This document shows positions 1-64,000 of a stretch of DNA of 64,000 bases, one piece after another (the first letter of the stretch is position 1; every line of letters starts with the position of its first letter). The notes beneath the pieces were generated by a model. It saw nothing but the letters and a program-made list of their open reading frames with translations, searched no databases and was not told the origin of the DNA. Location: the NCBI GenBank assembly GCA_033297075.1, contig MU858068.1, positions 186,001 through 250,000 of the forward strand, written 5' to 3'. This DNA comes from Rhypophila decipiens (lineage: Eukaryota; Ascomycota; Sordariomycetes; Sordariales; Naviculisporaceae). The position numbers and the translations under genes are program-made.

Positions 1-1521
1 ACCTTGACCTAGCATGCTTGCAGCTTGGAAACGGTCCTGATGGCGCGCGGATGCTTCGCAAAAGGAAGCCGCGGACTATTCCATGGGACGACTTAGAGCT
101 TCCGGATGGGCATAAAAACCTTGTTCAGTCCTTAATCGCCTCGAGTATGGAGGATACGCCCATTAGAAATCTCCAGTTTGATCTTATTCGGGCAAAGGTA
201 TTTTATACGCAATCAAGGATGTCTAGAAACGGCAGGGATGGAGACTAACATCAATGAATAACAGGAAAGGGAGTCATCATTCTCCTTCACGGTGTCCCCG
301 GTGTCGGAAAGACATCAACGGCAGGTGAGCAGTTCTACAACACTTTGCTAAGGGTAGACGCGCAATTAACATGCCGCACAGAATGTACTGCTGAGGCAAA
401 TAACAAGCCTTTGTTTCCCATTACATGTGGTTTGTTGTCCATCTGCCAGGCCCACCAGGCAATGATAAACACCGCGGGCTTCATACTGACTAGGCACTGT
501 TCCAGGCGACCTTGGTACCTCACCACGAGAGGTGGAGACAAGACTCCAAGAAGCATTTCAGCTGGCTCAACTCTGGAACTGTGTGCTGCTGCTTGACGAA
601 GCTGATGTCTTCCTCGCCCAGCGCAGTGAACATGATATCCAACGCAATGCACTGGTTTCCGTTTTCCTCCGTCTCTTGGAGTATTACCAAGGCATCCTCT
701 TTCTGACCAGCAACCGGGTTGGTGTCTTTGATGAAGCCTTCAAGTCGCGCATTCACATGGCCCTCTACCACCCTCCTCTGGACTGGGACCAAACTGGCAG
801 GATCTGGGCCACCCACCTGGCCAAGTTAAGAAGCAGCGGCTTGTTCGAATTTGACCACAACGAAATTATCAGATACGCCAAGATTCACTTTAATAGCCAA
901 ACTGAACCTGGTTCGCATTTCGGACCGGTCTGGAACGGGAGGCAGATTCGAAATGCCTTTCAAAGTGCCGTTGCGCTTGCGGCATATAACCACCGAGGTA
1001 CTGACAAGATACGGCTTACAACAGATGAATTTGAGAAAGTGTCCAAGGTGTCAAATCAGTTTAATGACTACCTGTGGAGCATTCAGGGGAGAACCGACTC
1101 TGAGAAGGCGTCGACATGGGGGGTCAGAGACGATGCTTGGAACCAAACAGGAGCTACGAGGAATAATCACGGCGTGCAGAACCTCAACAGGGCGATGCCT
1201 ACCAGAAACGTTCCAAAAGACGTTTGGGTCATGGGACAACAAGGCCTTTCCGCAGCAGCAGCAGGTCCGTCGTATCAGATCTCACCACCTCAGCAGCCGC
1301 TTCACCCACATCCTATAATGTACGGGCAGGGAATTACAGGGCACCCGCTACAACATGGACAGCAAATGACTATGCCCGCACAGTCAACTGGATTCCCAGA
1401 TGGATACGCTCAGCTGGGCCATCAGGGACAACCGCAATACTCTCCTCTCTATCAACAGCCGCATCTAGCAAACTATCCACTCGCAGGGCAAGCACAACCG
1501 ACAAATATGCCCTATCGATAG
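1..1521 (+). CDS. AAA+ ATPase, DUF7025-type family (5' end outside window)
   Basis: C-terminal part of a fungal AAA+ ATPase. Predicted exons are 1-197, 265-324, 382-429 and 506-1521. Visible in order are a WDDLELPDGHK segment before the ATPase core, Walker A (GVPGVGKT, about 290-315), an FPITCGDLGT segment spanning introns 2 and 3, Walker B (VLLLDEADVF, about 575-610), sensor 1 (LTSNR) and an arginine-finger-like SRI. A Q/P/H-rich disordered tail starts near 1150. Introns 2 (325-381) and 3 (430-505) splice in frame. Intron 1 does not: the obvious GT at 198 and AG at 264 leave the frame one base off, while homology-like continuity (RAK then GKG) needs one extra G. The stop is TAG at 1519-1521. 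The 857-residue gene at 46749 is a paralogue. The family is remotely related to Bcs1/ATAD-like AAA proteins; substrate unknown. It may be a decaying copy. Confidence 0.8.
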
Positions 1522-1719
1522 ATGCCAGTGAGCCTCGGTCAAACACCTTTTCTAGCCCAGCCAGCACATCACACCCAAATCCCTTCTCAGCAAGGTCCTG
1601 CTGCTCTCAACTCCAATCATGGCCACGGTACCTTTTCCCAAGTGCAACTACAGCAACAGGTAGGACAACCCGAACAGACTGGGCCGGGAACCCAACAGCA
1701 GCAGCAGCAACAACAATAA
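1522..1719 (+). other. In-frame Q/P-rich continuation of the AAA+ ATPase tail after TAG
   Basis: Directly after the TAG at 1519-1521 the same frame stays open for 65 codons to TAA at 1717-1719. Its composition matches the tail upstream (Q, P, H, G, short PSQQ and QLQQQ motifs) and it ends in a CAG/CAA glutamine run. This is what a single nonsense change, stop-codon readthrough or UAG-to-UGG RNA editing would look like. Chance continuation in a low-complexity region cannot be excluded. Confidence 0.5.
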
Positions 1720-2690
1720 ATCGAGGGAGCGGCAATACAACAGCACGGTGCAACCATCCTTCCTGTCTCGAACGATTGCACCGAACCCAGATTCGGATTA
1801 CCGGGGAAGGGAAAAGGACAGCTGACCAAAAGGAACACTTCTTCATCCCGGACTGGAAAGTGTATCGTTTGGTAGCATCGGGTTGGGTAGGTGTTTGGCT
1901 GCTGGTCAGTCCGTCTGTACCTGGTACTTGGACTGGAATTCAGCCGGAATTCACTGCCCAGGCAGGCATTGGATTAATCATGTCGGCCGATCAGACTCGG
2001 AATCAGCAGGTGGTGGTGGATTGGACATGACAGTCTGGTAAATGGTCTTTTCTTTTTGTCCCGAACTTTCATATGTGTGGATGGAATGCTCTGGAATCCC
2101 TCAGATTGAACCACAAGGCTGGACCTTGATTATGATTCCATAAATCTTTCATTGCTTTAGTCTTGCAAACCAAAGATTGCTTTCACAACAGAGTGGTTTC
2201 TATCAATCGGATGGGCAATGATTGATGATATGACTGCTGTTAACAGCTTGACGTTGTAACACTTCTTGACAGCGGCACGATGCCATGTGGCCACCTTGAC
2301 GACCGTCGACAATAAGATGACGACGTCATCCGGGGTAGTTCATCTGTGGTTGCAGGTGACGCCGTGACATAACGGCTCGGACATTTTCCTGTGAGATTCT
2401 GGCAGTTTGTCATATGAGGAGTGACAGCTGTCGCAATATCCCATAAGACAGCTTATCGAGATGCGCAGTGACTCCTCATGCTCTGCTCTATCATGATGTG
2501 ACCAAGGCAAAGTATATATGGTCCATATCTGTGTTCTTGATGTAAAAGTTAGTAATAAACCTAACCAGTTCTGGAAATAATTTACTCATAATGTAACCCC
2601 ACGTGTCGGTGCCTGCTGGCCCTTCTAAGACTGGTAGTGATGTAGCGGTGAACTTTCGGTACACAATCATTGTGCTTTCAGTACACGATA
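1720..2690. other. Intergenic
   Basis: Contains the 3' flank of the AAA+ gene and the presumed promoter of the APH-like gene. No coding potential beyond random open frames was seen. Confidence 0.6.
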
Positions 2691-3653
2691 ATGACGATGA
2701 ATCCATACACTGCGAACCCGGATGACATCCCTAGCACCGACCGTTATGCAGACGTCCCGTTCTACGGCCGGTACTTGCCTAAACCGGACGACTTTCGAAT
2801 CGATCGTCAACATGTCAACTCTCAGTCCCCGGCCGCTCTCCAGTACTGGGCGTCAGTCCTTGATCGTTGCGACGAATCAGTGAGAATCTACCCGGCTGAC
2901 GAAGGCGGCCGTGACGTGTTCGCCCTTGGCAGCATTATCGTGAAATCAAGCCACCTCCACAGTCCAGGAGAGAGCCAGCATGTTCAGGTCGACTATTCGT
3001 ACGCTGATGCAAACGAGATTGAGGCGATTGCCTTGGCAAAGAAGGTTCTGAAGGGTGTTCGAGTGCCCGAGATCTATTTTGCCGGCAAGGTACATTTACT
3101 TCTCTCCTCGTGCCCTTATTGCCATGGCGTTCAATTTGCTTACATTACTCAGATCAACGGTCGACAGGTGCTTGTCCAAGAGCGGCTTCCCGGCGTCAGT
3201 TTGAATGTCGCGTGGCCGTATTTAACCCAGCATCAAAAGGGAGCATTCAAGCAACAAGCGAGAGCAATACTTGGACAGCTACATGCCGTGAAGCCCACGG
3301 ATGGACGCCAGGCACGCTCCCATGTAGTCCCAGATGCCCAGATTATGACCAGTGGTCGAATCCCTTCCCTGGAAGCAGAGATTCTCTTCTCAGACGCCAG
3401 CAACGACCCCGATATGGGTTTCATGCACAATGACTTTACGGAGTCCAACTGTGTGGTTGATAATGACAAGATTACCGGGCTCTTTGACTGGGAGATGGCT
3501 GGATTCTTTGGCTGGAACACGGCTGGCCAAGTCCATCGCAGGATCAGAGCACCTCAAAGGGAGCATTTTGCCAACGCCAAGCTAAGTGAAGAGAGACTTC
3601 AGGACATTGTGTATTGGAATGATCTATATGATGACGGACCGCCGGAGGCTTGA
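2691..3653 (+). CDS. APH/aminoglycoside-phosphotransferase-like kinase
   Basis: Predicted 299-residue cytosolic small-molecule kinase of the fungal APH-like superfamily. The catalytic loop HNDFTESN (about 3424-3447; H-x-D-x4-N pattern) is followed by GLFDWE, whose Asp would bind metal. An N-terminal lobe segment GSIIVK supplies the likely nucleotide-contacting Lys. Start taken at the first ATG in frame (2691); there is a second Met two codons on. A 63-bp intron at 3090-3152 (AAG|GTACAT ... ACTCAG|ATC) is a multiple of three and has no stop, so unspliced mRNA would still be open and add 21 residues. The natural substrate is not predictable; fungal members are numerous and mostly uncharacterised. 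The C-terminus is rather short for the family. Confidence 0.8.
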   Translation: MTMNPYTANPDDIPSTDRYADVPFYGRYLPKPDDFRIDRQHVNSQSPAALQYWASVLDRCDESVRIYPADEGGRDVFALGSIIVKSSHLHSPGESQHVQVDYSYADANEIEAIALAKKVLKGVRVPEIYFAGKVHLLLSSCPYCHGVQFAYITQINGRQVLVQERLPGVSLNVAWPYLTQHQKGAFKQQARAILGQLHAVKPTDGRQARSHVVPDAQIMTSGRIPSLEAEILFSDASNDPDMGFMHNDFTESNCVVDNDKITGLFDWEMAGFFGWNTAGQVHRRIRAPQREHFANAKLSEERLQDIVYWNDLYDDGPPEA

Positions 3654-5984
3654 GATGTTCCAAGAAGGCGATGGTCAGTCGAGAAACGCTACATCTCCCC
3701 ACTGTGCTTTAGAATTGCTCCCATGCCAGCGAGCATCCATTGACATAATTATACCCTTCTTGTTGGACGGTCCGATTCGACGTCGTTAGTTAAGATGGTG
3801 GCAAGCAGGCCAAGGATCCAGATCCAGCCCCAAAGCACAAGCCGAAAAAACGGCATCTGCATGGGGACATCATCACAATCAGAAAAAGTCTGCTCGGAGG
3901 AGGCACGGCAGACTGGTGACTTGACCAGATAGAGTGGGAAAAGGCCGGCATTTCTTTTAAGGCCTAGCACAGCCCGCCCTAGTCCGACCTAGTCCTTGCC
4001 ACATGTCGGTTCGTTTATTACATAGCGTGCATGGCTCGTTTACATCCCCACGGGGCGGGCCAAGGCGAGCCCAGAACCACCTAGTCTATACTGCCGTTCA
4101 TACCCAAGGCAGAGACACTCTGGGACCCAGACATGGACCTCTTTTCTTTCCAAGTCCACAAGGCTAACGACTGGCGAACCATCGCGGCCCACAAAGCGAT
4201 TGGCCATTCCGTTTTGATTCTAGCTGCACAGAAGATTCACAGAAGACAAAAGGAAGGCGCATTTAGCCTCATTGAGTAGCCTGGATGGACGACTCCCGAG
4301 CCCAACGCGGGAACCAGTAAAAATCCCCGGACTCAGGCTGGCGGGATCCTCGAACAGTAGGTAGCATCTGGATGCGTTGTGAAGTCTGATCCAGGATGGT
4401 GCATACATGATCCGTCGTGTTTATCCTCCCACGTGCTGAACATGCGGGATTCAGGAGTCGGTGGATGTGCGGCTCGGAGTTGGGCCGAGACCTTTTCGCT
4501 TGCTGACTCAGACTGTGGTCGTCCACATGTAGTTTTTGATGTCAAGTGCCAAGTCAATCTTTTGGGACGAATATGTTTCTGGAGATGCCATGGTCTGAGT
4601 TGAAAACATGGCAGACTAGTATTTTTTCCCCTTGAGAGACACAAACAACTTGGATTGAAACCATCATCATTACCTGGTAACCCGGTCCAGCATCTGCAGA
4701 GAAACAACATCGACTGATGGAGTATTCTGTATTCACTTGCCGCCTAGAACTCGTTTAAGCAAGAGAAAAACAACAGACAAAAGAGGAACCAATCGGTTCG
4801 TTGCATGCATTCCTCCACAAAAGACCTCCCATCAAGTCACCAACTGCCACCCTCTCCACACCCCAGATTTGTGAATACTTCCCCAGTTTTATGCTGTCAG
4901 CTCTCCATCCAGTCGAAACCAAGATGCCATCTCCGCGTTCCACGTTCCCGAGCACCAAGAATAGCAAAATGGTGGTTCGGCTGCACTCTGATTTTCACGA
5001 CACTCTGTACGTCACTTTCCTCTTTTGACATGCCCCCAGTTCTTGTCTCTACTATCCTGCCGCTGCTTGTATTTTTCCACCAACCAACCGGCAGAATCTG
5101 CAAACTAAAAGCTGGATTGAACCAATACCTGACCGGGGTCGGGAGCGTGACCTCGGGCAATATACTGGGGGCGTGGCGTTTGTTTACCCGGGAGGCTCAA
5201 TTCAACCCGCGCGCGTGTCTAGCATCTCTGTCCATTCCACTCTACAGCAGGACTATAGACTAATATAACGTCTATATACTCCATGCCACCACAGAAACAG
5301 ACGGGTCCAACCTCTGCTCTTCCGGACTTCCGGCAATTGTCAAACAGCACGCCAAAGTGGCTACCCCAATAACTGCCACCCGTACCTCCAGCCCAATCAC
5401 TTATATTATACCCAGATGACAGGACGACTTCTAGCTTGTTCCGTAGCATCGGCAGTTAGTACTTGCCGAGTGGGGAATCTACCACTCTCGTTCTTGTCAG
5501 GCTGAACAGGAGAAAGCAGAATTTTCTAACGGCGTCGACAGGTTTACGAGACCGGGTCACGACGGTATGGCCCCCCAGCAATACAACCTACTACTGGATG
5601 GCAACATGGAGGTTGACGAAATGGGATAGGGGCTGTCGTATGTACATACAATACACACCGCAGATGGGTGATTTGATTAAACGGGCTGGATCGAGTTCTA
5701 GGCATGGGAGGTAAAAGAACTGCCCGACATGTGGAAAATGGAGGCAAGCTGGAGTATAAAGTGCCGTGGTGCAACACCAAGATCCCTGGATTTATATTTT
5801 CCTGGTTTCCCTTTTTCTTTCTGATCATCCTGACAACCCCAGGCTCAGTCTCTCATCTCTCTTGGCTACCTTCTTTTAATCGACCCAAAAACGTCACCAA
5901 AGCCATTCGAGGCGGTTCGAACCAGACAGACGAAAGAGGTTGTTTGAAAACAAAAGAAAGGAAGCAAAGGAGAAGAAAGTCAAG
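3654..5984. other. Long intergenic region
   Basis: About 2.3 kb with only short overlapping open frames in all registers and no recognisable domain or convincing splice-linked frame. The last 150 bases form the leader of the DUF1996 gene. Confidence 0.55.
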
Positions 5985-7171
5985 ATGCATCAGTGGGCTT
6001 CCCTCGCCACGCTCGCGCTGCTGGCAAATGGCGCCGCCGCTCAAAACATGTTGCGGTTTGCCTGCTCGCAGCTGGTCGTCGACCGTGTCGATCCGCTCGT
6101 GAACCCCGGCATGCGGTACACGCCCCATCTCCACCAGATCGTCGGCGGCAACTCGTTCAACCTGACCATGGACCCGGTCGCGCACGACCTCGCGGCCCAG
6201 TCGACGTGCACGTCGTGCAGCTTCGTCCAGGATCTGTCCAACTACTGGACGGCCGTCATGTTCTTCAAGGCCAAGAACGGCACCTACCAGCGCGTGCCCC
6301 AGGTCGGCAACGGCGGCCCCCAGGGCAAGCTCATCAACAACGGCGGCCTCGACATCTACTACATCCCCAGCGGCAAGGTCACCGCCTTCAGGCAGGGCTT
6401 CCGCATGCTGGCCGGCAACGCGGCCGAGACCAACCCGAGCAAGGTGACCAAGGCCAACATCTGCCATCGCTGCTGGACCTCGACCAACGACAACAACTTT
6501 GTCGGCGGTGCCCCCTGCACTGGCTCCGATACTGTCGATATCCCCCAAGACACCAAGTGCAAGATGATCCGCCAGACCATCATTTTCCCTCAGTATGTTT
6601 TCTGCTCTCGAACGCTCCTGTCTCATTATCATCATACTAACCAAGTCTTGAAAACAGCTGCTGGGACGGCAAGAACCTCGACTCGCCCGACCACAAGTCC
6701 CACGTCGCCTACGGCCAAGGATCCGGCGCCAGCGGTGGCGGCGCCTGCCCGTCCACCCACCCCGTCAAGCTTCCCCAGATCATGTACGAGCTCATGTGGA
6801 ACGTCTCCAAGTTTATGGACAAGAGCATCTGGCCCGACTCTGGCAATCCTCTCATGTACAGCATGAACCTTGGGTAAGTTTATTTCTCCCTTTTTACATC
6901 ACGTCCATCAAACATGGACAATTGAATGCTGACTTGTGTGATAAAAAGTGGCTCCGCCGCCCACGGTGACTACGTCTTTGGCTGGAAGGGCGACTCGTTG
7001 CAAAAGGCCATGGACAAGAACTGCAACCTCAACAAGGACTGCCCCGCCGCCGGCCTCACCTACCAGGCCCCCGAGAAGTACAACGCCTGCACCATCAAGC
7101 AGCAGGCTCCCGAGGAGGTTGACGGCTGGATCAAGGCCCTCCCCATGGGCGAGATGGCCATCAAGGCCTAG
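5985..7171 (+). CDS. Secreted DUF1996 protein
   Basis: Predicted 348-residue extracellular protein. Exons 5985-6592, 6658-6873 and 6949-7171 join in frame. The signal peptide is MHQWASLATLALLANGAAAQ. The mature part begins LRFACSQLVVDRVDPLV, typical of DUF1996. Other family hallmarks are a C-x-x-C pair (STCTSCSF), the CWDGKNLDSPDHKSH block created by splicing at 6592/6658, the ACPSTHPVKLPQIMYE block and a HGDYVFGWKGD block near the end. The chain carries paired cysteines and N-glycosylation sites, as expected of a secreted protein. DUF1996 proteins are common in ascomycetes and often carry WSC domains or serine-rich tails; this one has neither. Their biochemical function is not established. 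Confidence 0.93.
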
Positions 7172-7490
7172 GTCGTTTGATTGCATGAGCAGTTGGATCA
7201 TGTTGGGGTGTTTAAGTGATTGGCATCATCTCATATGTTGAAGAAAGCCTGCCTGGTTTAGGATGGAGGTGTTTTAGTACGCAAGAGAGGTGGAGACAGA
7301 GATAATCGGGGCGGATTATTCCATCATTTTGAGCTACTACTTATTCAGACGTTTTGTGACAAATAAAGATTGCATTAGTATTCATCTCCTATACGTTGAT
7401 CATATAGTATATGTGACTCTGTGGTGAAAAAAACCATAATGCTAATACAACCCTGCCTCTGCTTCATCGGAAGTATCATCCTTTTTCTGA
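7172..7490. other. Convergent 3' flanks
   Basis: About 320 bases between the DUF1996 gene and the CorA-like gene on the opposite strand. AT-rich and without open frames of note; probably both 3' UTRs. Confidence 0.6.
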
Positions 7491-9000
7491 CTAACTCCCA
7501 TCGCCACTTATTCTGTCGTCGAGACCCCTTTCCAAGTCAATGCTCATGTCGTGCCTCATTTCCGTCCCAGTTACACTGTTGTCCTCTCCAGTCCTCTCAT
7601 CTTCTCTGTTTTTATTGCCGTTCAACCTCAAATCGCGAGCAATTCTCCCCATTACCCTGCCGACTCTACCTGCTTTAACTCTTCCAAGTCTTCCCGCCAT
7701 CTTCTTCGCTCTAATTGCCCTCTTCAGCCCGCCATGAATCTCTCTCCCAGCAAAGGCCCGTTTCCTCTCCCGCCTGGTAGCCCACCACCAGATACCAACC
7801 ACCGCCAATGTCAATCCCACCGAAACAACAACAAGCACCCAGATCCATCCACTAACCACCTCTTCTCCCTGGGCTGTATCCGCATCCCAGGTAAAGAATC
7901 CAGTACTGAAAATTGAGGCAACAGTAGTCATGGGTAAAAAGACCATGGTCAACAGGGCGATACTCCGCATCTGGGAGCTGTCCCTCTTCATGTCGTGTGA
8001 TAGCCCGGTGTTGGTGCGAGCTAATTCGGTGTTGACGCGGGAGAGTTTGAGATTTGTTTGGTTGTCTAGTCGTGCGAAGTGGGACATTGCGGTTGTCATT
8101 GTTAGGGACATGTTGGAGTTTACGAGGTTGCAGTCGTGGGATTTTGTGGTTAGTTCGAGCGAGATGTCGTGGAGGCGGGTTAGGATTTTGTGCGCTGCTG
8201 AGGCTGGGAGATATGGGTTTGGGTTTGGGTTTCCCACGGTTGAGCTGGAGGAGTCAAAGTTGAGGTCTGGATCTGGGTCAGGGTCAGGGTTGTCTTTATC
8301 TCTGTCAGAACTTTTCTCAGGTTGGTGTGGATAAGTTGGCAATAAGGCGGAATTGGGTAGTGAGATGGTAGCTGAAACAGCTGTTATGAGCTTCCCAAGT
8401 TCTAGCTGGACGGCCTTGATGTGATTAACCAGCTCGCGGGATTCGTAGCATGACCTGAGGAACTCTGTCATCCGCGCCTTATCCATGTCCAGGTCGAGGT
8501 CTCTGTCCGAGGACGAGCCTCTCAGGGCAAAGTTATCGAGGAGCTTGTCGACCGCATCGCCCAGCCTAACTCGTTCCATCTCGAACAGCATGCCCGCCAG
8601 GAGAAGCGGATGGTGTGCTTCTGCTAGGTCACATGCTTGTATTCGTTTGATAGCTTCCCGTTTCTGCTTCTGATTGCAACCGTAGACTACTGCCAAGTTG
8701 AGATTAAGATGAGGGATGAAAGCCGAAGAGAAGGCTAGGTCGTCGGGAAGCTGAGAGGAAGTTCGAGCGGTGCATGCTACATACACAGTGTCAGATGGTT
8801 ACATGGTACTGGAGAATGATGGGAGTGTCTTGTACATATCATGCCTCCCTCTTCATCGGCATCGCTATGATGTTGAACCGAAAAGTAGCAGGACTCGCGT
8901 CCAATCGTTCTCGTAATTCTCGGATGTATTCGAAACAACCGGACAAGTTGGATGAATATGGCCTGATCAAATGGGAGGTACTGAACTGGCGCCTGCATTC
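7491..9000 (-). CDS. CorA-like (Mg2+ transporter-like) membrane protein, 5' end unresolved
   Basis: Fungal CorA/ZntB-like membrane protein. Two C-terminal transmembrane helices are clear: IALLTMVFLPMTTVASIFST, and a second one centred on WIWVLVVVSVGLTLAVVGIW. The VFLP-x-T and F-x-T-x-FF sequence between them is typical of the fungal branch, which lacks the classical GMN motif. Upstream lies a coiled-coil cytosolic part with a D/N/P-rich insertion at about 8220-8320. A predicted intron 8777-8835 joins the main exon (7491-8776) to an upstream exon containing YFSVQHHSDADEEGG, the usual FSVQ-type segment. Coding-like pieces continue to about 9480, perhaps 9825, but I could not connect them without a stop, so the N-terminus is missing here. 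Transport activity is not assured. Confidence 0.72.
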
Positions 9001-10418
9001 CGTCCCATATTGTGTTGAAAGTTAGGTCCCCTCGCCCGACGAGTCTATTTGGTGTGTATCCAGAGGGTCAGTCTTTCGCTTTCTCCAGTCTAGGAAGGAA
9101 GAGAATTCGTACACTATACAAAGTCCTGGATTTGATCGTTTCATGTTCGCGTCCCCTTTGAGAAAAGAAGTCTCCAATGACTGTTAGAATCGGACAGATC
9201 CCTGTGCAAGATGTGCAAAGCCGGGTTTATGGTTTACCTTTTGCAGCCAGCCTTTCCATTCGTCCTTCTTGACAAGGGATCGTAGTTCGAACCGGACGCC
9301 CTGACTGCCAGTTAGCATTCTTGGACGAGCAACGACTCTGCCGGGGTCCTGCCATTCTCCTGGGACTTGCCTCTTCCTCCAAAGCCTTTGTTAGAACCAC
9401 GCTCTCTCCTTTGTGCCCATATCCGAAGCTGGAAAAGTCGTGATCGGTCCATTCCATCGAAGTGCGCTCGAAATCCATTGTGATACTGTAACGCAGTCTG
9501 ACGACCTAGTAGACACAAAATATGCTCAACCCCGAAATGGACAACCCAAGCAGTTGATTGACGCCATATTCTGGCTGCAGGAAGCGAGTCCAGCTTGACT
9601 CGGAGTCAGCCAAAAGACTACTAAGTGCCAAGGATGTTGATTTTCGAAGTGGACTCGCATCCAGGTTCGAGTTTGACGGAAGCACGGAGGTTGAGATACT
9701 GATAATGCAGGGAGTCTGCAGGTCATGGGCTGCGCCCCCCTGTGTGGTCCGTGGACATATAAGGTGGGCAAAAGGTTGAGACGCGCTTCAATATACTCGT
9801 CAGGGCTAAAAGCGCCTCCTGACAAGAAGTGGGCCGTTCTTTATTTTGCCATACGAAAACCGCCACGAGTTCTGGAATCTGCACCATCTTCCCGCCAACT
9901 TACGTTGGGCAGTTTCTTGGTCGCTGAGAGTGTCTGTCTTGGGCCGAGCATGTGACTAAGAGCAACCAATGAATCGGCCTTGGGGGATAATCACTCGGCA
10001 ACGGAAGCAACTTGTCTTTTGCCGTCTCGCCCCTTGTCCTGCAGGTGGCCATTTTTGTACCACTTGTTGGAAGTTTCCATGGAAGTCTTTTTCTGTTAGG
10101 GTTGGGTTCATTCTTGCTTATGTGGGACTCACAATGTCGTGATATTGCCCACAGGCCCGACGCTGAGAGCCAATGTTGGTCAATCTGTCTCCAGAAGTCT
10201 TTTCGTTTTATCCTTCATAATTACATGCTTGGGTCTTCCCATTGCCTCGGTCGAAATTCCATATTCCCGTTCTGGAAAGCGGCCTCCCTCAGACCCTACC
10301 CCTCACCAGCTGTCGGGTATTGGCGACCAGTCGCTGAGGGAATCGTCTCCGGTTGGTGGTGGCTGTGCCCGAAAATACCAAATTTCCAGAGAGCCAGACC
10401 GTCGCTGAAGGTTCCGCC
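9001..10418. other. Unresolved upstream exons of the CorA-like gene, then intergenic
   Basis: On the minus strand 9040-9480 holds coding-like pieces (for example WKGWLQK before a GTAAAC donor near 9238) that probably belong to the CorA-like gene. 9500-9825 is weaker. 9830-10418 shows nothing beyond the leader of the next small gene. Confidence 0.4.
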
Positions 10419-10815
10419 ATGTCTCCCACATCGACGCCGTCGATCGCATGCCTGAGTTCCAGCTCGACTTTGGTAAATACAGATTGGTACGAATACGTGT
10501 TGCGCAGGAGATACAAAGATCCCGAGAAACTCCAGGGCCGGCTCAATGATGCTTTCGGGGTTGGATGCTACAGAGTGAGGGTAGGAACAGTATTATTCCG
10601 ATCCTTTTGGTGGGAACCTGGTTGGACTGACACTGAGTGGCGACAGGTAAAAAGAGACCGATGGGTTTTGTCTGTGCCCCGGCCGATGCTTCCGGTTTGT
10701 TTATTTTCCTCCCCTTCTTATACCACGGGCGTCAACATTTAACGCTAATGTTTGGTCTAACTTGTAACAGGGTGAACTTGAAGAGATTGAGGAAGATGTT
10801 TACCATCACTATTGA
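10419..10815 (+). CDS. Small hypothetical protein, KRDRW family
   Basis: Predicted 84-residue protein from exons 10419-10580, 10647-10694 and 10771-10815. All three joins are phase 0 with good signals (GTAGGA...GACAG, and GTTTGT...CTAACTTGTAACAG). No signal peptide or transmembrane segment. The core YRVRVKRDRWVLSVP is matched by YYVQLRRDRYRITLP in the small gene at 15140. In both genes the first intron falls exactly between the residue after YxV and the [LV][KR]RDR[YW] block, so they are homologous. The two lie on either side of kinase A. I do not recognise the family; a small fold with a basic strand is all that can be said. Confidence 0.65.
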
Positions 10816-11071
10816 TTTGTTGAACGAATCTGGCATATGTGACTCGGCGTCTATTGTTTAAACCGAGACTATTTCAGGTTTAGATTGATGGAACAGGTAA
10901 ACGAAGACGGATGTTGGAGTATGGTAAAACGAACTAATTAAGAGCTAGAAATTCAGAACGCCTAACTCCTTCGCTGTCCCCAGAGGACTATGTTGACCCC
11001 GGTCCCTATGGTATCATTAAATGAGAACTATACACTTCTTCTCCCAGCAGCAAACGAAATACGTCCCAAAG

Positions 11072-13046
11072 TTAGCCAGAGCGGGGAGGCAAGCTTTCGC
11101 AGAAGTCCTTGTAGAAACTTGAGCTTCTCTTGCAAGTGTCAGCGAGAAGGTCGAGCTCATGGACTAGCTCGCTCGTTGTGATCCTTTTCTTCGGCTCGGG
11201 TTCTAGCATCCTTTCCTCGATAAGCTCCAGGAACTGCAGCGTATAAGCTGATCTATCCTTGTTCCTTTTAAGCTTGTTGATCCACTCCTTTACCCTTGGT
11301 TTGATGATTGCCTTTTGCTTCTCTTTGTCGATCACGTTACCATCCTTGTCCTTCTTGTAATTCTCGATGGTGAAGAAGGTATCAACCTCAAAGCCGTTGA
11401 TGTCCAACTCCATTCTGAACTCGATAAACTTGTCATTGACGGCTTCCCAGCCCTCGAGGTACCAGGTCAAGAACTCGAGGCACACGCATCCGAACGAGAA
11501 GACATCGGAGACCCGGGAGATCCTGCCGCCGGTCAAGTCAAACTCGGGAGCTTTGTAAGTCGCCGTTCTAGGGACTAATGTGGGATCCACGCCCGAGCGT
11601 GAGTACTTGGAGTTGAGCCGCCCGAGACCGAAGTCTGTTATCACCAGCCAGTCTCTTTCGTTGGGGTCATTACAATCCTCCTCCTCAAACCAGAGGATGT
11701 TTTCGGCCTTCATGTCGCCGTGGCGGCCGTAGAGCTCGGCTTGTTGATCTTTCCCATGGCCTGTGTTGTGTGACTTGCCCATGAGCTTCAGGTGGTGGTC
11801 TCGTTCGTTGTGGAAGAGCATGAGACCTTTTGCAAGGCAGGAGACCTGTTGTGACATCCAAAGCGCCCTGGGTATACGCTGCGATCTCTGCTGGTGTTCC
11901 TTCCAAAAGAGCCAGAGGTCGCCTTGGGCGCATGGGAACATGAAGTAGTACTTCGTCCCTTGTGCCTGCCTAATCTCGAAAGTGACCACCACTTTGATCA
12001 AGTGTTTGCTCCCTTGGTCTTGAACCCTCATCAATGAGGCTAGTTCGGCGCTGAAGGTTTCGCTGTCCTTCGAGTGCAGTTCTTTCAAAGCAAATTGCCG
12101 AGGCCCGCGTTTCCGATTCCAGGACTATAAGTTAATGGTTTCATATCAGCATGGACCTGGTACAGTGGGGACATGTTTCCGGGATAAAAGAAAGGCTGGG
12201 TAGACTTACTCCTAAATCAGACTCAGGGAAGTCGTAGTGACCCTCGTCCAATTCCACAATTCGAACCTCGCTGAACCCACTGACGATGGCGCCCTGTTCA
12301 TTTTCTGTCTCAGGCTTTTGATGTGCCGTCGGTGCATCTGGGGAGCTGAGTCTCTCGCGCGTCTTTTTGATGGGCAGAACATCGTTGTCTTCCAAGATAT
12401 AATGGCTGTGGTGACCAGTGAGGCGTGTGAAGTATGGGGATTTGACAGCATAGCTCCACTGGGAAATCTTGCGTCGCTTTTTGTCCCCCCAGGCGTCAAT
12501 TGTCGGATGCCTATGGCCCTGCATGCGACACGGCGGAGGATTCTTGTTCTTCTCACACACTCGGATTGGGAGGCACTGATCCGATACACCCTCCCCACAT
12601 AGGATCAAGAGTTGTTCTTGCATGCCGTTCCTGAGCAGGATGACGAGCAGTTTCCAGCGTTGCTGCTCGGGATTGTCTGGGAAGCAAATGCTGTCTCGTA
12701 GCTTTTCTTTCTCGGCAGCCGACAGAGCTTTGCAACATGTCAAAAGCTGCACGACTTGGAGGACACGATTCGGCGTGACGATGCCTCCAAGTTTGTCCCG
12801 CGGGAGAAAGAAGTTGTAGCCTCCGGTGGGATAGTGTTCCCAGATCTTTTCCAGCTCACACTTGATGTCCGAGATGACTGTATCATCTTTGTGTTCGCGG
12901 CAGCTCGAGTGGTCTGATATTTCCGGAGGAGGTTTGGAAGATGCTCTCTGGTAGACCCTCGGATATTGGCTCTCTCCCCGATCCAGACAAATGGTGACAC
13001 TTTTGTCATAAAGTCCTAACTGGCGATCTTTACTCGTAGAGTGCAT
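11072..13046 (-). CDS. Non-RD protein kinase A with family-specific N-terminal domain
   Basis: Predicted 629-residue Ser/Thr-like kinase. Exon 1 is 13046-12210 and exon 2 is 12124-11072; the intron has a GTAAGT donor, a TATAG acceptor and phase 0. I chose ATG at 13046 because frames further upstream begin without ATG. The kinase domain fills the C-terminal half: ALKEL (ATP Lys, about residue 290), HGDMKAENIL (catalytic loop, Gly replacing the Arg of HRD), TDFGLGR and YKAPEF, with a long insert near 11780 between the lobes. The N-terminal 280 residues contain FFLPRDKL, a helical stretch, a GVSDQCLPI motif and a later ISQW...SPYF motif. All of these recur in the kinases at 56619 and 59698. It is therefore one member of a local paralogous family; pathway unknown, and active catalysis is plausible. 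Confidence 0.85.
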
Positions 13047-15139
13047 GACGATTCGGGTGCGGGAATTCAGGATGTTCAGGCTGTGGGAGGGGATGATGAA
13101 AAACAAGTAGCAACGGGGAAGAATAATCTTTTACGGAGTAAAAGTGACCAGAAGCTCGATATGCAGTTTGCGAGCTATGATATCAACATAATTGCATAAA
13201 GGCTGCGCAAGGAAATTGGACAAAGATGGGCCGAGATTGAGTGACGAATTTGCTTTATGTATGTGTATCCTTATCCCTCGGCCACTCGTGACTGCCTTGA
13301 CCAAGCAACTTACCCCGAACCTCATTGATGCATCAGGCTTTACGCTGGGCAGGATGCCGGCTCCGTGGCAGCGATACGCATGTCAATCCATCTAACCTAT
13401 TATTCGTCCCACACCTTTTGGTTGCTAACCGCCCCATTTCCAACCGGTTTCTGCGGTCGTGGTGTTCTGGTGTGGCTGCCTTCAGTTGCCTGACCAGTCC
13501 TGCAAGCCACACCACGACCCTGCGTCTGCTTCCGGTAGTAAACTGGGATTTGTCCCGCGACCACGAGGTACCTCCATTAGAGGCTGAAATAGACAGGATT
13601 AGCATGGTGCCTCAACCGTCTAGCATTGCCTAGGTCTCGAGAGGAAGATTCCGCATACCTTGACCGAAGACTAGAGAGCGTATTTGTGGTAGGCAGGATC
13701 ATGTGTCTTGTCCCTGTTCCTTCAAGAGCGGCCATGGGCCATGAGTGAAGATGTCGAGGGGTGCGTGATTCGTGGGCGGCTCTTCTTGACCAGCGCCCCG
13801 CAAGGCAGTGACAGGAGGGCAAAGAAAGGGGGAGAGAGTTCAATCCGTGTCAAAGATTGCCCTGACCATCATCGCAATGCCTTTTTGCAACAAATGCTTT
13901 CATCTCGGCTGGTCGGTGAGATCCTGGCAAGAAATGATAAGGTATAGCACAAAGGGTACAGTTCTATGGTAGGAATACCACCTTAGGAAAGGAACTTCAA
14001 AGTGTAGTGGTGCGGAGGTTGAGTGGAAAAGGAGGTGTGCTTTGGTACATGTGGTTGGGGGCTATCACAATCAAAAACAAACAGTACTGTCCCCTTTCCG
14101 TTCAGCAGCGGACACTCATCTCGCCCGGTTACACCGTGACGGCTTTAAGGATCACCTTGTGGGACGCAAATGGTCCGCTTCCGCTGCAAATCTGCACGAT
14201 TAGGAGCCTGCAGGCGTAATGCGCTGTGGGCAAAATCAGGGGCTGAATTCTGACTTGCGCACCTGCACGATCCATCTCAGAGCCCGGCTTTTTATTGGTC
14301 AGGTCGTTCACCGATGGCTGGAGGACAGTCGACGGTATCTCATGGTAACTCAAGGTGGTTTTAAATCCGACGAGTCTCAGAACCGGTCGCGGCGGGTGGT
14401 CGTCACAAAATGTTTGGCTGGCTTCTAAGTTTCCGGGCCACAAGGCTTTCTTCAGAAAATCATGAACGAGAAGAGATACATTTCCTGGTGATGTGCTATT
14501 TTTATAAGCCAATCAAGTACTTTCAGTTTTTGCATCGCAAGTTAAATACAATCGTGGTCCCACTTCAACGATGCTGCGTGTAATTGCACCCTTGAGACAT
14601 TTACAACAGTATGTTCCTCAACCTATAATTTCAGCGCCTTTTATTTAGTATTGTTCTACACGCACACGCAGCGGACGAGGATTCGATAGAGCCTAGCACC
14701 AAAACACAGAGCTCAACCTTGTGGAAAGTTGCCCAGAAACAATTAGTCCATGGCCCAACAAAGTCAGAAACAGAATGGCTGGGGGGCGGGGCGGGGGGCG
14801 AGAAACAAAAAACTTTTCCAAAGATCAACACCTACTGATGTTCTCCTATAAAAACCGGCCTGTCTTGACATGATTCTCTTTCTTTTTTCCTTTTTTCCTT
14901 TTTTCCTTTTTTCCTTTTTTCCTTGCCAGGGTCTCAACCAACTTCCAGCTATCCCTGGTCCCCTGCCCATGCATATTGCATTGTTTACTTTCCCCCTTCT
15001 CGGAGCATACTGGTCTGCAAGCTTGGGCCTTAGACTCTCCATTCGCCACTTAAACACCTGAACGTCGCACGATTTTGTTCTTGTTGAACTAAACCAAACC
15101 ATACACCGTATATCGACTTCAAGTTCCCAGCCCGGGGAA
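13047..15139. other. Intergenic
   Basis: About 2.1 kb without supported genes. Short open frames overlap in several registers. The right part holds a pyrimidine tandem repeat and the probable promoter of the gene at 15140. Confidence 0.55.
14883..14922 (+). repeat. Polypyrimidine tandem repeat (TTTTTTCC)5
   Basis: Five perfect copies of an 8-base T6C2 unit, embedded in a longer CT-rich stretch, about 220 bases upstream of the small gene at 15140. CT-rich tracts are common just upstream of transcription starts in filamentous fungi. The perfect periodicity marks it as a microsatellite that may vary in length. Confidence 0.85.
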
Positions 15140-15490
15140 ATGGCACACGCAGACACGAACCACAGGCCTTCCTTGACCCACCCTGTTACCATGCTCTTGG
15201 GTCCTAAATTCCCTCAGCCAATTGTCTCTGCTATACAGAACGCACAGACTCCGAGCGAAGGAAATGGGGTCGAGATCGTTCTGCATTCAAATATTGTCAG
15301 CGGCAAGGAGCTGAAGCGAGCTCTGGATGACATGTTTCCAAATCCTCAAGAATACTATGTCCAGGTGAGTGTGATTTGCCTCTCGTCGGAATCAGACACA
15401 GCTAACCGAGAATAGTTACGGCGTGATCGATACCGGATCACACTGCCAAATCACAACAAGGACGATATTCAGCGATATGTGACTAAGTAG
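15140..15490 (+). CDS. Small hypothetical protein, RRDRY family
   Basis: Predicted 99-residue protein. Exon 1 is 15140-15364 and exon 2 is 15416-15490, around a 51-bp intron (GTGAGT...GAATAG, with GCTAAC as branch site). There is no secretion signal. The N-terminal part contains a proline-bearing LLGPKFPQPIV segment; the C-terminal part is YYVQLRRDRYRITLP followed by a short acidic/basic helix. It is the partner of the 84-residue gene at 10419: same RDR[YW] core, same intron position and same general size, although the N-termini have diverged. Function unknown. Confidence 0.65.
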
Positions 15491-16497
15491 GTGACCGTCT
15501 GGCATACCAGCGAAGTGCCCTTGGTCGGTTTATCAGGCAATGGGTGTAGTTGCATATACGGAAATCGGTTTTCGTATTACGCAAACTACTGGCTTCTTTG
15601 CTGTTACCAAAACTTTCAAGACTCTTGATATTTTGAGGTATTCTTGTTTGAATGGGTGCCATTTAGCCTCTACGAATGCTGACGGATAAGATGGCCTCCA
15701 ATTCCCTATCATAAGGCTGAACGGAGCATTATTCGGGGCTCACCTTCCACCCAGGACATCTGTTGGTCTAGAGTTATATTAGGACAATGTTTCGAGATAC
15801 GCGATAAGGTCAATAATAAAGCCAGTTACCCACATGCCATCCTCAAATAATGGATACACCGTGAACGGTGAAACCGCCCTACCTTCTTCATATATTCAGT
15901 TTCAATCCTTCCGCGGTTGTCATCACATCGTTTTGATGAGCCATGGGAATTCTAAAGATACAGGCGTAGTTCTTTAGGTAAAATGTAAGCGTAGCTAGTA
16001 GTCCTCTCTCTTGCCAACTTCCAAGCCCAATCCATGGGCTTGGACCCGCAGCCTTGTCATCGTTAAGTTCCTTACCTCACCTCTCTAATTTCACTTCGAA
16101 TGAGATATGCAGAGCTTTGTTCAGGTAGCGTTACTTTTCTTCCGAAGAAACCATTTTTCTATGAGTTCGCCACAAGTTTTGACGTTTCCAACGATTCTGT
16201 GAGTCGTGGAAATCTGGCGATGACCTCATTATCATCCCGTTTACAGACGTACAAGCCCCACTTTTCGAACAAGAACAATACGTCATGACTTTCCTTCCCT
16301 AATAACTTCACACTGTTAGTTTTATCGTGAACCCTCAAAGAAAGATCCACGACTTTCTCCGCTCTCTGATCAGTATAACATCGCCTTTTCCTTGTTCAAG
16401 TCTATCGTTCAATTGCTCCTCTCAATCCAGAACAGCAACAACAACCACGCCAGTCATCACATACAATCCTTACTTGAAAACAAAGGCATTAAACAAG
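15491..16497. other. Intergenic
   Basis: About 1 kb. No supported feature. The right end contains a CA/AAC-rich leader for the next gene. Confidence 0.55.
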
Positions 16498-17289
16498 ATG
16501 GCGCACCGAAGCACAACACCAGGCCGGGTGACTTCCCAGCTGCCCCTGTCCACAGTTCTAGGTCTAGGCTTGGCTTCAGGCCTTCTCGGAGCCTCCGTGT
16601 AAGTCAGCTTCCTCGCGTTTACACTACCTCTACCTCCACAAGCTCAGGGCTAAGTTACATCAAAAGAGTCAAACGGGCAGGCATCTCGGGACTAACCAGC
16701 TGAAAATAGCATGACTCTCTCCCAAACGACCGAGCAATCCCTCATCACAAATCGACCAAACTCGTACGTCCCAGCGCGCACTCTGGAGAGAGTCTTGGGT
16801 ATCAGGGCTGCCTCAGATTCCCAGCTCTGGGGTCTCAACATGGCCATGCACTACGGCCAGGGCGCCGTGGCGGGCATGATTCGCGCCTACATGTCCTGGC
16901 GTGGGGTGCGCGGTCCCTTTGCCGACCTCATGTTTGTCGGAGTGAGGCTGTTTATCGACCAGAGTCTGGAGAATTGGACTGGCGTTGGGGCACTTCCTTG
17001 GTATGTTTGTTTACTACTCGTCATTCCTTCCGATCTTGACCCGTCTGGCATGGCCATCCTTTCAACCGTCCCCTTATTGTCTGCCGAAGCACGATGCTCC
17101 ACATGGTTGAGGTGTACTAGAATGTGACGGGATGGTGGTTATGACCATGGGGCGAGCGTGAGTGATCCTGAGACTGACATCGATTGCACTTCTAGGACAT
17201 GGCCGGTTGAGGAGCAGATTCTCGACATTGTCCACAAGACGCTATTTGCGGTTGCAACGGGGTATGTCTTGGACAAATGGATTGCCTGA
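16498..17289 (+). CDS. Conserved-looking small membrane-associated hypothetical protein
   Basis: Predicted 161-residue protein. Exons 16498-16598, 16710-17000 and 17196-17289 join in frame (GTAAGT, GTATGT donors; AATAG, TCTAG acceptors). The N-terminus carries a Leu/Gly-rich hydrophobic segment (LPLSTVLGLGLASGLLGAS), probably a membrane anchor. It is followed by a YVPARTLERVLG segment, HYGQGAVAGMIRAYMSW, and an amphipathic FADLMFVGVRLFID. The spliced C-terminus reads TWPVEEQILDIVHK and ends in LDKWIA. The second intron is long (195 bp) compared with its neighbours. I recognise no named domain; the alternation of hydrophobic segments suggests a small organellar or endomembrane protein. Confidence 0.7.
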
Positions 17290-18531
17290 ACTCGGGATCT
17301 GTGAGCCTGGAAACCGCCGTTGACCGGGAGTTGCCGCCCAAGCAGGCATATAGCAACTTCTCCGTCCCCCAGGCTTCAATGCCATATGGGTAAACACAAA
17401 CATCCGTGGTAACATACGCTGCGAGAGAAAGGTGGATGGCAACTTAAGCTTACCGCAGCAAAGAATTCACCGAGTTGTTAGTAACAAATCCTGGCCTGAG
17501 TTGAGGCCTTTGAAAATGGATATCGGTGAACCAAAGGTTTGCACCTCGTTGAAAATCAAGTTGGGCTTGTTTCTGTATGTTTGAGTAGATCAACAGTCTT
17601 TGAAACTCACCTATGTCCTAATGTTAACAAGTTAACTCAGCCCGTTAGACAAGTAGCTCATAATTATCAGACCACTACTATGGAACATATGGCATCAAAG
17701 CTCGCAATGTAGATAAACATGGTATATACCGAGTAACGGGTAGTGGGCTGTATATAGACTTTGCGTAGGACATCTCCAGGAATAAAAGGAATGGGTCAAG
17801 GAATTTTAAAAAGTAATAAATAGACTTGGCAAAAAGCAAAATCCTATGCTGTGAGTTGTTTCTTGCGTCAAGAGGGAATCGAACCCCCCCCTCAACCTTG
17901 GAAGGGTTGAATCCTAACCACTAGACCATTGACGCCTGACTCGCTTGTTTCTTGGTTAAGAAACTGGTAGATCCTACCCATGGATGGAGAAGGAACTCCA
18001 CGGTGGCTGCCGGTGGAATCGGGTTTGATCCACTCTTCCGGATTTTCTTTGGAATAAGTACCAGCACCTCCTCAATGATATTTGGGTTCAGTAGTACTTA
18101 TTTCTGACGAGCAGCTTGAAGAGGAACCCCATACCTCAGGCATTGTTAGTGATTACCTGAGACATGGTTGCAGCCTTTAAACAGTAATATCAGGAACCTC
18201 ATAAGGCATTGTTAATCTGTAAAATCCTGGGAGGTGTTAACCCTAAATTTATGAGATCGTCGAATCGTGCTGAGGAGAGAATATGTGAACCAAAGAGAAA
18301 AGCCAAAGCTATGTCCCTCTGCCATCGAAACGCCGTGCCCATGCAAACTACCAGAAGACGGCAAATGAACAACCATATATACAGACAAACAGAAGATCAC
18401 AAGACAAGTGCGGTCTGCATGTCGCTTTCCCTCGCTTGCTCTCCCTTGAACAGACAGTCAAACTCCAGATAATGCAATTTCGCCATCAAAAAGCACGCCT
18501 TTTTATTATAACTTGCTCTTACTTCACAAAC
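17290..18531. other. Intergenic with tRNA gene
   Basis: About 1.2 kb. Apart from the tRNA-Gly no feature is supported. AT-rich on the left side of the tRNA. Confidence 0.55.
17865..17935 (-). tRNA. tRNA-Gly (anticodon UCC), intronless
   Basis: The 71-nt minus-strand sequence folds as a cloverleaf. The acceptor stem GCGTCAA pairs with TTGACGC, the D arm GTCT pairs with GGAT (two G-U pairs), and the anticodon stem CAACC/GGTTG is perfect around a CTTCCAA loop. The T arm is GGGGG/CCCTC with one G-U and a TTCGATT loop. Internal A and B boxes are intact. It is nearly identical to the copy at 40735. Confidence 0.95.
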
Positions 18532-19084
18532 TTAAAGCCGTATAGAAACATCCAAGCAGTCAATCCTCCACTCTCTCCTCCCAAGCAAGCTTCGTAGCCA
18601 CTCGAGACCTAAGCCGGTCCATTCGACCCTTGTCTTGGCGATCTGCTCCGTTGCAGTTGTTGCGAACGCACCCACAGTGGTGTTCAGCATCTCGGCAACG
18701 ACAGCCGTAGCTGTGGCATTGACATCCTCCGTCGCTGTCAGGTTCCTCGCCCCTGTCGTTGTCCCCTTCCACGCGTCAGGGATGGGCAGATATATGTAGC
18801 TACCGCCTGGTCGGGGTTCGAACCAGTTGCCGCTGAAGTCGAAGAAACATCGGTCTGACCAGTTGCACGAGGTCAAGAACAGTACGAGGAGGAGGATGGA
18901 GCAGTAGATGCACGGCCGGTTGAGGAAATAGGTGCAGACGAAGAAGAGGAATATGAAGGCTGGCGAGGCGTTGGTAGGGATGAAGAGCAGGGGTAGCCAG
19001 CTATGATCAGAAACAGCCGGTTAGCTTTGTTATCTCACGAAAGGGGCAACAGAGAGAAGCGACGTACCTTCGCAGGCAAAACAT
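18532..19084 (-). CDS. Small two-pass membrane protein, hypothetical
   Basis: Predicted 161-residue protein. A 17-base first exon (19084-19068) is joined to 19000-18532 across a 67-bp intron (GTACGT...CATAG, with GCTAAC). The start is the only ATG compatible with this splice. The N-terminal 50 residues are two strongly hydrophobic stretches (WLPLLFIPTNAS, AFIFLFFVCTYFL, then ILLLVLFLTSC). These are followed by a soluble tail with several N-x-T sites (NLTA, NATA, NTTV) and an amphipathic C-terminal helix. The tail sequons suggest a lumenal or outside location. No recognised domain. Confidence 0.65.
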
Positions 19085-21136
19085 GGCGGGCAAACCAAGT
19101 GCTAACAGTGCTATCCAGTGACGCACGCGACAGGGAGTTGCGCAATGACGAAAGTCGAGCGTGCTTCGGGCGCAGGAAACGCGGATTGCGTCGGAGCACA
19201 AATATAATTGTGTTCAGGGGATCCCAAAGAACCGGGTATGCGCGCGAGATCAAAGCACGAGAAAATAAGACAGCGGAGTCGATGCGATTGACAACCGGAG
19301 ATCGGGTATCGGGTATCGTGTATCGTGTGACTTTTGCAGGATTTTGTTGGAACAGAAGACTCTATTGTCGTCGCCGATCGCTACAAGTTGACAAAAGTAC
19401 AAGTTAAATCAACACAGAAAGAAGACAACGCCTGGCGAGAGAAACCGTCTCGTTTCGTTTGCGGTTGAAGGTATGAAGGTCTCGGGTGTGACGCTGGAGG
19501 GGATTCTAGAATTCTAGGTAGAATTCCAAGCATTTGAGGTGATGAATGGAACCAATTCGGTCGTGATTTACCGACAAGCCAAGTCCAAGGCCCAGAGGCT
19601 CAGGGATCATGACACAGCGAGCGGCGAGTTGCAAAAGCCCCAGAGGCCGAGATGCCAAGGCCCCTGAAACCCGCGTTCAGAGGGGGAGGACCTTGCTGTG
19701 ATTATGTAATATGGCCAGGATTGAGAGCGTTAAAGTTTCGGAGAAAAGCCCAGACTCCACTCCAGATCGCAAGAGTGGACAGTGGCACGACTGGATAGCT
19801 CCGCTGGTCGGCTCGGGCAGGTGCATCCATCGTCAGTTTGTGCCATGTAGCTGGACTCCGATATTCATTGTGAATTTGATACTTGACAGAATACCAAGGC
19901 AAGCCCAAGATCTTTCGTCCTCGACCCCTTTTCTGGTGGTTTGGATCAAACGACAAATTGCGAAATACCCTTACACACAAGTTCAGTCCCGCGCTTGTCA
20001 CCGCTTCCATCCCATGTGAGGCCGTCAGATTTGTTGTTCATCCATCCATCGCTACTACCACTTGTTAGTATTTGCGGTGGTTGGCGCAAACCTTAAAGCT
20101 CCACTTTCTGGCTTCTTCAAGAGCACCAACACACCCTTGCCTCTGCAGTGGTTCGTCGAGTTCGTCGACCACTCACTCACGACAGTCGAGCTTGTTTTCC
20201 CGCTGCAACTCCGTGCTGCACCTCGTTGGGTTGCAGGCCTTCTAGGAGTTACGCGCATTTCCTTTTCTGCCTGTATTTCCCCATAAACGCCAGCTTTGCA
20301 GATATCATCATATACAGTCACAGTAGACTCTAATCGCCAAATCGCCTCCCGAAAAGCTCCGAGCTCTTGATAAAACCAACAGCCTCAAAATCAACGATTG
20401 GGCACACCGCCTCCTGACAAAGTCCAAGTGCGGTTGCTTTCCCCCACCCGCGTCTCGGTTTGCCCCGCGCTGTGCGTACACGTGTAGACGCTAAGTGGCA
20501 CGGGCCAAGTAGACTAACCTGAACCCCTGTCAGGCCACTCCCGGAGCCCAATCCCAGCTTCCGCTGCTGCTCCTTTCCCAGCCTCAAGACTTCCCGCCAA
20601 TATTTTTTTCTGACGCATTCGTTCGTTGGTCAAACAGGAGCAGAGCAAATCTCTGCAGCTCCTTCTCCATCTGTGCACGACAAATCGATTCTGCGATTCT
20701 TTTCCCTTCCTCACTGCTGCTTCTTTCTCATCTCGAGCGAGTGCTGCAGCTGAGGCGAAAAACGTCTCTCCCATATTGTTGCGCATTGCTATTTTTGTTT
20801 TTGCGTCCGCCAAGTTTGTCAAACGGCGACATTTGTTTTTACGGTGCAAGCTCTCGTCGGGTTCTCCAACAACGACCACCTCTGACGACGGCATTAATTT
20901 TCTCCATTTCCACCCACCTCTTGGTGCTTGTGCGTAGTCGGACTGTTGCAGCGTTTTGGAGCCATCTAGGTAGCTTCTCTTTGCTCCTGCAACCTCCCAC
21001 ATCACAGCGTCATTGACGAGGAACGGCCGAAAACTGCGATCTAGTCCTCCGCCATTCTCCAACCCAAGCGACCGAGTTGATCGTCTGTCGCCCAAGACAC
21101 TGGAACGTGTCTTGAGAGCCCCCGGTCTTCGCCGAC
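19085..21136. other. Divergent intergenic region, long promoter and leader of Ge-1/EDC4
   Basis: Two kilobases between oppositely oriented genes. 20590-21060 is C/T-rich and contains many TTC/CTT runs, as expected for a long 5' leader. No coding gene is supported; the open frames here are short and conflict. Confidence 0.55.
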
Positions 21137-24100
21137 ATGTCGTACAACAACATGCCGGGCGGTAATGGAACCGGCTCGGGCGACGCCGATAATATCGAGT
21201 CGCTCCTGGCCCAGCTCCGTCGCCAGTCTTCTCCAAGCCCCGGTCCCGGTGCTGGAAACAGCAATGCCGGCCCCGACCTCCTTTCCCAGTTCAGCATGAA
21301 CAACCACAATCATTCCAATAACCAAGCAAACCAGTCATACTATGGTCATGGTCATCACGCTGCCGGCAATGATGGATCGCCCAGCCTTAGCGGCAACTTT
21401 CAGCACGTAATGGACTCTCCCGCCTTTCTCCCCGAAGCTCCGACGCCCCCCGTCCATGGCTTCAATCACTCACAGTTTCCTCCAAGCATTATGAACCCTA
21501 TTGGGACTGGCCGTGTCCCTCCCGGCGCTGTGGCTGGAGGCTCGGGCGGTGGTGATCAGACCGCCCACCTCTTGAACCTCCTCAAGTTTAGTGGACAAGG
21601 CGGTCATCAAAATCATGCCCAGCACCAGGCGGCGCCTCATATGAGCTTTCCTCAGGCACCGATTGCGCCTCCCGTCATCCATGCTCCCGCCCCGATGTCC
21701 TCGGACCCCAGTGGTCTCCTTGCTGCTCTGATGAAAGGAGCAGTCCAAGCCGACGCACCCAAGCCCGAGCCGCCTTCGACAACATCGTGGAACCCGGCAT
21801 CGCCGCCCAACGACACTCAGCAGTACCTCTTGAATCTCCTCAACAGGCCCAAGCCGAGCCAGAACGATGCGAGTGAACACGCAGAATCTGGCAACCTCTT
21901 GACGCCTCCACCTGCTGATGATGGTCATGATCTTGATGGGTCGATTGGCGGCCGGTCGGCTGAGCAGACGTTGGTGGGAACCTTCCCCTCCCGATCCGAG
22001 TTTGACTTTGAGCCCAAGAATCTCGAGTCGCCGCCTCCCAAGTTTGGTTCGACACCTCATTCACAGCATTCACAGCCTGTTTCGATCTCGAAAGGTGGTG
22101 TATTTGGCAACTACATGGGTCATTTGGACGATGTCTCCGGATCGTCGCCCATTCAACGAACACCCAAAACCTCAACGACGCCTGGCGCCTCCGGCACAAC
22201 TGCGGGGGCCACTCAGTCCTCAGCCGCGCCTTTCCAGATCTTGAGAAAGCCCGACTCTGCGCAGTCTATCCATAGTCACGATCAGAAGCGCCCACTTAGC
22301 GACCGCGGTGCTAGAGACAGCCCGGAGCATACCCGGCGCAAGCTTGATCACCCGTCTTCTCCTCTTTCGCACATGAGCGCACCTCGCCCCCCTCGCGCAG
22401 CCGTGTCTCCTCTTTCCGACACGAGCGTCGAGATTTCACGTGCTACGCCTGCCGACAGCCAAGAACCGGCCGAGACCAAGCGGCACAAGGAGAGCGTGGC
22501 CGAAGCCGTTAGCGGAATTGCGGAGCAGGCAGATAGGGAGGCCGATGAGGCCCTGGCGCGCGCTCAAGACAACCAAGCTCATGCCGAAATTGCCGAGGAT
22601 CTCGAGCAGATGATGAATGCTGAAACCGACGCCGAGTTTGCGCAGTCGGCCCAGGTCGCTGCCCAGGCGATCAAGAAGGAACTCGAGAAGGAGGAGAATA
22701 AGGATCTCCTCGAAGCTACTCTTGATCCCGAAGTTGCCAAGGAGGTTCGTGACATCGTCGACGAAGCGGCTTATTCCGGCGGCCAAGGCCCTGTTGCTGA
22801 TAGCTGGGAAAGTGCCGAAGCGGATGAGAACGCAGCTCCCGATGAAGCTGTGGCTCCCGTCAAGGTTTACAACTTTCCAATGAAGCCCTGGATCACTATC
22901 AGCGTTCAGGATTCCGAGGATGCCCGCCCAGTCTTCCGCGAGGAGGCTATACTCGACATCGCTCGGCTCAAGAAGGACTTTGACCAGATTGATCGCAACC
23001 TCGTTTCGGCCTCGGAGTCGTACATGGCCTATGGTATGTCCAAGGCTGGTGGGCTGCGAGTCATTCGACAAGAGGACGGCAAGGACGCCAAGTTGTTCAC
23101 AGACACCAAGGACCGCATTTTCAACGTGGCCATCTCCACGTCGCCTTCCAATCTGAACCTCAAGCCCAAGGAAGCCATCATCGGAACCGGTGTCAGCGGT
23201 ACGGTCTACTGGGTTCAGCTGAAGAATGGAGACCGTGACCATCTCGAGGATGCCCACCCGGAGCAATACGGCTTCGCTCTTCCTCCCATGTCCACACAGG
23301 AGGGCGGTGATGCGCCGGGCGGGGTGCTCAAAACACGCGCTCGAGCCTCGTCGATGCATCCCGACTTCTTCGCCGTGGGACGTGGAAAGTCCATCAACAT
23401 CATCTGGCCGTCGTTCATCTTCGAGAACAACCTTTTCAAGAATGCGCACGACAGAGTTGTCGACACGGAGCGGCTGTTGAAGCAGTGTTCTCTCAAGATC
23501 AACACTGGCAAGGCCGGCAAGGACTTTACCTTCAGCCCAGACGACACTCTGATGGTCTCGCTCGATAAGTCGGGCCGAGTCAAGTTCTGGGATGTTCGCG
23601 ACTTGGTTGCTGTCAAGGCGGACTGTGATCCTCTCCATCCCGTCCCGCAGAATACGTCTCTGGAGGTTAAGGAGCCGCTGATGACGCTTACGACGACGCC
23701 CGAAGGAGAGAAGGCATGGCCCACCTCGGTATTGTTGCTGGATAAGTACCGGCCGTACCAGAAGCGTGCGGCCTTGCGCTACATGATTGTCGGCATGAAG
23801 CAAAACCACACGCTCCAGCTTTGGGACCTTGCTCTGGGTAAACCGGTGCAAGAGTTCAACTTTCCGCACAACAAGGAGTCGGACGCCGTGTGCAGCGTCA
23901 TGTACCATGCGCCCTCCAGCATGATCGTCGTTGGTCACCCGACCCGGAACTCGATCTACTTCCTCCATCTTTCGGCGCCCAAGTACTCGCTCAAGAACCT
24001 CTCGCAGGTTGAGTATATCCAGCGTCTCATCTCTCAGGATTCGTCCATCCCCCAGCCAGAGTCTACTGCCGTGATTAGTGGTATTCGGGAGTATTCTTTC

Positions 24101-26284
24101 GCCAACAAGGGTGTGCTTCGCAGCCTGAACATCTTGGAGAACCCTGCGGCTTCTGGGGAAGGCGACGAGCCGACTCTCTTCGAGCTGTACGCCATGCACT
24201 CCAAGGGCGTCACGTGTCTGTTCATCAAGCAGGCAGAGCTGGGCTGGACCAAGGACAGCAAGGTTATTGCCCCAGCTGACGCGGTTGAGGCCGGTTTGGT
24301 TAAGATCTCTAAGCTGGTTGCTCCTCCGCCGCATCAACCTGTCGAAACACAAACCGCAGTGTCGGATGCCAACACGGCTCCTCCCATCCGGATTGCCACC
24401 CGCAAGGATGCCATCCAGAAGACCCCGTCGTCTCAAGGCGAGGAGAAGAAGGGCGAGACTTCAACACCGCCGAAGCCGGATCGCAAGGAGGAGAACGAGA
24501 CTCCGGTTCCGCGCGAGAAGCCCGAGAAGAAGAATCGGAAGAAAAAGGGAGGCGCTGCCGCCGCCGCTGCCGCCGCTGCTGCTGCTGCCGAGGCGGGTAC
24601 GGCCAACGCTCCCGACCGCGAGTTCCCTATTTCCAACGGGGCGACTGCCGAACTCAGCCGAACCTTGTCGCAGGGCAAGGGCAAATCGGTGGCCCGCAAT
24701 AACGTCAGCGATCCATCTTCTGCTCTTGCTCTCACGAATCAATTCGCCGATCTCGCTTTGGCCCCGAGCGCAGTTTCTCAAGAACATCTTGACACGGTTG
24801 TTAACAACATGGAATCGCGCATCGTTTCTAACATGACGGGTCGCATTGATTCTGCCTTCCAGGCACTTCTTAAGCAGATGCAGGATTTCCAGGAACATCG
24901 CGATTCAGCTTTCGTCAGCAATCAGTCCACGCTCCTGCAGATGGTCGCTGACGTTCTCAACGACAACACCGAAGCCGTGTTGAAGAACTTGATTATTGAT
25001 CAGATCAACAACAATGTCATTCCTTCTCTGCGCAATACTATTGACAAGTCGGTCTCGGACCAACTCGGCGCAAAGACCAACTCGCATATCACGACTCTTC
25101 AGAGAGAAGTCCAGAAGCAGCTGCCCACTGCTGTCACGCAGGGCATTCAGAAGCCCGATGTCGTCAAGGCCATCTCAGACAAGATTTGCCACAATGTCAA
25201 TGCTCACATCGACGCCCAAATGACCAAGTCGGTCAACAATCTGGCTCCCGCTGTTGCCAAGTTGACGGCCCAGAGCCTGCACCAGCGTATCGTGGAGGAC
25301 GTCAGTATCCAGATTGGCCAGGCTTTTGAGCGACTCGAGGATAGACGTCGCGATGAGGACTTGAAGCTTGACCGCTTGATTGGACAGACTAAGGACTTGT
25401 CCAACGCCATCTCGTCTCTTGCTGCGTCCCAGACTCAATTCCAGAAGGATCTTGCGGCGATGCGCCTTCAGTTGGAGGAACGGACCCAAGCGCGCGAACC
25501 TGCCCGTTCACATGCTCGTTCGCATGGCAGTGGAGTGTCGCATAATCAGCCGCCTCCTCTGGCTCCCGAGGATATGTACTCACATCAACTCCAGGAGCAT
25601 GCTCGTGTTCCTCAGCAAACCCACATGCCGCAGCAGCAGCAGCCGCAGCACCATCACTCGTATCCCAACCATGACCAGCAACTGGTTTTCGCCCCTACCA
25701 CACATGAAAATCGTGAGAAGCTTGAAACCGAACGCTTCCTGGCGGAGACCGATAACCTGATGCATGAAGGGCTCTACGACGAGGCCGTTATGCGCTGGCT
25801 CCAATCTGGAGACAGGACGGAGCAAGTGTTCCAGCACGTCATGTCCAAGCACGAGCCTTCAGCCGTCCTTGCCGGCCTTCAGCCTCTGCTTTTGCTCTCC
25901 GTGGGCGCCACCGTATCCTCCGACTTGAGTCGCAGCAATCCGAAACTGCCGCAGAAGCTTGCCTACTTGGAGTTTGTCTTGCTCCGATTCAACCAGATGA
26001 TTTCACAGGTTGTAAGTCTATCGCCTCCCCAATGCCCTGGCCCTGACAGGAATGAACTAACCATATACCCACAGGACGACCAAGTTCGTGACGTCACTCC
26101 TAGAATTATGTCGCTCATCAAGCACAGAGCCGAGTCACTCCTCGTCGAGACCAGTCGGATATCCCCGCACGACCCTGGCCTCAAGCTTCTGGCACAGATC
26201 ATGAATTACTCTGGCCGCATCGCCGAAGCCGCTATGGTCAACAGCAGCCGCCAGAATCCTGGGCATCTTGGTGCCCCTTTCTAG
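21137..26284 (+). CDS. Ge-1/EDC4-like mRNA decapping scaffold
   Basis: Predicted 1,694-residue P-body protein. Known Ge-1/EDC4 proteins bridge Dcp1-Dcp2 and activators of 5'-3' mRNA decay in the cytoplasm. In order: a disordered Q/P/H/N-rich N-terminus with LLAQLRR and LLNLL short linear motifs; a helical acidic region; a divergent WD40-like domain (VSLDKSGRVKFWDVRDL near 23550, later LWDLALGKPVQEF); a charged linker with a 12-residue poly-alanine run (about 24556-24590); a long helical region (24780-25480); a Q/H run; and the conserved all-helical C-terminal domain (FLAETDNLMHEGLYDEAVMRWLQSG, about 25730 onward). One intron, 26012-26074, is 63 bp, phase 0 and free of stops, so retention keeps the frame. 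Everything upstream of it is a single exon. Confidence 0.92.
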   Translation: MSYNNMPGGNGTGSGDADNIESLLAQLRRQSSPSPGPGAGNSNAGPDLLSQFSMNNHNHSNNQANQSYYGHGHHAAGNDGSPSLSGNFQHVMDSPAFLPEAPTPPVHGFNHSQFPPSIMNPIGTGRVPPGAVAGGSGGGDQTAHLLNLLKFSGQGGHQNHAQHQAAPHMSFPQAPIAPPVIHAPAPMSSDPSGLLAALMKGAVQADAPKPEPPSTTSWNPASPPNDTQQYLLNLLNRPKPSQNDASEHAESGNLLTPPPADDGHDLDGSIGGRSAEQTLVGTFPSRSEFDFEPKNLESPPPKFGSTPHSQHSQPVSISKGGVFGNYMGHLDDVSGSSPIQRTPKTSTTPGASGTTAGATQSSAAPFQILRKPDSAQSIHSHDQKRPLSDRGARDSPEHTRRKLDHPSSPLSHMSAPRPPRAAVSPLSDTSVEISRATPADSQEPAETKRHKESVAEAVSGIAEQADREADEALARAQDNQAHAEIAEDLEQMMNAETDAEFAQSAQVAAQAIKKELEKEENKDLLEATLDPEVAKEVRDIVDEAAYSGGQGPVADSWESAEADENAAPDEAVAPVKVYNFPMKPWITISVQDSEDARPVFREEAILDIARLKKDFDQIDRNLVSASESYMAYGMSKAGGLRVIRQEDGKDAKLFTDTKDRIFNVAISTSPSNLNLKPKEAIIGTGVSGTVYWVQLKNGDRDHLEDAHPEQYGFALPPMSTQEGGDAPGGVLKTRARASSMHPDFFAVGRGKSINIIWPSFIFENNLFKNAHDRVVDTERLLKQCSLKINTGKAGKDFTFSPDDTLMVSLDKSGRVKFWDVRDLVAVKADCDPLHPVPQNTSLEVKEPLMTLTTTPEGEKAWPTSVLLLDKYRPYQKRAALRYMIVGMKQNHTLQLWDLALGKPVQEFNFPHNKESDAVCSVMYHAPSSMIVVGHPTRNSIYFLHLSAPKYSLKNLSQVEYIQRLISQDSSIPQPESTAVISGIREYSFANKGVLRSLNILENPAASGEGDEPTLFELYAMHSKGVTCLFIKQAELGWTKDSKVIAPADAVEAGLVKISKLVAPPPHQPVETQTAVSDANTAPPIRIATRKDAIQKTPSSQGEEKKGETSTPPKPDRKEENETPVPREKPEKKNRKKKGGAAAAAAAAAAAAEAGTANAPDREFPISNGATAELSRTLSQGKGKSVARNNVSDPSSALALTNQFADLALAPSAVSQEHLDTVVNNMESRIVSNMTGRIDSAFQALLKQMQDFQEHRDSAFVSNQSTLLQMVADVLNDNTEAVLKNLIIDQINNNVIPSLRNTIDKSVSDQLGAKTNSHITTLQREVQKQLPTAVTQGIQKPDVVKAISDKICHNVNAHIDAQMTKSVNNLAPAVAKLTAQSLHQRIVEDVSIQIGQAFERLEDRRRDEDLKLDRLIGQTKDLSNAISSLAASQTQFQKDLAAMRLQLEERTQAREPARSHARSHGSGVSHNQPPPLAPEDMYSHQLQEHARVPQQTHMPQQQQPQHHHSYPNHDQQLVFAPTTHENREKLETERFLAETDNLMHEGLYDEAVMRWLQSGDRTEQVFQHVMSKHEPSAVLAGLQPLLLLSVGATVSSDLSRSNPKLPQKLAYLEFVLLRFNQMISQVVSLSPPQCPGPDRNELTIYPQDDQVRDVTPRIMSLIKHRAESLLVETSRISPHDPGLKLLAQIMNYSGRIAEAAMVNSSRQNPGHLGAPF

Positions 26285-29200
26285 GGTAAGGCGCATCGAC
26301 AAAGAAGACTACGCGATTACAATTTCTAAAAGCCAAAAAAGGGGTCGGTACGAGTTTTAGATGGGTCGTGGCGTGGATGACAGTGTTTTTTTTTATTCTT
26401 CTGCCCTGAAGCATCAGCAATGGCATCGTCGACGTTTTCTCTCCATTTCAGTTGTTTCGAGACATGCTGGGCTGTGTGATGGTGGGATATGAATGATGGT
26501 TTTTTGAAGTCTAGTTTATGATTATTTCCAGCGTTCTTTGTCTTGTCAGAATAACATCTTTCTTTTTAATTTTGATCTTAATCTTCTTTCGGGTTTCCTT
26601 TTCACGCACAGGTGCTGGGGCGGCTAGCTGGGAGGTGGACGAGGGCATATGGTGATAGGCTCGCTGTTGCCCTTGTCTTCCCTTTCTTTCGGCCTCGGCT
26701 CATTGCTCTTTACAGCGTGGGAGGCAGCATAGCAGTTTCTTCCCATTCAGCGGGCATTGATATTCTTTATATTTGCTACCATTCAATCTTGCTGTAGCAG
26801 CATTTGTCTCTTACTGTCTACCAAACAGGACAGTTATGAGTATGCTTCATGGTTGCATCGAGTTCCCTGAGCGCCATTGCGTTTACTTGTTCTTCTTGTC
26901 GTATAGTATTTAACCGCGGTGGAAAGGGCAAACGGGACCAATGACGAGTTGGGTTTGATCCGGCAAGTAAACCAGGGACTATTGCTCTCTCTATTTGCAG
27001 ATTGTCCTGGGATAAAAAAAAATTTTTCTCATTGTATATGGCCGCAGGTAATGGAATTGTGTGGACAGATTGTGAGATATGATGAAAAGTGTAAATACAA
27101 AGCTGGAAAGGGTTCAATTGGAATGTATGCTATGGCAATAATGGTACATATTCTGCCACTTGTTATTTCTTTCACGCAAATATTGTCAAAAGATCTTTGC
27201 TTTTTTGTTTCCCGGGCGTGACAATACCTCGCCTTGTGTTCGTCAAGTCATCACTTCTTGATATATGGTTCTCGGACTTTGGGTCCGCCTTTGGGCAAAG
27301 TCAGACAAGGGAATTTGCCATTTGACTTCCAGATGTAGATTGAGGATGTGGACCAAGATCTCACTAATATTGGGGGACTTACCTGATTCTCGTTATCGGT
27401 GGTTTGGCCCCCATATTGGATCCTGGATATCTTATGCTCGGACTCTGATGCCCATGGTACATTGTCACAGCTTTTCAATGTGTCTGCCTCAACTTGGTAG
27501 ATCGGGCATGTGTAAGCTTACCCGTTTCTGGGAACCCGTGCATTGTAACAGGAAGCCTTGCTATCGACAGGTCGAAGCCTTTCATCGATGCCATATTTGT
27601 TGATAGGCCGGCGGGGTTGTTAAGAAGTGGAAGTGCGGCGTAGACTCAGTTCAGTGTTTGGTAGTCTGACGAGAGATCTGGCTATCATGAGATTGTGAGA
27701 AGTGCACGAAACCAAGTCAAACATGGTTCAATAGTGCAAAGTTCTGAACGACTGGATTACATCAATCGTCCGGGAGGACATGGCTTGGCCCTGCGAGGAG
27801 CACCAAAACAAAAAGGCCATACAGATTCGCCACCTGACATCTATGTGCCTCTACTGGCAGTACGTATTATTCGCTGATAGGAATCATGGTCTTTGCGGTC
27901 AGCATATGCAAGTCACCGAGATGATGTCGTGCCTCGGGAGAAGACACAGAGAGAGAGAGACTCGCAGGAGATCATTTTTCTTATCCGCAATTCTGCATGG
28001 CAGACGGCGGCTATTGTGTTGTCGTAGGTGGACGATTGGTCTGGTTCATATCATGTCTCCTCGTAGTACTGCCCCGACTCCATCCCGACCGGGAGGAAAC
28101 ATCCAGGTGTGGCTTGCACTGGTAAACTGTAAACAGAATGACGACGGGGAGAGTCCTCCATCCCCCACGGTGGTATAAAGTTCTGTTGTCAGCTGCATTG
28201 TGCCTCTGTGCTTTCCTGAATGCTGGGACCGCAGCGACAACTCAGCTCGCATGTAATGTATATATGCGGCAAAGAAGCGACGGTGCGGCCAATGGACCAA
28301 TCATGGCGGACTGGATCAAACTGATTGACGATTGTTTGCCGCGGCTTGGCGATAAACGGACCAGTGAGGTTTCGAGGAAATCGGTGTGAGTGTGAGATAG
28401 AGGGTAGTGGTCTCGTGATTGTGGTTGGGCTGGTTGGCAGGAGGGTGTGAGAGTGAGAACTGTGCAAGTGGGATCATGGATGTGAGGGGTAGTACGGGAG
28501 ATGTGTGAACAAGCATGACAGGTACCCAACCAACTTCAAGGAGGCTTGTGCTTGATTAGTACAAGGAAGGTGAAAGTCTGACATGACAAGCCTCCATATA
28601 AGCGGAAGGAAGCTCGAAATTCGGGCCTAGATCTCGCTGCTCCTTTTCGGTTGCGATGGTGGAGTTGGAGCATGTGGGAAGTCGGCCGAAACAATCGGGA
28701 GCGAGGCCCACTTGCCTGTCTGCCGGCAGTCTTTGGCGGGAACCATGCTGTTGGTAGCAGGTGCGACTGACGTGCATCCGCTGGGCGCTTAAGCATCAAC
28801 CACCACCCGACCGGACTCCTCCGGGAACGGCCGCAGCCTGCAGGGAAGGAGCGATGGGGGCACCAGACACCCTCGACAGAAAATGACACTATTGGGTTCT
28901 CTCTTGAGAAAATCTGGCATGGGGTAAAACTCATCACACAAAAAGGTCCGGGCTAATAATCAAGATTTTCTTCTAATACTTCCTAATGTGGGTGCTCTCA
29001 ACATCGTATATTGTGACTGTTGGTTCCTAGTGTTGCAACGGGCATATCTGTTGGTCGTCGAAACAGCCAACAGGAACCATATAACTGTTCAAACTAGCAA
29101 GGGGTTGGATATTATCCTTATTCCCAGACAAGAGAAAACAAGAGTTAAGGGAAACCAATTCTTGCCAGAATACTGATGGCAAAACCTAGAATCGGAAAAA

Positions 29201-31066
29201 GGGGCAGGCACGAGGCAGTGGTGAAGTGGAGTAGCGCTAACAGGGTCCACTACTCCACTGGGGAAGGCCTCGAACCTCAGTTCACTAACAAGGCTGCACG
29301 GCATGTCCCTTCTCCTCGATGATCACTTGCCGGGATTCATTAGCCGGAAGCGAGCAGAAGGAGTTGATCCTTCAAGCCCCAGCTCGGTTGAATGCGTGCT
29401 GAGCGATCTCCGGGGTTTTAGGGTTGGAAACATCGCGGGGCCGAGACCTCAATCAGCCCCTGTTCTTTCCGCCAACGATGCGCGATGATGAATGCAGCGG
29501 GCCTACTTTGCCCCCTTGGAGCAGAATGGTGGAAGGTACCGACGGTGACATTAAAATGATAGAGACACAAGATCAATTACTCCGTAATTGCCAATCTTCA
29601 ATCACAATGTGTTCATCACATCCAGAATTACACACAAGACCTGTTCATTTTTATGCACCTTTTATGTGCATCATCAACGCCGAGTTACTGTGCCTGAAGG
29701 CCTAACCCAAACAGATGGCTCGATCCAACCGTCGTTACGATTTGCAATTGCGCTCAACATCCCACATCCTTTCCTCCACATTCGCATCGTTCCACTGCAT
29801 TTTGCCTGCATCAACCTCCCGCCGCAGGGCGACGGTCGCGTCTTGGGCCCGCAAACCAGACGGGCTGGTTTGCCGCGAGGTGACGAAACAAGCGACGAAT
29901 TAATTAATTAACCAGCCTAGAGACTTGTTTCGTTTCGATCGCCTTCTGTAGCCGCGGACCGTCCCTCCCTCTCTTACCTCATGCATGCTTCCAGAAGATG
30001 CTCGGCTTGCATCCGGAAATCGCCAAATATTACCCGGGAAGCGCTAAGATATCCTGAAGCGAGAGAGTCTCTATCTGGAAGGCTGTATCTCTCTGTTCAC
30101 AGGAGGATATATCCCAATTCGGTAAAGGCTCAGCTTCAGGCCCTCTCCGGACCAACCGCATTCCTCCTGTGAGCATGACAGTTCCTGGATTCTTCCTAGC
30201 ATGTTGAACCTTAATTGAGAGATATACTCGATTCGTTCGCTCCTTCACGGCAAACCTTTACCTTGGCGCAGGCGGCAGAATCCTTTACACTACGAGAGAT
30301 GGATTCCACAGTCCGGGGCGAAAGTACACTCGTGACACGCCAAATGGGACGTGGAAGAAACGACCTTGATCTTGATTGCCTCGCAGTACGTACTACCCGT
30401 AGCTGAACATCTTGTCGGGCATCTGCAAAATGTTGGATACAGGCCGGGAGCGAGTCCGCTGAAGAGCGCACCTCTGCGGCGACGCTGGGGACTAAATGCT
30501 ACGCTGTTGTCATTAGTAAGTGGTGTCCAGCGGCGTGCTTTTTTGGTTCACACGATAAATGCTACCCCTCAAAGACCCCCAATGCCTGATTCCCTCTCAT
30601 TACGCCGAAGCTATTCCGCTTTGGGACACAGCCATCTCCAATTGCCGATGCGTTTATGTGTTGGCTGCGCCGTGGGGTCTGGAACAGGGATTCCAGCGCT
30701 CTGTTCTGTTCGTGAAATGCCAACGGTCTTTTGTTCAACTTGGCCACACGGTGGGAGAAGAGTCAAGGGTGTCTCCGGTCCACGTTGCCGCTTGTCCGCC
30801 GCGACCACACAACTTGACCACCCTCCACCGAGTCCATCATCCTGCGCCTCTAGCCTATCAACCCCTGTCGTCAAGTAAAAGATGCCCATCTGGCACATCT
30901 GCTGTCCTCGGTGAACTTTGCCGGATATTATATCTAGCCCCCTCCTCCCTCAAGATCCTAGCTAAACAAAAAGGTCCATGCAACTTCTCCAGAGCCCAGA
31001 ATCGTCCTTCTCAACAAGCAGTCAGGGGCAGCCGCTACCAGTATCAAGACATCTTCCCTTGAAACT
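26285..31066. other. Gene-poor 4.8-kb region
   Basis: No open frame here shows a recognisable domain, credible codon pattern or consistent splice partner. Seen are a short (GA)n run near 27951, a TTAATTAATTAA stretch near 29900 and scattered AT-rich segments. Non-coding RNA genes or a decayed repeat cannot be excluded by eye. Confidence 0.5.
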
Positions 31067-32497
31067 ATGGCTCCTATCTGGAACCCTCGCTTGGCACTTG
31101 GCCTAAGGACCGATGACCAGAACGAATGGCGATGTGTCGGTACCAATCCGTCGACCGAGTCGCCCAATCTGGAATCCAAAACCACTACCCGTTGTAATAG
31201 GCCCATCCGGCGTTCAGAGCTGGGCAAGCTCAACCGGCTTCTCGCCGCCATGGCGTACCAGATGCCCGACCAGATCGACCACAACGAGCTGCTACACCTC
31301 GCCAGAGCCTGTCTCTGCCCCGACGTGCCCAATCCTCATCGAGGTGCCCAAGAAGCGGCAGTCATCTACCAGTGGACCGAGTTGATGTCTGCCGAGGCAT
31401 CCGAGCTTCGTGCCAACAACGACCGAACCATCACCGATGCCGACCTTGGTCTGCCACAGTCACCTCGAGCCCAGACCTTTGAAGCCCTCTCCTCGCCGCC
31501 TCTCTATGCGCCCAAGCCCAAGCCTGCAAGAATGGTGTCTTTGCAGGGCCAGCCCCGTCTTCTTACAAACCTCAAACCCGATAATAAACGGCCAGGCGTA
31601 TTCTTCCCTACCCCTATCGCCATGGATCGGTCCCCGGTCAAAGCGGTGGAACAAAAGGTCGAAATCGACACCGAGAAGTGGGAGACCGAGACGGTCATTC
31701 CATCACCACTCTCTTCTCTTCCCTTCTGCTTCTCGCCCACAACGGCCCAAGATATTGAAAACGCCAAACTAAACAACGGTTATCAAGTTGAATCATCACT
31801 GTCCGGGCGACTCTCCGAGCCATCATGTTCTACCCCAGGGACAACACCTGGCTTGACAGTTCTCACTCCATCCTCTCTCCCGTCACAAGCAGCGACATCA
31901 TCAGCACGAGAACTCCCTCCATCCCCGCCAGACAGTGCCATCTCTCCACAGGCTCCTGTGTCATTGCATACTCAGTTATTGTCTCCTCACGGAGTACCGT
32001 CAAAGATGGAACTCTCCCCAGGGGACAGAATAATCACCACATCTCTCATCATCCCAGCCCATCATGCCAGTTCACAATATCAAGTGCCCCTCACATCACC
32101 GCTTGACATGCAAAAGCTAGAAGAATGCTCCCGTCTCTTGCACAAAAGTCAAGCAGAGAATCGGCTCTTGGTGGACCAGATCTCTGCCCTCAGGTCGGAG
32201 CTTGCTGACTTGAGGCGGGAGCAAGCAAGTATCCAGGCTGGCATGTTACTGCTTATGTGGATTTTTCAGGCCGTGTCTTGTTTTCCGCTTGTTGTTATGG
32301 GATGGGCTGAGGGAATCTTTGAAGCTGGGTTCTTTGCTTTTAGTCATGTTTGCGAGCAGAAAACAAAGGAGCAGCAGGCGGTAGGCACGGGTCATTCGAA
32401 CGGGGAACGGAGTGATGACGTTTCTGAAGAAAGTACGCTTGCAGGGATTGTCACGGTTTCAGGAGATGCCAGTGAGGCTGAGGCATCACGGCATTAG
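31067..32497 (+). CDS. Hypothetical protein with N-terminal Cys motif, coiled coil and C-terminal hydrophobic segment
   Basis: Single-exon 476-residue protein. The first 110 residues (WRCVGTN...RCNRPI...LACCLCPDV-type spacing: Cys at WRC, TRCN, ARACLCP, then an HRG) resemble a small cysteine-containing module found at the N-terminus of various fungal proteins, including some GIY-YIG-type proteins. I give this only as a resemblance. The middle is disordered and S/P/T-rich. Residues about 345-395 form a heptad-like coiled coil (LEECSRLLHKSQAENRLLVD). It is followed by a strongly hydrophobic stretch (MLLLMWIFQAVSCFPLVVMG) and a further aromatic segment, then an acidic tail. The order coiled coil then late hydrophobic helix suggests a membrane-tethered adaptor. 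Confidence 0.7.
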   Translation: MAPIWNPRLALGLRTDDQNEWRCVGTNPSTESPNLESKTTTRCNRPIRRSELGKLNRLLAAMAYQMPDQIDHNELLHLARACLCPDVPNPHRGAQEAAVIYQWTELMSAEASELRANNDRTITDADLGLPQSPRAQTFEALSSPPLYAPKPKPARMVSLQGQPRLLTNLKPDNKRPGVFFPTPIAMDRSPVKAVEQKVEIDTEKWETETVIPSPLSSLPFCFSPTTAQDIENAKLNNGYQVESSLSGRLSEPSCSTPGTTPGLTVLTPSSLPSQAATSSARELPPSPPDSAISPQAPVSLHTQLLSPHGVPSKMELSPGDRIITTSLIIPAHHASSQYQVPLTSPLDMQKLEECSRLLHKSQAENRLLVDQISALRSELADLRREQASIQAGMLLLMWIFQAVSCFPLVVMGWAEGIFEAGFFAFSHVCEQKTKEQQAVGTGHSNGERSDDVSEESTLAGIVTVSGDASEAEASRH

Positions 32498-32622
32498 GAC
32501 TATTCGTAGGAAAGGAGAAAGCAACGAGCAAATTTGATACCCCTTTACTGTACTTAGTTCTAGATTTATCTCGATCTTTCAATGGCTGTCTTATTACTTA
32601 TAACCATACCATTTCGCAACGC

Positions 32623-32920
32623 CGCCGCTAAAACCACCGTCTGGCCTTCAACGTAGGTATTTATTCGAGCCAATTAAGGCATTCATTCAAGCCAGTCAAG
32701 GTATTTGTTTGAGCTAGTTGAGGTATTTATCTGAGCTAGTTAAAGCATTTATTCAAGCCAGTCAAGGTATTTATTCGAGCTAGTTGAAGCATTTATCTGA
32801 GCTAGTTAAAGCATTTATTCAAACTAGTTAAGGCATTTATTCGAGCTAGTCAAGGCATTTATTCCATAGTATTGACCTTACGATAATAGATCGAAGGCCA
32901 AGACGGTGGTTTTAGCGGCG
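32623..32920. mobile_element. Candidate MITE-like element: inverted repeats enclosing a minisatellite
   Basis: A 27-base sequence at 32623-32649 (CGCCGCTAAAACCACCGTCT then GGCCTTC) is repeated in inverted orientation at 32893-32920, with a single inserted A. Between them lies a 22-bp tandem array. The arms could be terminal inverted repeats of a small non-autonomous DNA element, or the stem of a large hairpin. No clear target-site duplication is visible beside the arms and no transposase is encoded. Confidence 0.5.
32657..32865. repeat. 22-bp minisatellite, about 9.5 copies
   Basis: Consecutive units follow the pattern G[CT]ATTTATTCGAGCTAGTTA then A[GA], each exactly 22 bases. They vary mainly by C/T and G/A transitions at a few sites (GCC/GCT, GTTA/GTCA, TTC/TCT). 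The near-exclusive transition pattern would fit RIP-like or deamination decay of an originally uniform array. Confidence 0.9.
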
Positions 32921-33310
32921 ACGGAGCAGATAGGCCAAGTTTGAATTCGTCTGAACGAATGACGTGTCCTGTACATTTCCACGTGGTTAAGAGGTTCTGT
33001 TTGGAGCGACTGGATTCGAAACCAGGAAGATGACCTTTCATCCCAACTCTTTAGCTTTGGTCAAATTGTGGAGGCAGGGAGGGGTCCATGAGCCCGAAAC
33101 CTTACTACCTAGATCAACGCGTTTGCAACGCTCTTTCAATCAACCTAACTGCCACCGACCACGACCAAGCTCAGCACGACACTGCTCACCTCAACATCAT
33201 TGCCACCAGCCAGGACCAAGCTGAGCCTGACTCTTGTCAAGGTCATCAAAACGCCTTCCAGTGAAGAGGTCACCGGCACCGAAGCCGCGACCGCGACCGC
33301 GCCCGCGACT

Positions 33311-35080
33311 ATGGGAAGACAAAGAACTTCCACCAAACCGCCGCCTGTCATCACCGACCTTCCAACCGAGATTCTTCTCAAGATTTTCGAGGAGTTTTGT
33401 CTACACTGCCGGCCCGGCGGATACACCCTAGTTAATGGAGAAGCTTTAGACATATTATACTTCGGCTAGTAAGTTCCTACTTCCCCTTGGGACTCGGGAG
33501 GCTAGACCCTGAATCAGGATTGTCTCTGCGTGGTTGCCCTGCCGTGCTCTACCAACTACCTACGCAGGGCTCGCAGGAGAGTGGAAGGGTGCTCACAACT
33601 CTCGCGGAATCAGTGGCCGGCAGCTACATAAGAAAAAAGCAGTCGGCATCAGAACATTGAAGAGTCTTGCCGAAACCTGCCAAAGATTCCGCTCCATCGC
33701 CCAGCCCATCCTATACCACACTATCCATATCCACTCCACAGTAACAAAGCCGCAGGGGATACTTCACACCACCCTTTTCGACAAGGAACATCTAGGCTCG
33801 GCTGTCAAGAGCATATGTGTTGATGATCCCGAGAAACTTGAATATGACAACGATTCCGAGGATTCCGAGGATGACTACAGTTACGAGGATGCCGAGGATG
33901 CCGAGGATCCCAACCACATCGCTACGAGGGAGCTTGTTTCCATCCTCACGCTCGCACCCAAGGTGGAGAATATATTTCTCCTTCTCCACCCTAATTGCCT
34001 CCGCGCCCTCAACGACGAGATAACCATTGTCGAGAGACAGCTCGAGGATAGAAACATTAAATCCTTGACCATCCTCTCCGATATGGCTGTCCCCGAGTAC
34101 GCCGATGATGGAGTGAATCTAGGACCCTATACCATTAATGGTGGCGAAGTGGGATTTCCCTCGCTCGATGATGCGGTGCCCCTCCTAGTTCTAAAGGTAG
34201 CTGCGCCCACACTTCGCTCTTTGGCAGCGTTTGCATCCATTCGGGTGAGCGAATCGTTCGCCCTCTCTCTGGGCCGCCAGACGTTACAAGACCCCGCGCC
34301 ACTCCAGAGTATCTCCGAGCTGATACTATGGGAGTCTGTCGTGGTTTCCGACAGCAGAAGAAACGCCTTGAATCTGGAAAGAATCCGGAACCTTCTGCGC
34401 GCCATCGGACCGAACTTGGCGAGTCTCGTGATCAGTGTCCCGAAAGTGTACTATGGTACGAAGCTGATTTCCTATGTCCTTCACAAGGATATTACGAAGT
34501 GGTGCTGCAGGAGCTCTTGGTCCAACTCCTTCCGTGGAAGAATACGTTACGCAAGCTGGTCTTTGGTAACATGAATGGTTACTCGTCCATCATAAGTTCC
34601 CTTCAAGACGAGACCTGGAGGAGTTTTGAAGTTAGCAACGATCGTGTCGGTGTCTTGGGTGAATTTGTAGCACTTGAGACGCTGACCATCCGAGCTGACG
34701 ACTACTTCCGCGGCGGGTGGGAAGACGGTCAGCTCCGTCCCGTTGACGGCCCTACCTTTGTATCAGCACTTTCGCCCTGTCTCAAGACACTGGTTGTGAT
34801 GGGACTCGGAGCGGCGGCTATATCGCCGGTACTGGACTCCCTACTGCTTAGCTATCTCGCCGGAAACTTGCCCGAACTTGCCAATATCGGGATTGAATTC
34901 ATTAGCCGCAGGCACGGACGCAGGGATAGGATTGCCAGACTGGAACGTATCCGACTGGCTTTCCTGAAGGAAGGGGTGACCTTTAGTAGTGGGCTCGAGT
35001 TTACCGGGCAAGGGTATAAGAATTCGAGTAGTAACATGAGTCGTTCTTCTCAGGAAATCCACGGTATTATAGAAGGATAA
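33311..35080 (+). CDS. F-box / leucine-rich-repeat-like protein 1
   Basis: Predicted substrate-recognition subunit of an SCF ubiquitin ligase. Exons 33311-33468, 33614-34434 and 34488-35080. The first intron (GTAAGT...GAATCAG) was chosen because it is the only acceptor that avoids a stop at the junction; it gives LYFGYGRQLHKKK. The second is a short 53-bp intron (GTGTCC donor, CTGATT branch, CACAAG acceptor) and the weakest part of the model; a one-base indel is the alternative. The F-box core is ITDLPTEILLKIFEEF, continued after intron 1 by LAETCQRFRSIAQPILYH. An acidic D/E/S-rich loop (33835-33910) precedes LRR-like alternating helices to the end. The neighbour at 35702 is a paralogue. Confidence 0.78.
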
Positions 35081-35701
35081 GTTATAACTAGGTCCTAGAG
35101 CAAATGTAAAATGTAAAATAGCTGTTTAAACCTTGACAAATATGTGAAGTTAGTAAATAATAGACAATGAAGAGAGTGTTAGATAGCCGGTGATAATACA
35201 CCATTTAATCGACAAGGGAAGGCCACGGACAGTCTTTGACTGCTAAGATTACACGACTATAGCAACCAAGGCAGCATGTCTAGCTTTATGTGGAAAAGAG
35301 GTTCAAATGAAGAAAGCGCCGTGTCCTAGCCTCGCCGATTCTGGGCGGACAGAGAGTCGCTCATGTAGTGGTTTGTAGTTGTATCAGGTAGTTAGTAGAA
35401 TTGGGCGCTCAGGTTCTCTACTCTAAAAATTATTGATTGAGACAGAAGATCATTTGGGGCCTATTCATCTAACAACTAGGCAAGGAAACTCGGGCCTTTC
35501 CCTCCCTTGCTTCAATTAGCCTCCGATACCCAGTACTCACCACTGAAACACCAAACATCATATTTCTCCCTCTGGACACAATCTCTCCCTACACTTGTTC
35601 AACTGCACCGTGACCCACGCCATCATTTTCTACTTCAAGATTCTACATTGCCGACCTCGAGCAAACATATTCGTCTGGACAGAGTCGAGGACCCGTTCAC
35701 C
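35081..35701. other. Intergenic between the two F-box genes
   Basis: About 620 bases containing the 3' flank of the first F-box gene and the leader of the second. No other feature seen. Confidence 0.6.
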
Positions 35702-37354
35702 ATGACACAACGACTTGATAACCAGCCTAGTACCTGTCTGATCGTTCGGCTCCCTGCTGAAATTTTCGCCGAGATTTTCAGGCATCTCCCGAGTTCACTT
35801 TATTCAGATACCCTCATCACCTTTATGAGCATCTCCGAGACCTGTCGTGTGCTACGTGCAGTCGGGCAACCGTTTCTCTACCATAGCCTGGTTATACGGG
35901 ACTTGGACCTGCGGCCGGGCAGACGAGGATGGAAGCTCGTCAAAACTCTTTGCAACCGACCCGATCTGAGAGCCTCTGTATCCGAGCTGGATGTCCACAT
36001 TCGTTTGGGCCCCGTTGTAGCGTTCGAACTCAGCCTTGATACCTCTCGAACTGAGGGTCTCGAGACCGGCGCTCTCATAGCCCTCCTCATCCAGCTGGCT
36101 CCGAATCTGCGAAGACTATCGCTATACACCGACCTGGCCAGCTTGCGCCGTCTGGAGGTGTGGTTGTCAGAAACCCAGTTCAAGTCACCGTTTCAAATCC
36201 ACTGCGAGTACAAACACCCGGGCATGGCATGCGATGGCAACTCTGTGACATGCCAGTCCGCCTATTTCTTTCACCGTCTCTGGACCAAAGCCAACTCTTT
36301 GAAACCGCTCTGCGACTCGGCCCCTAGACTCAGGTTTCTCCGACTTGAAGAAGACCACTTCCATATGGAACATGATCGCGAGTGGTCGCTCGAGGAGCTT
36401 AGCCCGCTACTGACACGTTGGGCAGCTTCTCTTGAGACACTGTACTTGGGCTCGGCACTTACCATTGTCGATTTTGCGCCCCGTCCCCAAGCTGCCCTGT
36501 CGTTTCCATATCTGACGGAGCAGATTTTGGATTTCAAGCTTCCCCATCGGCAGTTGGACGAAATGGCACAACACACCGAGGTGCTTGCTGCGCTTCTCAA
36601 GACCGTCGGACCATCCCTTGCAAAGGTCGGAATTCAAGGTTCGCTAGGCGATACCCAGCAGTCTCCGTGGAGCCCGGCATGTCCTCGCGGGGTCTTGTAT
36701 CTCTCGGATGTGACGAATCTCCTCCAGCCGTGGAATGGAACGCTGTGGTAGCTGAGTTTTACTCTGATGACGACTGCTCGCCCACATCCTCTTACCCAGA
36801 TTTCCAAGCTTACAGCGCTAGATACACTCAGTATAGCCCTGCCACTCCGCGCCGGTACGACAGGCCGTTATAGCCCACCTCTGTTGAGCCCACCTCTGTT
36901 GCTTGCAGATTGGAGATTCCAAATGGACAACATGCAGAGACTGGATGCTGCTTACTGGGACGCCCTCGTGGCATGTCTATCGGGTCAATATCTCAAACAT
37001 CTAACGTTTGTCGGTCCGTACAGACCGCCTGGGATACCGGTATGTAGCAATCTTTTACGCGTGCTGTTCAGGGAACATGTCAAGGGTATTCTGGGGCTTG
37101 AAGATACATGTGGGCTGTTCAGATTCTCTGACTGCGGAAGGATGCACGGACCGAATGATCAGAGCTCTGGGCTCCGTGCAGGGATGGGGATGGTAGACTC
37201 GGTAGAGCTGGACAATCTGAAGATGATCACGTATGAATCGCCTGGCGAGGAGAGGATCACCAATATGTTGAACGGTTCTGGTGATGTCATGGAAGTTACC
37301 ACCTTGTTAGGGTCCAAGGTGAAGGTGAGAGTCACGAATGAGATGGAGCTTTAG
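35702..37354 (+). CDS. F-box / LRR-like protein 2, interrupted by an in-frame TAG
   Basis: F-box protein, paralogue of the gene at 33311: VRLPAEIFAEIFRHLPSS, then SISETCRVLRAVGQPFLYHS, then repeated leucine-rich helices. From ATG 35702 the frame runs 349 codons to TAG at 36749-36751 and then stays open in the same register for 201 more codons to 37354, with LRR-like content (ISKLTALDTLSIALPL, YLKHLTFVGPY). Around the TAG, LLQPWNGTLW-stop-LSF lines up with LLPWKNTLRKLVF of the paralogue, so the TAG occupies an ordinary internal position. Splice sites that would remove it create another stop. It is either a fresh pseudogene, a truncated protein of 349 residues, or a transcript restored by UAG recoding (550 residues). 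Confidence 0.75.
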
Positions 37355-37577
37355 TTTGAAGTCGGGATTTCTCTCCTAGATAAGATATTCACTACCGGAT
37401 GTGTACGATTATTAAAGAAGAAGGAAACGATATGCCACAACAGCCACTGTAATTGTTGACCAAACTTTCCAAGACATATCAACTTTGGTGGAACTTTTTG
37501 ACCTCCGTTACTTCTCCACAACCGTTGTCGCTGAATTCTCCAAAACCTAGGGGTTGGTCTGGAAGGGCACTCAGAAC

Positions 37578-38233
37578 TTAGAAGCTGGAGTGGACATCGC
37601 ATTTATACATCATCCTTTCCCGCCATGCGTTCGCAACTTCCTGGTGGATGCTGGTGTAGATCCAGTGTCCGTGGGCACCCTCGAAGGTGCTCAGTTCGGC
37701 GAATGCGTGGTTTTCATCGTCAATTTTACACTGGGGGTTGTCCAAACACCAACGGGAAACTCGCCCACCATATCTGCCGGTTTCGGTCGTATAACCTGTG
37801 GATTGTGGACCGAGTCGGTTAGCAGATTATACCAAATTTGCTGTCAAGGTTGGTGAAGCGGAACGAACAGCGGCCTGGGTCCGATGGACTTACGCCGGAA
37901 AAAATAACACCACCAATCCAACATTTCAAAGGGCGACTGAATCCAGTCACCCTGGTCCGCCCACGCCTCGACCCGATAACGGCGATAGGCAGCCGCGGGC
38001 CAGTTTGTGGTCCACTGGAGATGAATGGTGCAATTCATGGGAGACCGGGCAGCCAGTTCCTGTACGTCGGTCGTGGTGTTGACCAGGTTTCCGTTTTGTG
38101 GAACCGAGTTGATGTTGAGCTGCTCAGCCGGCTGGATTTCCTCAGTCCCATGGGTGGCACCTGGGAGAGCTGCGGCTGTGGCTGCCAGAGGGAGAGCCAA
38201 GAGGGCAAAGACGGTCCCTAGACTAAGCTTCAT
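37578..38233 (-). CDS. Secreted cysteine-containing protein, effector-like
   Basis: Predicted 185-residue secreted protein. Exon 1 is 38233-37894 and exon 2 is 37795-37578, around a 98-bp intron (GTAAGT...CCACAG with CTAACC). The start at 38233 gives a clean signal peptide (MKLSLGTVFALLALPLAATA, then AALP). A short propeptide with N-x-T ends in LAARSP. The mature part has five cysteines (MNC, WWC, RWC, PQC, YKC) and many aromatic residues. Exon 2 encodes GGRVSRWCLDNPQCKID and ends in DVHSSF. Size, secretion and cysteine content fit a candidate effector or antimicrobial-type protein. I recognise no family. Confidence 0.75.
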
Positions 38234-39254
38234 CGTCCGGTCGCTTGATGGACTTGAAGATGGTGAAAGGATGGCGAGACAAGATGGCATATGCTGCGTG
38301 TGTTGTGTTTTGGAAAGCTTCAAGTGGAATAATAAGTGATGGAATCGGCCGGGCTTGAGGTAGGAGGAAGCTCCCAGAGCAGCTGACTTTTACACTTCAA
38401 CATACTTCAAATTCTTGACGGGCACTCCGAGCGGCAATCAAGGTCAAGTTTTAACACCCACATGACACCCTGCTTAACTTAAATTGGGCAACTGGCATAC
38501 GCCCAGCAGCTGAGATTGATGCAAAACTCCCATGAAACTAATCGTATAGAAATTTCTCAATGAGAGGCTCTTGAGGCCCCATCAGGTTCGAAATCGCCTT
38601 TCCTACGGATATACTCAAGCCTGGATAAGAGAACATACCACATAGCTACAGGACCGACTTTCCACTCCTGGGATGTAGGGCACACGATGCATGTAAAGCC
38701 AACACCTTGGGGATCCACGTCTTGCGTCGTATGAAGTCATACTACATGACATTGGAAAGTATTAGCATTTTTCAGGTCCGACACAGAACGGCGACGGGCT
38801 CTGCCAGCAGCCGCCCTCCCTACGTAAGCGCTAACCCTAACCCTCGTCCCTACATGAAAACCGACTCTTTCGGGCTTCATTTTTATCTGTTCATAAATGG
38901 ACTGGATTGATCCCGGAAATTCATTCTTCTCCACACTGTCTCCGATCAGGCATCTCAAAAATGAACCTGTGTGAATCTCTCTGTCACACCACCACAATTC
39001 GGCGGGTGACGTTGAGTTCACCACTTCAAGGGATGTGGCGTCAATGGCCGCGATTTGCCGCGTTGCCCGATTGCGTGGCAGCTGCGTGGAATAGACCTTT
39101 CCACCACGTGTTAATAACAAGACAAAGGAGGCCGAGGAAACTCACATGATGGAAACTTTTATTTAAGAAGGTTTTTGTCCTGACCAAGGTTCAAAGTCAA
39201 AATCGATTCCAATAACTGCATCAGCCCTTTATTTGTTTACACATCATTATCACC
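38234..39254. other. Divergent intergenic region
   Basis: About 1 kb between the secreted-protein gene (minus) and the Ysc84-like gene (plus); likely contains both promoters. A telomere-like motif at 38831 is listed separately. Confidence 0.6.
38831..38844. promoter_or_regulatory. Telobox-like motif CTAACCCTAACCCT
   Basis: Two tandem copies of the fungal telomere unit in a divergent promoter region. In other fungi such interstitial motifs can bind telobox proteins of the Tbf1/Tay1 type; here this is only a sequence match, about 420 bases upstream of the Ysc84-like gene. Confidence 0.4.
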
Positions 39255-40501
39255 ATGCTTATTCACAGACACAACGATAACAGTGACACAACTCGTCCCT
39301 CCATGCCCTCTGTCCCAAACTTGAAGCGCAACATCATGGCCCCCCAACTTGAGTCCAAATGGCAGAAACGACTCGAGGGTCTCGTCCATAAAGTTGCCAT
39401 CCCACTCAACAGTCTAGCGACAGGACGAGGATGCGAGTCCTTCGTGCCCATGTCCATGGAGGAGGAGTTCGCCAAGGCAGCCCGTATCTTGAGGAGCTTT
39501 GCATACCGTATGTCCGTCTCAAACCTTCAGCCATCTTCAGACAATATTGCAGCATGTACATTAACAAGCCCATTACAGACCCATCCTCCTCGACAGATAT
39601 TTCTTCCAAATCACACCTCATCACTATCCCTCCATCATGTATTGCCTTGGCAGTGGGAGTCGTCGTCTTCACGACCGGCCGTCTGGGTCTAAGTCGGCTG
39701 TCTGGTTCTACCGGTTCAGGGCTTCTCATCACCCGACAAGACCAAGCCCAAGATAACGACGCCCCAACGGCGGGATGGAACTACCCTCTCGCGATCCAAA
39801 CCCACGGCGTTGGTCTCGGGCCTTTAGCCCTGGGCTTTGACGTCTCTGACCGGGTCTACCTTATCCGCTCGAGAGAAACTCTCGACAAAATCATGAACAA
39901 GGGACGTTTCATGGTCGGGCCAGAGGTCGTCCTTGCCGTGGGCAAATGGGGCGGCGGAGCTGGATTGACCTTTTCGGCATCATATAACGAGGTCAGGAAT
40001 AGCGTAGAGAAGGGCAAGAAAGAGGTCATTGCTAGGACTAGAGGCTTGATACAGGAGCAGGAGGCTCAGCGTGGGGACAGGGGATGCGAGCATTGTCAGA
40101 ATTGCCGTCAGCATGGGGACGGCAAAATTATCGAGGATGAGAAGTCAGATGAACCCATCAAGGCGGCAGACGAAAAACATCCCCTCACCGATGTCGACCA
40201 ACCCGTCCAACAGCCAGTTGGGCCTGCGGATATTCCCCCAGCCTCACAGACAGCACAAGGGCCTGGGAAAACATCTGGTCAAGCCGCTCACCCGCCAATC
40301 CAATGCTATATGCGCTCTCACGGCTTGTATGCGGGTCTCCAGGCCGAGGGGACCGTGTTTTCCGAGCGTATAATCAACGGCGAGTTTTATTCTAGCCCAA
40401 CCCTTGATGATACCCTCGGCTGGAGAAGTCGGCCAGAGATGAAAGGGATGGAAGAAGTGTGGAATGTGCTGAGAGAACTCGAATTTGGGTTGCAGGAGTA
40501 G
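39255..40501 (+). CDS. Ysc84/SH3YL1-type (Las17-binding, DUF500) domain protein
   Basis: Predicted 391-residue protein. Exon 1 is 39255-39507 and exon 2 is 39579-40501 (GTATGT...TTACAG, phase 1). The Ysc84 domain is recognisable as KAARILRSFA, IPPSCIALAVGVVVFTTG, GSGLLITRQD, IQTHGVGLGPLALGFDVSD, VGPEVVLAVGKWG and, after a long insertion, MRSHGLYAGLQAEGTVFSER. In yeast and animals this domain binds actin and phosphoinositides at endocytic sites, usually beside an SH3 domain. No SH3 is present here. The insertion (about 39990-40300) is charged and disordered and carries a GCEHCQNC cluster. It sits just before the last strand pair of the domain, which is unusual. Confidence 0.85.
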
Positions 40502-41141
40502 GAAATCTGTCAAATATTGAGGTAATGTAACGACGGTGCTGTTGGCGTAATGGGTTTTTCAGGTAGCATGCACGCCCCTCTGTTCTAATATAATATCTCT
40601 TCAAGTATTCATGTATCGAAGACGTTCCAGCTATTGTCTGGAAAGGCAAAAATTAAAAAAAGACAAACAGGACAAAGAAATGTAAAAAACGATAAATGAT
40701 AATCATCCTCAGTCAGGATGAATTGTATGGAAATGCGTCAAGAGGGAATCGAACCCTCCCCTCAACCTTGGAAGGGTGGAATCCTAACCACTAGACCATT
40801 GACGCTTCATCTGTATATCGGATGAAAGCCAAACTTTAAGAGTCTGATTGAATACTCAGCAGTCAGCACAGGGGTGGACCAGATCAACTGTCTCCATTGA
40901 AAGTCAGGAGTTGGGTACGGCCGACCACTGACCTTATCATAAAAAGGTTTTACTGCTTTAAAGACATTGAACTCATTGTTCATTGTGAAATCTTTGCTAA
41001 GAGTAAATGCCACACATTGTTCTATTTTGCCGCCATCGTATCCTCCCTGCTTGACGGAATTAAACAAAGCTGAATCTATTTACAGGTCCCGTCCTCGTAT
41101 ACACAAAAGCCTACCACAAGATGCTGGTATAACCAGCTACC
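40502..41141. other. Intergenic with tRNA gene
   Basis: Apart from the tRNA-Gly nothing is supported in this 640-base stretch. Confidence 0.6.
40735..40805 (-). tRNA. tRNA-Gly (anticodon UCC), second copy
   Basis: The 71-nt minus-strand cloverleaf is identical to the copy at 17865 except at two positions. The T arm here (GAGGG/CCCTC) is fully paired. The anticodon stem reads CCACC/GGTTG and so has a C-U mismatch at 28-42. Loop CTTCCAA, internal promoter boxes and acceptor stem are intact. It may be a functional variant or an early decaying copy. Confidence 0.9.
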
Positions 41142-42900
41142 CTAAAATGTCGCCGTCTCATACTGGCTTTTAGCTCGTATCTGTTTGCCAAACTTGAAGA
41201 ACACCCAGGGGACAGGCATCAGGGCGAGGGCAATGAAGGCGAAGATGCTAGTCGCCCAACCGATGCCGAGGTTTGTGTACACTAGGTACAAGGATAAGTA
41301 AATGGTCACACGAATAGGATGAATGGTAAACTTACTCTGGATGGTAAACAATGGAAAGGCACCCGCAAAGCCGTACCTAGCCAGACTGTTGGCACTCGAG
41401 GCGCTGGCTACGACACTGCCGTGGTATGTGTCGACCATGTACTGCATGGTGCTGATAAAGATGCAGATGTTTCCCCAGGAACTGTTGTTGGACATCGATG
41501 TTAGTTTGTTTTCGGAATAACCGGGTGCAAGAGTGTGAGACTCACAAGACAATAATGGCAACAGTGGGACTCGCCCACGAGATATCCGCCCTCGCTGTCC
41601 ATGCGAACCAAAACAGCCCTACAGGAGGACCAATGCTCCCGATCATGGCCGGGTACAGGCGCCACTCGGGATAAGTCGTCCCAGGAGGCAGCTGGGCAAC
41701 CTTGGGTCGATAGAGCGCAACCTCGCAGACGATGATGGTGACTGTTCCAAGGATACATCCAATGACGACGGACCTGAACCTCGTTGTTAGACATGAGCAC
41801 TCGCCGAAAGAGTCTCGAGAACAGAAGGAACTCACAAAAATACCAAGCCGGTGTTCTCGACACCAAACTTGTACGTCCCCTGGTAGACAAATGGGACCGC
41901 AGCAAAGAAGCTAAACAATGTCGCAAACTCGCATGCCACGTAGAGACACATCAAACTGACAATCGGCTCCGTGAACAACATGTGAACAGGCCTAATCAGC
42001 GCAACAGTCATAAACTCGTGCATCCTCTTCATGACCGGTTTGTCATCCTCTTGTCTCTGCACCTCTGTCAATGGGATCCCTCTCTTTTTCGCCAACCGCC
42101 GTTTCAGAACCGGGGGAAAGGTCTCTCTCCCAAAGACCAAGGTAATCAGCATGGCGAAGGCGGTAAAGAAGAGCATGGTATACATGGCCCAGCGCCATCC
42201 TTTCCTGTTGCAGACGAAGCCACCAATCGCAGGTGCCAAGCCCGGCCCGAGGAAAGGGGTGAGAATGAACAAGGCCGATGGTAAGCCTCTTTGTTCCTTT
42301 TTGTACGTCTCGTTGAGCAACCCAGCAGAGATGGCAAGACAAGGGGCAAAGAAGAAGCCAGCTAGGAAGCGAAGGATGCAGAGCGCCACGAAGGAAGACG
42401 TCTGGGCCGCGCCGAGAGTGAAGAGCCCTGCGATGGGGGTGAAGAGGGCAAAGACGGGATATCGGCCGACGGTCTCGGACAGGGGACCGCCGACTACCGG
42501 GCCTAGACCGAGGGCGAAGACGTAGAGAGATAGGGGGAGGATGGCCTGCGTGGAGGTGACGGAGAATTCGGACATGATTTGGTCGTGAGAGGCTGTTATT
42601 ATCGAGGTTCCGAGGGAGCTATTTGGAAGTAAAGCGTGTGAACGGGAGCTCCTTTGGAAAGCGGCGATGAAGGGATGGACTGGGAAGAAGGTGAACGTAC
42701 GCAACAAAGGCATTGGAGGCGGCCATGCCAACTTGCCATGCTTTCTTTCCGGCGGGCCAGTTTAGGGGGTTCGCCTCGTCGGTTTCCCACGACCATGTCG
42801 ATTGTTGATCTGCATGCTGGATAGGGGCGATGTTGTCGTCGGTGCTGCTCGTCTCGGGTGCCCCATCTAGGGACCCCTTTTCGAGATTGTGGCTACTCAT
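41142..42900 (-). CDS. MFS transporter, DHA1 drug/polyamine-type
   Basis: Predicted 498-residue plasma-membrane proton antiporter of the fungal TPO1/FLU1-like DHA1 group. Five exons: 42900-42701, 42618-41836, 41773-41546, 41481-41336 and 41281-41142. All junctions have GTAAGT/GTGAGT/GTACGT donors and keep phase (total 499 codons). The short acidic N-terminus leads into WSWETDEANPLNWPAGKKAWQ, the usual pre-TM1 motif. Then follow GPLSETVGRYPVF (signature loop 2-3), FLAGFFFAPCLAISAGL (TM4), an A-P-A-IGGFV TM5 segment, a charged central loop, and six C-terminal helices with QMYTNLGIGWA created by the last splice. This group exports azoles, polyamines or secondary metabolites; the substrate cannot be read from sequence. 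Confidence 0.92.
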
Positions 42901-44053
42901 GGTGTTGTTTTCGGTCCGTGGTCTCGATAGCTGCTGGTTACGAGAGAAAGCCAGGAGTGAGATGATACGATACGGTTATATAGATCTCATATGAATAAGA
43001 ATGCTTTCCATCTCGCGAGTCGACCGAAACGCCGAGGCTAGAAATTTGTCAGAACAAGGCCTTCATCTCACCCAACTGCCACAATGGCGTGTGAATTTTT
43101 CATGGCCCGAGGAGGGGTTTGAGTATGGACGAAGAGCCAGTGTGGACAGTAGTTTGGCTAATTCTTTAGCTCCGGAGTGATTATATAACAGTCGCTCGAA
43201 GGGCGCGATTTGATGTCGGGTATGTGATCAGTAAACAAAAAAACTGGGCGGCCCCATTCGGGCCTCGGACGGTCGGGGACTAAACGGCACCACCTCCCAA
43301 GATTCCAAGCAATCCCAGATGATGTTTTACGCCGATGTAACTTTGTAATCCTTGGGTTGGGGCTGCCATGTCCGCGGGGATACGGAGTAGGACTGACTAT
43401 GAATGACGGTTAATTTGACGTCTGCTGGTTGTCTCGATATGATGACAAATGCTGTCGATTTGCCCCATGTTGTTCTCGGCTGCCGTACAAACGTCAGCCA
43501 TAGTCAATTAGGGCTTGAGATCGGACACAAAGACGATCATTATGGGTTGGTATTGTGATAATAGATTGTTTCAATACCAGGACAATGAAATGCAAGCACT
43601 TCCCCCTTTCCAGGGCAAGGATATGTCGCAATTGTAGTGTTTACTATTCAGTGCCGTAGCTCATTTCCCCAATCCCGTGTTAAATCCGCACGAGTCGAAA
43701 CATGAGAATTGGTCAAGCATAAAACCGGTGGCTTATGTAGTTGTAGAAGATTGTGCGTGGAGTGTCACAGAGCTGTGATTACTCTGCATTATACAGCATG
43801 ATTCAGATGCCAAAACGGTTGTAAAAGGAGTGACATCGTCTAATATGGTTTCATCACAATGAGTGTGGATAAGTGAATCTAAAACTTCCTTCCAAATGAA
43901 CGTCCATTCCGCCCCCCCCCCCCCCCCCTTTGACTCGCCATCTTGCATTTCAGACCAGCCAGCGGTCCTTGCCCATGGCTCTACCGTGCCATCTATAAAT
44001 CTTCACATACATATTTCCCACGCACGCATGTGTCCCACCGCTGTCTAGGACAT
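42901..44053. other. Intergenic, with 17-base poly-C run
   Basis: About 1.1 kb with no supported gene. A homopolymer of 17 C residues occupies 43912-43928, close to the 3' end of the secreted-protein gene on the minus strand. Confidence 0.6.
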
Positions 44054-44785
44054 CTACTCCGCGTTCCTGGTAGCAGCTGGAGCCGCCGGAGCACCAGCAG
44101 GGGCCGCAGCTGGAACATTAGAGGGGATGGGGATGACCGATTGCTTAGATCCATCCGCACAGATAGGCGTCGGGAGGGTGTTGTCAAGTGGCTTGGCGAC
44201 AATGCAGCCCTCCGGGACCCCGAAGCAACTGGTACCGCTGCCGGGGGAGAAGCCCATGCAGAAGGTGTTGCCAGGGAAGACGATATCTTCGGCTCTGAAT
44301 CAACATAAACGGTCATTAGCATCTACTCTACCAGTATAATCGGGATCACTTGAGCTCCAGAAAGTCATATAACATACCGAGGTTGGCACCTGAGCTGTCG
44401 ACGAAAGACTCCAGCTTCATCAATGGTAGTCACTGGAGCAGAGTTGGCGACAGGAATCAAGGTCTGCTTGGACCCATCCTCGCAAACAGGGGTCGGGATG
44501 GTGTTGTCCTTTGGCCTGACCACGAAGCAGCCATCCGGAACGATGAAGCAGCTGTCGCTGCCGCCTCGGGAGAGACCGATGCAGATTTGGTCACCGGCGG
44601 AGACCACCTCGTCTGGGCTGCTATAAATTCATTGTTAGTTGTTACGGCTCGTGTCGATAAGAATTATCGAGGGAGACCGGGCTGTTGTACCTGGCTTGGG
44701 TCTGACGGGCATGGAGGATGTTGGGCGCGGCTTGGGCAACTGCACCAAGAGTGGCAGCAAGGGCAAGAGAGGCAGGAATATGCAT
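44054..44785 (-). CDS. Secreted two-repeat cysteine protein encoded by duplicated exons
   Basis: Predicted 192-residue secreted protein. Exons 44785-44691, 44620-44378 and 44294-44054 join in frame (GTACAA...TATAG; GTATGT...TTCAG). Exon 1 encodes the signal peptide (MHIPASLALAATLGAVAQA). Exons 2 and 3 each encode one copy of a roughly 50-residue module: C-x-G-[LF]-S, SCF-x-VP-[DE]-GC, then KP or RPKDNT, [IL]PTP[VI]C-x-DGSKQ and IP. Each module has four cysteines, presumably two disulphides. Both introns have the same phase (2), so this is a clean exon duplication. The second copy ends in an Ala/Pro-rich tail. The family is unknown to me; a wall, adhesion or effector role is possible. Confidence 0.82.
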
Positions 44786-46748
44786 GATTGCGGTTTAAAG
44801 GATTGAAGTTCTGAAGACTATTGGTGAAAGGTATGATAATGAAGATCAGGCCTGCTGAACTGAAAGGGGCGACTAGAACAAATACAATTAGAGACGACTG
44901 TGTGATGGTAATTTGATGATAAATTGATGATAAATTGGCTGTATATCAAGCGGATTTCTTTCAGACTTATATAGCCAGATTTCGACTTTGTCTGATAGCT
45001 CGTATGATATTGACTGTATCCTGGTCCTCCATTCAAATGGTTGACTCCTTATTCCAGCTTGAAGATGTGTGTTTCTGGGCTTCGTGGTCAAGGACCCATA
45101 GACTCAATACGGCGACATGTAGACACACTGACTTTCTACTTGATATCCACTCATACTGCCATTGAATGGACGCAAGAGTGAAGCAACTAAGCTGTATCAC
45201 TGACGTTTGAATGCACTCCAAAAACCCGCCGATTAAGGTCATGGTAAGCTGATGGCCGATGGTCAAAGGCGAGCATTGTCAGAGCAAAGGTCAATATGGC
45301 CGAATCGTACTATACGATGCTTGGTCAGCGCTTTTTGGGGTCTTGTAGTTGGTCGATTGTCATTTTGAGCTTGAGAATTATCCATTGGGGACTGCTCCGG
45401 ATCGGATGTCTGCATACCTGGTCCATCTGGCATAATCTTAATGAACAGATTTGTTCACTCTCAGATTATGCAGCACGGATACTTCCGGACAACGCAACAT
45501 AGCCTGCCCAGATGTGCGACACCTGCTCGTTCATCGATTGGAGGCATCTACCCAGGTCCCAGGATGAGGGCCGCCAAGACTTGGTAATTCCCGTCTCCGT
45601 GGGCGATATCACAGAGTAAAAAAGGCCAAAAAGGGTAATCCAGGTGCCAACATCAAGCTAGGCGTATCGGCAGGCTTCCCTGAGAACGGTGATACGGGCT
45701 GCAGATGCCAGTTCCCGGTGACTCAAAGTCGAGATCAACTTTACGTGGATCGAACCCGAGCCAGCGAGTTATCGTGGGACAGGGGTAGCTCCGGCCAGTC
45801 AAGAGAACGGATGGCTCCGCCTCAGAAGGAGCTGCAGCCACAATACAGTACCGAAAGAGCGGCCTTGGACGGCAGTCAAATGGAGGGGGGCAAACACTGC
45901 TGGTACATGTACATACTCTGTACAACAGTGTACTTTGTCCAGGTGCCCGTTTCTTGACATGTAACACTGACATTGCGCATAAAATGGGCAGTCCAAAGCC
46001 GACACCCACATCGAGAAATGCACCATGCAGGCCTCGCTTTATCTTGTTGACAGGTCTTTCTGTGATCCCATCAGTGGTCCGACGAACACTGCAGATGGGT
46101 CGGGAAGGTTGTGGACTAGAACCAGGTACCGGTGTCGGTAAGATAGGCACCCGGAAAGACTCTTGCTGCTAAAATTGTTACCTGGATACGTGTAGTTACA
46201 AAGAGGTTGGCGACAAAGCAACAGACAAAAATACTGGCAAGTCGATATCTATGACATACACCGGATAGGACATAGAATACAGATACGGAAGCAAAACCAA
46301 GAAGCTGCAGTCATCATCTTTTTCCCGCCAATGTCCCAAGCTCAAGTCCTGGATCAGGCAACCAGGCTTACAAGATGAATTTATTTCACCGCCCTCTCTC
46401 TACCCCTCTCTCGCACGTTGGTTTAGGCATTCCACTTCTTTGCTTTTTCCTCTTTTCCAACATCACCTGTGGCGTCCCAACATCCTGGAATTCAGGCAAG
46501 GGCAAAACTTGGCATCTGTTAGTGCAACCCTAATCTTGACTCCCAAACCTTAACAGGTCTGAGGTAACTCTTCAGCTGACGTCTTGAATCCTGGCAGGGA
46601 TCCCTTCAAGGTTTAGCGGTCCTCAAGGTTCACTGCTCAGTCTCTTGACTCACTCGGCTTGATACAAACCTGAACTTTGTATCTGGTACCAATCTCCACC
46701 CCGCTTCTCCTTCTTCTCATTTAAATATTCCATACCCCCCAGCTTGAG
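44786..46748. other. Intergenic
   Basis: About 2 kb with no supported gene. A 165-codon minus-strand frame (45653-46150) lacks any domain and is not called. The last 300 bases are a pyrimidine-containing leader for the AAA+ gene. Confidence 0.5.
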
Positions 46749-49322
46749 ATGGGGAGAGTGATTGGTCTCGGCAACGATTACAGCAGCGACAGCGACAGTG
46801 ACAGCAGTTACTACTCCGGACGCCAGGGCAGGATTCACCGCCTAAAGAACAAGATGAAGGTCAAGATGCCGGACCGCGATGCCATGTCGGAGACGCTGTG
46901 GAAATGGCGTTGCAAGATCAAGGGCAACAACCACGAAAAGACGCTGGCTGACTTTGAGTCGTCCGAGACGGCCGCGGTGCACGATGGGGCGGCTACTCCT
47001 ACTGGCGGCCCAAAGAACCTCGATCTTGGGACAACTGCCTCGGTCAAGACCATGTTCGAGGGCCCCAACAGCCGCGAGGGCGCCTACGATTGGGTTGAAT
47101 ACCCGCCCAAGCAGCTGAGCAAGAGCGCGGCCAAGGCTCAGAACCGTGTTGCCATCAAGGTCTACAAGATCAAAGACGACGAGAAGCCCGTCTACGCTGG
47201 CCACTATGCGCTGCGCTACCACATGATCGAGGTACAGAACCTTCTTCTGGTCGGCGAACTCGTCTCCATCATGCGAGATCAGAACCTTCACCTCGACTCG
47301 AACGAGGCGGCCACGTTCAAGTACCCCTTCAGCCAGCTCTATTTTGGCTACGACAACATAGTGGCCCGCCACGGCGAACTCAAGGAGGATGAGCCCGTCA
47401 AGCCCTTCATGCTGCTCATGATTAAGCTGCTGGACGACATCTTTGCCGAGGCCCGAGCCAAAGTAGCGAGTCTTCGTTCCAGCGGGCTCACCACCTTCAA
47501 GCTCGCCTGGACCCTTTTCCCATGCGCCGAGACCGTCATCTCGTGGGGCAACAACTGCGAGATGCTCTCCCGTGTCAAGGATGCCGAGTACACATTCATC
47601 AACAATACCAAGGTCCTCGCCGTCACCGGCCGTGTCCTCCGCTTCACCGGCCGGGCTTTCCAATGGGAAGACTACCGACACGAGATCAAGGTTTTTGAGG
47701 GCAACAAGAAGATCACAGATCTGCCTGCCTATCCGCTTTCGTTCTACGAGAAGGACCAAGAGGTGGTCAGGGAACGATGCATTGCTCGTGGGGCCAAAGT
47801 GCTTGACTACCAAGGGCTGGCTTATGTCAATTACAGCGGCATCGCTCTGCACCTCGACGCCGACAAGGACGTGTGCCGTGTCAACGTCGACGGCCGAGTA
47901 CTCATCGACGTGGTAGGCTACAACAAGCACCATCTGGCCAAGGGGTCCCGCGAAGGCACCGATCCGCAAACTGCAAGCCGCGTGCTTGTGGTGGGTAGCG
48001 GCGATGGACATTCGGATTCCGAAGACGACGACGACGATGCCATAGAATACTACAAGACACCGACTACAACACACGCCTCCTCTGCCAGCCGTCACGCTGC
48101 TCGCACTCGTCACGGCACCCGTGGAGGCCACCACCCTCCCCCGCCTCCTCCTCCAGGGTTTGGGTCTGCTGGAGCGAGCAAGGTCAAAAAGAGCAACAAG
48201 CGTCTCAGCGCCCGCCGCCAAGACCGCAACAAGAAGGCCATGCTCGGTCCCAAGCACAAGGAACTGCTCATGTACATGGTGCCCATGATCGAAGGCTACG
48301 CGCTCAAGAACAAGCTCTGGGTGAGCTTCTATCTCGAAGACATCTCCCCGCTGGTGTGGAACGACGCGGCGTATGACCATCTCGTCTACGACGAGCAGCA
48401 AAAGGACCTGGTCATGTCGTTTGTAGAGAATCACCAGGGCAGTCACATCAGTGCTGTGCCGCCTCCTTCGACGTCTGTCACTCGTCGGGATCGAACATCG
48501 GCGCGTCGTCATCATCCCAAGTTGATGGATGTCATTGCCGGCAAGGGAGAGGGTCTCATCATGCTGCTCTCTGGTCCTCCTGGAACAGGAAAGACGCTCA
48601 TGGCCGAGGCTGTTGCGGATCGGACCCATCGGCCCTTGTTTTATCTGCAAGCCGAAGACCTGGGTACCAACGCTGCAGTCTTGGGCGCGAATGTGAAGAA
48701 GGTGTTTGAGATGGCTACCGAGTGGGACGCTGTCGTCTTGCTTGACGAGGCGGATGTTTTCATGGCTGAACGGCACCCGCAGGATATTCTGAGGAACGAG
48801 CTCGTTTCCATCTTTTTGCGGGAGTTGGAGTATTTCAGGGGCATCATCTTCTTGACTACGAATCTGTATAGTACTATTGATAGTGCCTTTCGTAGTCGTG
48901 TCAGTCTGCATTTGCTGTTTACCCCGCTCACAGTCGAGGCGAGAATGATTGTCTGGAGGAAGTTTTTGGATAGGGTCGAGGGGACTGAAAACAAGGAGAC
49001 TGAGGCTGAGAAGAGGGTGAGTGAGGTCACGATCACGGAGGAGACTGGCGAGGGGAGTGAAGCGGAGACAAGAGAGGAGCTCGCTGGCGAGGAGGGAGAA
49101 GGATCTCACAAGAGCGCGCTGACAGAGGAGGACCTCAAGGAGCTGGCGGCTTGGAGCTTGAACGGGCGGGAGATCAAGACGGCCGTCAAGATGGTCCGGA
49201 GCTGGTGCGATTACAAGGGCTACGAGATGACACTTTCTCGGCTTGAGAGCGGCATCAGGGTTACAAGCCCACATGCGGCCAAGTCGTCGGGAGGGACTGA
49301 TACGTCTTTATATGACGAATAG
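46749..49322 (+). CDS. AAA+ ATPase with DUF7025-type N-terminal domain, complete
   Basis: Single-exon 857-residue protein and complete paralogue of the gene at 1-1521. The N-terminus has a serine/aspartate run and a basic patch. A globular DUF7025-like region follows (HYALRYHMIEVQNLL, LAWTLFPCAETVISWGN, KVLDYQGLAYVNYSG), then an acidic D-rich stretch, a six-proline run and a basic linker. The AAA+ core has WNDAAYDHLVYDE before Walker A (SGPPGTGKTLMAEA, about residue 607), Walker B (VVLLDEADVFM, about 660), sensor 1 (LTTN) and the arginine-finger segment FRSRVSLH. A glutamate-rich insertion (about residues 740-795) precedes the lid helices (LNGREIKTAVKMV). Catalysis should be intact. The family is expanded in Pezizomycotina and its cellular role is not settled. 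GC-rich coding on both strands produces a long antisense shadow frame. Confidence 0.93.
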   Translation: MGRVIGLGNDYSSDSDSDSSYYSGRQGRIHRLKNKMKVKMPDRDAMSETLWKWRCKIKGNNHEKTLADFESSETAAVHDGAATPTGGPKNLDLGTTASVKTMFEGPNSREGAYDWVEYPPKQLSKSAAKAQNRVAIKVYKIKDDEKPVYAGHYALRYHMIEVQNLLLVGELVSIMRDQNLHLDSNEAATFKYPFSQLYFGYDNIVARHGELKEDEPVKPFMLLMIKLLDDIFAEARAKVASLRSSGLTTFKLAWTLFPCAETVISWGNNCEMLSRVKDAEYTFINNTKVLAVTGRVLRFTGRAFQWEDYRHEIKVFEGNKKITDLPAYPLSFYEKDQEVVRERCIARGAKVLDYQGLAYVNYSGIALHLDADKDVCRVNVDGRVLIDVVGYNKHHLAKGSREGTDPQTASRVLVVGSGDGHSDSEDDDDDAIEYYKTPTTTHASSASRHAARTRHGTRGGHHPPPPPPPGFGSAGASKVKKSNKRLSARRQDRNKKAMLGPKHKELLMYMVPMIEGYALKNKLWVSFYLEDISPLVWNDAAYDHLVYDEQQKDLVMSFVENHQGSHISAVPPPSTSVTRRDRTSARRHHPKLMDVIAGKGEGLIMLLSGPPGTGKTLMAEAVADRTHRPLFYLQAEDLGTNAAVLGANVKKVFEMATEWDAVVLLDEADVFMAERHPQDILRNELVSIFLRELEYFRGIIFLTTNLYSTIDSAFRSRVSLHLLFTPLTVEARMIVWRKFLDRVEGTENKETEAEKRVSEVTITEETGEGSEAETREELAGEEGEGSHKSALTEEDLKELAAWSLNGREIKTAVKMVRSWCDYKGYEMTLSRLESGIRVTSPHAAKSSGGTDTSLYDE

Positions 49323-49541
49323 GGCTAGCCAGATAGTTCAAGACATGACGGACACAAACAAGAGTTTGCAGAAGCCAACGTTTCTCTTCCCATAACTATT
49401 TAGACCGTCTAAGCGTCTCTAATACAGGTATTTCCTGGTCTTTCAGGATATTTGAGAGGGGTAGACGTCATCTCGTTGCATTATTGTACCCGCGGCGTCA
49501 TCTCGCCTTTGGGCCTTATGATTTACCAATACAGCTGCCTA

Positions 49542-50600
49542 CTAGATCGAATGAGACCTTGTCCTCAAGCTACATCCGATTGACGTGTCTTTCTGCCCTT
49601 CCTCGATGGTACCAATTAGGTCACCAGTTTGTTTGTACACCGCACTCTTCTTTTCCAATGATGAAGCACATTGCGGACGTTGGCCTTTCTTCCGACGACA
49701 GGGTGAAACCCACTCCAGATTTCCATCAAAACACCTCCAGTTTGAGGAATTCACAGCAATGGTTTGTGCAGACTCTGGGATTCCGTCTTGCCCATCCTGG
49801 ACTTCTAGATTTGACCCGATTGGTTCAAGATATTGTTCTGATTCTGGTCCCATACGACGAGCTAAGACAGAAGATGAACGACGATACTGATGTGGTTGTG
49901 TTGTTTCTCTTCCGTGGACTTCTGGATTTGACCCAATTGGTTCCAGATATTGATCTGGTTCCGGTCCCATATGGCGAGCCAAGGCAGTAGAAGATGAACC
50001 ATGATACTGATACTGCTGCGGTTGTCTTGTGTATTCAGGGTAGACCAAATAGCTGGTACGAGAAGGACGGTCCCTCCTGCTGCGAGAAATCCGGATGTGC
50101 GCGGACTTGGGGTTGCTACTGCTCTCGTCCTTTTCACTTTCCCTCTCGGATCCGGATCCGCTGGAGCTCTCATCTTGGTAATAGTACCTCTTCGTGTTGG
50201 TGGCTTTTGGTTGCGAACTCGGCTTAGAGTTGCTGGGAGGGGCTTCGGCTCTTGGGGCTCGGTCCCTTCTCCTCCTGACATCTCCTGTTGAGGTGACTGA
50301 CGTTAGCAATGAGCGCGCTCATCATTACTATTGTCGAGATTATGGAATAGAAACTTTAGATCACGCACCCGCAGCTTCTCGCAATCCTTCAGCTGAGTTA
50401 GAAATCGTCACATTGAAGGAGGAGGGATGTGGCGGTAAATGGCATACGTTCGCCACAACCCGAGGTATGCTGGACTTGTACACCGTACGAGTCATATTCG
50501 TGGGCAGAGTGTCCGAATGGATTGCATTTATGCCCAATGTGCCTATTCCTGTATTCCGTTCTTCAAAGAAGATAGGGGGACATTGATTTTCCGGGAACAT
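49542..50600 (-). CDS. Hypothetical protein with 39-residue tandem repeat, paralogue fragment of the gene at 51021
   Basis: Predicted 324 residues: exon 1 50600-50369, exon 2 50284-49542 (GTGCGT...CAACAG). The junction reads AAG-DVRRRRDRAPRAEAPP, matching VSG-DVRRRTDQVPRAEPPP in the gene at 51021, so the two share a segment by descent. The shared part ends soon after. The rest is an S/E/K/R-rich disordered region followed by two copies of a 39-residue unit (LARHMGPEPDQYLEPIGSN and LARRMGPESEQYLEPIGSN). The large C-terminal domain of the neighbour is absent. The first exon has no recognisable similarity and is the least certain part. It may be a chimeric or degraded relative. Confidence 0.5.
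49798..50031. repeat. 117-bp direct tandem repeat, two copies
   Basis: 49798-49914 and 49915-50031 are adjacent copies of the same 117-base unit with scattered substitutions and no net indel. The unit length is a multiple of three and encodes 39 residues in the minus-strand gene, consistent with selection for frame at the time of duplication. Confidence 0.85.
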
Positions 50601-51020
50601 GGTGGGCGAATAAGGCTGATGTCAAATTGACGGAGAATGATACATGTATTGATTGTCGTGGTCTTTGAAAGGACTGATGAGGAGCAAGGGAAAAGAAAGC
50701 TGCGATCGGCGAAGGGGTACCTGTTTACATAGAGGCCTCCGGACTGTGTGCCTCGCTGTGTGCTTCACGCAGGGCGGCGCCACATTCCGGGTATATCAAT
50801 TGGACCACACACTGCGATAAGCGTGCTGTCATCCTTACTCAGTATCTATTCAACAGAATTTTCAGCTAGAAATGAGTGACATATTGAAGACACCATTACA
50901 TAAATCTGATCTTCGTTCTAGGACTCGCCAATATTCCTTCAAGGTCTTTTGGACAAGTCTTCTTATATCATAAATTTCTCTCTTCATAAATCCGAATCTG
51001 CTTATAAAGCAGCATGTTTC
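50601..51020. other. Intergenic
   Basis: 420 bases; nothing supported. Confidence 0.6.
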
Positions 51021-52553
51021 TCACAAAGAACCACTGCTGGCGATTCCAACAAGATTCTCCATATCCTTGTCCCAGGCCATGACCCACCCTGGAAACATAT
51101 ATATGCCCAGTATCTGCTCATTTGCATCAACTACAAAAACAGAGTCCCATCCTGGATCATACTCAAGGCGCAAGTAGTCTGTCGGCAGTGACCACCCTAA
51201 TCTGGAACATGAAGGGAACCAGCCTAGAAACCGCAAGTCCCCCTTTGGTAACCGTTTAATTGAAGTAGCAAAACCCTCTTTGAATGAAACCAAATACATG
51301 GCGTCGAGGTGCGAAAAGAGAACCTGCTCGGAGTTGTCATTTAAGCTTGGCAAGGTCTTGACGCGGAAGTTGTCAAATTCTTTGGCGCGGAGGCAACAGC
51401 GCTCAAATTCGGCTCGATCAACACCCGAATAGATCCAGTCAATATATTCATCCAATCTCTCGCCCGAGTGTGAGGGTGAGTCGAGTATGAGATTGCAAAG
51501 CATTTCCAGCCTATCCTCCAGTGAAGACGGGCCCATTAGAATCAAGTCCTCGGAAAACTGGACAATATTGGCGACATAACTGTCAACAAGGGCCTGGGAC
51601 ACCAATGTGCCAACAATAGGTCGACTGCTTCGTGGCCGTACCGTAATATTCCGTATGACAGACACTAGGTCCAGGTGAGCTTGTCGCGTGGAATATGGTT
51701 CAGAGGTTAAAACATGGAAACCCTGATGCTGATGTAAAACCTCAGTCTTGACGCGTTCCATGACCATTCTCTTGTGACATAGGGCAGGCTCAGGGGAGTC
51801 CAGGGTTCCGTCGTCCAGTGTTGCGTAGAATCTGTTGAAAAGAGCTTCATCGAGATAATCGCGACGCTGCCGGTCCAAACGGATAACGTATTGTTGCAAG
51901 TCCATCGCCCATTCTTCACCATTCGGGCGGATACTGCTTTCCAGTTCTCTCTTTGTCTTTGCTTGAGCTAGTACTCTTTTTCTCTTTAAACCCATGGTTC
52001 GATTGAGCTGTCGTTGGTGTTTAACAGCGGGCCACGTTTCCTCTAGGTGCCGCATTGTCCGGAAGGTCGACATCCGCTGCATCTCTTCATCTTCCAGTGC
52101 ACTTCTGTCGGCACTAAAAGATGCAGGTGTTTCTGCCAAGACTGGCCTCCGGGTCGGCTTCTTCACAGCGGCCTTAGCATGTGCAGGCTTCCGGTTCCTA
52201 TCGAAGTCGTCACTCTCGGAGCCGCTCGAGTCTCCATTCCCCGGGTGGTTGGAGCCATTTCGCTGGGGGCGTCGAGAGGAAGAGGTTTGCTGAGAGCTTG
52301 CGCTTGATGTGGCGCGGTTTGTGGGAGGAGGTTCGGCTCTTGGCACCTGGTCTGTTCTCCTTCTCACGTCTCCAGAGACTTCCCAGATTTTGGGCTCTGG
52401 AGCCAGTGTAAACCCGTCATCCGCACATTCCTGTCGAACAAATTTGATGGGTTTGACAATGTTTGGCGATGCATGAGACTGGCCAGATGCGTTCAGCGCC
52501 TTGCGCGACTGCTGAGGGCCCTCTGAGCTTGTGAGAGGTTGGTCGGGAGACAT
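51021..52553 (-). CDS. Hypothetical protein, disordered N-terminus and helical C-terminal domain
   Basis: Single-exon 510-residue protein starting at the first ATG (52553). The N-terminal 170 residues are disordered, rich in S/P/R/N, and contain SGDVRRRTDQVPRAEPPPTN, the segment shared with the gene at 49542. After a basic helical stretch (MGLKRKRVLAQAKTKRELE) comes a globular domain of roughly 300 residues (MDLQQYVIRLDRQRRDYLDE, LVSVIRNITVRPRSSRP, LDEYIDWIYSGVDRAEFER). It ends in a W-rich beta segment (RFLGWFPSCSRLGWSLPTDY, GWDSVFVVDANEQILGIYMF). No family recognised. The C-terminal WDSVFVVD and GIYMFPGW strands resemble the beta sandwich of SMI1-like folds only loosely, so I make no assignment. 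Confidence 0.8.
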   Translation of the reverse strand: MSPDQPLTSSEGPQQSRKALNASGQSHASPNIVKPIKFVRQECADDGFTLAPEPKIWEVSGDVRRRTDQVPRAEPPPTNRATSSASSQQTSSSRRPQRNGSNHPGNGDSSGSESDDFDRNRKPAHAKAAVKKPTRRPVLAETPASFSADRSALEDEEMQRMSTFRTMRHLEETWPAVKHQRQLNRTMGLKRKRVLAQAKTKRELESSIRPNGEEWAMDLQQYVIRLDRQRRDYLDEALFNRFYATLDDGTLDSPEPALCHKRMVMERVKTEVLHQHQGFHVLTSEPYSTRQAHLDLVSVIRNITVRPRSSRPIVGTLVSQALVDSYVANIVQFSEDLILMGPSSLEDRLEMLCNLILDSPSHSGERLDEYIDWIYSGVDRAEFERCCLRAKEFDNFRVKTLPSLNDNSEQVLFSHLDAMYLVSFKEGFATSIKRLPKGDLRFLGWFPSCSRLGWSLPTDYLRLEYDPGWDSVFVVDANEQILGIYMFPGWVMAWDKDMENLVGIASSGSL

Positions 52554-53036
52554 GGTCACGAAAAGTGTTGTAAAAGTTATATGATTGGGACTGGAAATTG
52601 AGAGTCGAGAAACGGTGGGGTTAATGGATGGGGGAAGCCACGATGAGGCCTCCAGGTCATTGATTCGGGGAAAGCCTTAACAGAGCGCCTCCTGCAGGTC
52701 ACCGGATCAGGGTGGTATGTACCGTACATACTTTACTGTCGGTACCGTCCATAGGTTCCCGGCCACCGCAGTCACAGTGCAGATATCGCAAAGCACAACC
52801 TCGAAGTTCGGCTCTGGAAATTGATTTAACTACTTTCAGCGGTCACAAGTTATTTCTTTCTCCACGCATAACAAGTTGCCGAGCGAAAATCCAAGTACGT
52901 GCTTGACGACGGATACACCTCAAAGGCTCAAACTACCTATGTGAAAGCCGATGATTACTCCGTTACATGTATCAAGGGCATATCAGGGACGTGGATGAAG
53001 TTGTATGAACGGTTCTTCGCAAGCTGACACGGTTAA
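52554..53036. other. Divergent intergenic region
   Basis: About 480 bases forming the promoters of the hypothetical gene (minus) and the DUF6594 gene (plus). No other feature seen. Confidence 0.6.
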
Positions 53037-54118
53037 ATGCCAGGCATGTCGCTGTCCACATCAGAAACTGCCATTGGCATGACAGAAATCCCAATCACCA
53101 CAGAACCTACAGAAGACGAAATCCAACGGAAGCCTTGGAAGTACATTGGCTACCATGGCTACGCAAAGTTCATCTCGTCCGACGATGACTTTCTGCTCTT
53201 ACGCCGCTTTGATACCATGAGTTCGCGGGTCGCACTATCCCTCCAGGATGAGTTGACAGTTATTGAAGAGCAGCTTGGAGAGACGGATGCTACTTATAGC
53301 AGGCGAGAACGTGAAGATGTAAACAATGGCACCATGAGAGATGATCTCGAAGATCGGAGGAGGCTTATCGACCTCGCTGCTGAAAAGCTACTCAGATATA
53401 GTAAGGGGTCCATACATGATCGATTAACTCACTGCCAAATGCCCGCTAATACCTGATATCAAGACGAATTTCTCCTCCAACACGCGGCCATGAAGAAACT
53501 CCCATCGGCCCCAGCGAGAGACGCCAAAAGCATCAGGAACTGGCACTACAACCTCGACAACGCCGCCATATCTCGCCAAGAGCAAACATACCTGGACCAA
53601 TCCGACCTCATCAGGCTTGTCCAGCAAGAGAGAACTCCCTTACGAAAGGTCATTGACAGCTCACTGCGTCTCCGGACCTTGCCTCTGTGGAAGACGAAGA
53701 AGGATGACGAGGAACCGACAGCGCTTCCGAATTATAACGTGGGCCAGGTGTCGTACTATTCGAATCAGCGTATCGACAATTTCGCGTCCTCCATCATTGT
53801 GCTCATAGGCGTCGCTATGCTTATTGCCCCAATTTGGATCCTCCAAGCCTTGGTCACACTAGAGCTGAAGCTTGCCATCATCACCGTCTTCATCTGTGTC
53901 TTTTTGCTTCTAGTGTCATTTGCTATGGTGGCCAAGCCATTCGAGGCTTTGGGTGCAACGGCTGCGTATGTTGGCTTCTAAACCTCTTGTCAAAGCGTGT
54001 CAAGGGCTAACTCAGATACAGTTACGCGGCAGTTCTGATGGTATTTATTCAGTTTGGTACCGACACCGAGTCATCATTGCCGTCATTACCATTGAATGCC
54101 ACGCAGACGACCGGCTGA
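53037..54118 (+). CDS. DUF6594 membrane protein
   Basis: Predicted 320-residue protein of the DUF6594 family, common in Pezizomycotina. Exons 53037-53400, 53464-53965 and 54022-54118 (GTAAGG...TCAAG, GTATGT...TACAG) join in frame. Family features: a GYHGYAKFISSDDDFLLLRRFDTM start, QDELTVIEEQLGE helix, LLRYNEFLLQHAAMKKLP across intron 1, RNWHYNLDN, VSYYSNQRIDNF, then three C-terminal transmembrane helices (IIVLIGVAMLIAPIWILQAL, LAIITVFICVFLLLVSFAM, and ATAAYAAVLMVFIQFG formed by the last splice). Without the third exon the protein would lose its final helix. The family is often found near HET and NLR-like genes; its biochemical role is unknown. Confidence 0.9.
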
Positions 54119-55389
54119 GCCAGACAGGAGTAGCGACGGCTTGCTTCAGACCTCCCGCCGATGATTTTGTACTAGGTAGAAGGGGTTCCCCGAATCATCA
54201 ACCAGAAGGAGGCAAGGAGGCTCCTAGCCTGTGGGCAAAGGTTCCAGAGATTACGAGCTCGTTTGCCAGTGGTACGCTCTGGTTTCCTCAAAGCCATAGA
54301 TCTCTGTTACCCGGCAAGGCCTTTCATCCCACTTTTGTCGCTTGAGATGTGGCGCAGGACACTCACTCCAGCTCGAACCGAGTCCATAACTAGTCTTCGA
54401 AGGACGATACTATTGCTTGAGAAGACGTGGCTTCACGGCATCAATAAGTGTTCATTATTAGTACAGAGATTTCGGGCCGGTTTGCCGGACCTGTTATTCA
54501 CGTTTCGAGTTGCTGACGTTGTGTCGCTAATCCCAGAGGTTGATACCAACCAGTTATGTTGTGAGAGGTTAGCAAACTGGCAAACGCTGCTGTGCCACGT
54601 TATGTCACACCACAATTCACTTCACCAACTGGCAGGCAGAGCATAACATGGCCAGAAACTAATGCTTATACCATTATGTTTGCACATGAATCCGGACTTG
54701 TAGCCCAGTGCTTATTGGGCTGTATACGTCCGAGATAAGCCTGTCGATAATTTTATGAAACCTGGACAAGATACGTCACCTTACTAACAGGGCCTTCATA
54801 TCAGGCCCATAGACAACCTCAACCTCCAGACCTGATTGATCGGCACGGGAGATCCAGTATGTTTGGCGCAATCTTCGGGACGCTCATGGACGACTACACG
54901 ACCACAACCTTTCGCATCGACCCAACGGACCGCATTGTCAACGGCATTCGGAGGAACATGGTCTTTTTACAGGCTTAAATTCATCAGATATCACCATCGG
55001 ATGGTGCTACTATATGATACCCGTGGGGCAGTGAACATGGTATTGAAACGGCAGGCCAGATTGTGCAGTCTACTGTTGTCTGAGGTCTCCAGATGTTCAA
55101 GGCGGAAAGTTTTGTCCGGCTTGCAGGCGTGTACTCTTCCTAGGTATAAAATACAGATCCGAGTCAAGAATAGAAAGAATAAAGCGGTATAAATATCTCA
55201 CGCTTCCCAGGAAACATTTGTCAGTCTGAACTTCTTTTCTTGGATTTTCGTCACACAACCGCTTGTTTACCTGCTCTTCTTTGGAATCATCGGGTCTGGT
55301 TCCCGATTTCAAGGCCGTCAATAAAAGCCGACTTGGTACTTCTTTGTCATACACAACTCCCTTTGCGTTCCAAGACTTTTCTCTTCACA
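54119..55389. other. Intergenic with one coding-like short ORF
   Basis: About 1.3 kb. The only item of note is a 39-codon frame at 54859-54978 on the plus strand (begins MFGAIFGTLMDDYTT). Its residue composition looks protein-like, but it has no partner exon that I can identify. Confidence 0.45.
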
Positions 55390-55988
55390 ATGCGCCAAAT
55401 CGCCCTCTCATCCGTGGCCATCCTCCTGGCGAGCGGCTTCTTCTCTATAACCTCGGCAGCACCAACATCACAGGCGGTAAGTTCATCTCTTTATTTCTTG
55501 TCCAACATTTACATAATTGCCAAAACAGGCACTCGTATGTCCAAGTTGAAGAGAATTCTCGTCGCTCCATTCTAAACCGCTAACCCAAACAGATCAAACG
55601 AGCCCCTCAAGATGCCGCTGTGAGCCCAAGCGAGCTGGTAGTCATCCCGATCGAAGACACAGACACGGCCACGGTCCCCGTAGGCGCGAGAGACATGGCT
55701 GCAGGACCCGCAGGGGGACAAAAAAGCCCGGGCCCTACCAGTCCGGGTGCCAGCAACGGACCCAGCGGTAGTTCAAGTTCCGCTCCGGGATTCATCAACA
55801 CTCCCCCTGGCCCCGGAACAGCAAGACGATCCGCCCATCCGCAGACTGATCCCGCAGTTGGGCTGGATACTCTCGTCGTTATTCCCATCGAGGATCCTGA
55901 AGTACCATTGCCAGCGCCAGTAGATACAGGAAGCGGTGCGGTTTCAGGCTTTGTTAAGAAGGCTCGAAAGGTTCGAAAGGCTTTGTGA
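55390..55988 (+). CDS. Small secreted pro-protein with Kex2-type sites and repeated LVVIPIED motif
   Basis: Predicted 160-residue secreted protein. Exon 1 (55390-55476) encodes the signal peptide (MRQIALSSVAILLASGFFSI and TSAAP). A GTAAGT...AACAG intron of 116 bp follows; exon 2 is 55593-55988. Just after the junction a dibasic KR (IKRAPQ) fits Kex2 cleavage; ARR and KK further on are further candidates. The mature part is G/P/S/A-rich without cysteine and contains LVVIPIED twice (about 55637 and 55870), each in a D/E/P/V-rich context. The repeated peptide and the basic spacers resemble fungal Kex2-processed repeat proteins, although only two imperfect copies are present and neither is cleanly bounded by dibasic sites. 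Confidence 0.72.
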
Positions 55989-56618
55989 TTGGGACACAAG
56001 CACAGATGTACAAGACCCGTTATTGATGGATATGGCGTCCGAGGTAGCTCGGAACTGACCTGGGATCGGTTGCCAAGAAAAGAATGAACAGTACTAGTAT
56101 TACGTGTTTAAGAACAATAGCATCATGATCATATTTATAACTTGAAGAGTGAGAATACACAACTATCTTCTACCTAGTATAACTAGAAGAAAACTTCGCA
56201 AAATCGTCGTGTACAAGATACATGCACTGATGACCTTCACATACTCCACGCTCGCTCCAAATGGGTATCTATCTATATGGTGTCTCGACAAGACCGACAT
56301 CTCCTTGATGCTCAACTGGCGACTATCTGGGTTTTGTTCCTGGCCGGGCCCATTCGCATCGAAATCCTACAATTCTATCCTGCTATTACATTTTTGGTGG
56401 AATTAAAAAAGCACAAGAACCTCCCAAACATTTTATCAAACAGTCCTTCCGTGAAAGGAAGGTGATGGGATGGTGTCCCCCCTCCAAGGCAAAAGAAACC
56501 AAGTATACAAACATACACAAACGGCCAAACAGGATGTGAATACAAAACTAACCTCGAGAATAAATATATAAAGGGGGATGTGTGCCATTAGGTCCGATGT
56601 GCTAGATCAGACCCAGCT
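55989..56618. other. Convergent intergenic region
   Basis: 630 AT-rich bases between convergent genes; probably both 3' UTRs. Nothing else supported. Confidence 0.6.
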
Positions 56619-58199
56619 TCAAGTGAATGATATAGAAGAGTCGACAGATGATTTGGATGCGTCTGAGAGTGTTCGGTCCTTGGTGCTTCTCCGGAAGAAG
56701 TCGGGGGCTTTGATAGGGCTATCTGTCTCTTTACCCAGGTAGGATGGATTGTTGACGGCCTTTTGGAGAATTTCGCTCAGTCGTAGGTGCAGATCTGGGG
56801 CTGGCAACCGCCGTTTTGGCTCGACCTGAAGAAGATGGGTTTTGACCAGGTTGAGCAGATCGCCTCGGGCTGTGTCAGAGCCACATCTGGGATCGGCCCT
56901 GAGCTTGACAAATGCCCTTTCCACCGCGGGATGAAGATCCATAGTATGTCGCTTAAAGAAGGCGCCGTTTGGATCAGAATAATCGCCAGTCCGGGTCTTG
57001 GTTGTCCTCCTTTTCCGGAATATATCAACGGCTTCGTACCCATAGAGCAACCATACCGTGAACTCCAGCAACATGCATCCCATTGGCCACGAATCGTAGC
57101 GGCGCGACCTAGGTTGGTCATGGTCGGGGTGGTCGTTTTCGGCTTCAGGCGCCTCGTAGCCTATGGTAGTCTCGCGAGTCATGGTCGGGTCGCACCTTAG
57201 ACCCGTCAGGTTGTAGTGATGCTTGGATATGCCGACGTCCGCCAGTACCAGGGTGCCACATGATGATGCATCTTGGATGAAATGCAATACATTCAGCGGC
57301 TTGATGTCGCCGTGGCGAATGTTCTTCTCGTAAAGGAGACTGACAGCCTCAACGAGACCAACTATTTGTTGAAGAAACCAAATAGTCAGGCCGGGGGTCC
57401 TTGGTGTCGAACTCTCTCGCCGCCAAAAGTCCTCCAGATTTCCTCCCTCAGCCCACTTGAAGACGAGACAGCAGGAAGAGGGCGTCTGGTAGCTTGCGAG
57501 AAGCCGGATGAGATGTTTGGTTCCGAGGTCTTGTATCATGTCCAGTATCTCCTTTTCTCTGAGAAAGGTAGGCTTATCTCGGAACTCCTTGATGGCGAGA
57601 GAGAAGCCAGGGGCTGCAAACGGAGCATGGCTGTGATGGAAGCGGGCTTTATGGATGAACACGCGTGTTCCTTGCGCCTTGACAAGACTGCTTTGAGTGA
57701 TGGGCAGGGGCCGGTCGGCAGTGAGCACCAAATGCTCTCCGGTCTGGAAGAACGGGGCCAGAAAGATCCACTGTTTTTGGAGAAACTCATCAACTCTTGG
57801 TTGGAGCCAGGATCCGAAAGAGGGGAACTCTTTGCCTGTTTTGACAGACCGAACCTTGTTCTTGCCTGACTTTTCACATGAAGTCAAACACAGAGGGAGG
57901 TCACCGTCGTGGATATCGTCACCAAAGACCAAGCTGACGATGGCCGACTCCTGACCTATCAAGACCAGGGTAGCGAACACCTTTGGTGCCTGGCAATGGA
58001 TCTTGAATGGTGGTGACTTCACGTTGGACCAACGGGAACGAAACCAGTCAAACCAGGAAAGCTTGGCTGCGATGCTGTCCGGGGTAATCTCCCTTACCAG
58101 CACCTCGTGGGGAAGGAACTTGGAAACTAGGCTGTTCTCGTCGCTGTTGGGGTCCCGGGCGACCAATTCCTTCGTGATGCGGTAGTAAAGATCAGGCAT
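56619..58199 (-). CDS. Non-RD protein kinase B with family-specific N-terminal domain
   Basis: Single-exon 526-residue kinase, paralogue of those at 11072 and 59698. The N-terminal 190 residues hold KFLPHEVLVREITPDSI, VFATLVLIGQESAIVSLVF, DDIHDGDLPLC and LQKQWIFLAPFF, in the same order as in the other two. Kinase motifs: LAIKEF (ATP Lys, about residue 203), HGDIKPLNVL (catalytic loop with Gly for the HRD Arg), LADVGIS (DVG in place of DFG), YEAPEAE (APE) and a D-x-WPMGCML helix. Activity is plausible since the catalytic Asp, Asn and Lys are present. The glycine loop is poorly defined. The C-terminal tail is S/K/D-rich, probably a phosphorylated regulatory tail. Pathway unknown. Confidence 0.9.
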   Translation of the reverse strand: MPDLYYRITKELVARDPNSDENSLVSKFLPHEVLVREITPDSIAAKLSWFDWFRSRWSNVKSPPFKIHCQAPKVFATLVLIGQESAIVSLVFGDDIHDGDLPLCLTSCEKSGKNKVRSVKTGKEFPSFGSWLQPRVDEFLQKQWIFLAPFFQTGEHLVLTADRPLPITQSSLVKAQGTRVFIHKARFHHSHAPFAAPGFSLAIKEFRDKPTFLREKEILDMIQDLGTKHLIRLLASYQTPSSCCLVFKWAEGGNLEDFWRRESSTPRTPGLTIWFLQQIVGLVEAVSLLYEKNIRHGDIKPLNVLHFIQDASSCGTLVLADVGISKHHYNLTGLRCDPTMTRETTIGYEAPEAENDHPDHDQPRSRRYDSWPMGCMLLEFTVWLLYGYEAVDIFRKRRTTKTRTGDYSDPNGAFFKRHTMDLHPAVERAFVKLRADPRCGSDTARGDLLNLVKTHLLQVEPKRRLPAPDLHLRLSEILQKAVNNPSYLGKETDSPIKAPDFFRRSTKDRTLSDASKSSVDSSISFT

Positions 58200-59697
58200 T
58201 GTTGGCGGGTAACTCGGATAGTGGCGACGTGCATGTAGATGGTCGCATTAGACTGATTCCAGTGTATCGGGTACTGGTGCAGTGGTGATGCTGCTGGTAG
58301 AGTCCGCCTTGTGCTGCGGGTATGAGCTGTCAAAGGGACGGTATGGACCCGATGGCGAAAGTGGAGAGGGGAGAAAAGAGCACAACTGCCAATCAATCAT
58401 GTTGCAGGGCGAGGTAATATATGAGAGTTGACGAATCTGTAGCCGGCCAAGGGGGAAGGAACGACCTTGAGGCTCTGCCCTCCTTTCCTTGCATCATCTC
58501 ATTCTCCGCTGCATCTTCGTATCCCCACGCTTTGCCCAGGCTCCCTCCCTTCTGAAGAGATGTACATCATATTTCCCAATGTCATACTTACTCATTGACA
58601 TGTCGGAACTTTTTGAAAGGGTTGTGGAAACAAGGCATAGCATTCCCCGATATTGTGGCGTCTTTTTGGGCAGTGCTGGCTGGATCTGGACCGACCTTCG
58701 GCACGACTTCCTTCAACTTCTATCACAGAAGCCGGGCGTAGGCTACCTCCAAGTGGGTGACAATGACGCGGGGCCGACGCGCAACATGGCTGTCATGGCA
58801 TTATCAGACTCTATCTTTATCCGTGACGCGGGGAGGAAGGCGTGAAGGGGGTGTGTGGGGAAGTGGTAAGGCAGGAGTGACTGAATCTGGGTTTGGTCTA
58901 GCCAATGAAGAGACCCTGCCCTACCAGGAAAGAGTCATGCACGGGATGCACACACCACTTCTTCCTTCCTGCTTCCCTCCCACTTATCTTCAGACATCAA
59001 ATAGCTGTTGTCGACGCTCGGTGAATCTGCACCTTAAAGTGAGGGGAAGTCAATTGATGCCCAACCACATATGGACACCTTTTTGAGAGCTGCAAGACCC
59101 AATGGCTCATCCAGCCATTGGTCGGTCGTCGACCATGACCAAATTCCAATTCCCCAATCCTCCATGACGGACTTTGGAATGGCTTCATGCCCTCCTCAAG
59201 CACGCGGCAGGCCGAGAGCACAGCCACACTGATTGGGCAGGCGCTAACATGTACAGCACTGGACGGTACATGATCAACTGACAATACTTGTTGGAGCGAG
59301 GATGGCATGGCCTGTAATGATTCGAAACGAGATGTTTTATTGTAAGCAAAGCCGTGAAGCTATTCCACCACGGCCCAGTTCTACAGTTTTGATGTATAAC
59401 ATGCTGATGTAGATTACCGCCAAGCACCTACCAGGTAGGTTGTCAGGTATTGCAGGTTAACTATTAACCTTGGAATACTGTACCTGGTAAACAAGGTACC
59501 TAAGGTTGTTTCCCGTTGGCCCAACTTCCCAAGGCATGGTAGACCACCATCAGTGGTCTTGTTCAACTTGCGGCATGATGAGTTTGATGGGCTTGACACT
59601 TGACGACGATTCGTGGCCTTCCCAGGATTAAGCACACATGGAGCTAGCTATGAAGAGTAGACGGCCTTTTAACTGATCTCCTCGTCCGATTGTCGTT
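58200..59697. other. Divergent intergenic region between kinases B and C
   Basis: 1.5 kb separating two paralogous kinases transcribed away from each other. No gene is supported; it probably contains both promoters. Confidence 0.6.
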
Positions 59698-61767
59698 ATG
59701 GAGTTGTGTTCTTGTCCACTTGTTCCATGGCTTCGCCAGACGACTGAGATGCGACCCCCTACAACTCCTACTGGGACCAAGCAGCGGAGGGTAAAGTTCA
59801 AGTTTTGGGGCTCTGAGAAAAAGCCCTTGGTGCCTTCGGTGCCTTCGGTAGTCTCGGATGAGCTCGATTCGTTGCGCAGTCTGATACGGACTTCTTTTTT
59901 CACTGTCAAGGACGGCGCAGATCGCCGATTTCTCCCGGCTGGGTGCATCAGGAACTTTACCAACCCTCAGAGGGTCGGAGCGGCACTGTTTCCCGAGAAC
60001 CCTGGTAGCAACCGCGACTTGGTCAGATTTGTTACCGAGAAGGCCAGAAGGATTTTTCTATGTCTAGTCCAGCAACAGCATCTCTGCGCAGCTGATTTGG
60101 TCCTCTTGATGAAGGACTGTCGGAAGAATCGCATTGATGACAGCTCACTTCCCATCAAGTGCCACAGGCATTCATCCGACCCAGAGCATAACCCAAATAC
60201 TGCATGCGCTCACCATCAGATGTTTCATGGTCATCTATGGGGCAGGGTTCTTTGGGACCTACAGGAACACCTCCAAGGTCCTCTCTTGTCTCCAGTCTTC
60301 ACGAGGAAATTCGAGACGTACCGACTGAGCTCCAAGTGTGCACTACCCCTTACCAACCTGAAATCAACAGGAAAGGGTGGCCACTTCAGCGTCGTTCACA
60401 AAGCTCTGCTTCATCGTGATCATCTTGAGACGGATGGAGCCTCAGATTGGACTTTTACGACCGAAGGTACCCGGAGCGGCTTTCAGCTAGCCATCAAGGA
60501 TATGAGCAGCAGCAACGAATCCCAAGACAAAGTCGAGGATATATGGAAACACGAGGTGCACTGTCTCGGCAAACTCAGCGACCTGCGCCACCCACATCTT
60601 GTCCGTCCACTAGCTGCCATTGAGCAGGCTCCCAAGTACTATATCATGTTCGAATGGGCTGATGGGGGCAGTCTCCGCGATGTCTGGAACAATCAAGGGC
60701 ACTCTCCCCTCAGTCTCACTCAAGACCGCATCATGAGTCTGCTTGAGCAGTTTTGCGGTCTTGCTGGAGCCCTTTCTGCTATGCACAACACATCGGGTGC
60801 AGCGATGACGACTTTCGGCAACCTTTCGAGTGTTAGCACCCCTTCGCGAACATCTCGCGAATCTCGGACGCCAACATTCAAGGCCACGCCAACTGCATCC
60901 TCCCAAAATCTTCAGGTTCCAGAGCTCCGGTTCGACAACAGCTCCGAGGACGGCTCCTACATCAGTCAAGACGAGGTCCATTGGCGTCATGGAGACTTGA
61001 AGCCTGACAACATCCTCGTGTTCAAGGCGACGTCCAATTCGAGTGGCTGGCTAGGGACGCTGAAGATTGCGGATCTGGGCCTTGCCAAGCAGCATGTACT
61101 CAGTACATCACGAAGAATGGAGAGGACAGGTCAGAGGTACACGACATCCCGATATGAGGCACCGGAAGCTATGGATTACTACAACAAGCCGAGATCACGC
61201 AAATACGACATCTGGTCCATGGGCTGTATCATGCTCGAATTTGTGATACTTCTTCTCTACGGAAAACGGGGCTTGGATCTTTTCTACAGCGAGCATAAGA
61301 ACGACAACCATGCAACTGACACGCTCTACTTCACCGTCACTGACGCACGGGGCGGTACTGCCGAGGTCAGCAATATTATCGACTATTGGATCGGAAAGAT
61401 ACTGCAAGATCGTGAGTGCTCTCGGGAGGAGGGGAGCGCGCTAAGAGATTTGGTGTTGCTCGTCAGGGACAAGCTTCTGGTGGTTGACCTGCAATATGCG
61501 GACATGACGGTCCCGGGCGGTACCGGCGGTGGCGGTTTATCCCGGATAGGAGCGGGCGAACTGCAGGAAGAGCTCAAAAGAATATTGAGAAGGGCCAGGA
61601 AAAAACCGAGTTACATCGTTTTGAGAGAGCGCCGGGCCGACGTGGCCGTTCCAGGAACTTGCCCTGGCGGCAGGAGGATCAAAACCAGAGGCCAAAAGTC
61701 ACGGTCGATGTTGGGAGATGACCTTCCTCGGACCCATGTTTCAGAGACTGCAAGGAATCAAGTATGA
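59698..61767 (+). CDS. Non-RD protein kinase C with family-specific N-terminal domain
   Basis: Single-exon 689-residue kinase, the longest of the three paralogues. The N-terminal region shows RRFLPAGCIRNFTNPQRV, RRIFLCLVQQQHLCAADLVL, a RIDDSSLPIKC motif and LQEHLQGPLLSPVF, collinear with kinases A and B. The kinase domain begins with a clear glycine loop (GKGGHFSVV), then LAIKDM (ATP Lys), WADGGSLRDVW, HGDLKPDNIL (Gly for the HRD Arg), IADLGLAK (DLG) and YEAPEAMDYY. Between the helix before the catalytic loop and the HGD motif lies a Ser/Thr-rich insertion (about 60800-60960), a possible autophosphorylation site. The C-terminus is basic with a Gly-rich loop (61515-61545). Likely an active kinase; partner and pathway unknown. 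Confidence 0.9.
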   Translation: MELCSCPLVPWLRQTTEMRPPTTPTGTKQRRVKFKFWGSEKKPLVPSVPSVVSDELDSLRSLIRTSFFTVKDGADRRFLPAGCIRNFTNPQRVGAALFPENPGSNRDLVRFVTEKARRIFLCLVQQQHLCAADLVLLMKDCRKNRIDDSSLPIKCHRHSSDPEHNPNTACAHHQMFHGHLWGRVLWDLQEHLQGPLLSPVFTRKFETYRLSSKCALPLTNLKSTGKGGHFSVVHKALLHRDHLETDGASDWTFTTEGTRSGFQLAIKDMSSSNESQDKVEDIWKHEVHCLGKLSDLRHPHLVRPLAAIEQAPKYYIMFEWADGGSLRDVWNNQGHSPLSLTQDRIMSLLEQFCGLAGALSAMHNTSGAAMTTFGNLSSVSTPSRTSRESRTPTFKATPTASSQNLQVPELRFDNSSEDGSYISQDEVHWRHGDLKPDNILVFKATSNSSGWLGTLKIADLGLAKQHVLSTSRRMERTGQRYTTSRYEAPEAMDYYNKPRSRKYDIWSMGCIMLEFVILLLYGKRGLDLFYSEHKNDNHATDTLYFTVTDARGGTAEVSNIIDYWIGKILQDRECSREEGSALRDLVLLVRDKLLVVDLQYADMTVPGGTGGGGLSRIGAGELQEELKRILRRARKKPSYIVLRERRADVAVPGTCPGGRRIKTRGQKSRSMLGDDLPRTHVSETARNQV

Positions 61768-62343
61768 GAGATTCCCATGTCACCCTTTCTCGGCTTTGGT
61801 TGAGCACGTGGCTGATTGGGATTCTATAGGAGGTGCGTCAATTTACCTACACACATATCGGACCGGAGCGCTCATCTTCCCTTCTCTATTCCGACGTCCC
61901 TTTCATTAATTTATCGGCGAGAGCAAGTCGGTGACTAACGTGATAAGGGGAATTACTGCGAATAAACAGACAGTAGGTTCTACTGTTATTGCTGCAGCTG
62001 GGAGCCCCAAATACAGAGGAGATGATCGCTAACGAAAGGCACCGAGCATAGTACGTAAGTTTGGTCTTAGGAACACCTATCTAAATGCTAGATCTGATAT
62101 ATGATGGCCGATGTATGCTGACATTCAGGGTCTCTTCTGACGCTATAGAAAGTACGTTCAATCCCTCTTGCACTCTCCAAGACCATGACTGCCTACTAGT
62201 ATCAGGGAGAAGTTTTTGTTGCTAACTATGGCTATGTTCTGCTCGTTATAGCACGCTGTAAGTTTCCACTTATTGCCAGAATGGCTGTCGTACAATCCAT
62301 ATGCAAATAGGTAGTAGTACCTGAGTACTGATAACCGGTGCAG
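61768..62343. other. Upstream region of the HET gene with dense splice-like signals
   Basis: No open frame of note. Strong donor motifs (GTAAGT near 62056, GTACGT near 62152, GTAAGT near 62265) alternate with CAG/TAG acceptors only 6 to 30 bases before them. This suggests very short 5' exons of the HET gene or an untranslated, multiply spliced leader. Confidence 0.4.
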
Positions 62344-64000
62344 CGCTTGGACACAACCTGGGAGTATGCTGTCGAGAACGATTTCGCCATCCAGTTTTTA
62401 GCAGCCAGCAAGGACAATCGAGTTGCGCCCATCTCACCTGGAAGGTGCGAAGTGAGAAAATGCCCTGACTGCCCCCGCCTGAGTCGAGTAGCTCGGTCAA
62501 AGTCGGGGTCTTCACGGGCTTTTACACTGGAAGGAGGGTTGGCCAATGGTCGGGAAAACGGGGGAAGGAACGGTGCCGGCTGCCCATCCCGCAGCCTAGT
62601 TTTCCGGGCGTGCTCCTCCTTCCTCCAAGATACGAATCGAAAGCCTCAAACAATCGAAATACATCGCAACGGATCCAATCTCTTTCTCCGGGGGTACTCT
62701 GCCCCAGTCTTGTCACTGCGGCGATGGACCGACGATTTCAACCGTCTCAATCTCAACTCTTTGAAGTGCGTTGATATCCAGATCGGACCCCCAGGTCTTG
62801 TTCGGGACCCCAGAGATCCCGCCTACTTCGAGCTTCTTTCCAGCTGGCTCCGAGATTGCGACCAAGATCACCAACAATGCCGGCTCGCCGCCGCTCCTCG
62901 TCATTCCGATCGGCCTTTTCTTCCCACCAGACTCCTAGATGTCGGCTGGTCGCATTCCAAGATTAGACTCTGCGAGACGAAGTCCTTGAAATTCGGTCAA
63001 CCAAACCAAGACATGCGATATGTCGCACTTTCGCACCCCTGGGGCGATGGCAAGACACACAACCATTTTTGCACAACCCATGCAAATCTTGGACAACGGG
63101 TAAGGGCCGGAGTTCGAGTCCAGGACTTTCCCGATACCTTGAAGGATGCTATCTACGTTGCTCGGGGGCTCAAGATTCCCTACCTCTGGATTGACAGCCT
63201 CTGCATCATCCAAGGGAGTGACGGCGACTTCGAGTCCGAAGCCAAGCGCATGGAGATGGTGTACAGCATGGCTTACTTGGTCATTGCCGCGAGCCGAGCA
63301 ACAGGAACGTCGGACGGATTTCTATCGCCGCGACCCCGACGACAGTACACTGCTCTTCCTCCTCGATCTCAACGCGGGACAGACACGAGTGTCGGCGGAG
63401 CACCACGAGAAGAAGACGGTACCATCTACCTCTGCGAGGCCATCGACGACTTCCAAAAGGATGTCATCAACGGCGCTCTCAACAAGCGAGGTTGGGTCCT
63501 ACAAGAGCGCGTTCTTGCACGACGGACCATCTACTTTACCCAAAACCAAACCTACTTTGAATGTGGAGCCGGCGTCCACTGTGAGACCTTGACCAGAATG
63601 ACCAACAACCAGGCCTCTTTCCTTGGTGACCCAAACTTCCCAACTATTGCCATGAAGTCGACCAAGGGCGCCAAAATACGTTTATGCCAGCTCCTTTACG
63701 AGACCTACTCAGCACTGCAGTTTACCAAGCCGCAGGACCGCTCCATTGCTATTGCAGGTCTAGAGCAGCGACTGGTCAGAGCTTACGACACTGATGGGGC
63801 GTATGGGGTTCTAGATGGCGGTCCTTCCTTCTTTGGTCGGACCTTGCTCTGGATGCGCAATGCCCGAGTCCAGGACGCTATGCATCCAATAAATTTCGAC
63901 GTGGCATCCTATATGTACTACAGAGTACCGAGCTGGTCGTGGATGGCTTGTGAGGGTGTCATTTCTTACATGGACTTGCCTTTCTCGACAGTCGAGTGGC
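62344..64000 (+). CDS. HET-domain protein (3' end beyond window, 5' end unresolved)
   Basis: The frame is open from a likely acceptor (GGTGCAG, ending 62343) to the window end with no stop. HET-domain hallmarks: FELLSSWLRDCDQDHQQC before the domain, LLDVGW, YVALSHPWGDGK (block 1, about 63020), DFPDTLKDAIYVARGLKIPYLWIDSLCI (block 2 in two pieces, about 63130-63210), MEMVYSMAYLVIAASRA, and RGWVLQERVLARRTIYFT (block 3, about 63490). Later text such as PSWSWMA is typical of the region after the domain. HET proteins mediate heterokaryon incompatibility and programmed cell death in Pezizomycotina. No ATG lies in the open frame upstream of the domain, so a first exon must exist further left. About 62350-62560 is compositionally odd and may be intron rather than coding. 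Confidence 0.88.

Follow-up and report, generated by a model that had tools for sequence, protein, structure and literature searches.

Three kinase genes, here termed K1, K2 and K3, are encoded in the 64,000-nucleotide stretch of Rhypophila decipiens contig MU858068.1 (positions 186,001 to 250,000; the window). Their coordinates and reading agree with those of the first-pass annotation, which had described the kinases as dispersed. This description fits K1 only, while K2 and K3 are head-to-head neighbours with 1.5 kb between them. The K3 frame is probably incomplete at 61767: a candidate splice donor contains its stop codon, and a downstream frame coding for a HET domain may form the rest of the gene. 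The features, including the N-terminal domain (NTD) shared by the three proteins, are as follows:

13046-12210 and 12124-11072, minus strand: K1, two exons, 629 aa
12210..13046, minus strand: K1 exon 1, NTD followed by the beginning of the glycine-loop region of the kinase
12354..12821, minus strand: K1 NTD match (aa 76-231, 21.0 bits, E 3.3e-6)
12125-12209, minus strand: K1 intron, 85 nt, GT-AG, phase 0
11072..12124, minus strand: K1 exon 2, kinase with FALK, HGDMKAEN and TDFG
56619..58199, minus strand: K2, single exon, 526 aa, NTD and kinase (HGDIKPLN, DVG), without HET
57636..58136, minus strand: K2 NTD match (aa 22-188, 79.0 bits, E 2.1e-23)
58200..59697, no strand: upstream region common to the divergent K2 and K3, start codons at 58199 (minus) and 59698 (plus)
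59698-61767, plus strand: K3 open frame, 689 aa, up to the stop at 61767
59698..61761, plus strand: proposed first exon of K3, NTD and kinase (HGDLKPDN, DLG)
59872..60414, plus strand: K3 NTD match (aa 59-239, 130.7 bits, E 2.8e-39)
61762..62343, plus strand: spacer between K3 and the HET exon, with six candidate phase-0 introns (prediction)
61762-61829, 61833-61969 and 61973-62051, plus strand: candidate introns 1-3, phase 0
62055-62148, 62152-62251 and 62258-62343, plus strand: candidate introns 4-6, phase 0
Between these introns, plus strand: candidate microexons GAG, ACA, TAC, AAA and CACGCT, one or two codons each
62335-64000, plus strand: HET open frame within the window
62344..64000, plus strand: exon with HET, proposed as the 3' portion of K3, its frame running beyond the window to position 64503
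63019..63507, plus strand: HET domain PF06985 (C24:249019-249507), 96.6 bits against a cut-off of 22.5

All three proteins match the protein kinase family PF00069 (49.4, 66.7 and 83.4 bits for K1, K2 and K3, respectively, against a cut-off of 31.7), and the profile of the FunK1 fungal kinases (PF17667) does not appear among the matches to Pfam with E up to 10. As reported previously from the translations, the HRD of the catalytic loop is replaced by HGD in each, with DFG in K1, DVG in K2 and DLG in K3. The VAIK-type lysine, the catalytic aspartate, the asparagine and the aspartate of the DxG motif are all retained, which suggests that K1-K3 are active kinases of the non-RD type and not pseudokinases. 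The HGD loop was found by regular expression in 120 of 121 homologues. The association of non-RD kinases with innate immunity, cited as a hallmark in the first-pass annotation, is stated in passages of PMC8463890. The same passages report that the catalytic activity of the plant non-RD kinase EFR is dispensable, and a catalytic switch is thus not a given in the present family.

An NTD profile of 93 rows, built without any sequence from the window, was scanned against 932 window ORFs and recovered all three kinases, bearing out the proposal that their N-terminal regions are homologous. There was no other convincing match among these ORFs, the next best having an E of 1. Pairwise NTD identity between K1, K2 and K3 is only about 20%, and K2 against the first exon of K1 alone gives a marginal match (E 0.079). 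The columns that stay invariant in an 18-row alignment are the proline of F-[LVI]-P, the leucine and proline of D-x-x-LP and the proline of a final LP. The third of the N-terminal motifs described earlier, given as QW/HL followed by P-x-F, is to be reworded as Q-W-x-F-x-x-P-x-F. It reads QGPLLSPVF in K3, the earlier 'HL' assignment having been shifted, and has a wider gap between QW and P in K1.

The claim that this domain is undescribed also withstood comparison with known families and folds. With E up to 10, the N-terminal regions of K1, K2 and K3 matched no Pfam family, HeLo, HeLo-like, SesA and Goodbye included, and a sequence search of the PDB gave no match for the K1 N-terminal region or for the 18-row profile. 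AlphaFold2 predicts a confident helical domain for the K3 NTD (pLDDT 87.6). The helices follow one another in the same order in a weaker K1 model, the alignment for which contains K3-type sequences. Fold searches with both models gave no convincing match, and the HeLo/HeLo-like four-helix bundle is absent from their Foldseek and VIA rows. Neither a known domain nor unrelated structures, the two outcomes set out as counting against the shared domain, were found, the K3-type sequences in the K1 alignment being a reservation here. The NTD is present in 89 of 121 homologues, and the other 32 have at most 235 residues ahead of HGD and thus look like truncated models. A role as a variable recognition module is thus not supported, and the NTD is likelier to be a fixed regulatory or scaffold part of the kinase. 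When used as a protein query, residues 8-205 of homologue P0077 returned only themselves, with no NTD outside kinases found there, and the K2 N-terminal region returned itself and one homologue.

The K3 stop codon sits within a donor-like GTATGA, and splicing through the candidate microexons would join K3 to the HET exon. The predicted product is continuous (1413 aa) and co-linear with fused homologues. All 27 homologues with a HET motif align to the HET frame, nine of them beginning at 62341-62359, the start of the linker. The microexon test was post hoc, the pattern having been noticed while viewing these spacers, and the end of the fourth intron (62148) was picked by hand for frame, the first acceptor of the script being another. 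Part of the contrast comes from the shuffles having fewer candidate introns, with a mean of 6.7 against 26. Among 569 background candidates there was one chain at +3, but eight at +9 and five at +7, and a chain is absent from three of the six spacers. Arrays of single-codon microexons would, if confirmed, be unusual in themselves.

Rather unlikely, on this evidence, is a reading in which K3 and HET are two adjacent genes, K3 stopping at 61767 and HET starting from a small exon just before 62344. The products may then act in trans, and adjacency would be a relic or precursor of fusion. P0003 shares the conserved K3 tail as far as NQV-stop, the point at which its own gene model ends, a short exon that opens with ATG and is followed by GT was spotted by eye just upstream of 62344, and HET is missing from the annotation of several relatives in the Sordariales. 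A conserved CAA-GTATGA donor would, however, equally yield NQV-stop, and the chain of phase-0 introns and the fused homologues favour a single gene, as does contig C115, where only 39 bases lie between the kinase and HET frames (49851, 49811). That the kinase-HET proteins are annotation artefacts is highly improbable; close genes can be merged by gene predictors, but the models are co-linear across several genera, and at six loci in the raw DNA of the R. decipiens genome order and strand are unchanged.

A C-terminal HET domain (PF06985) occurs in 29 of 120 listed homologues, with none shown in 91, a count that is probably low, since homologue lengths were limited to 0.55-1.75 times the query and fusions above about 1206 aa, such as one of 1413 aa, fall outside this range. 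Only kinase matches were found when ten long homologues of the 120 were searched for further domains. In the R. decipiens genome, six of 23 family loci, K3 among them, are followed on their own strand by HET no more than 3 kb downstream, compared with none of 102 other Pkinase loci. The genome holds at least 151 HET matches, so that HET may join many partners. The HET fusions, the genomic association with HET and K3 itself lend substantial, if indirect, support to a place for the family in fungal non-self recognition. K1-K3 themselves have no NACHT or NB-ARC match in Pfam with E up to 10.

These counts also bear on the possibility that K1-K3 are ordinary signalling kinases, with the NTD extending the N-lobe of the kinase structurally and HET, a common and mobile domain, acquired in certain lineages with no shared part in non-self recognition. 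The NTD is constant and not swapped, HET is missing from most listed homologues and own-genome loci (17 of 23 family loci have no HET listed within 3 kb, K1 and K2 included), and K1-type loci have none within this distance. Against this, the association is family-specific among the scored kinases and the absence of the HRD arginine is nearly invariant, and this reading is rather unlikely.

Divergent pairs of a HET-bearing and a HET-less member occur at three loci, K2/K3 and one each on contigs C86 and C108, and a fourth is found at a distance of 4.4 kb (C86:152855 and 157298). In a tree of about 165 residues, K2 and its orthologue P0002 group with the HET-less partners from the C86 and C108 pairs, along with two HET-bearing sequences (C108 minus and P0122). 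With tree supports of 0.23 to 0.99, this is no more than suggestive of a partner clade. Universal pairing was rejected, as partners lie within 2 kb at three of the six HET-bearing loci; on C115 and C21 a head-to-head partner is absent from the stretches examined.

HET triggers self-killing when unlike fungi fuse, and the upstream actors of HET domains outside NLRs are, to our knowledge, poorly known. The domain is described as cell-death inducing in passages of PMC9815663. In the portions of open-access literature on kinases with HET or non-self recognition that were consulted, no account was found of a family of non-RD kinases in fungi with a link to HET. On balance, K1-K3 probably belong to a family of intracellular non-RD kinases, found in filamentous ascomycetes, whose helical NTD is fixed and uncatalogued and some members of which carry a C-terminal HET; an NTD-controlled kinase switch would lead to HET-mediated death. 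The NTD would control or assemble the kinase, a cue from non-self or damage would alter its state, and the non-RD kinase would serve as the switch through which the HET in cis to K3 is freed or clustered and the cell killed. K2, lacking HET and head to head with K3, would be a likely partner or regulator, and K1 a more distant, HET-less member. If true, this would represent a kinase-based non-self alarm in fungi. An unlikely extension is that paired plant NLRs have a kinase-based fungal counterpart, in which head-to-head non-RD kinases with a new helical domain would comprise a HET killer and a sensor or safety catch, the array of introns and microexons acting as a splice-controlled fuse. With a defined domain, conserved motifs, a HET exon close by and a relative in Podospora, the question can be put to the test in a laboratory fungus. 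This relative, P0013 of P. pseudoanserina, is annotated without HET.

A kinase gene is present at the vic4 incompatibility locus of Cryphonectria. Compared by description only, this locus differs from that of K3 in being described as without a HET gene in passages of PMC7849911. HET-E of Podospora, among the PF06985 incompatibility proteins, likewise carries the HET cell-death domain, which forms a large family within one genome, but couples it to an NLR with WD40 repeats (passages of PMC9815663), whereas the K3 locus has the NTD, a non-RD kinase and then HET, with no NACHT match. Kinases are listed among the N-terminal domains of fungal NLRs in part of PMC4986451; K1-K3 share the kinase but have neither a nucleotide-binding domain nor repeats, and the order here is domain-kinase-HET. 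HELL-kinase proteins and MLKL/RIPK join a kinase or pseudokinase to a death module (PMC12881547, in part), as in the K3-HET model, although K1-K3 have no HeLo or HeLo-like match and the death module would be a C-terminal HET. Plant and animal non-RD immune kinases similarly miss the HRD arginine and an immune role is proposed for both, with no orthology claimed. The unclassified kinases of Fusarium are described in part of PMC6001611 as expanded and lineage-specific (about 41 per genome), and its main text nowhere contains 'HET', 'heterokaryon' or 'HRD'. Many of the homologues of K1-K3 are kinases of Fusarium, and the family may cover part of this unclassified set.

Three kinase genes rebuilt from the DNA encode proteins in which an N-terminal region is followed by a Pkinase domain:

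13046-12210 and 12124-11072, minus strand: K1, 629 aa
58199-56619, minus strand: K2, 526 aa
59698-61767, plus strand: K3, 689 aa as an open frame

The Pkinase profile scores are 49.4, 66.7 and 83.4 bits for K1, K2 and K3, respectively, and all three carry HGD in the catalytic loop, with the activation motifs DFG, DVG and DLG and the remaining catalytic residues intact. Searched on their own, the N-terminal regions gave no Pfam match up to E 10, and their pairwise identity (~20%) is near noise. A search with the K2 N-terminus returned K2 itself and one homologue, while K3 residues 40-520 retrieved 526 proteins at E ≤0.001 (7994 candidates scored), the best 120 of which were listed. An iterated profile placed the N-terminal domain (NTD) in 92 of 124 sequences, the window's three included. 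A profile of 93 rows, none of them from the window, scored K3, K2 and K1 at 130.7, 79.0 and 21.0 bits and, among 932 window ORFs of at least 40 aa, recovered them at E 2.8e-39, 2.1e-23 and 3.3e-6, the best other ORF reaching only E 1. These matches bear out the first-pass annotation, which had claimed an N-terminal region common to the three kinases. K1-like loci in the same genome bridge the gap to K1; C110 matches both K1 (E 5.8e-33) and the NTD profile (E 1.3e-19). The motifs occur in the order F-L-P, D-x-x-L-P and Q-W-x-F-x-x-P, then L-P immediately before the glycine loop.

The NTD is predicted to be largely helical. The AlphaFold2 model of K3 residues 40-240 (42 sequences; pLDDT 87.6, pTM 0.82) contains helices at 14-27, 42-48, 51-58, 67-76, 78-85, 92-104, 134-137 and 140-157, and that of the K1 NTD (34 sequences; pLDDT 76.3, pTM 0.69) at 2-17, 29-35, 38-48, 56-67, 77-85, 91-97, 127-130 and 133-147, with two short strands absent from the K3 model. 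The modelled helix order is the same in both, the K1 alignment having included K3-type sequences. PDB fold searches with the two models yielded no convincing relative.

Among the 121 homologues (from the best 120 of 526 and the K2 search), a regular expression found the HGD loop in 120. The sole exception, P0025 of Immersiella caudata, has degenerate catalytic motifs (HGDLSPDK and AGLG) and is likely a pseudokinase, judging from its sequence. The NTD is found at E <1e-5 in 89 of the 121, nearly whole in 72; the other 32 have at most 235 residues ahead of HGD and are therefore taken as truncated models. Sources named among the best 120 of 526 include Fusarium, Colletotrichum, Xylaria, Podospora, Lasiodiplodia, Elasticomyces and Hyphodiscus, genera which we take to belong to the Pezizomycotina. 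K3 and its nearest relative P0003 are 43% identical in the NTD and 61% in the kinase, and K2 and P0002 55% and 61%, the NTD apparently evolving faster in both comparisons.

The cell-death domain HET (PF06985) occurs in 29 of the 120 best homologues, 23 of which score for the NTD, 15 with it nearly whole. The window's own genome (45.7 Mb, 408 contigs) holds at least 151 HET matches and a family set of 23 loci, 22 with an NTD match at E ≤0.01 (the exception being C152). A further kinase at C6:31024-34278 (L058), with an NTD at 45.8 bits and HHDLKPQN instead of HGD, was excluded from this set. At six of the 23 family loci, K3 among them, a HET match follows on the same strand no more than 3 kb downstream, versus 0/102 other Pkinase loci (Fisher p 2.2e-5, indicative only, because related loci are non-independent). 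The counts are 6/23 versus 1/102 within 5 kb, and 9/23 versus 2/102 within 5 kb on either strand or side. Seventeen family loci, including K1 and K2, have none of the listed HET matches within 3 kb.

Downstream of K3, frame 62335-64000 contains HET (96.6 bits). All 27 homologues with the HET motif align to this frame, nine from the linker start at 62341-62359 and the rest from further in. The K3 stop lies in CAA-GTATGA, plausibly a donor; P0003 terminates with the same NQV and stop. Between 61762 and 62343, six GT-AG candidate introns can be placed, all in phase 0, the end of the fourth having been selected to preserve phase. They are separated by putative microexons GAG, ACA, TAC, AAA and CACGCT, and the frame then reads on as RLDTTWEYAVENDFA; the predicted spliced product comprises 1413 aa and ends at 64503. 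A separate start for the HET frame downstream of K3 is possible. Candidate single-codon microexon arrays, with introns exactly 3 nt apart, occur in three spacers:

61762-62343: K3 spacer, three such chains
C86:36250-37100: two chains
C108:55750-56500: two chains

These seven chains arise among 26 candidates in six kinase-HET spacers, the remaining three spacers having none, against one among 569 background candidates. In this post hoc test, seven were reached in 0/1000 first-order Markov shuffles (mean 0.011), which had fewer candidates.

HET-less K2 and HET-bearing K3 are divergent, 1.5 kb apart. Divergent pairs also occur on C86 (a minus-strand frame ending at 33885 and a HET-bearing plus-strand frame starting at 34374) and C108 (HET-bearing at 58359 on the minus strand, HET-less at 59186 on the plus strand), and no head-to-head partner was found within the stretches examined on C115 and C21. 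P0002 and P0003 both derive from Naviculisporaceae sp. PSN 640 and are listed with the same longest contig (252,980 bases), and the pair is therefore probably linked there too. The region C86:26694-40500 (L024, L025, L028, L059) holds three family kinases in ~11 kb, two on the minus strand and one, with HET, on the plus strand.

Beyond the domain order, we infer a mechanism in which a cytosolic non-RD kinase would be controlled or assembled by a fixed helical NTD, its activation would deploy the HET death domain, in cis for K3, and K2 would act as the partner of K3. In this scheme, the kinase could work as a scaffold or by a conformational switch just as well as through catalysis. HET is described in the literature as inducing cell death and as a remote relative of TIR (PMC9815663). 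The N-terminal domains listed for fungal NLRs include kinase domains (PMC4986451), a 2025 review mentions HELL domains together with kinase or pseudokinase domains (PMC12881547), and unclassified kinases in Fusarium average 41 per genome (PMC6001611). No description of this NTD-kinase-HET family was found in searches of the open-access literature, as far as its text was accessible. The family may represent HET-coupled non-self machinery, a known kind, with an apparently new front end.

Elsewhere in the window, Pfam gave nothing at E ≤0.01 for the minus-strand frame 51024-52676, which has a GDVRRR..(D)..PRAE stretch in common with its minus-strand neighbour 49545-50318. Fungal AAA ATPase genes are located at 490-1518 (AAA and AAA_lid_13) and 46725-49319 (DUF7025 and AAA).
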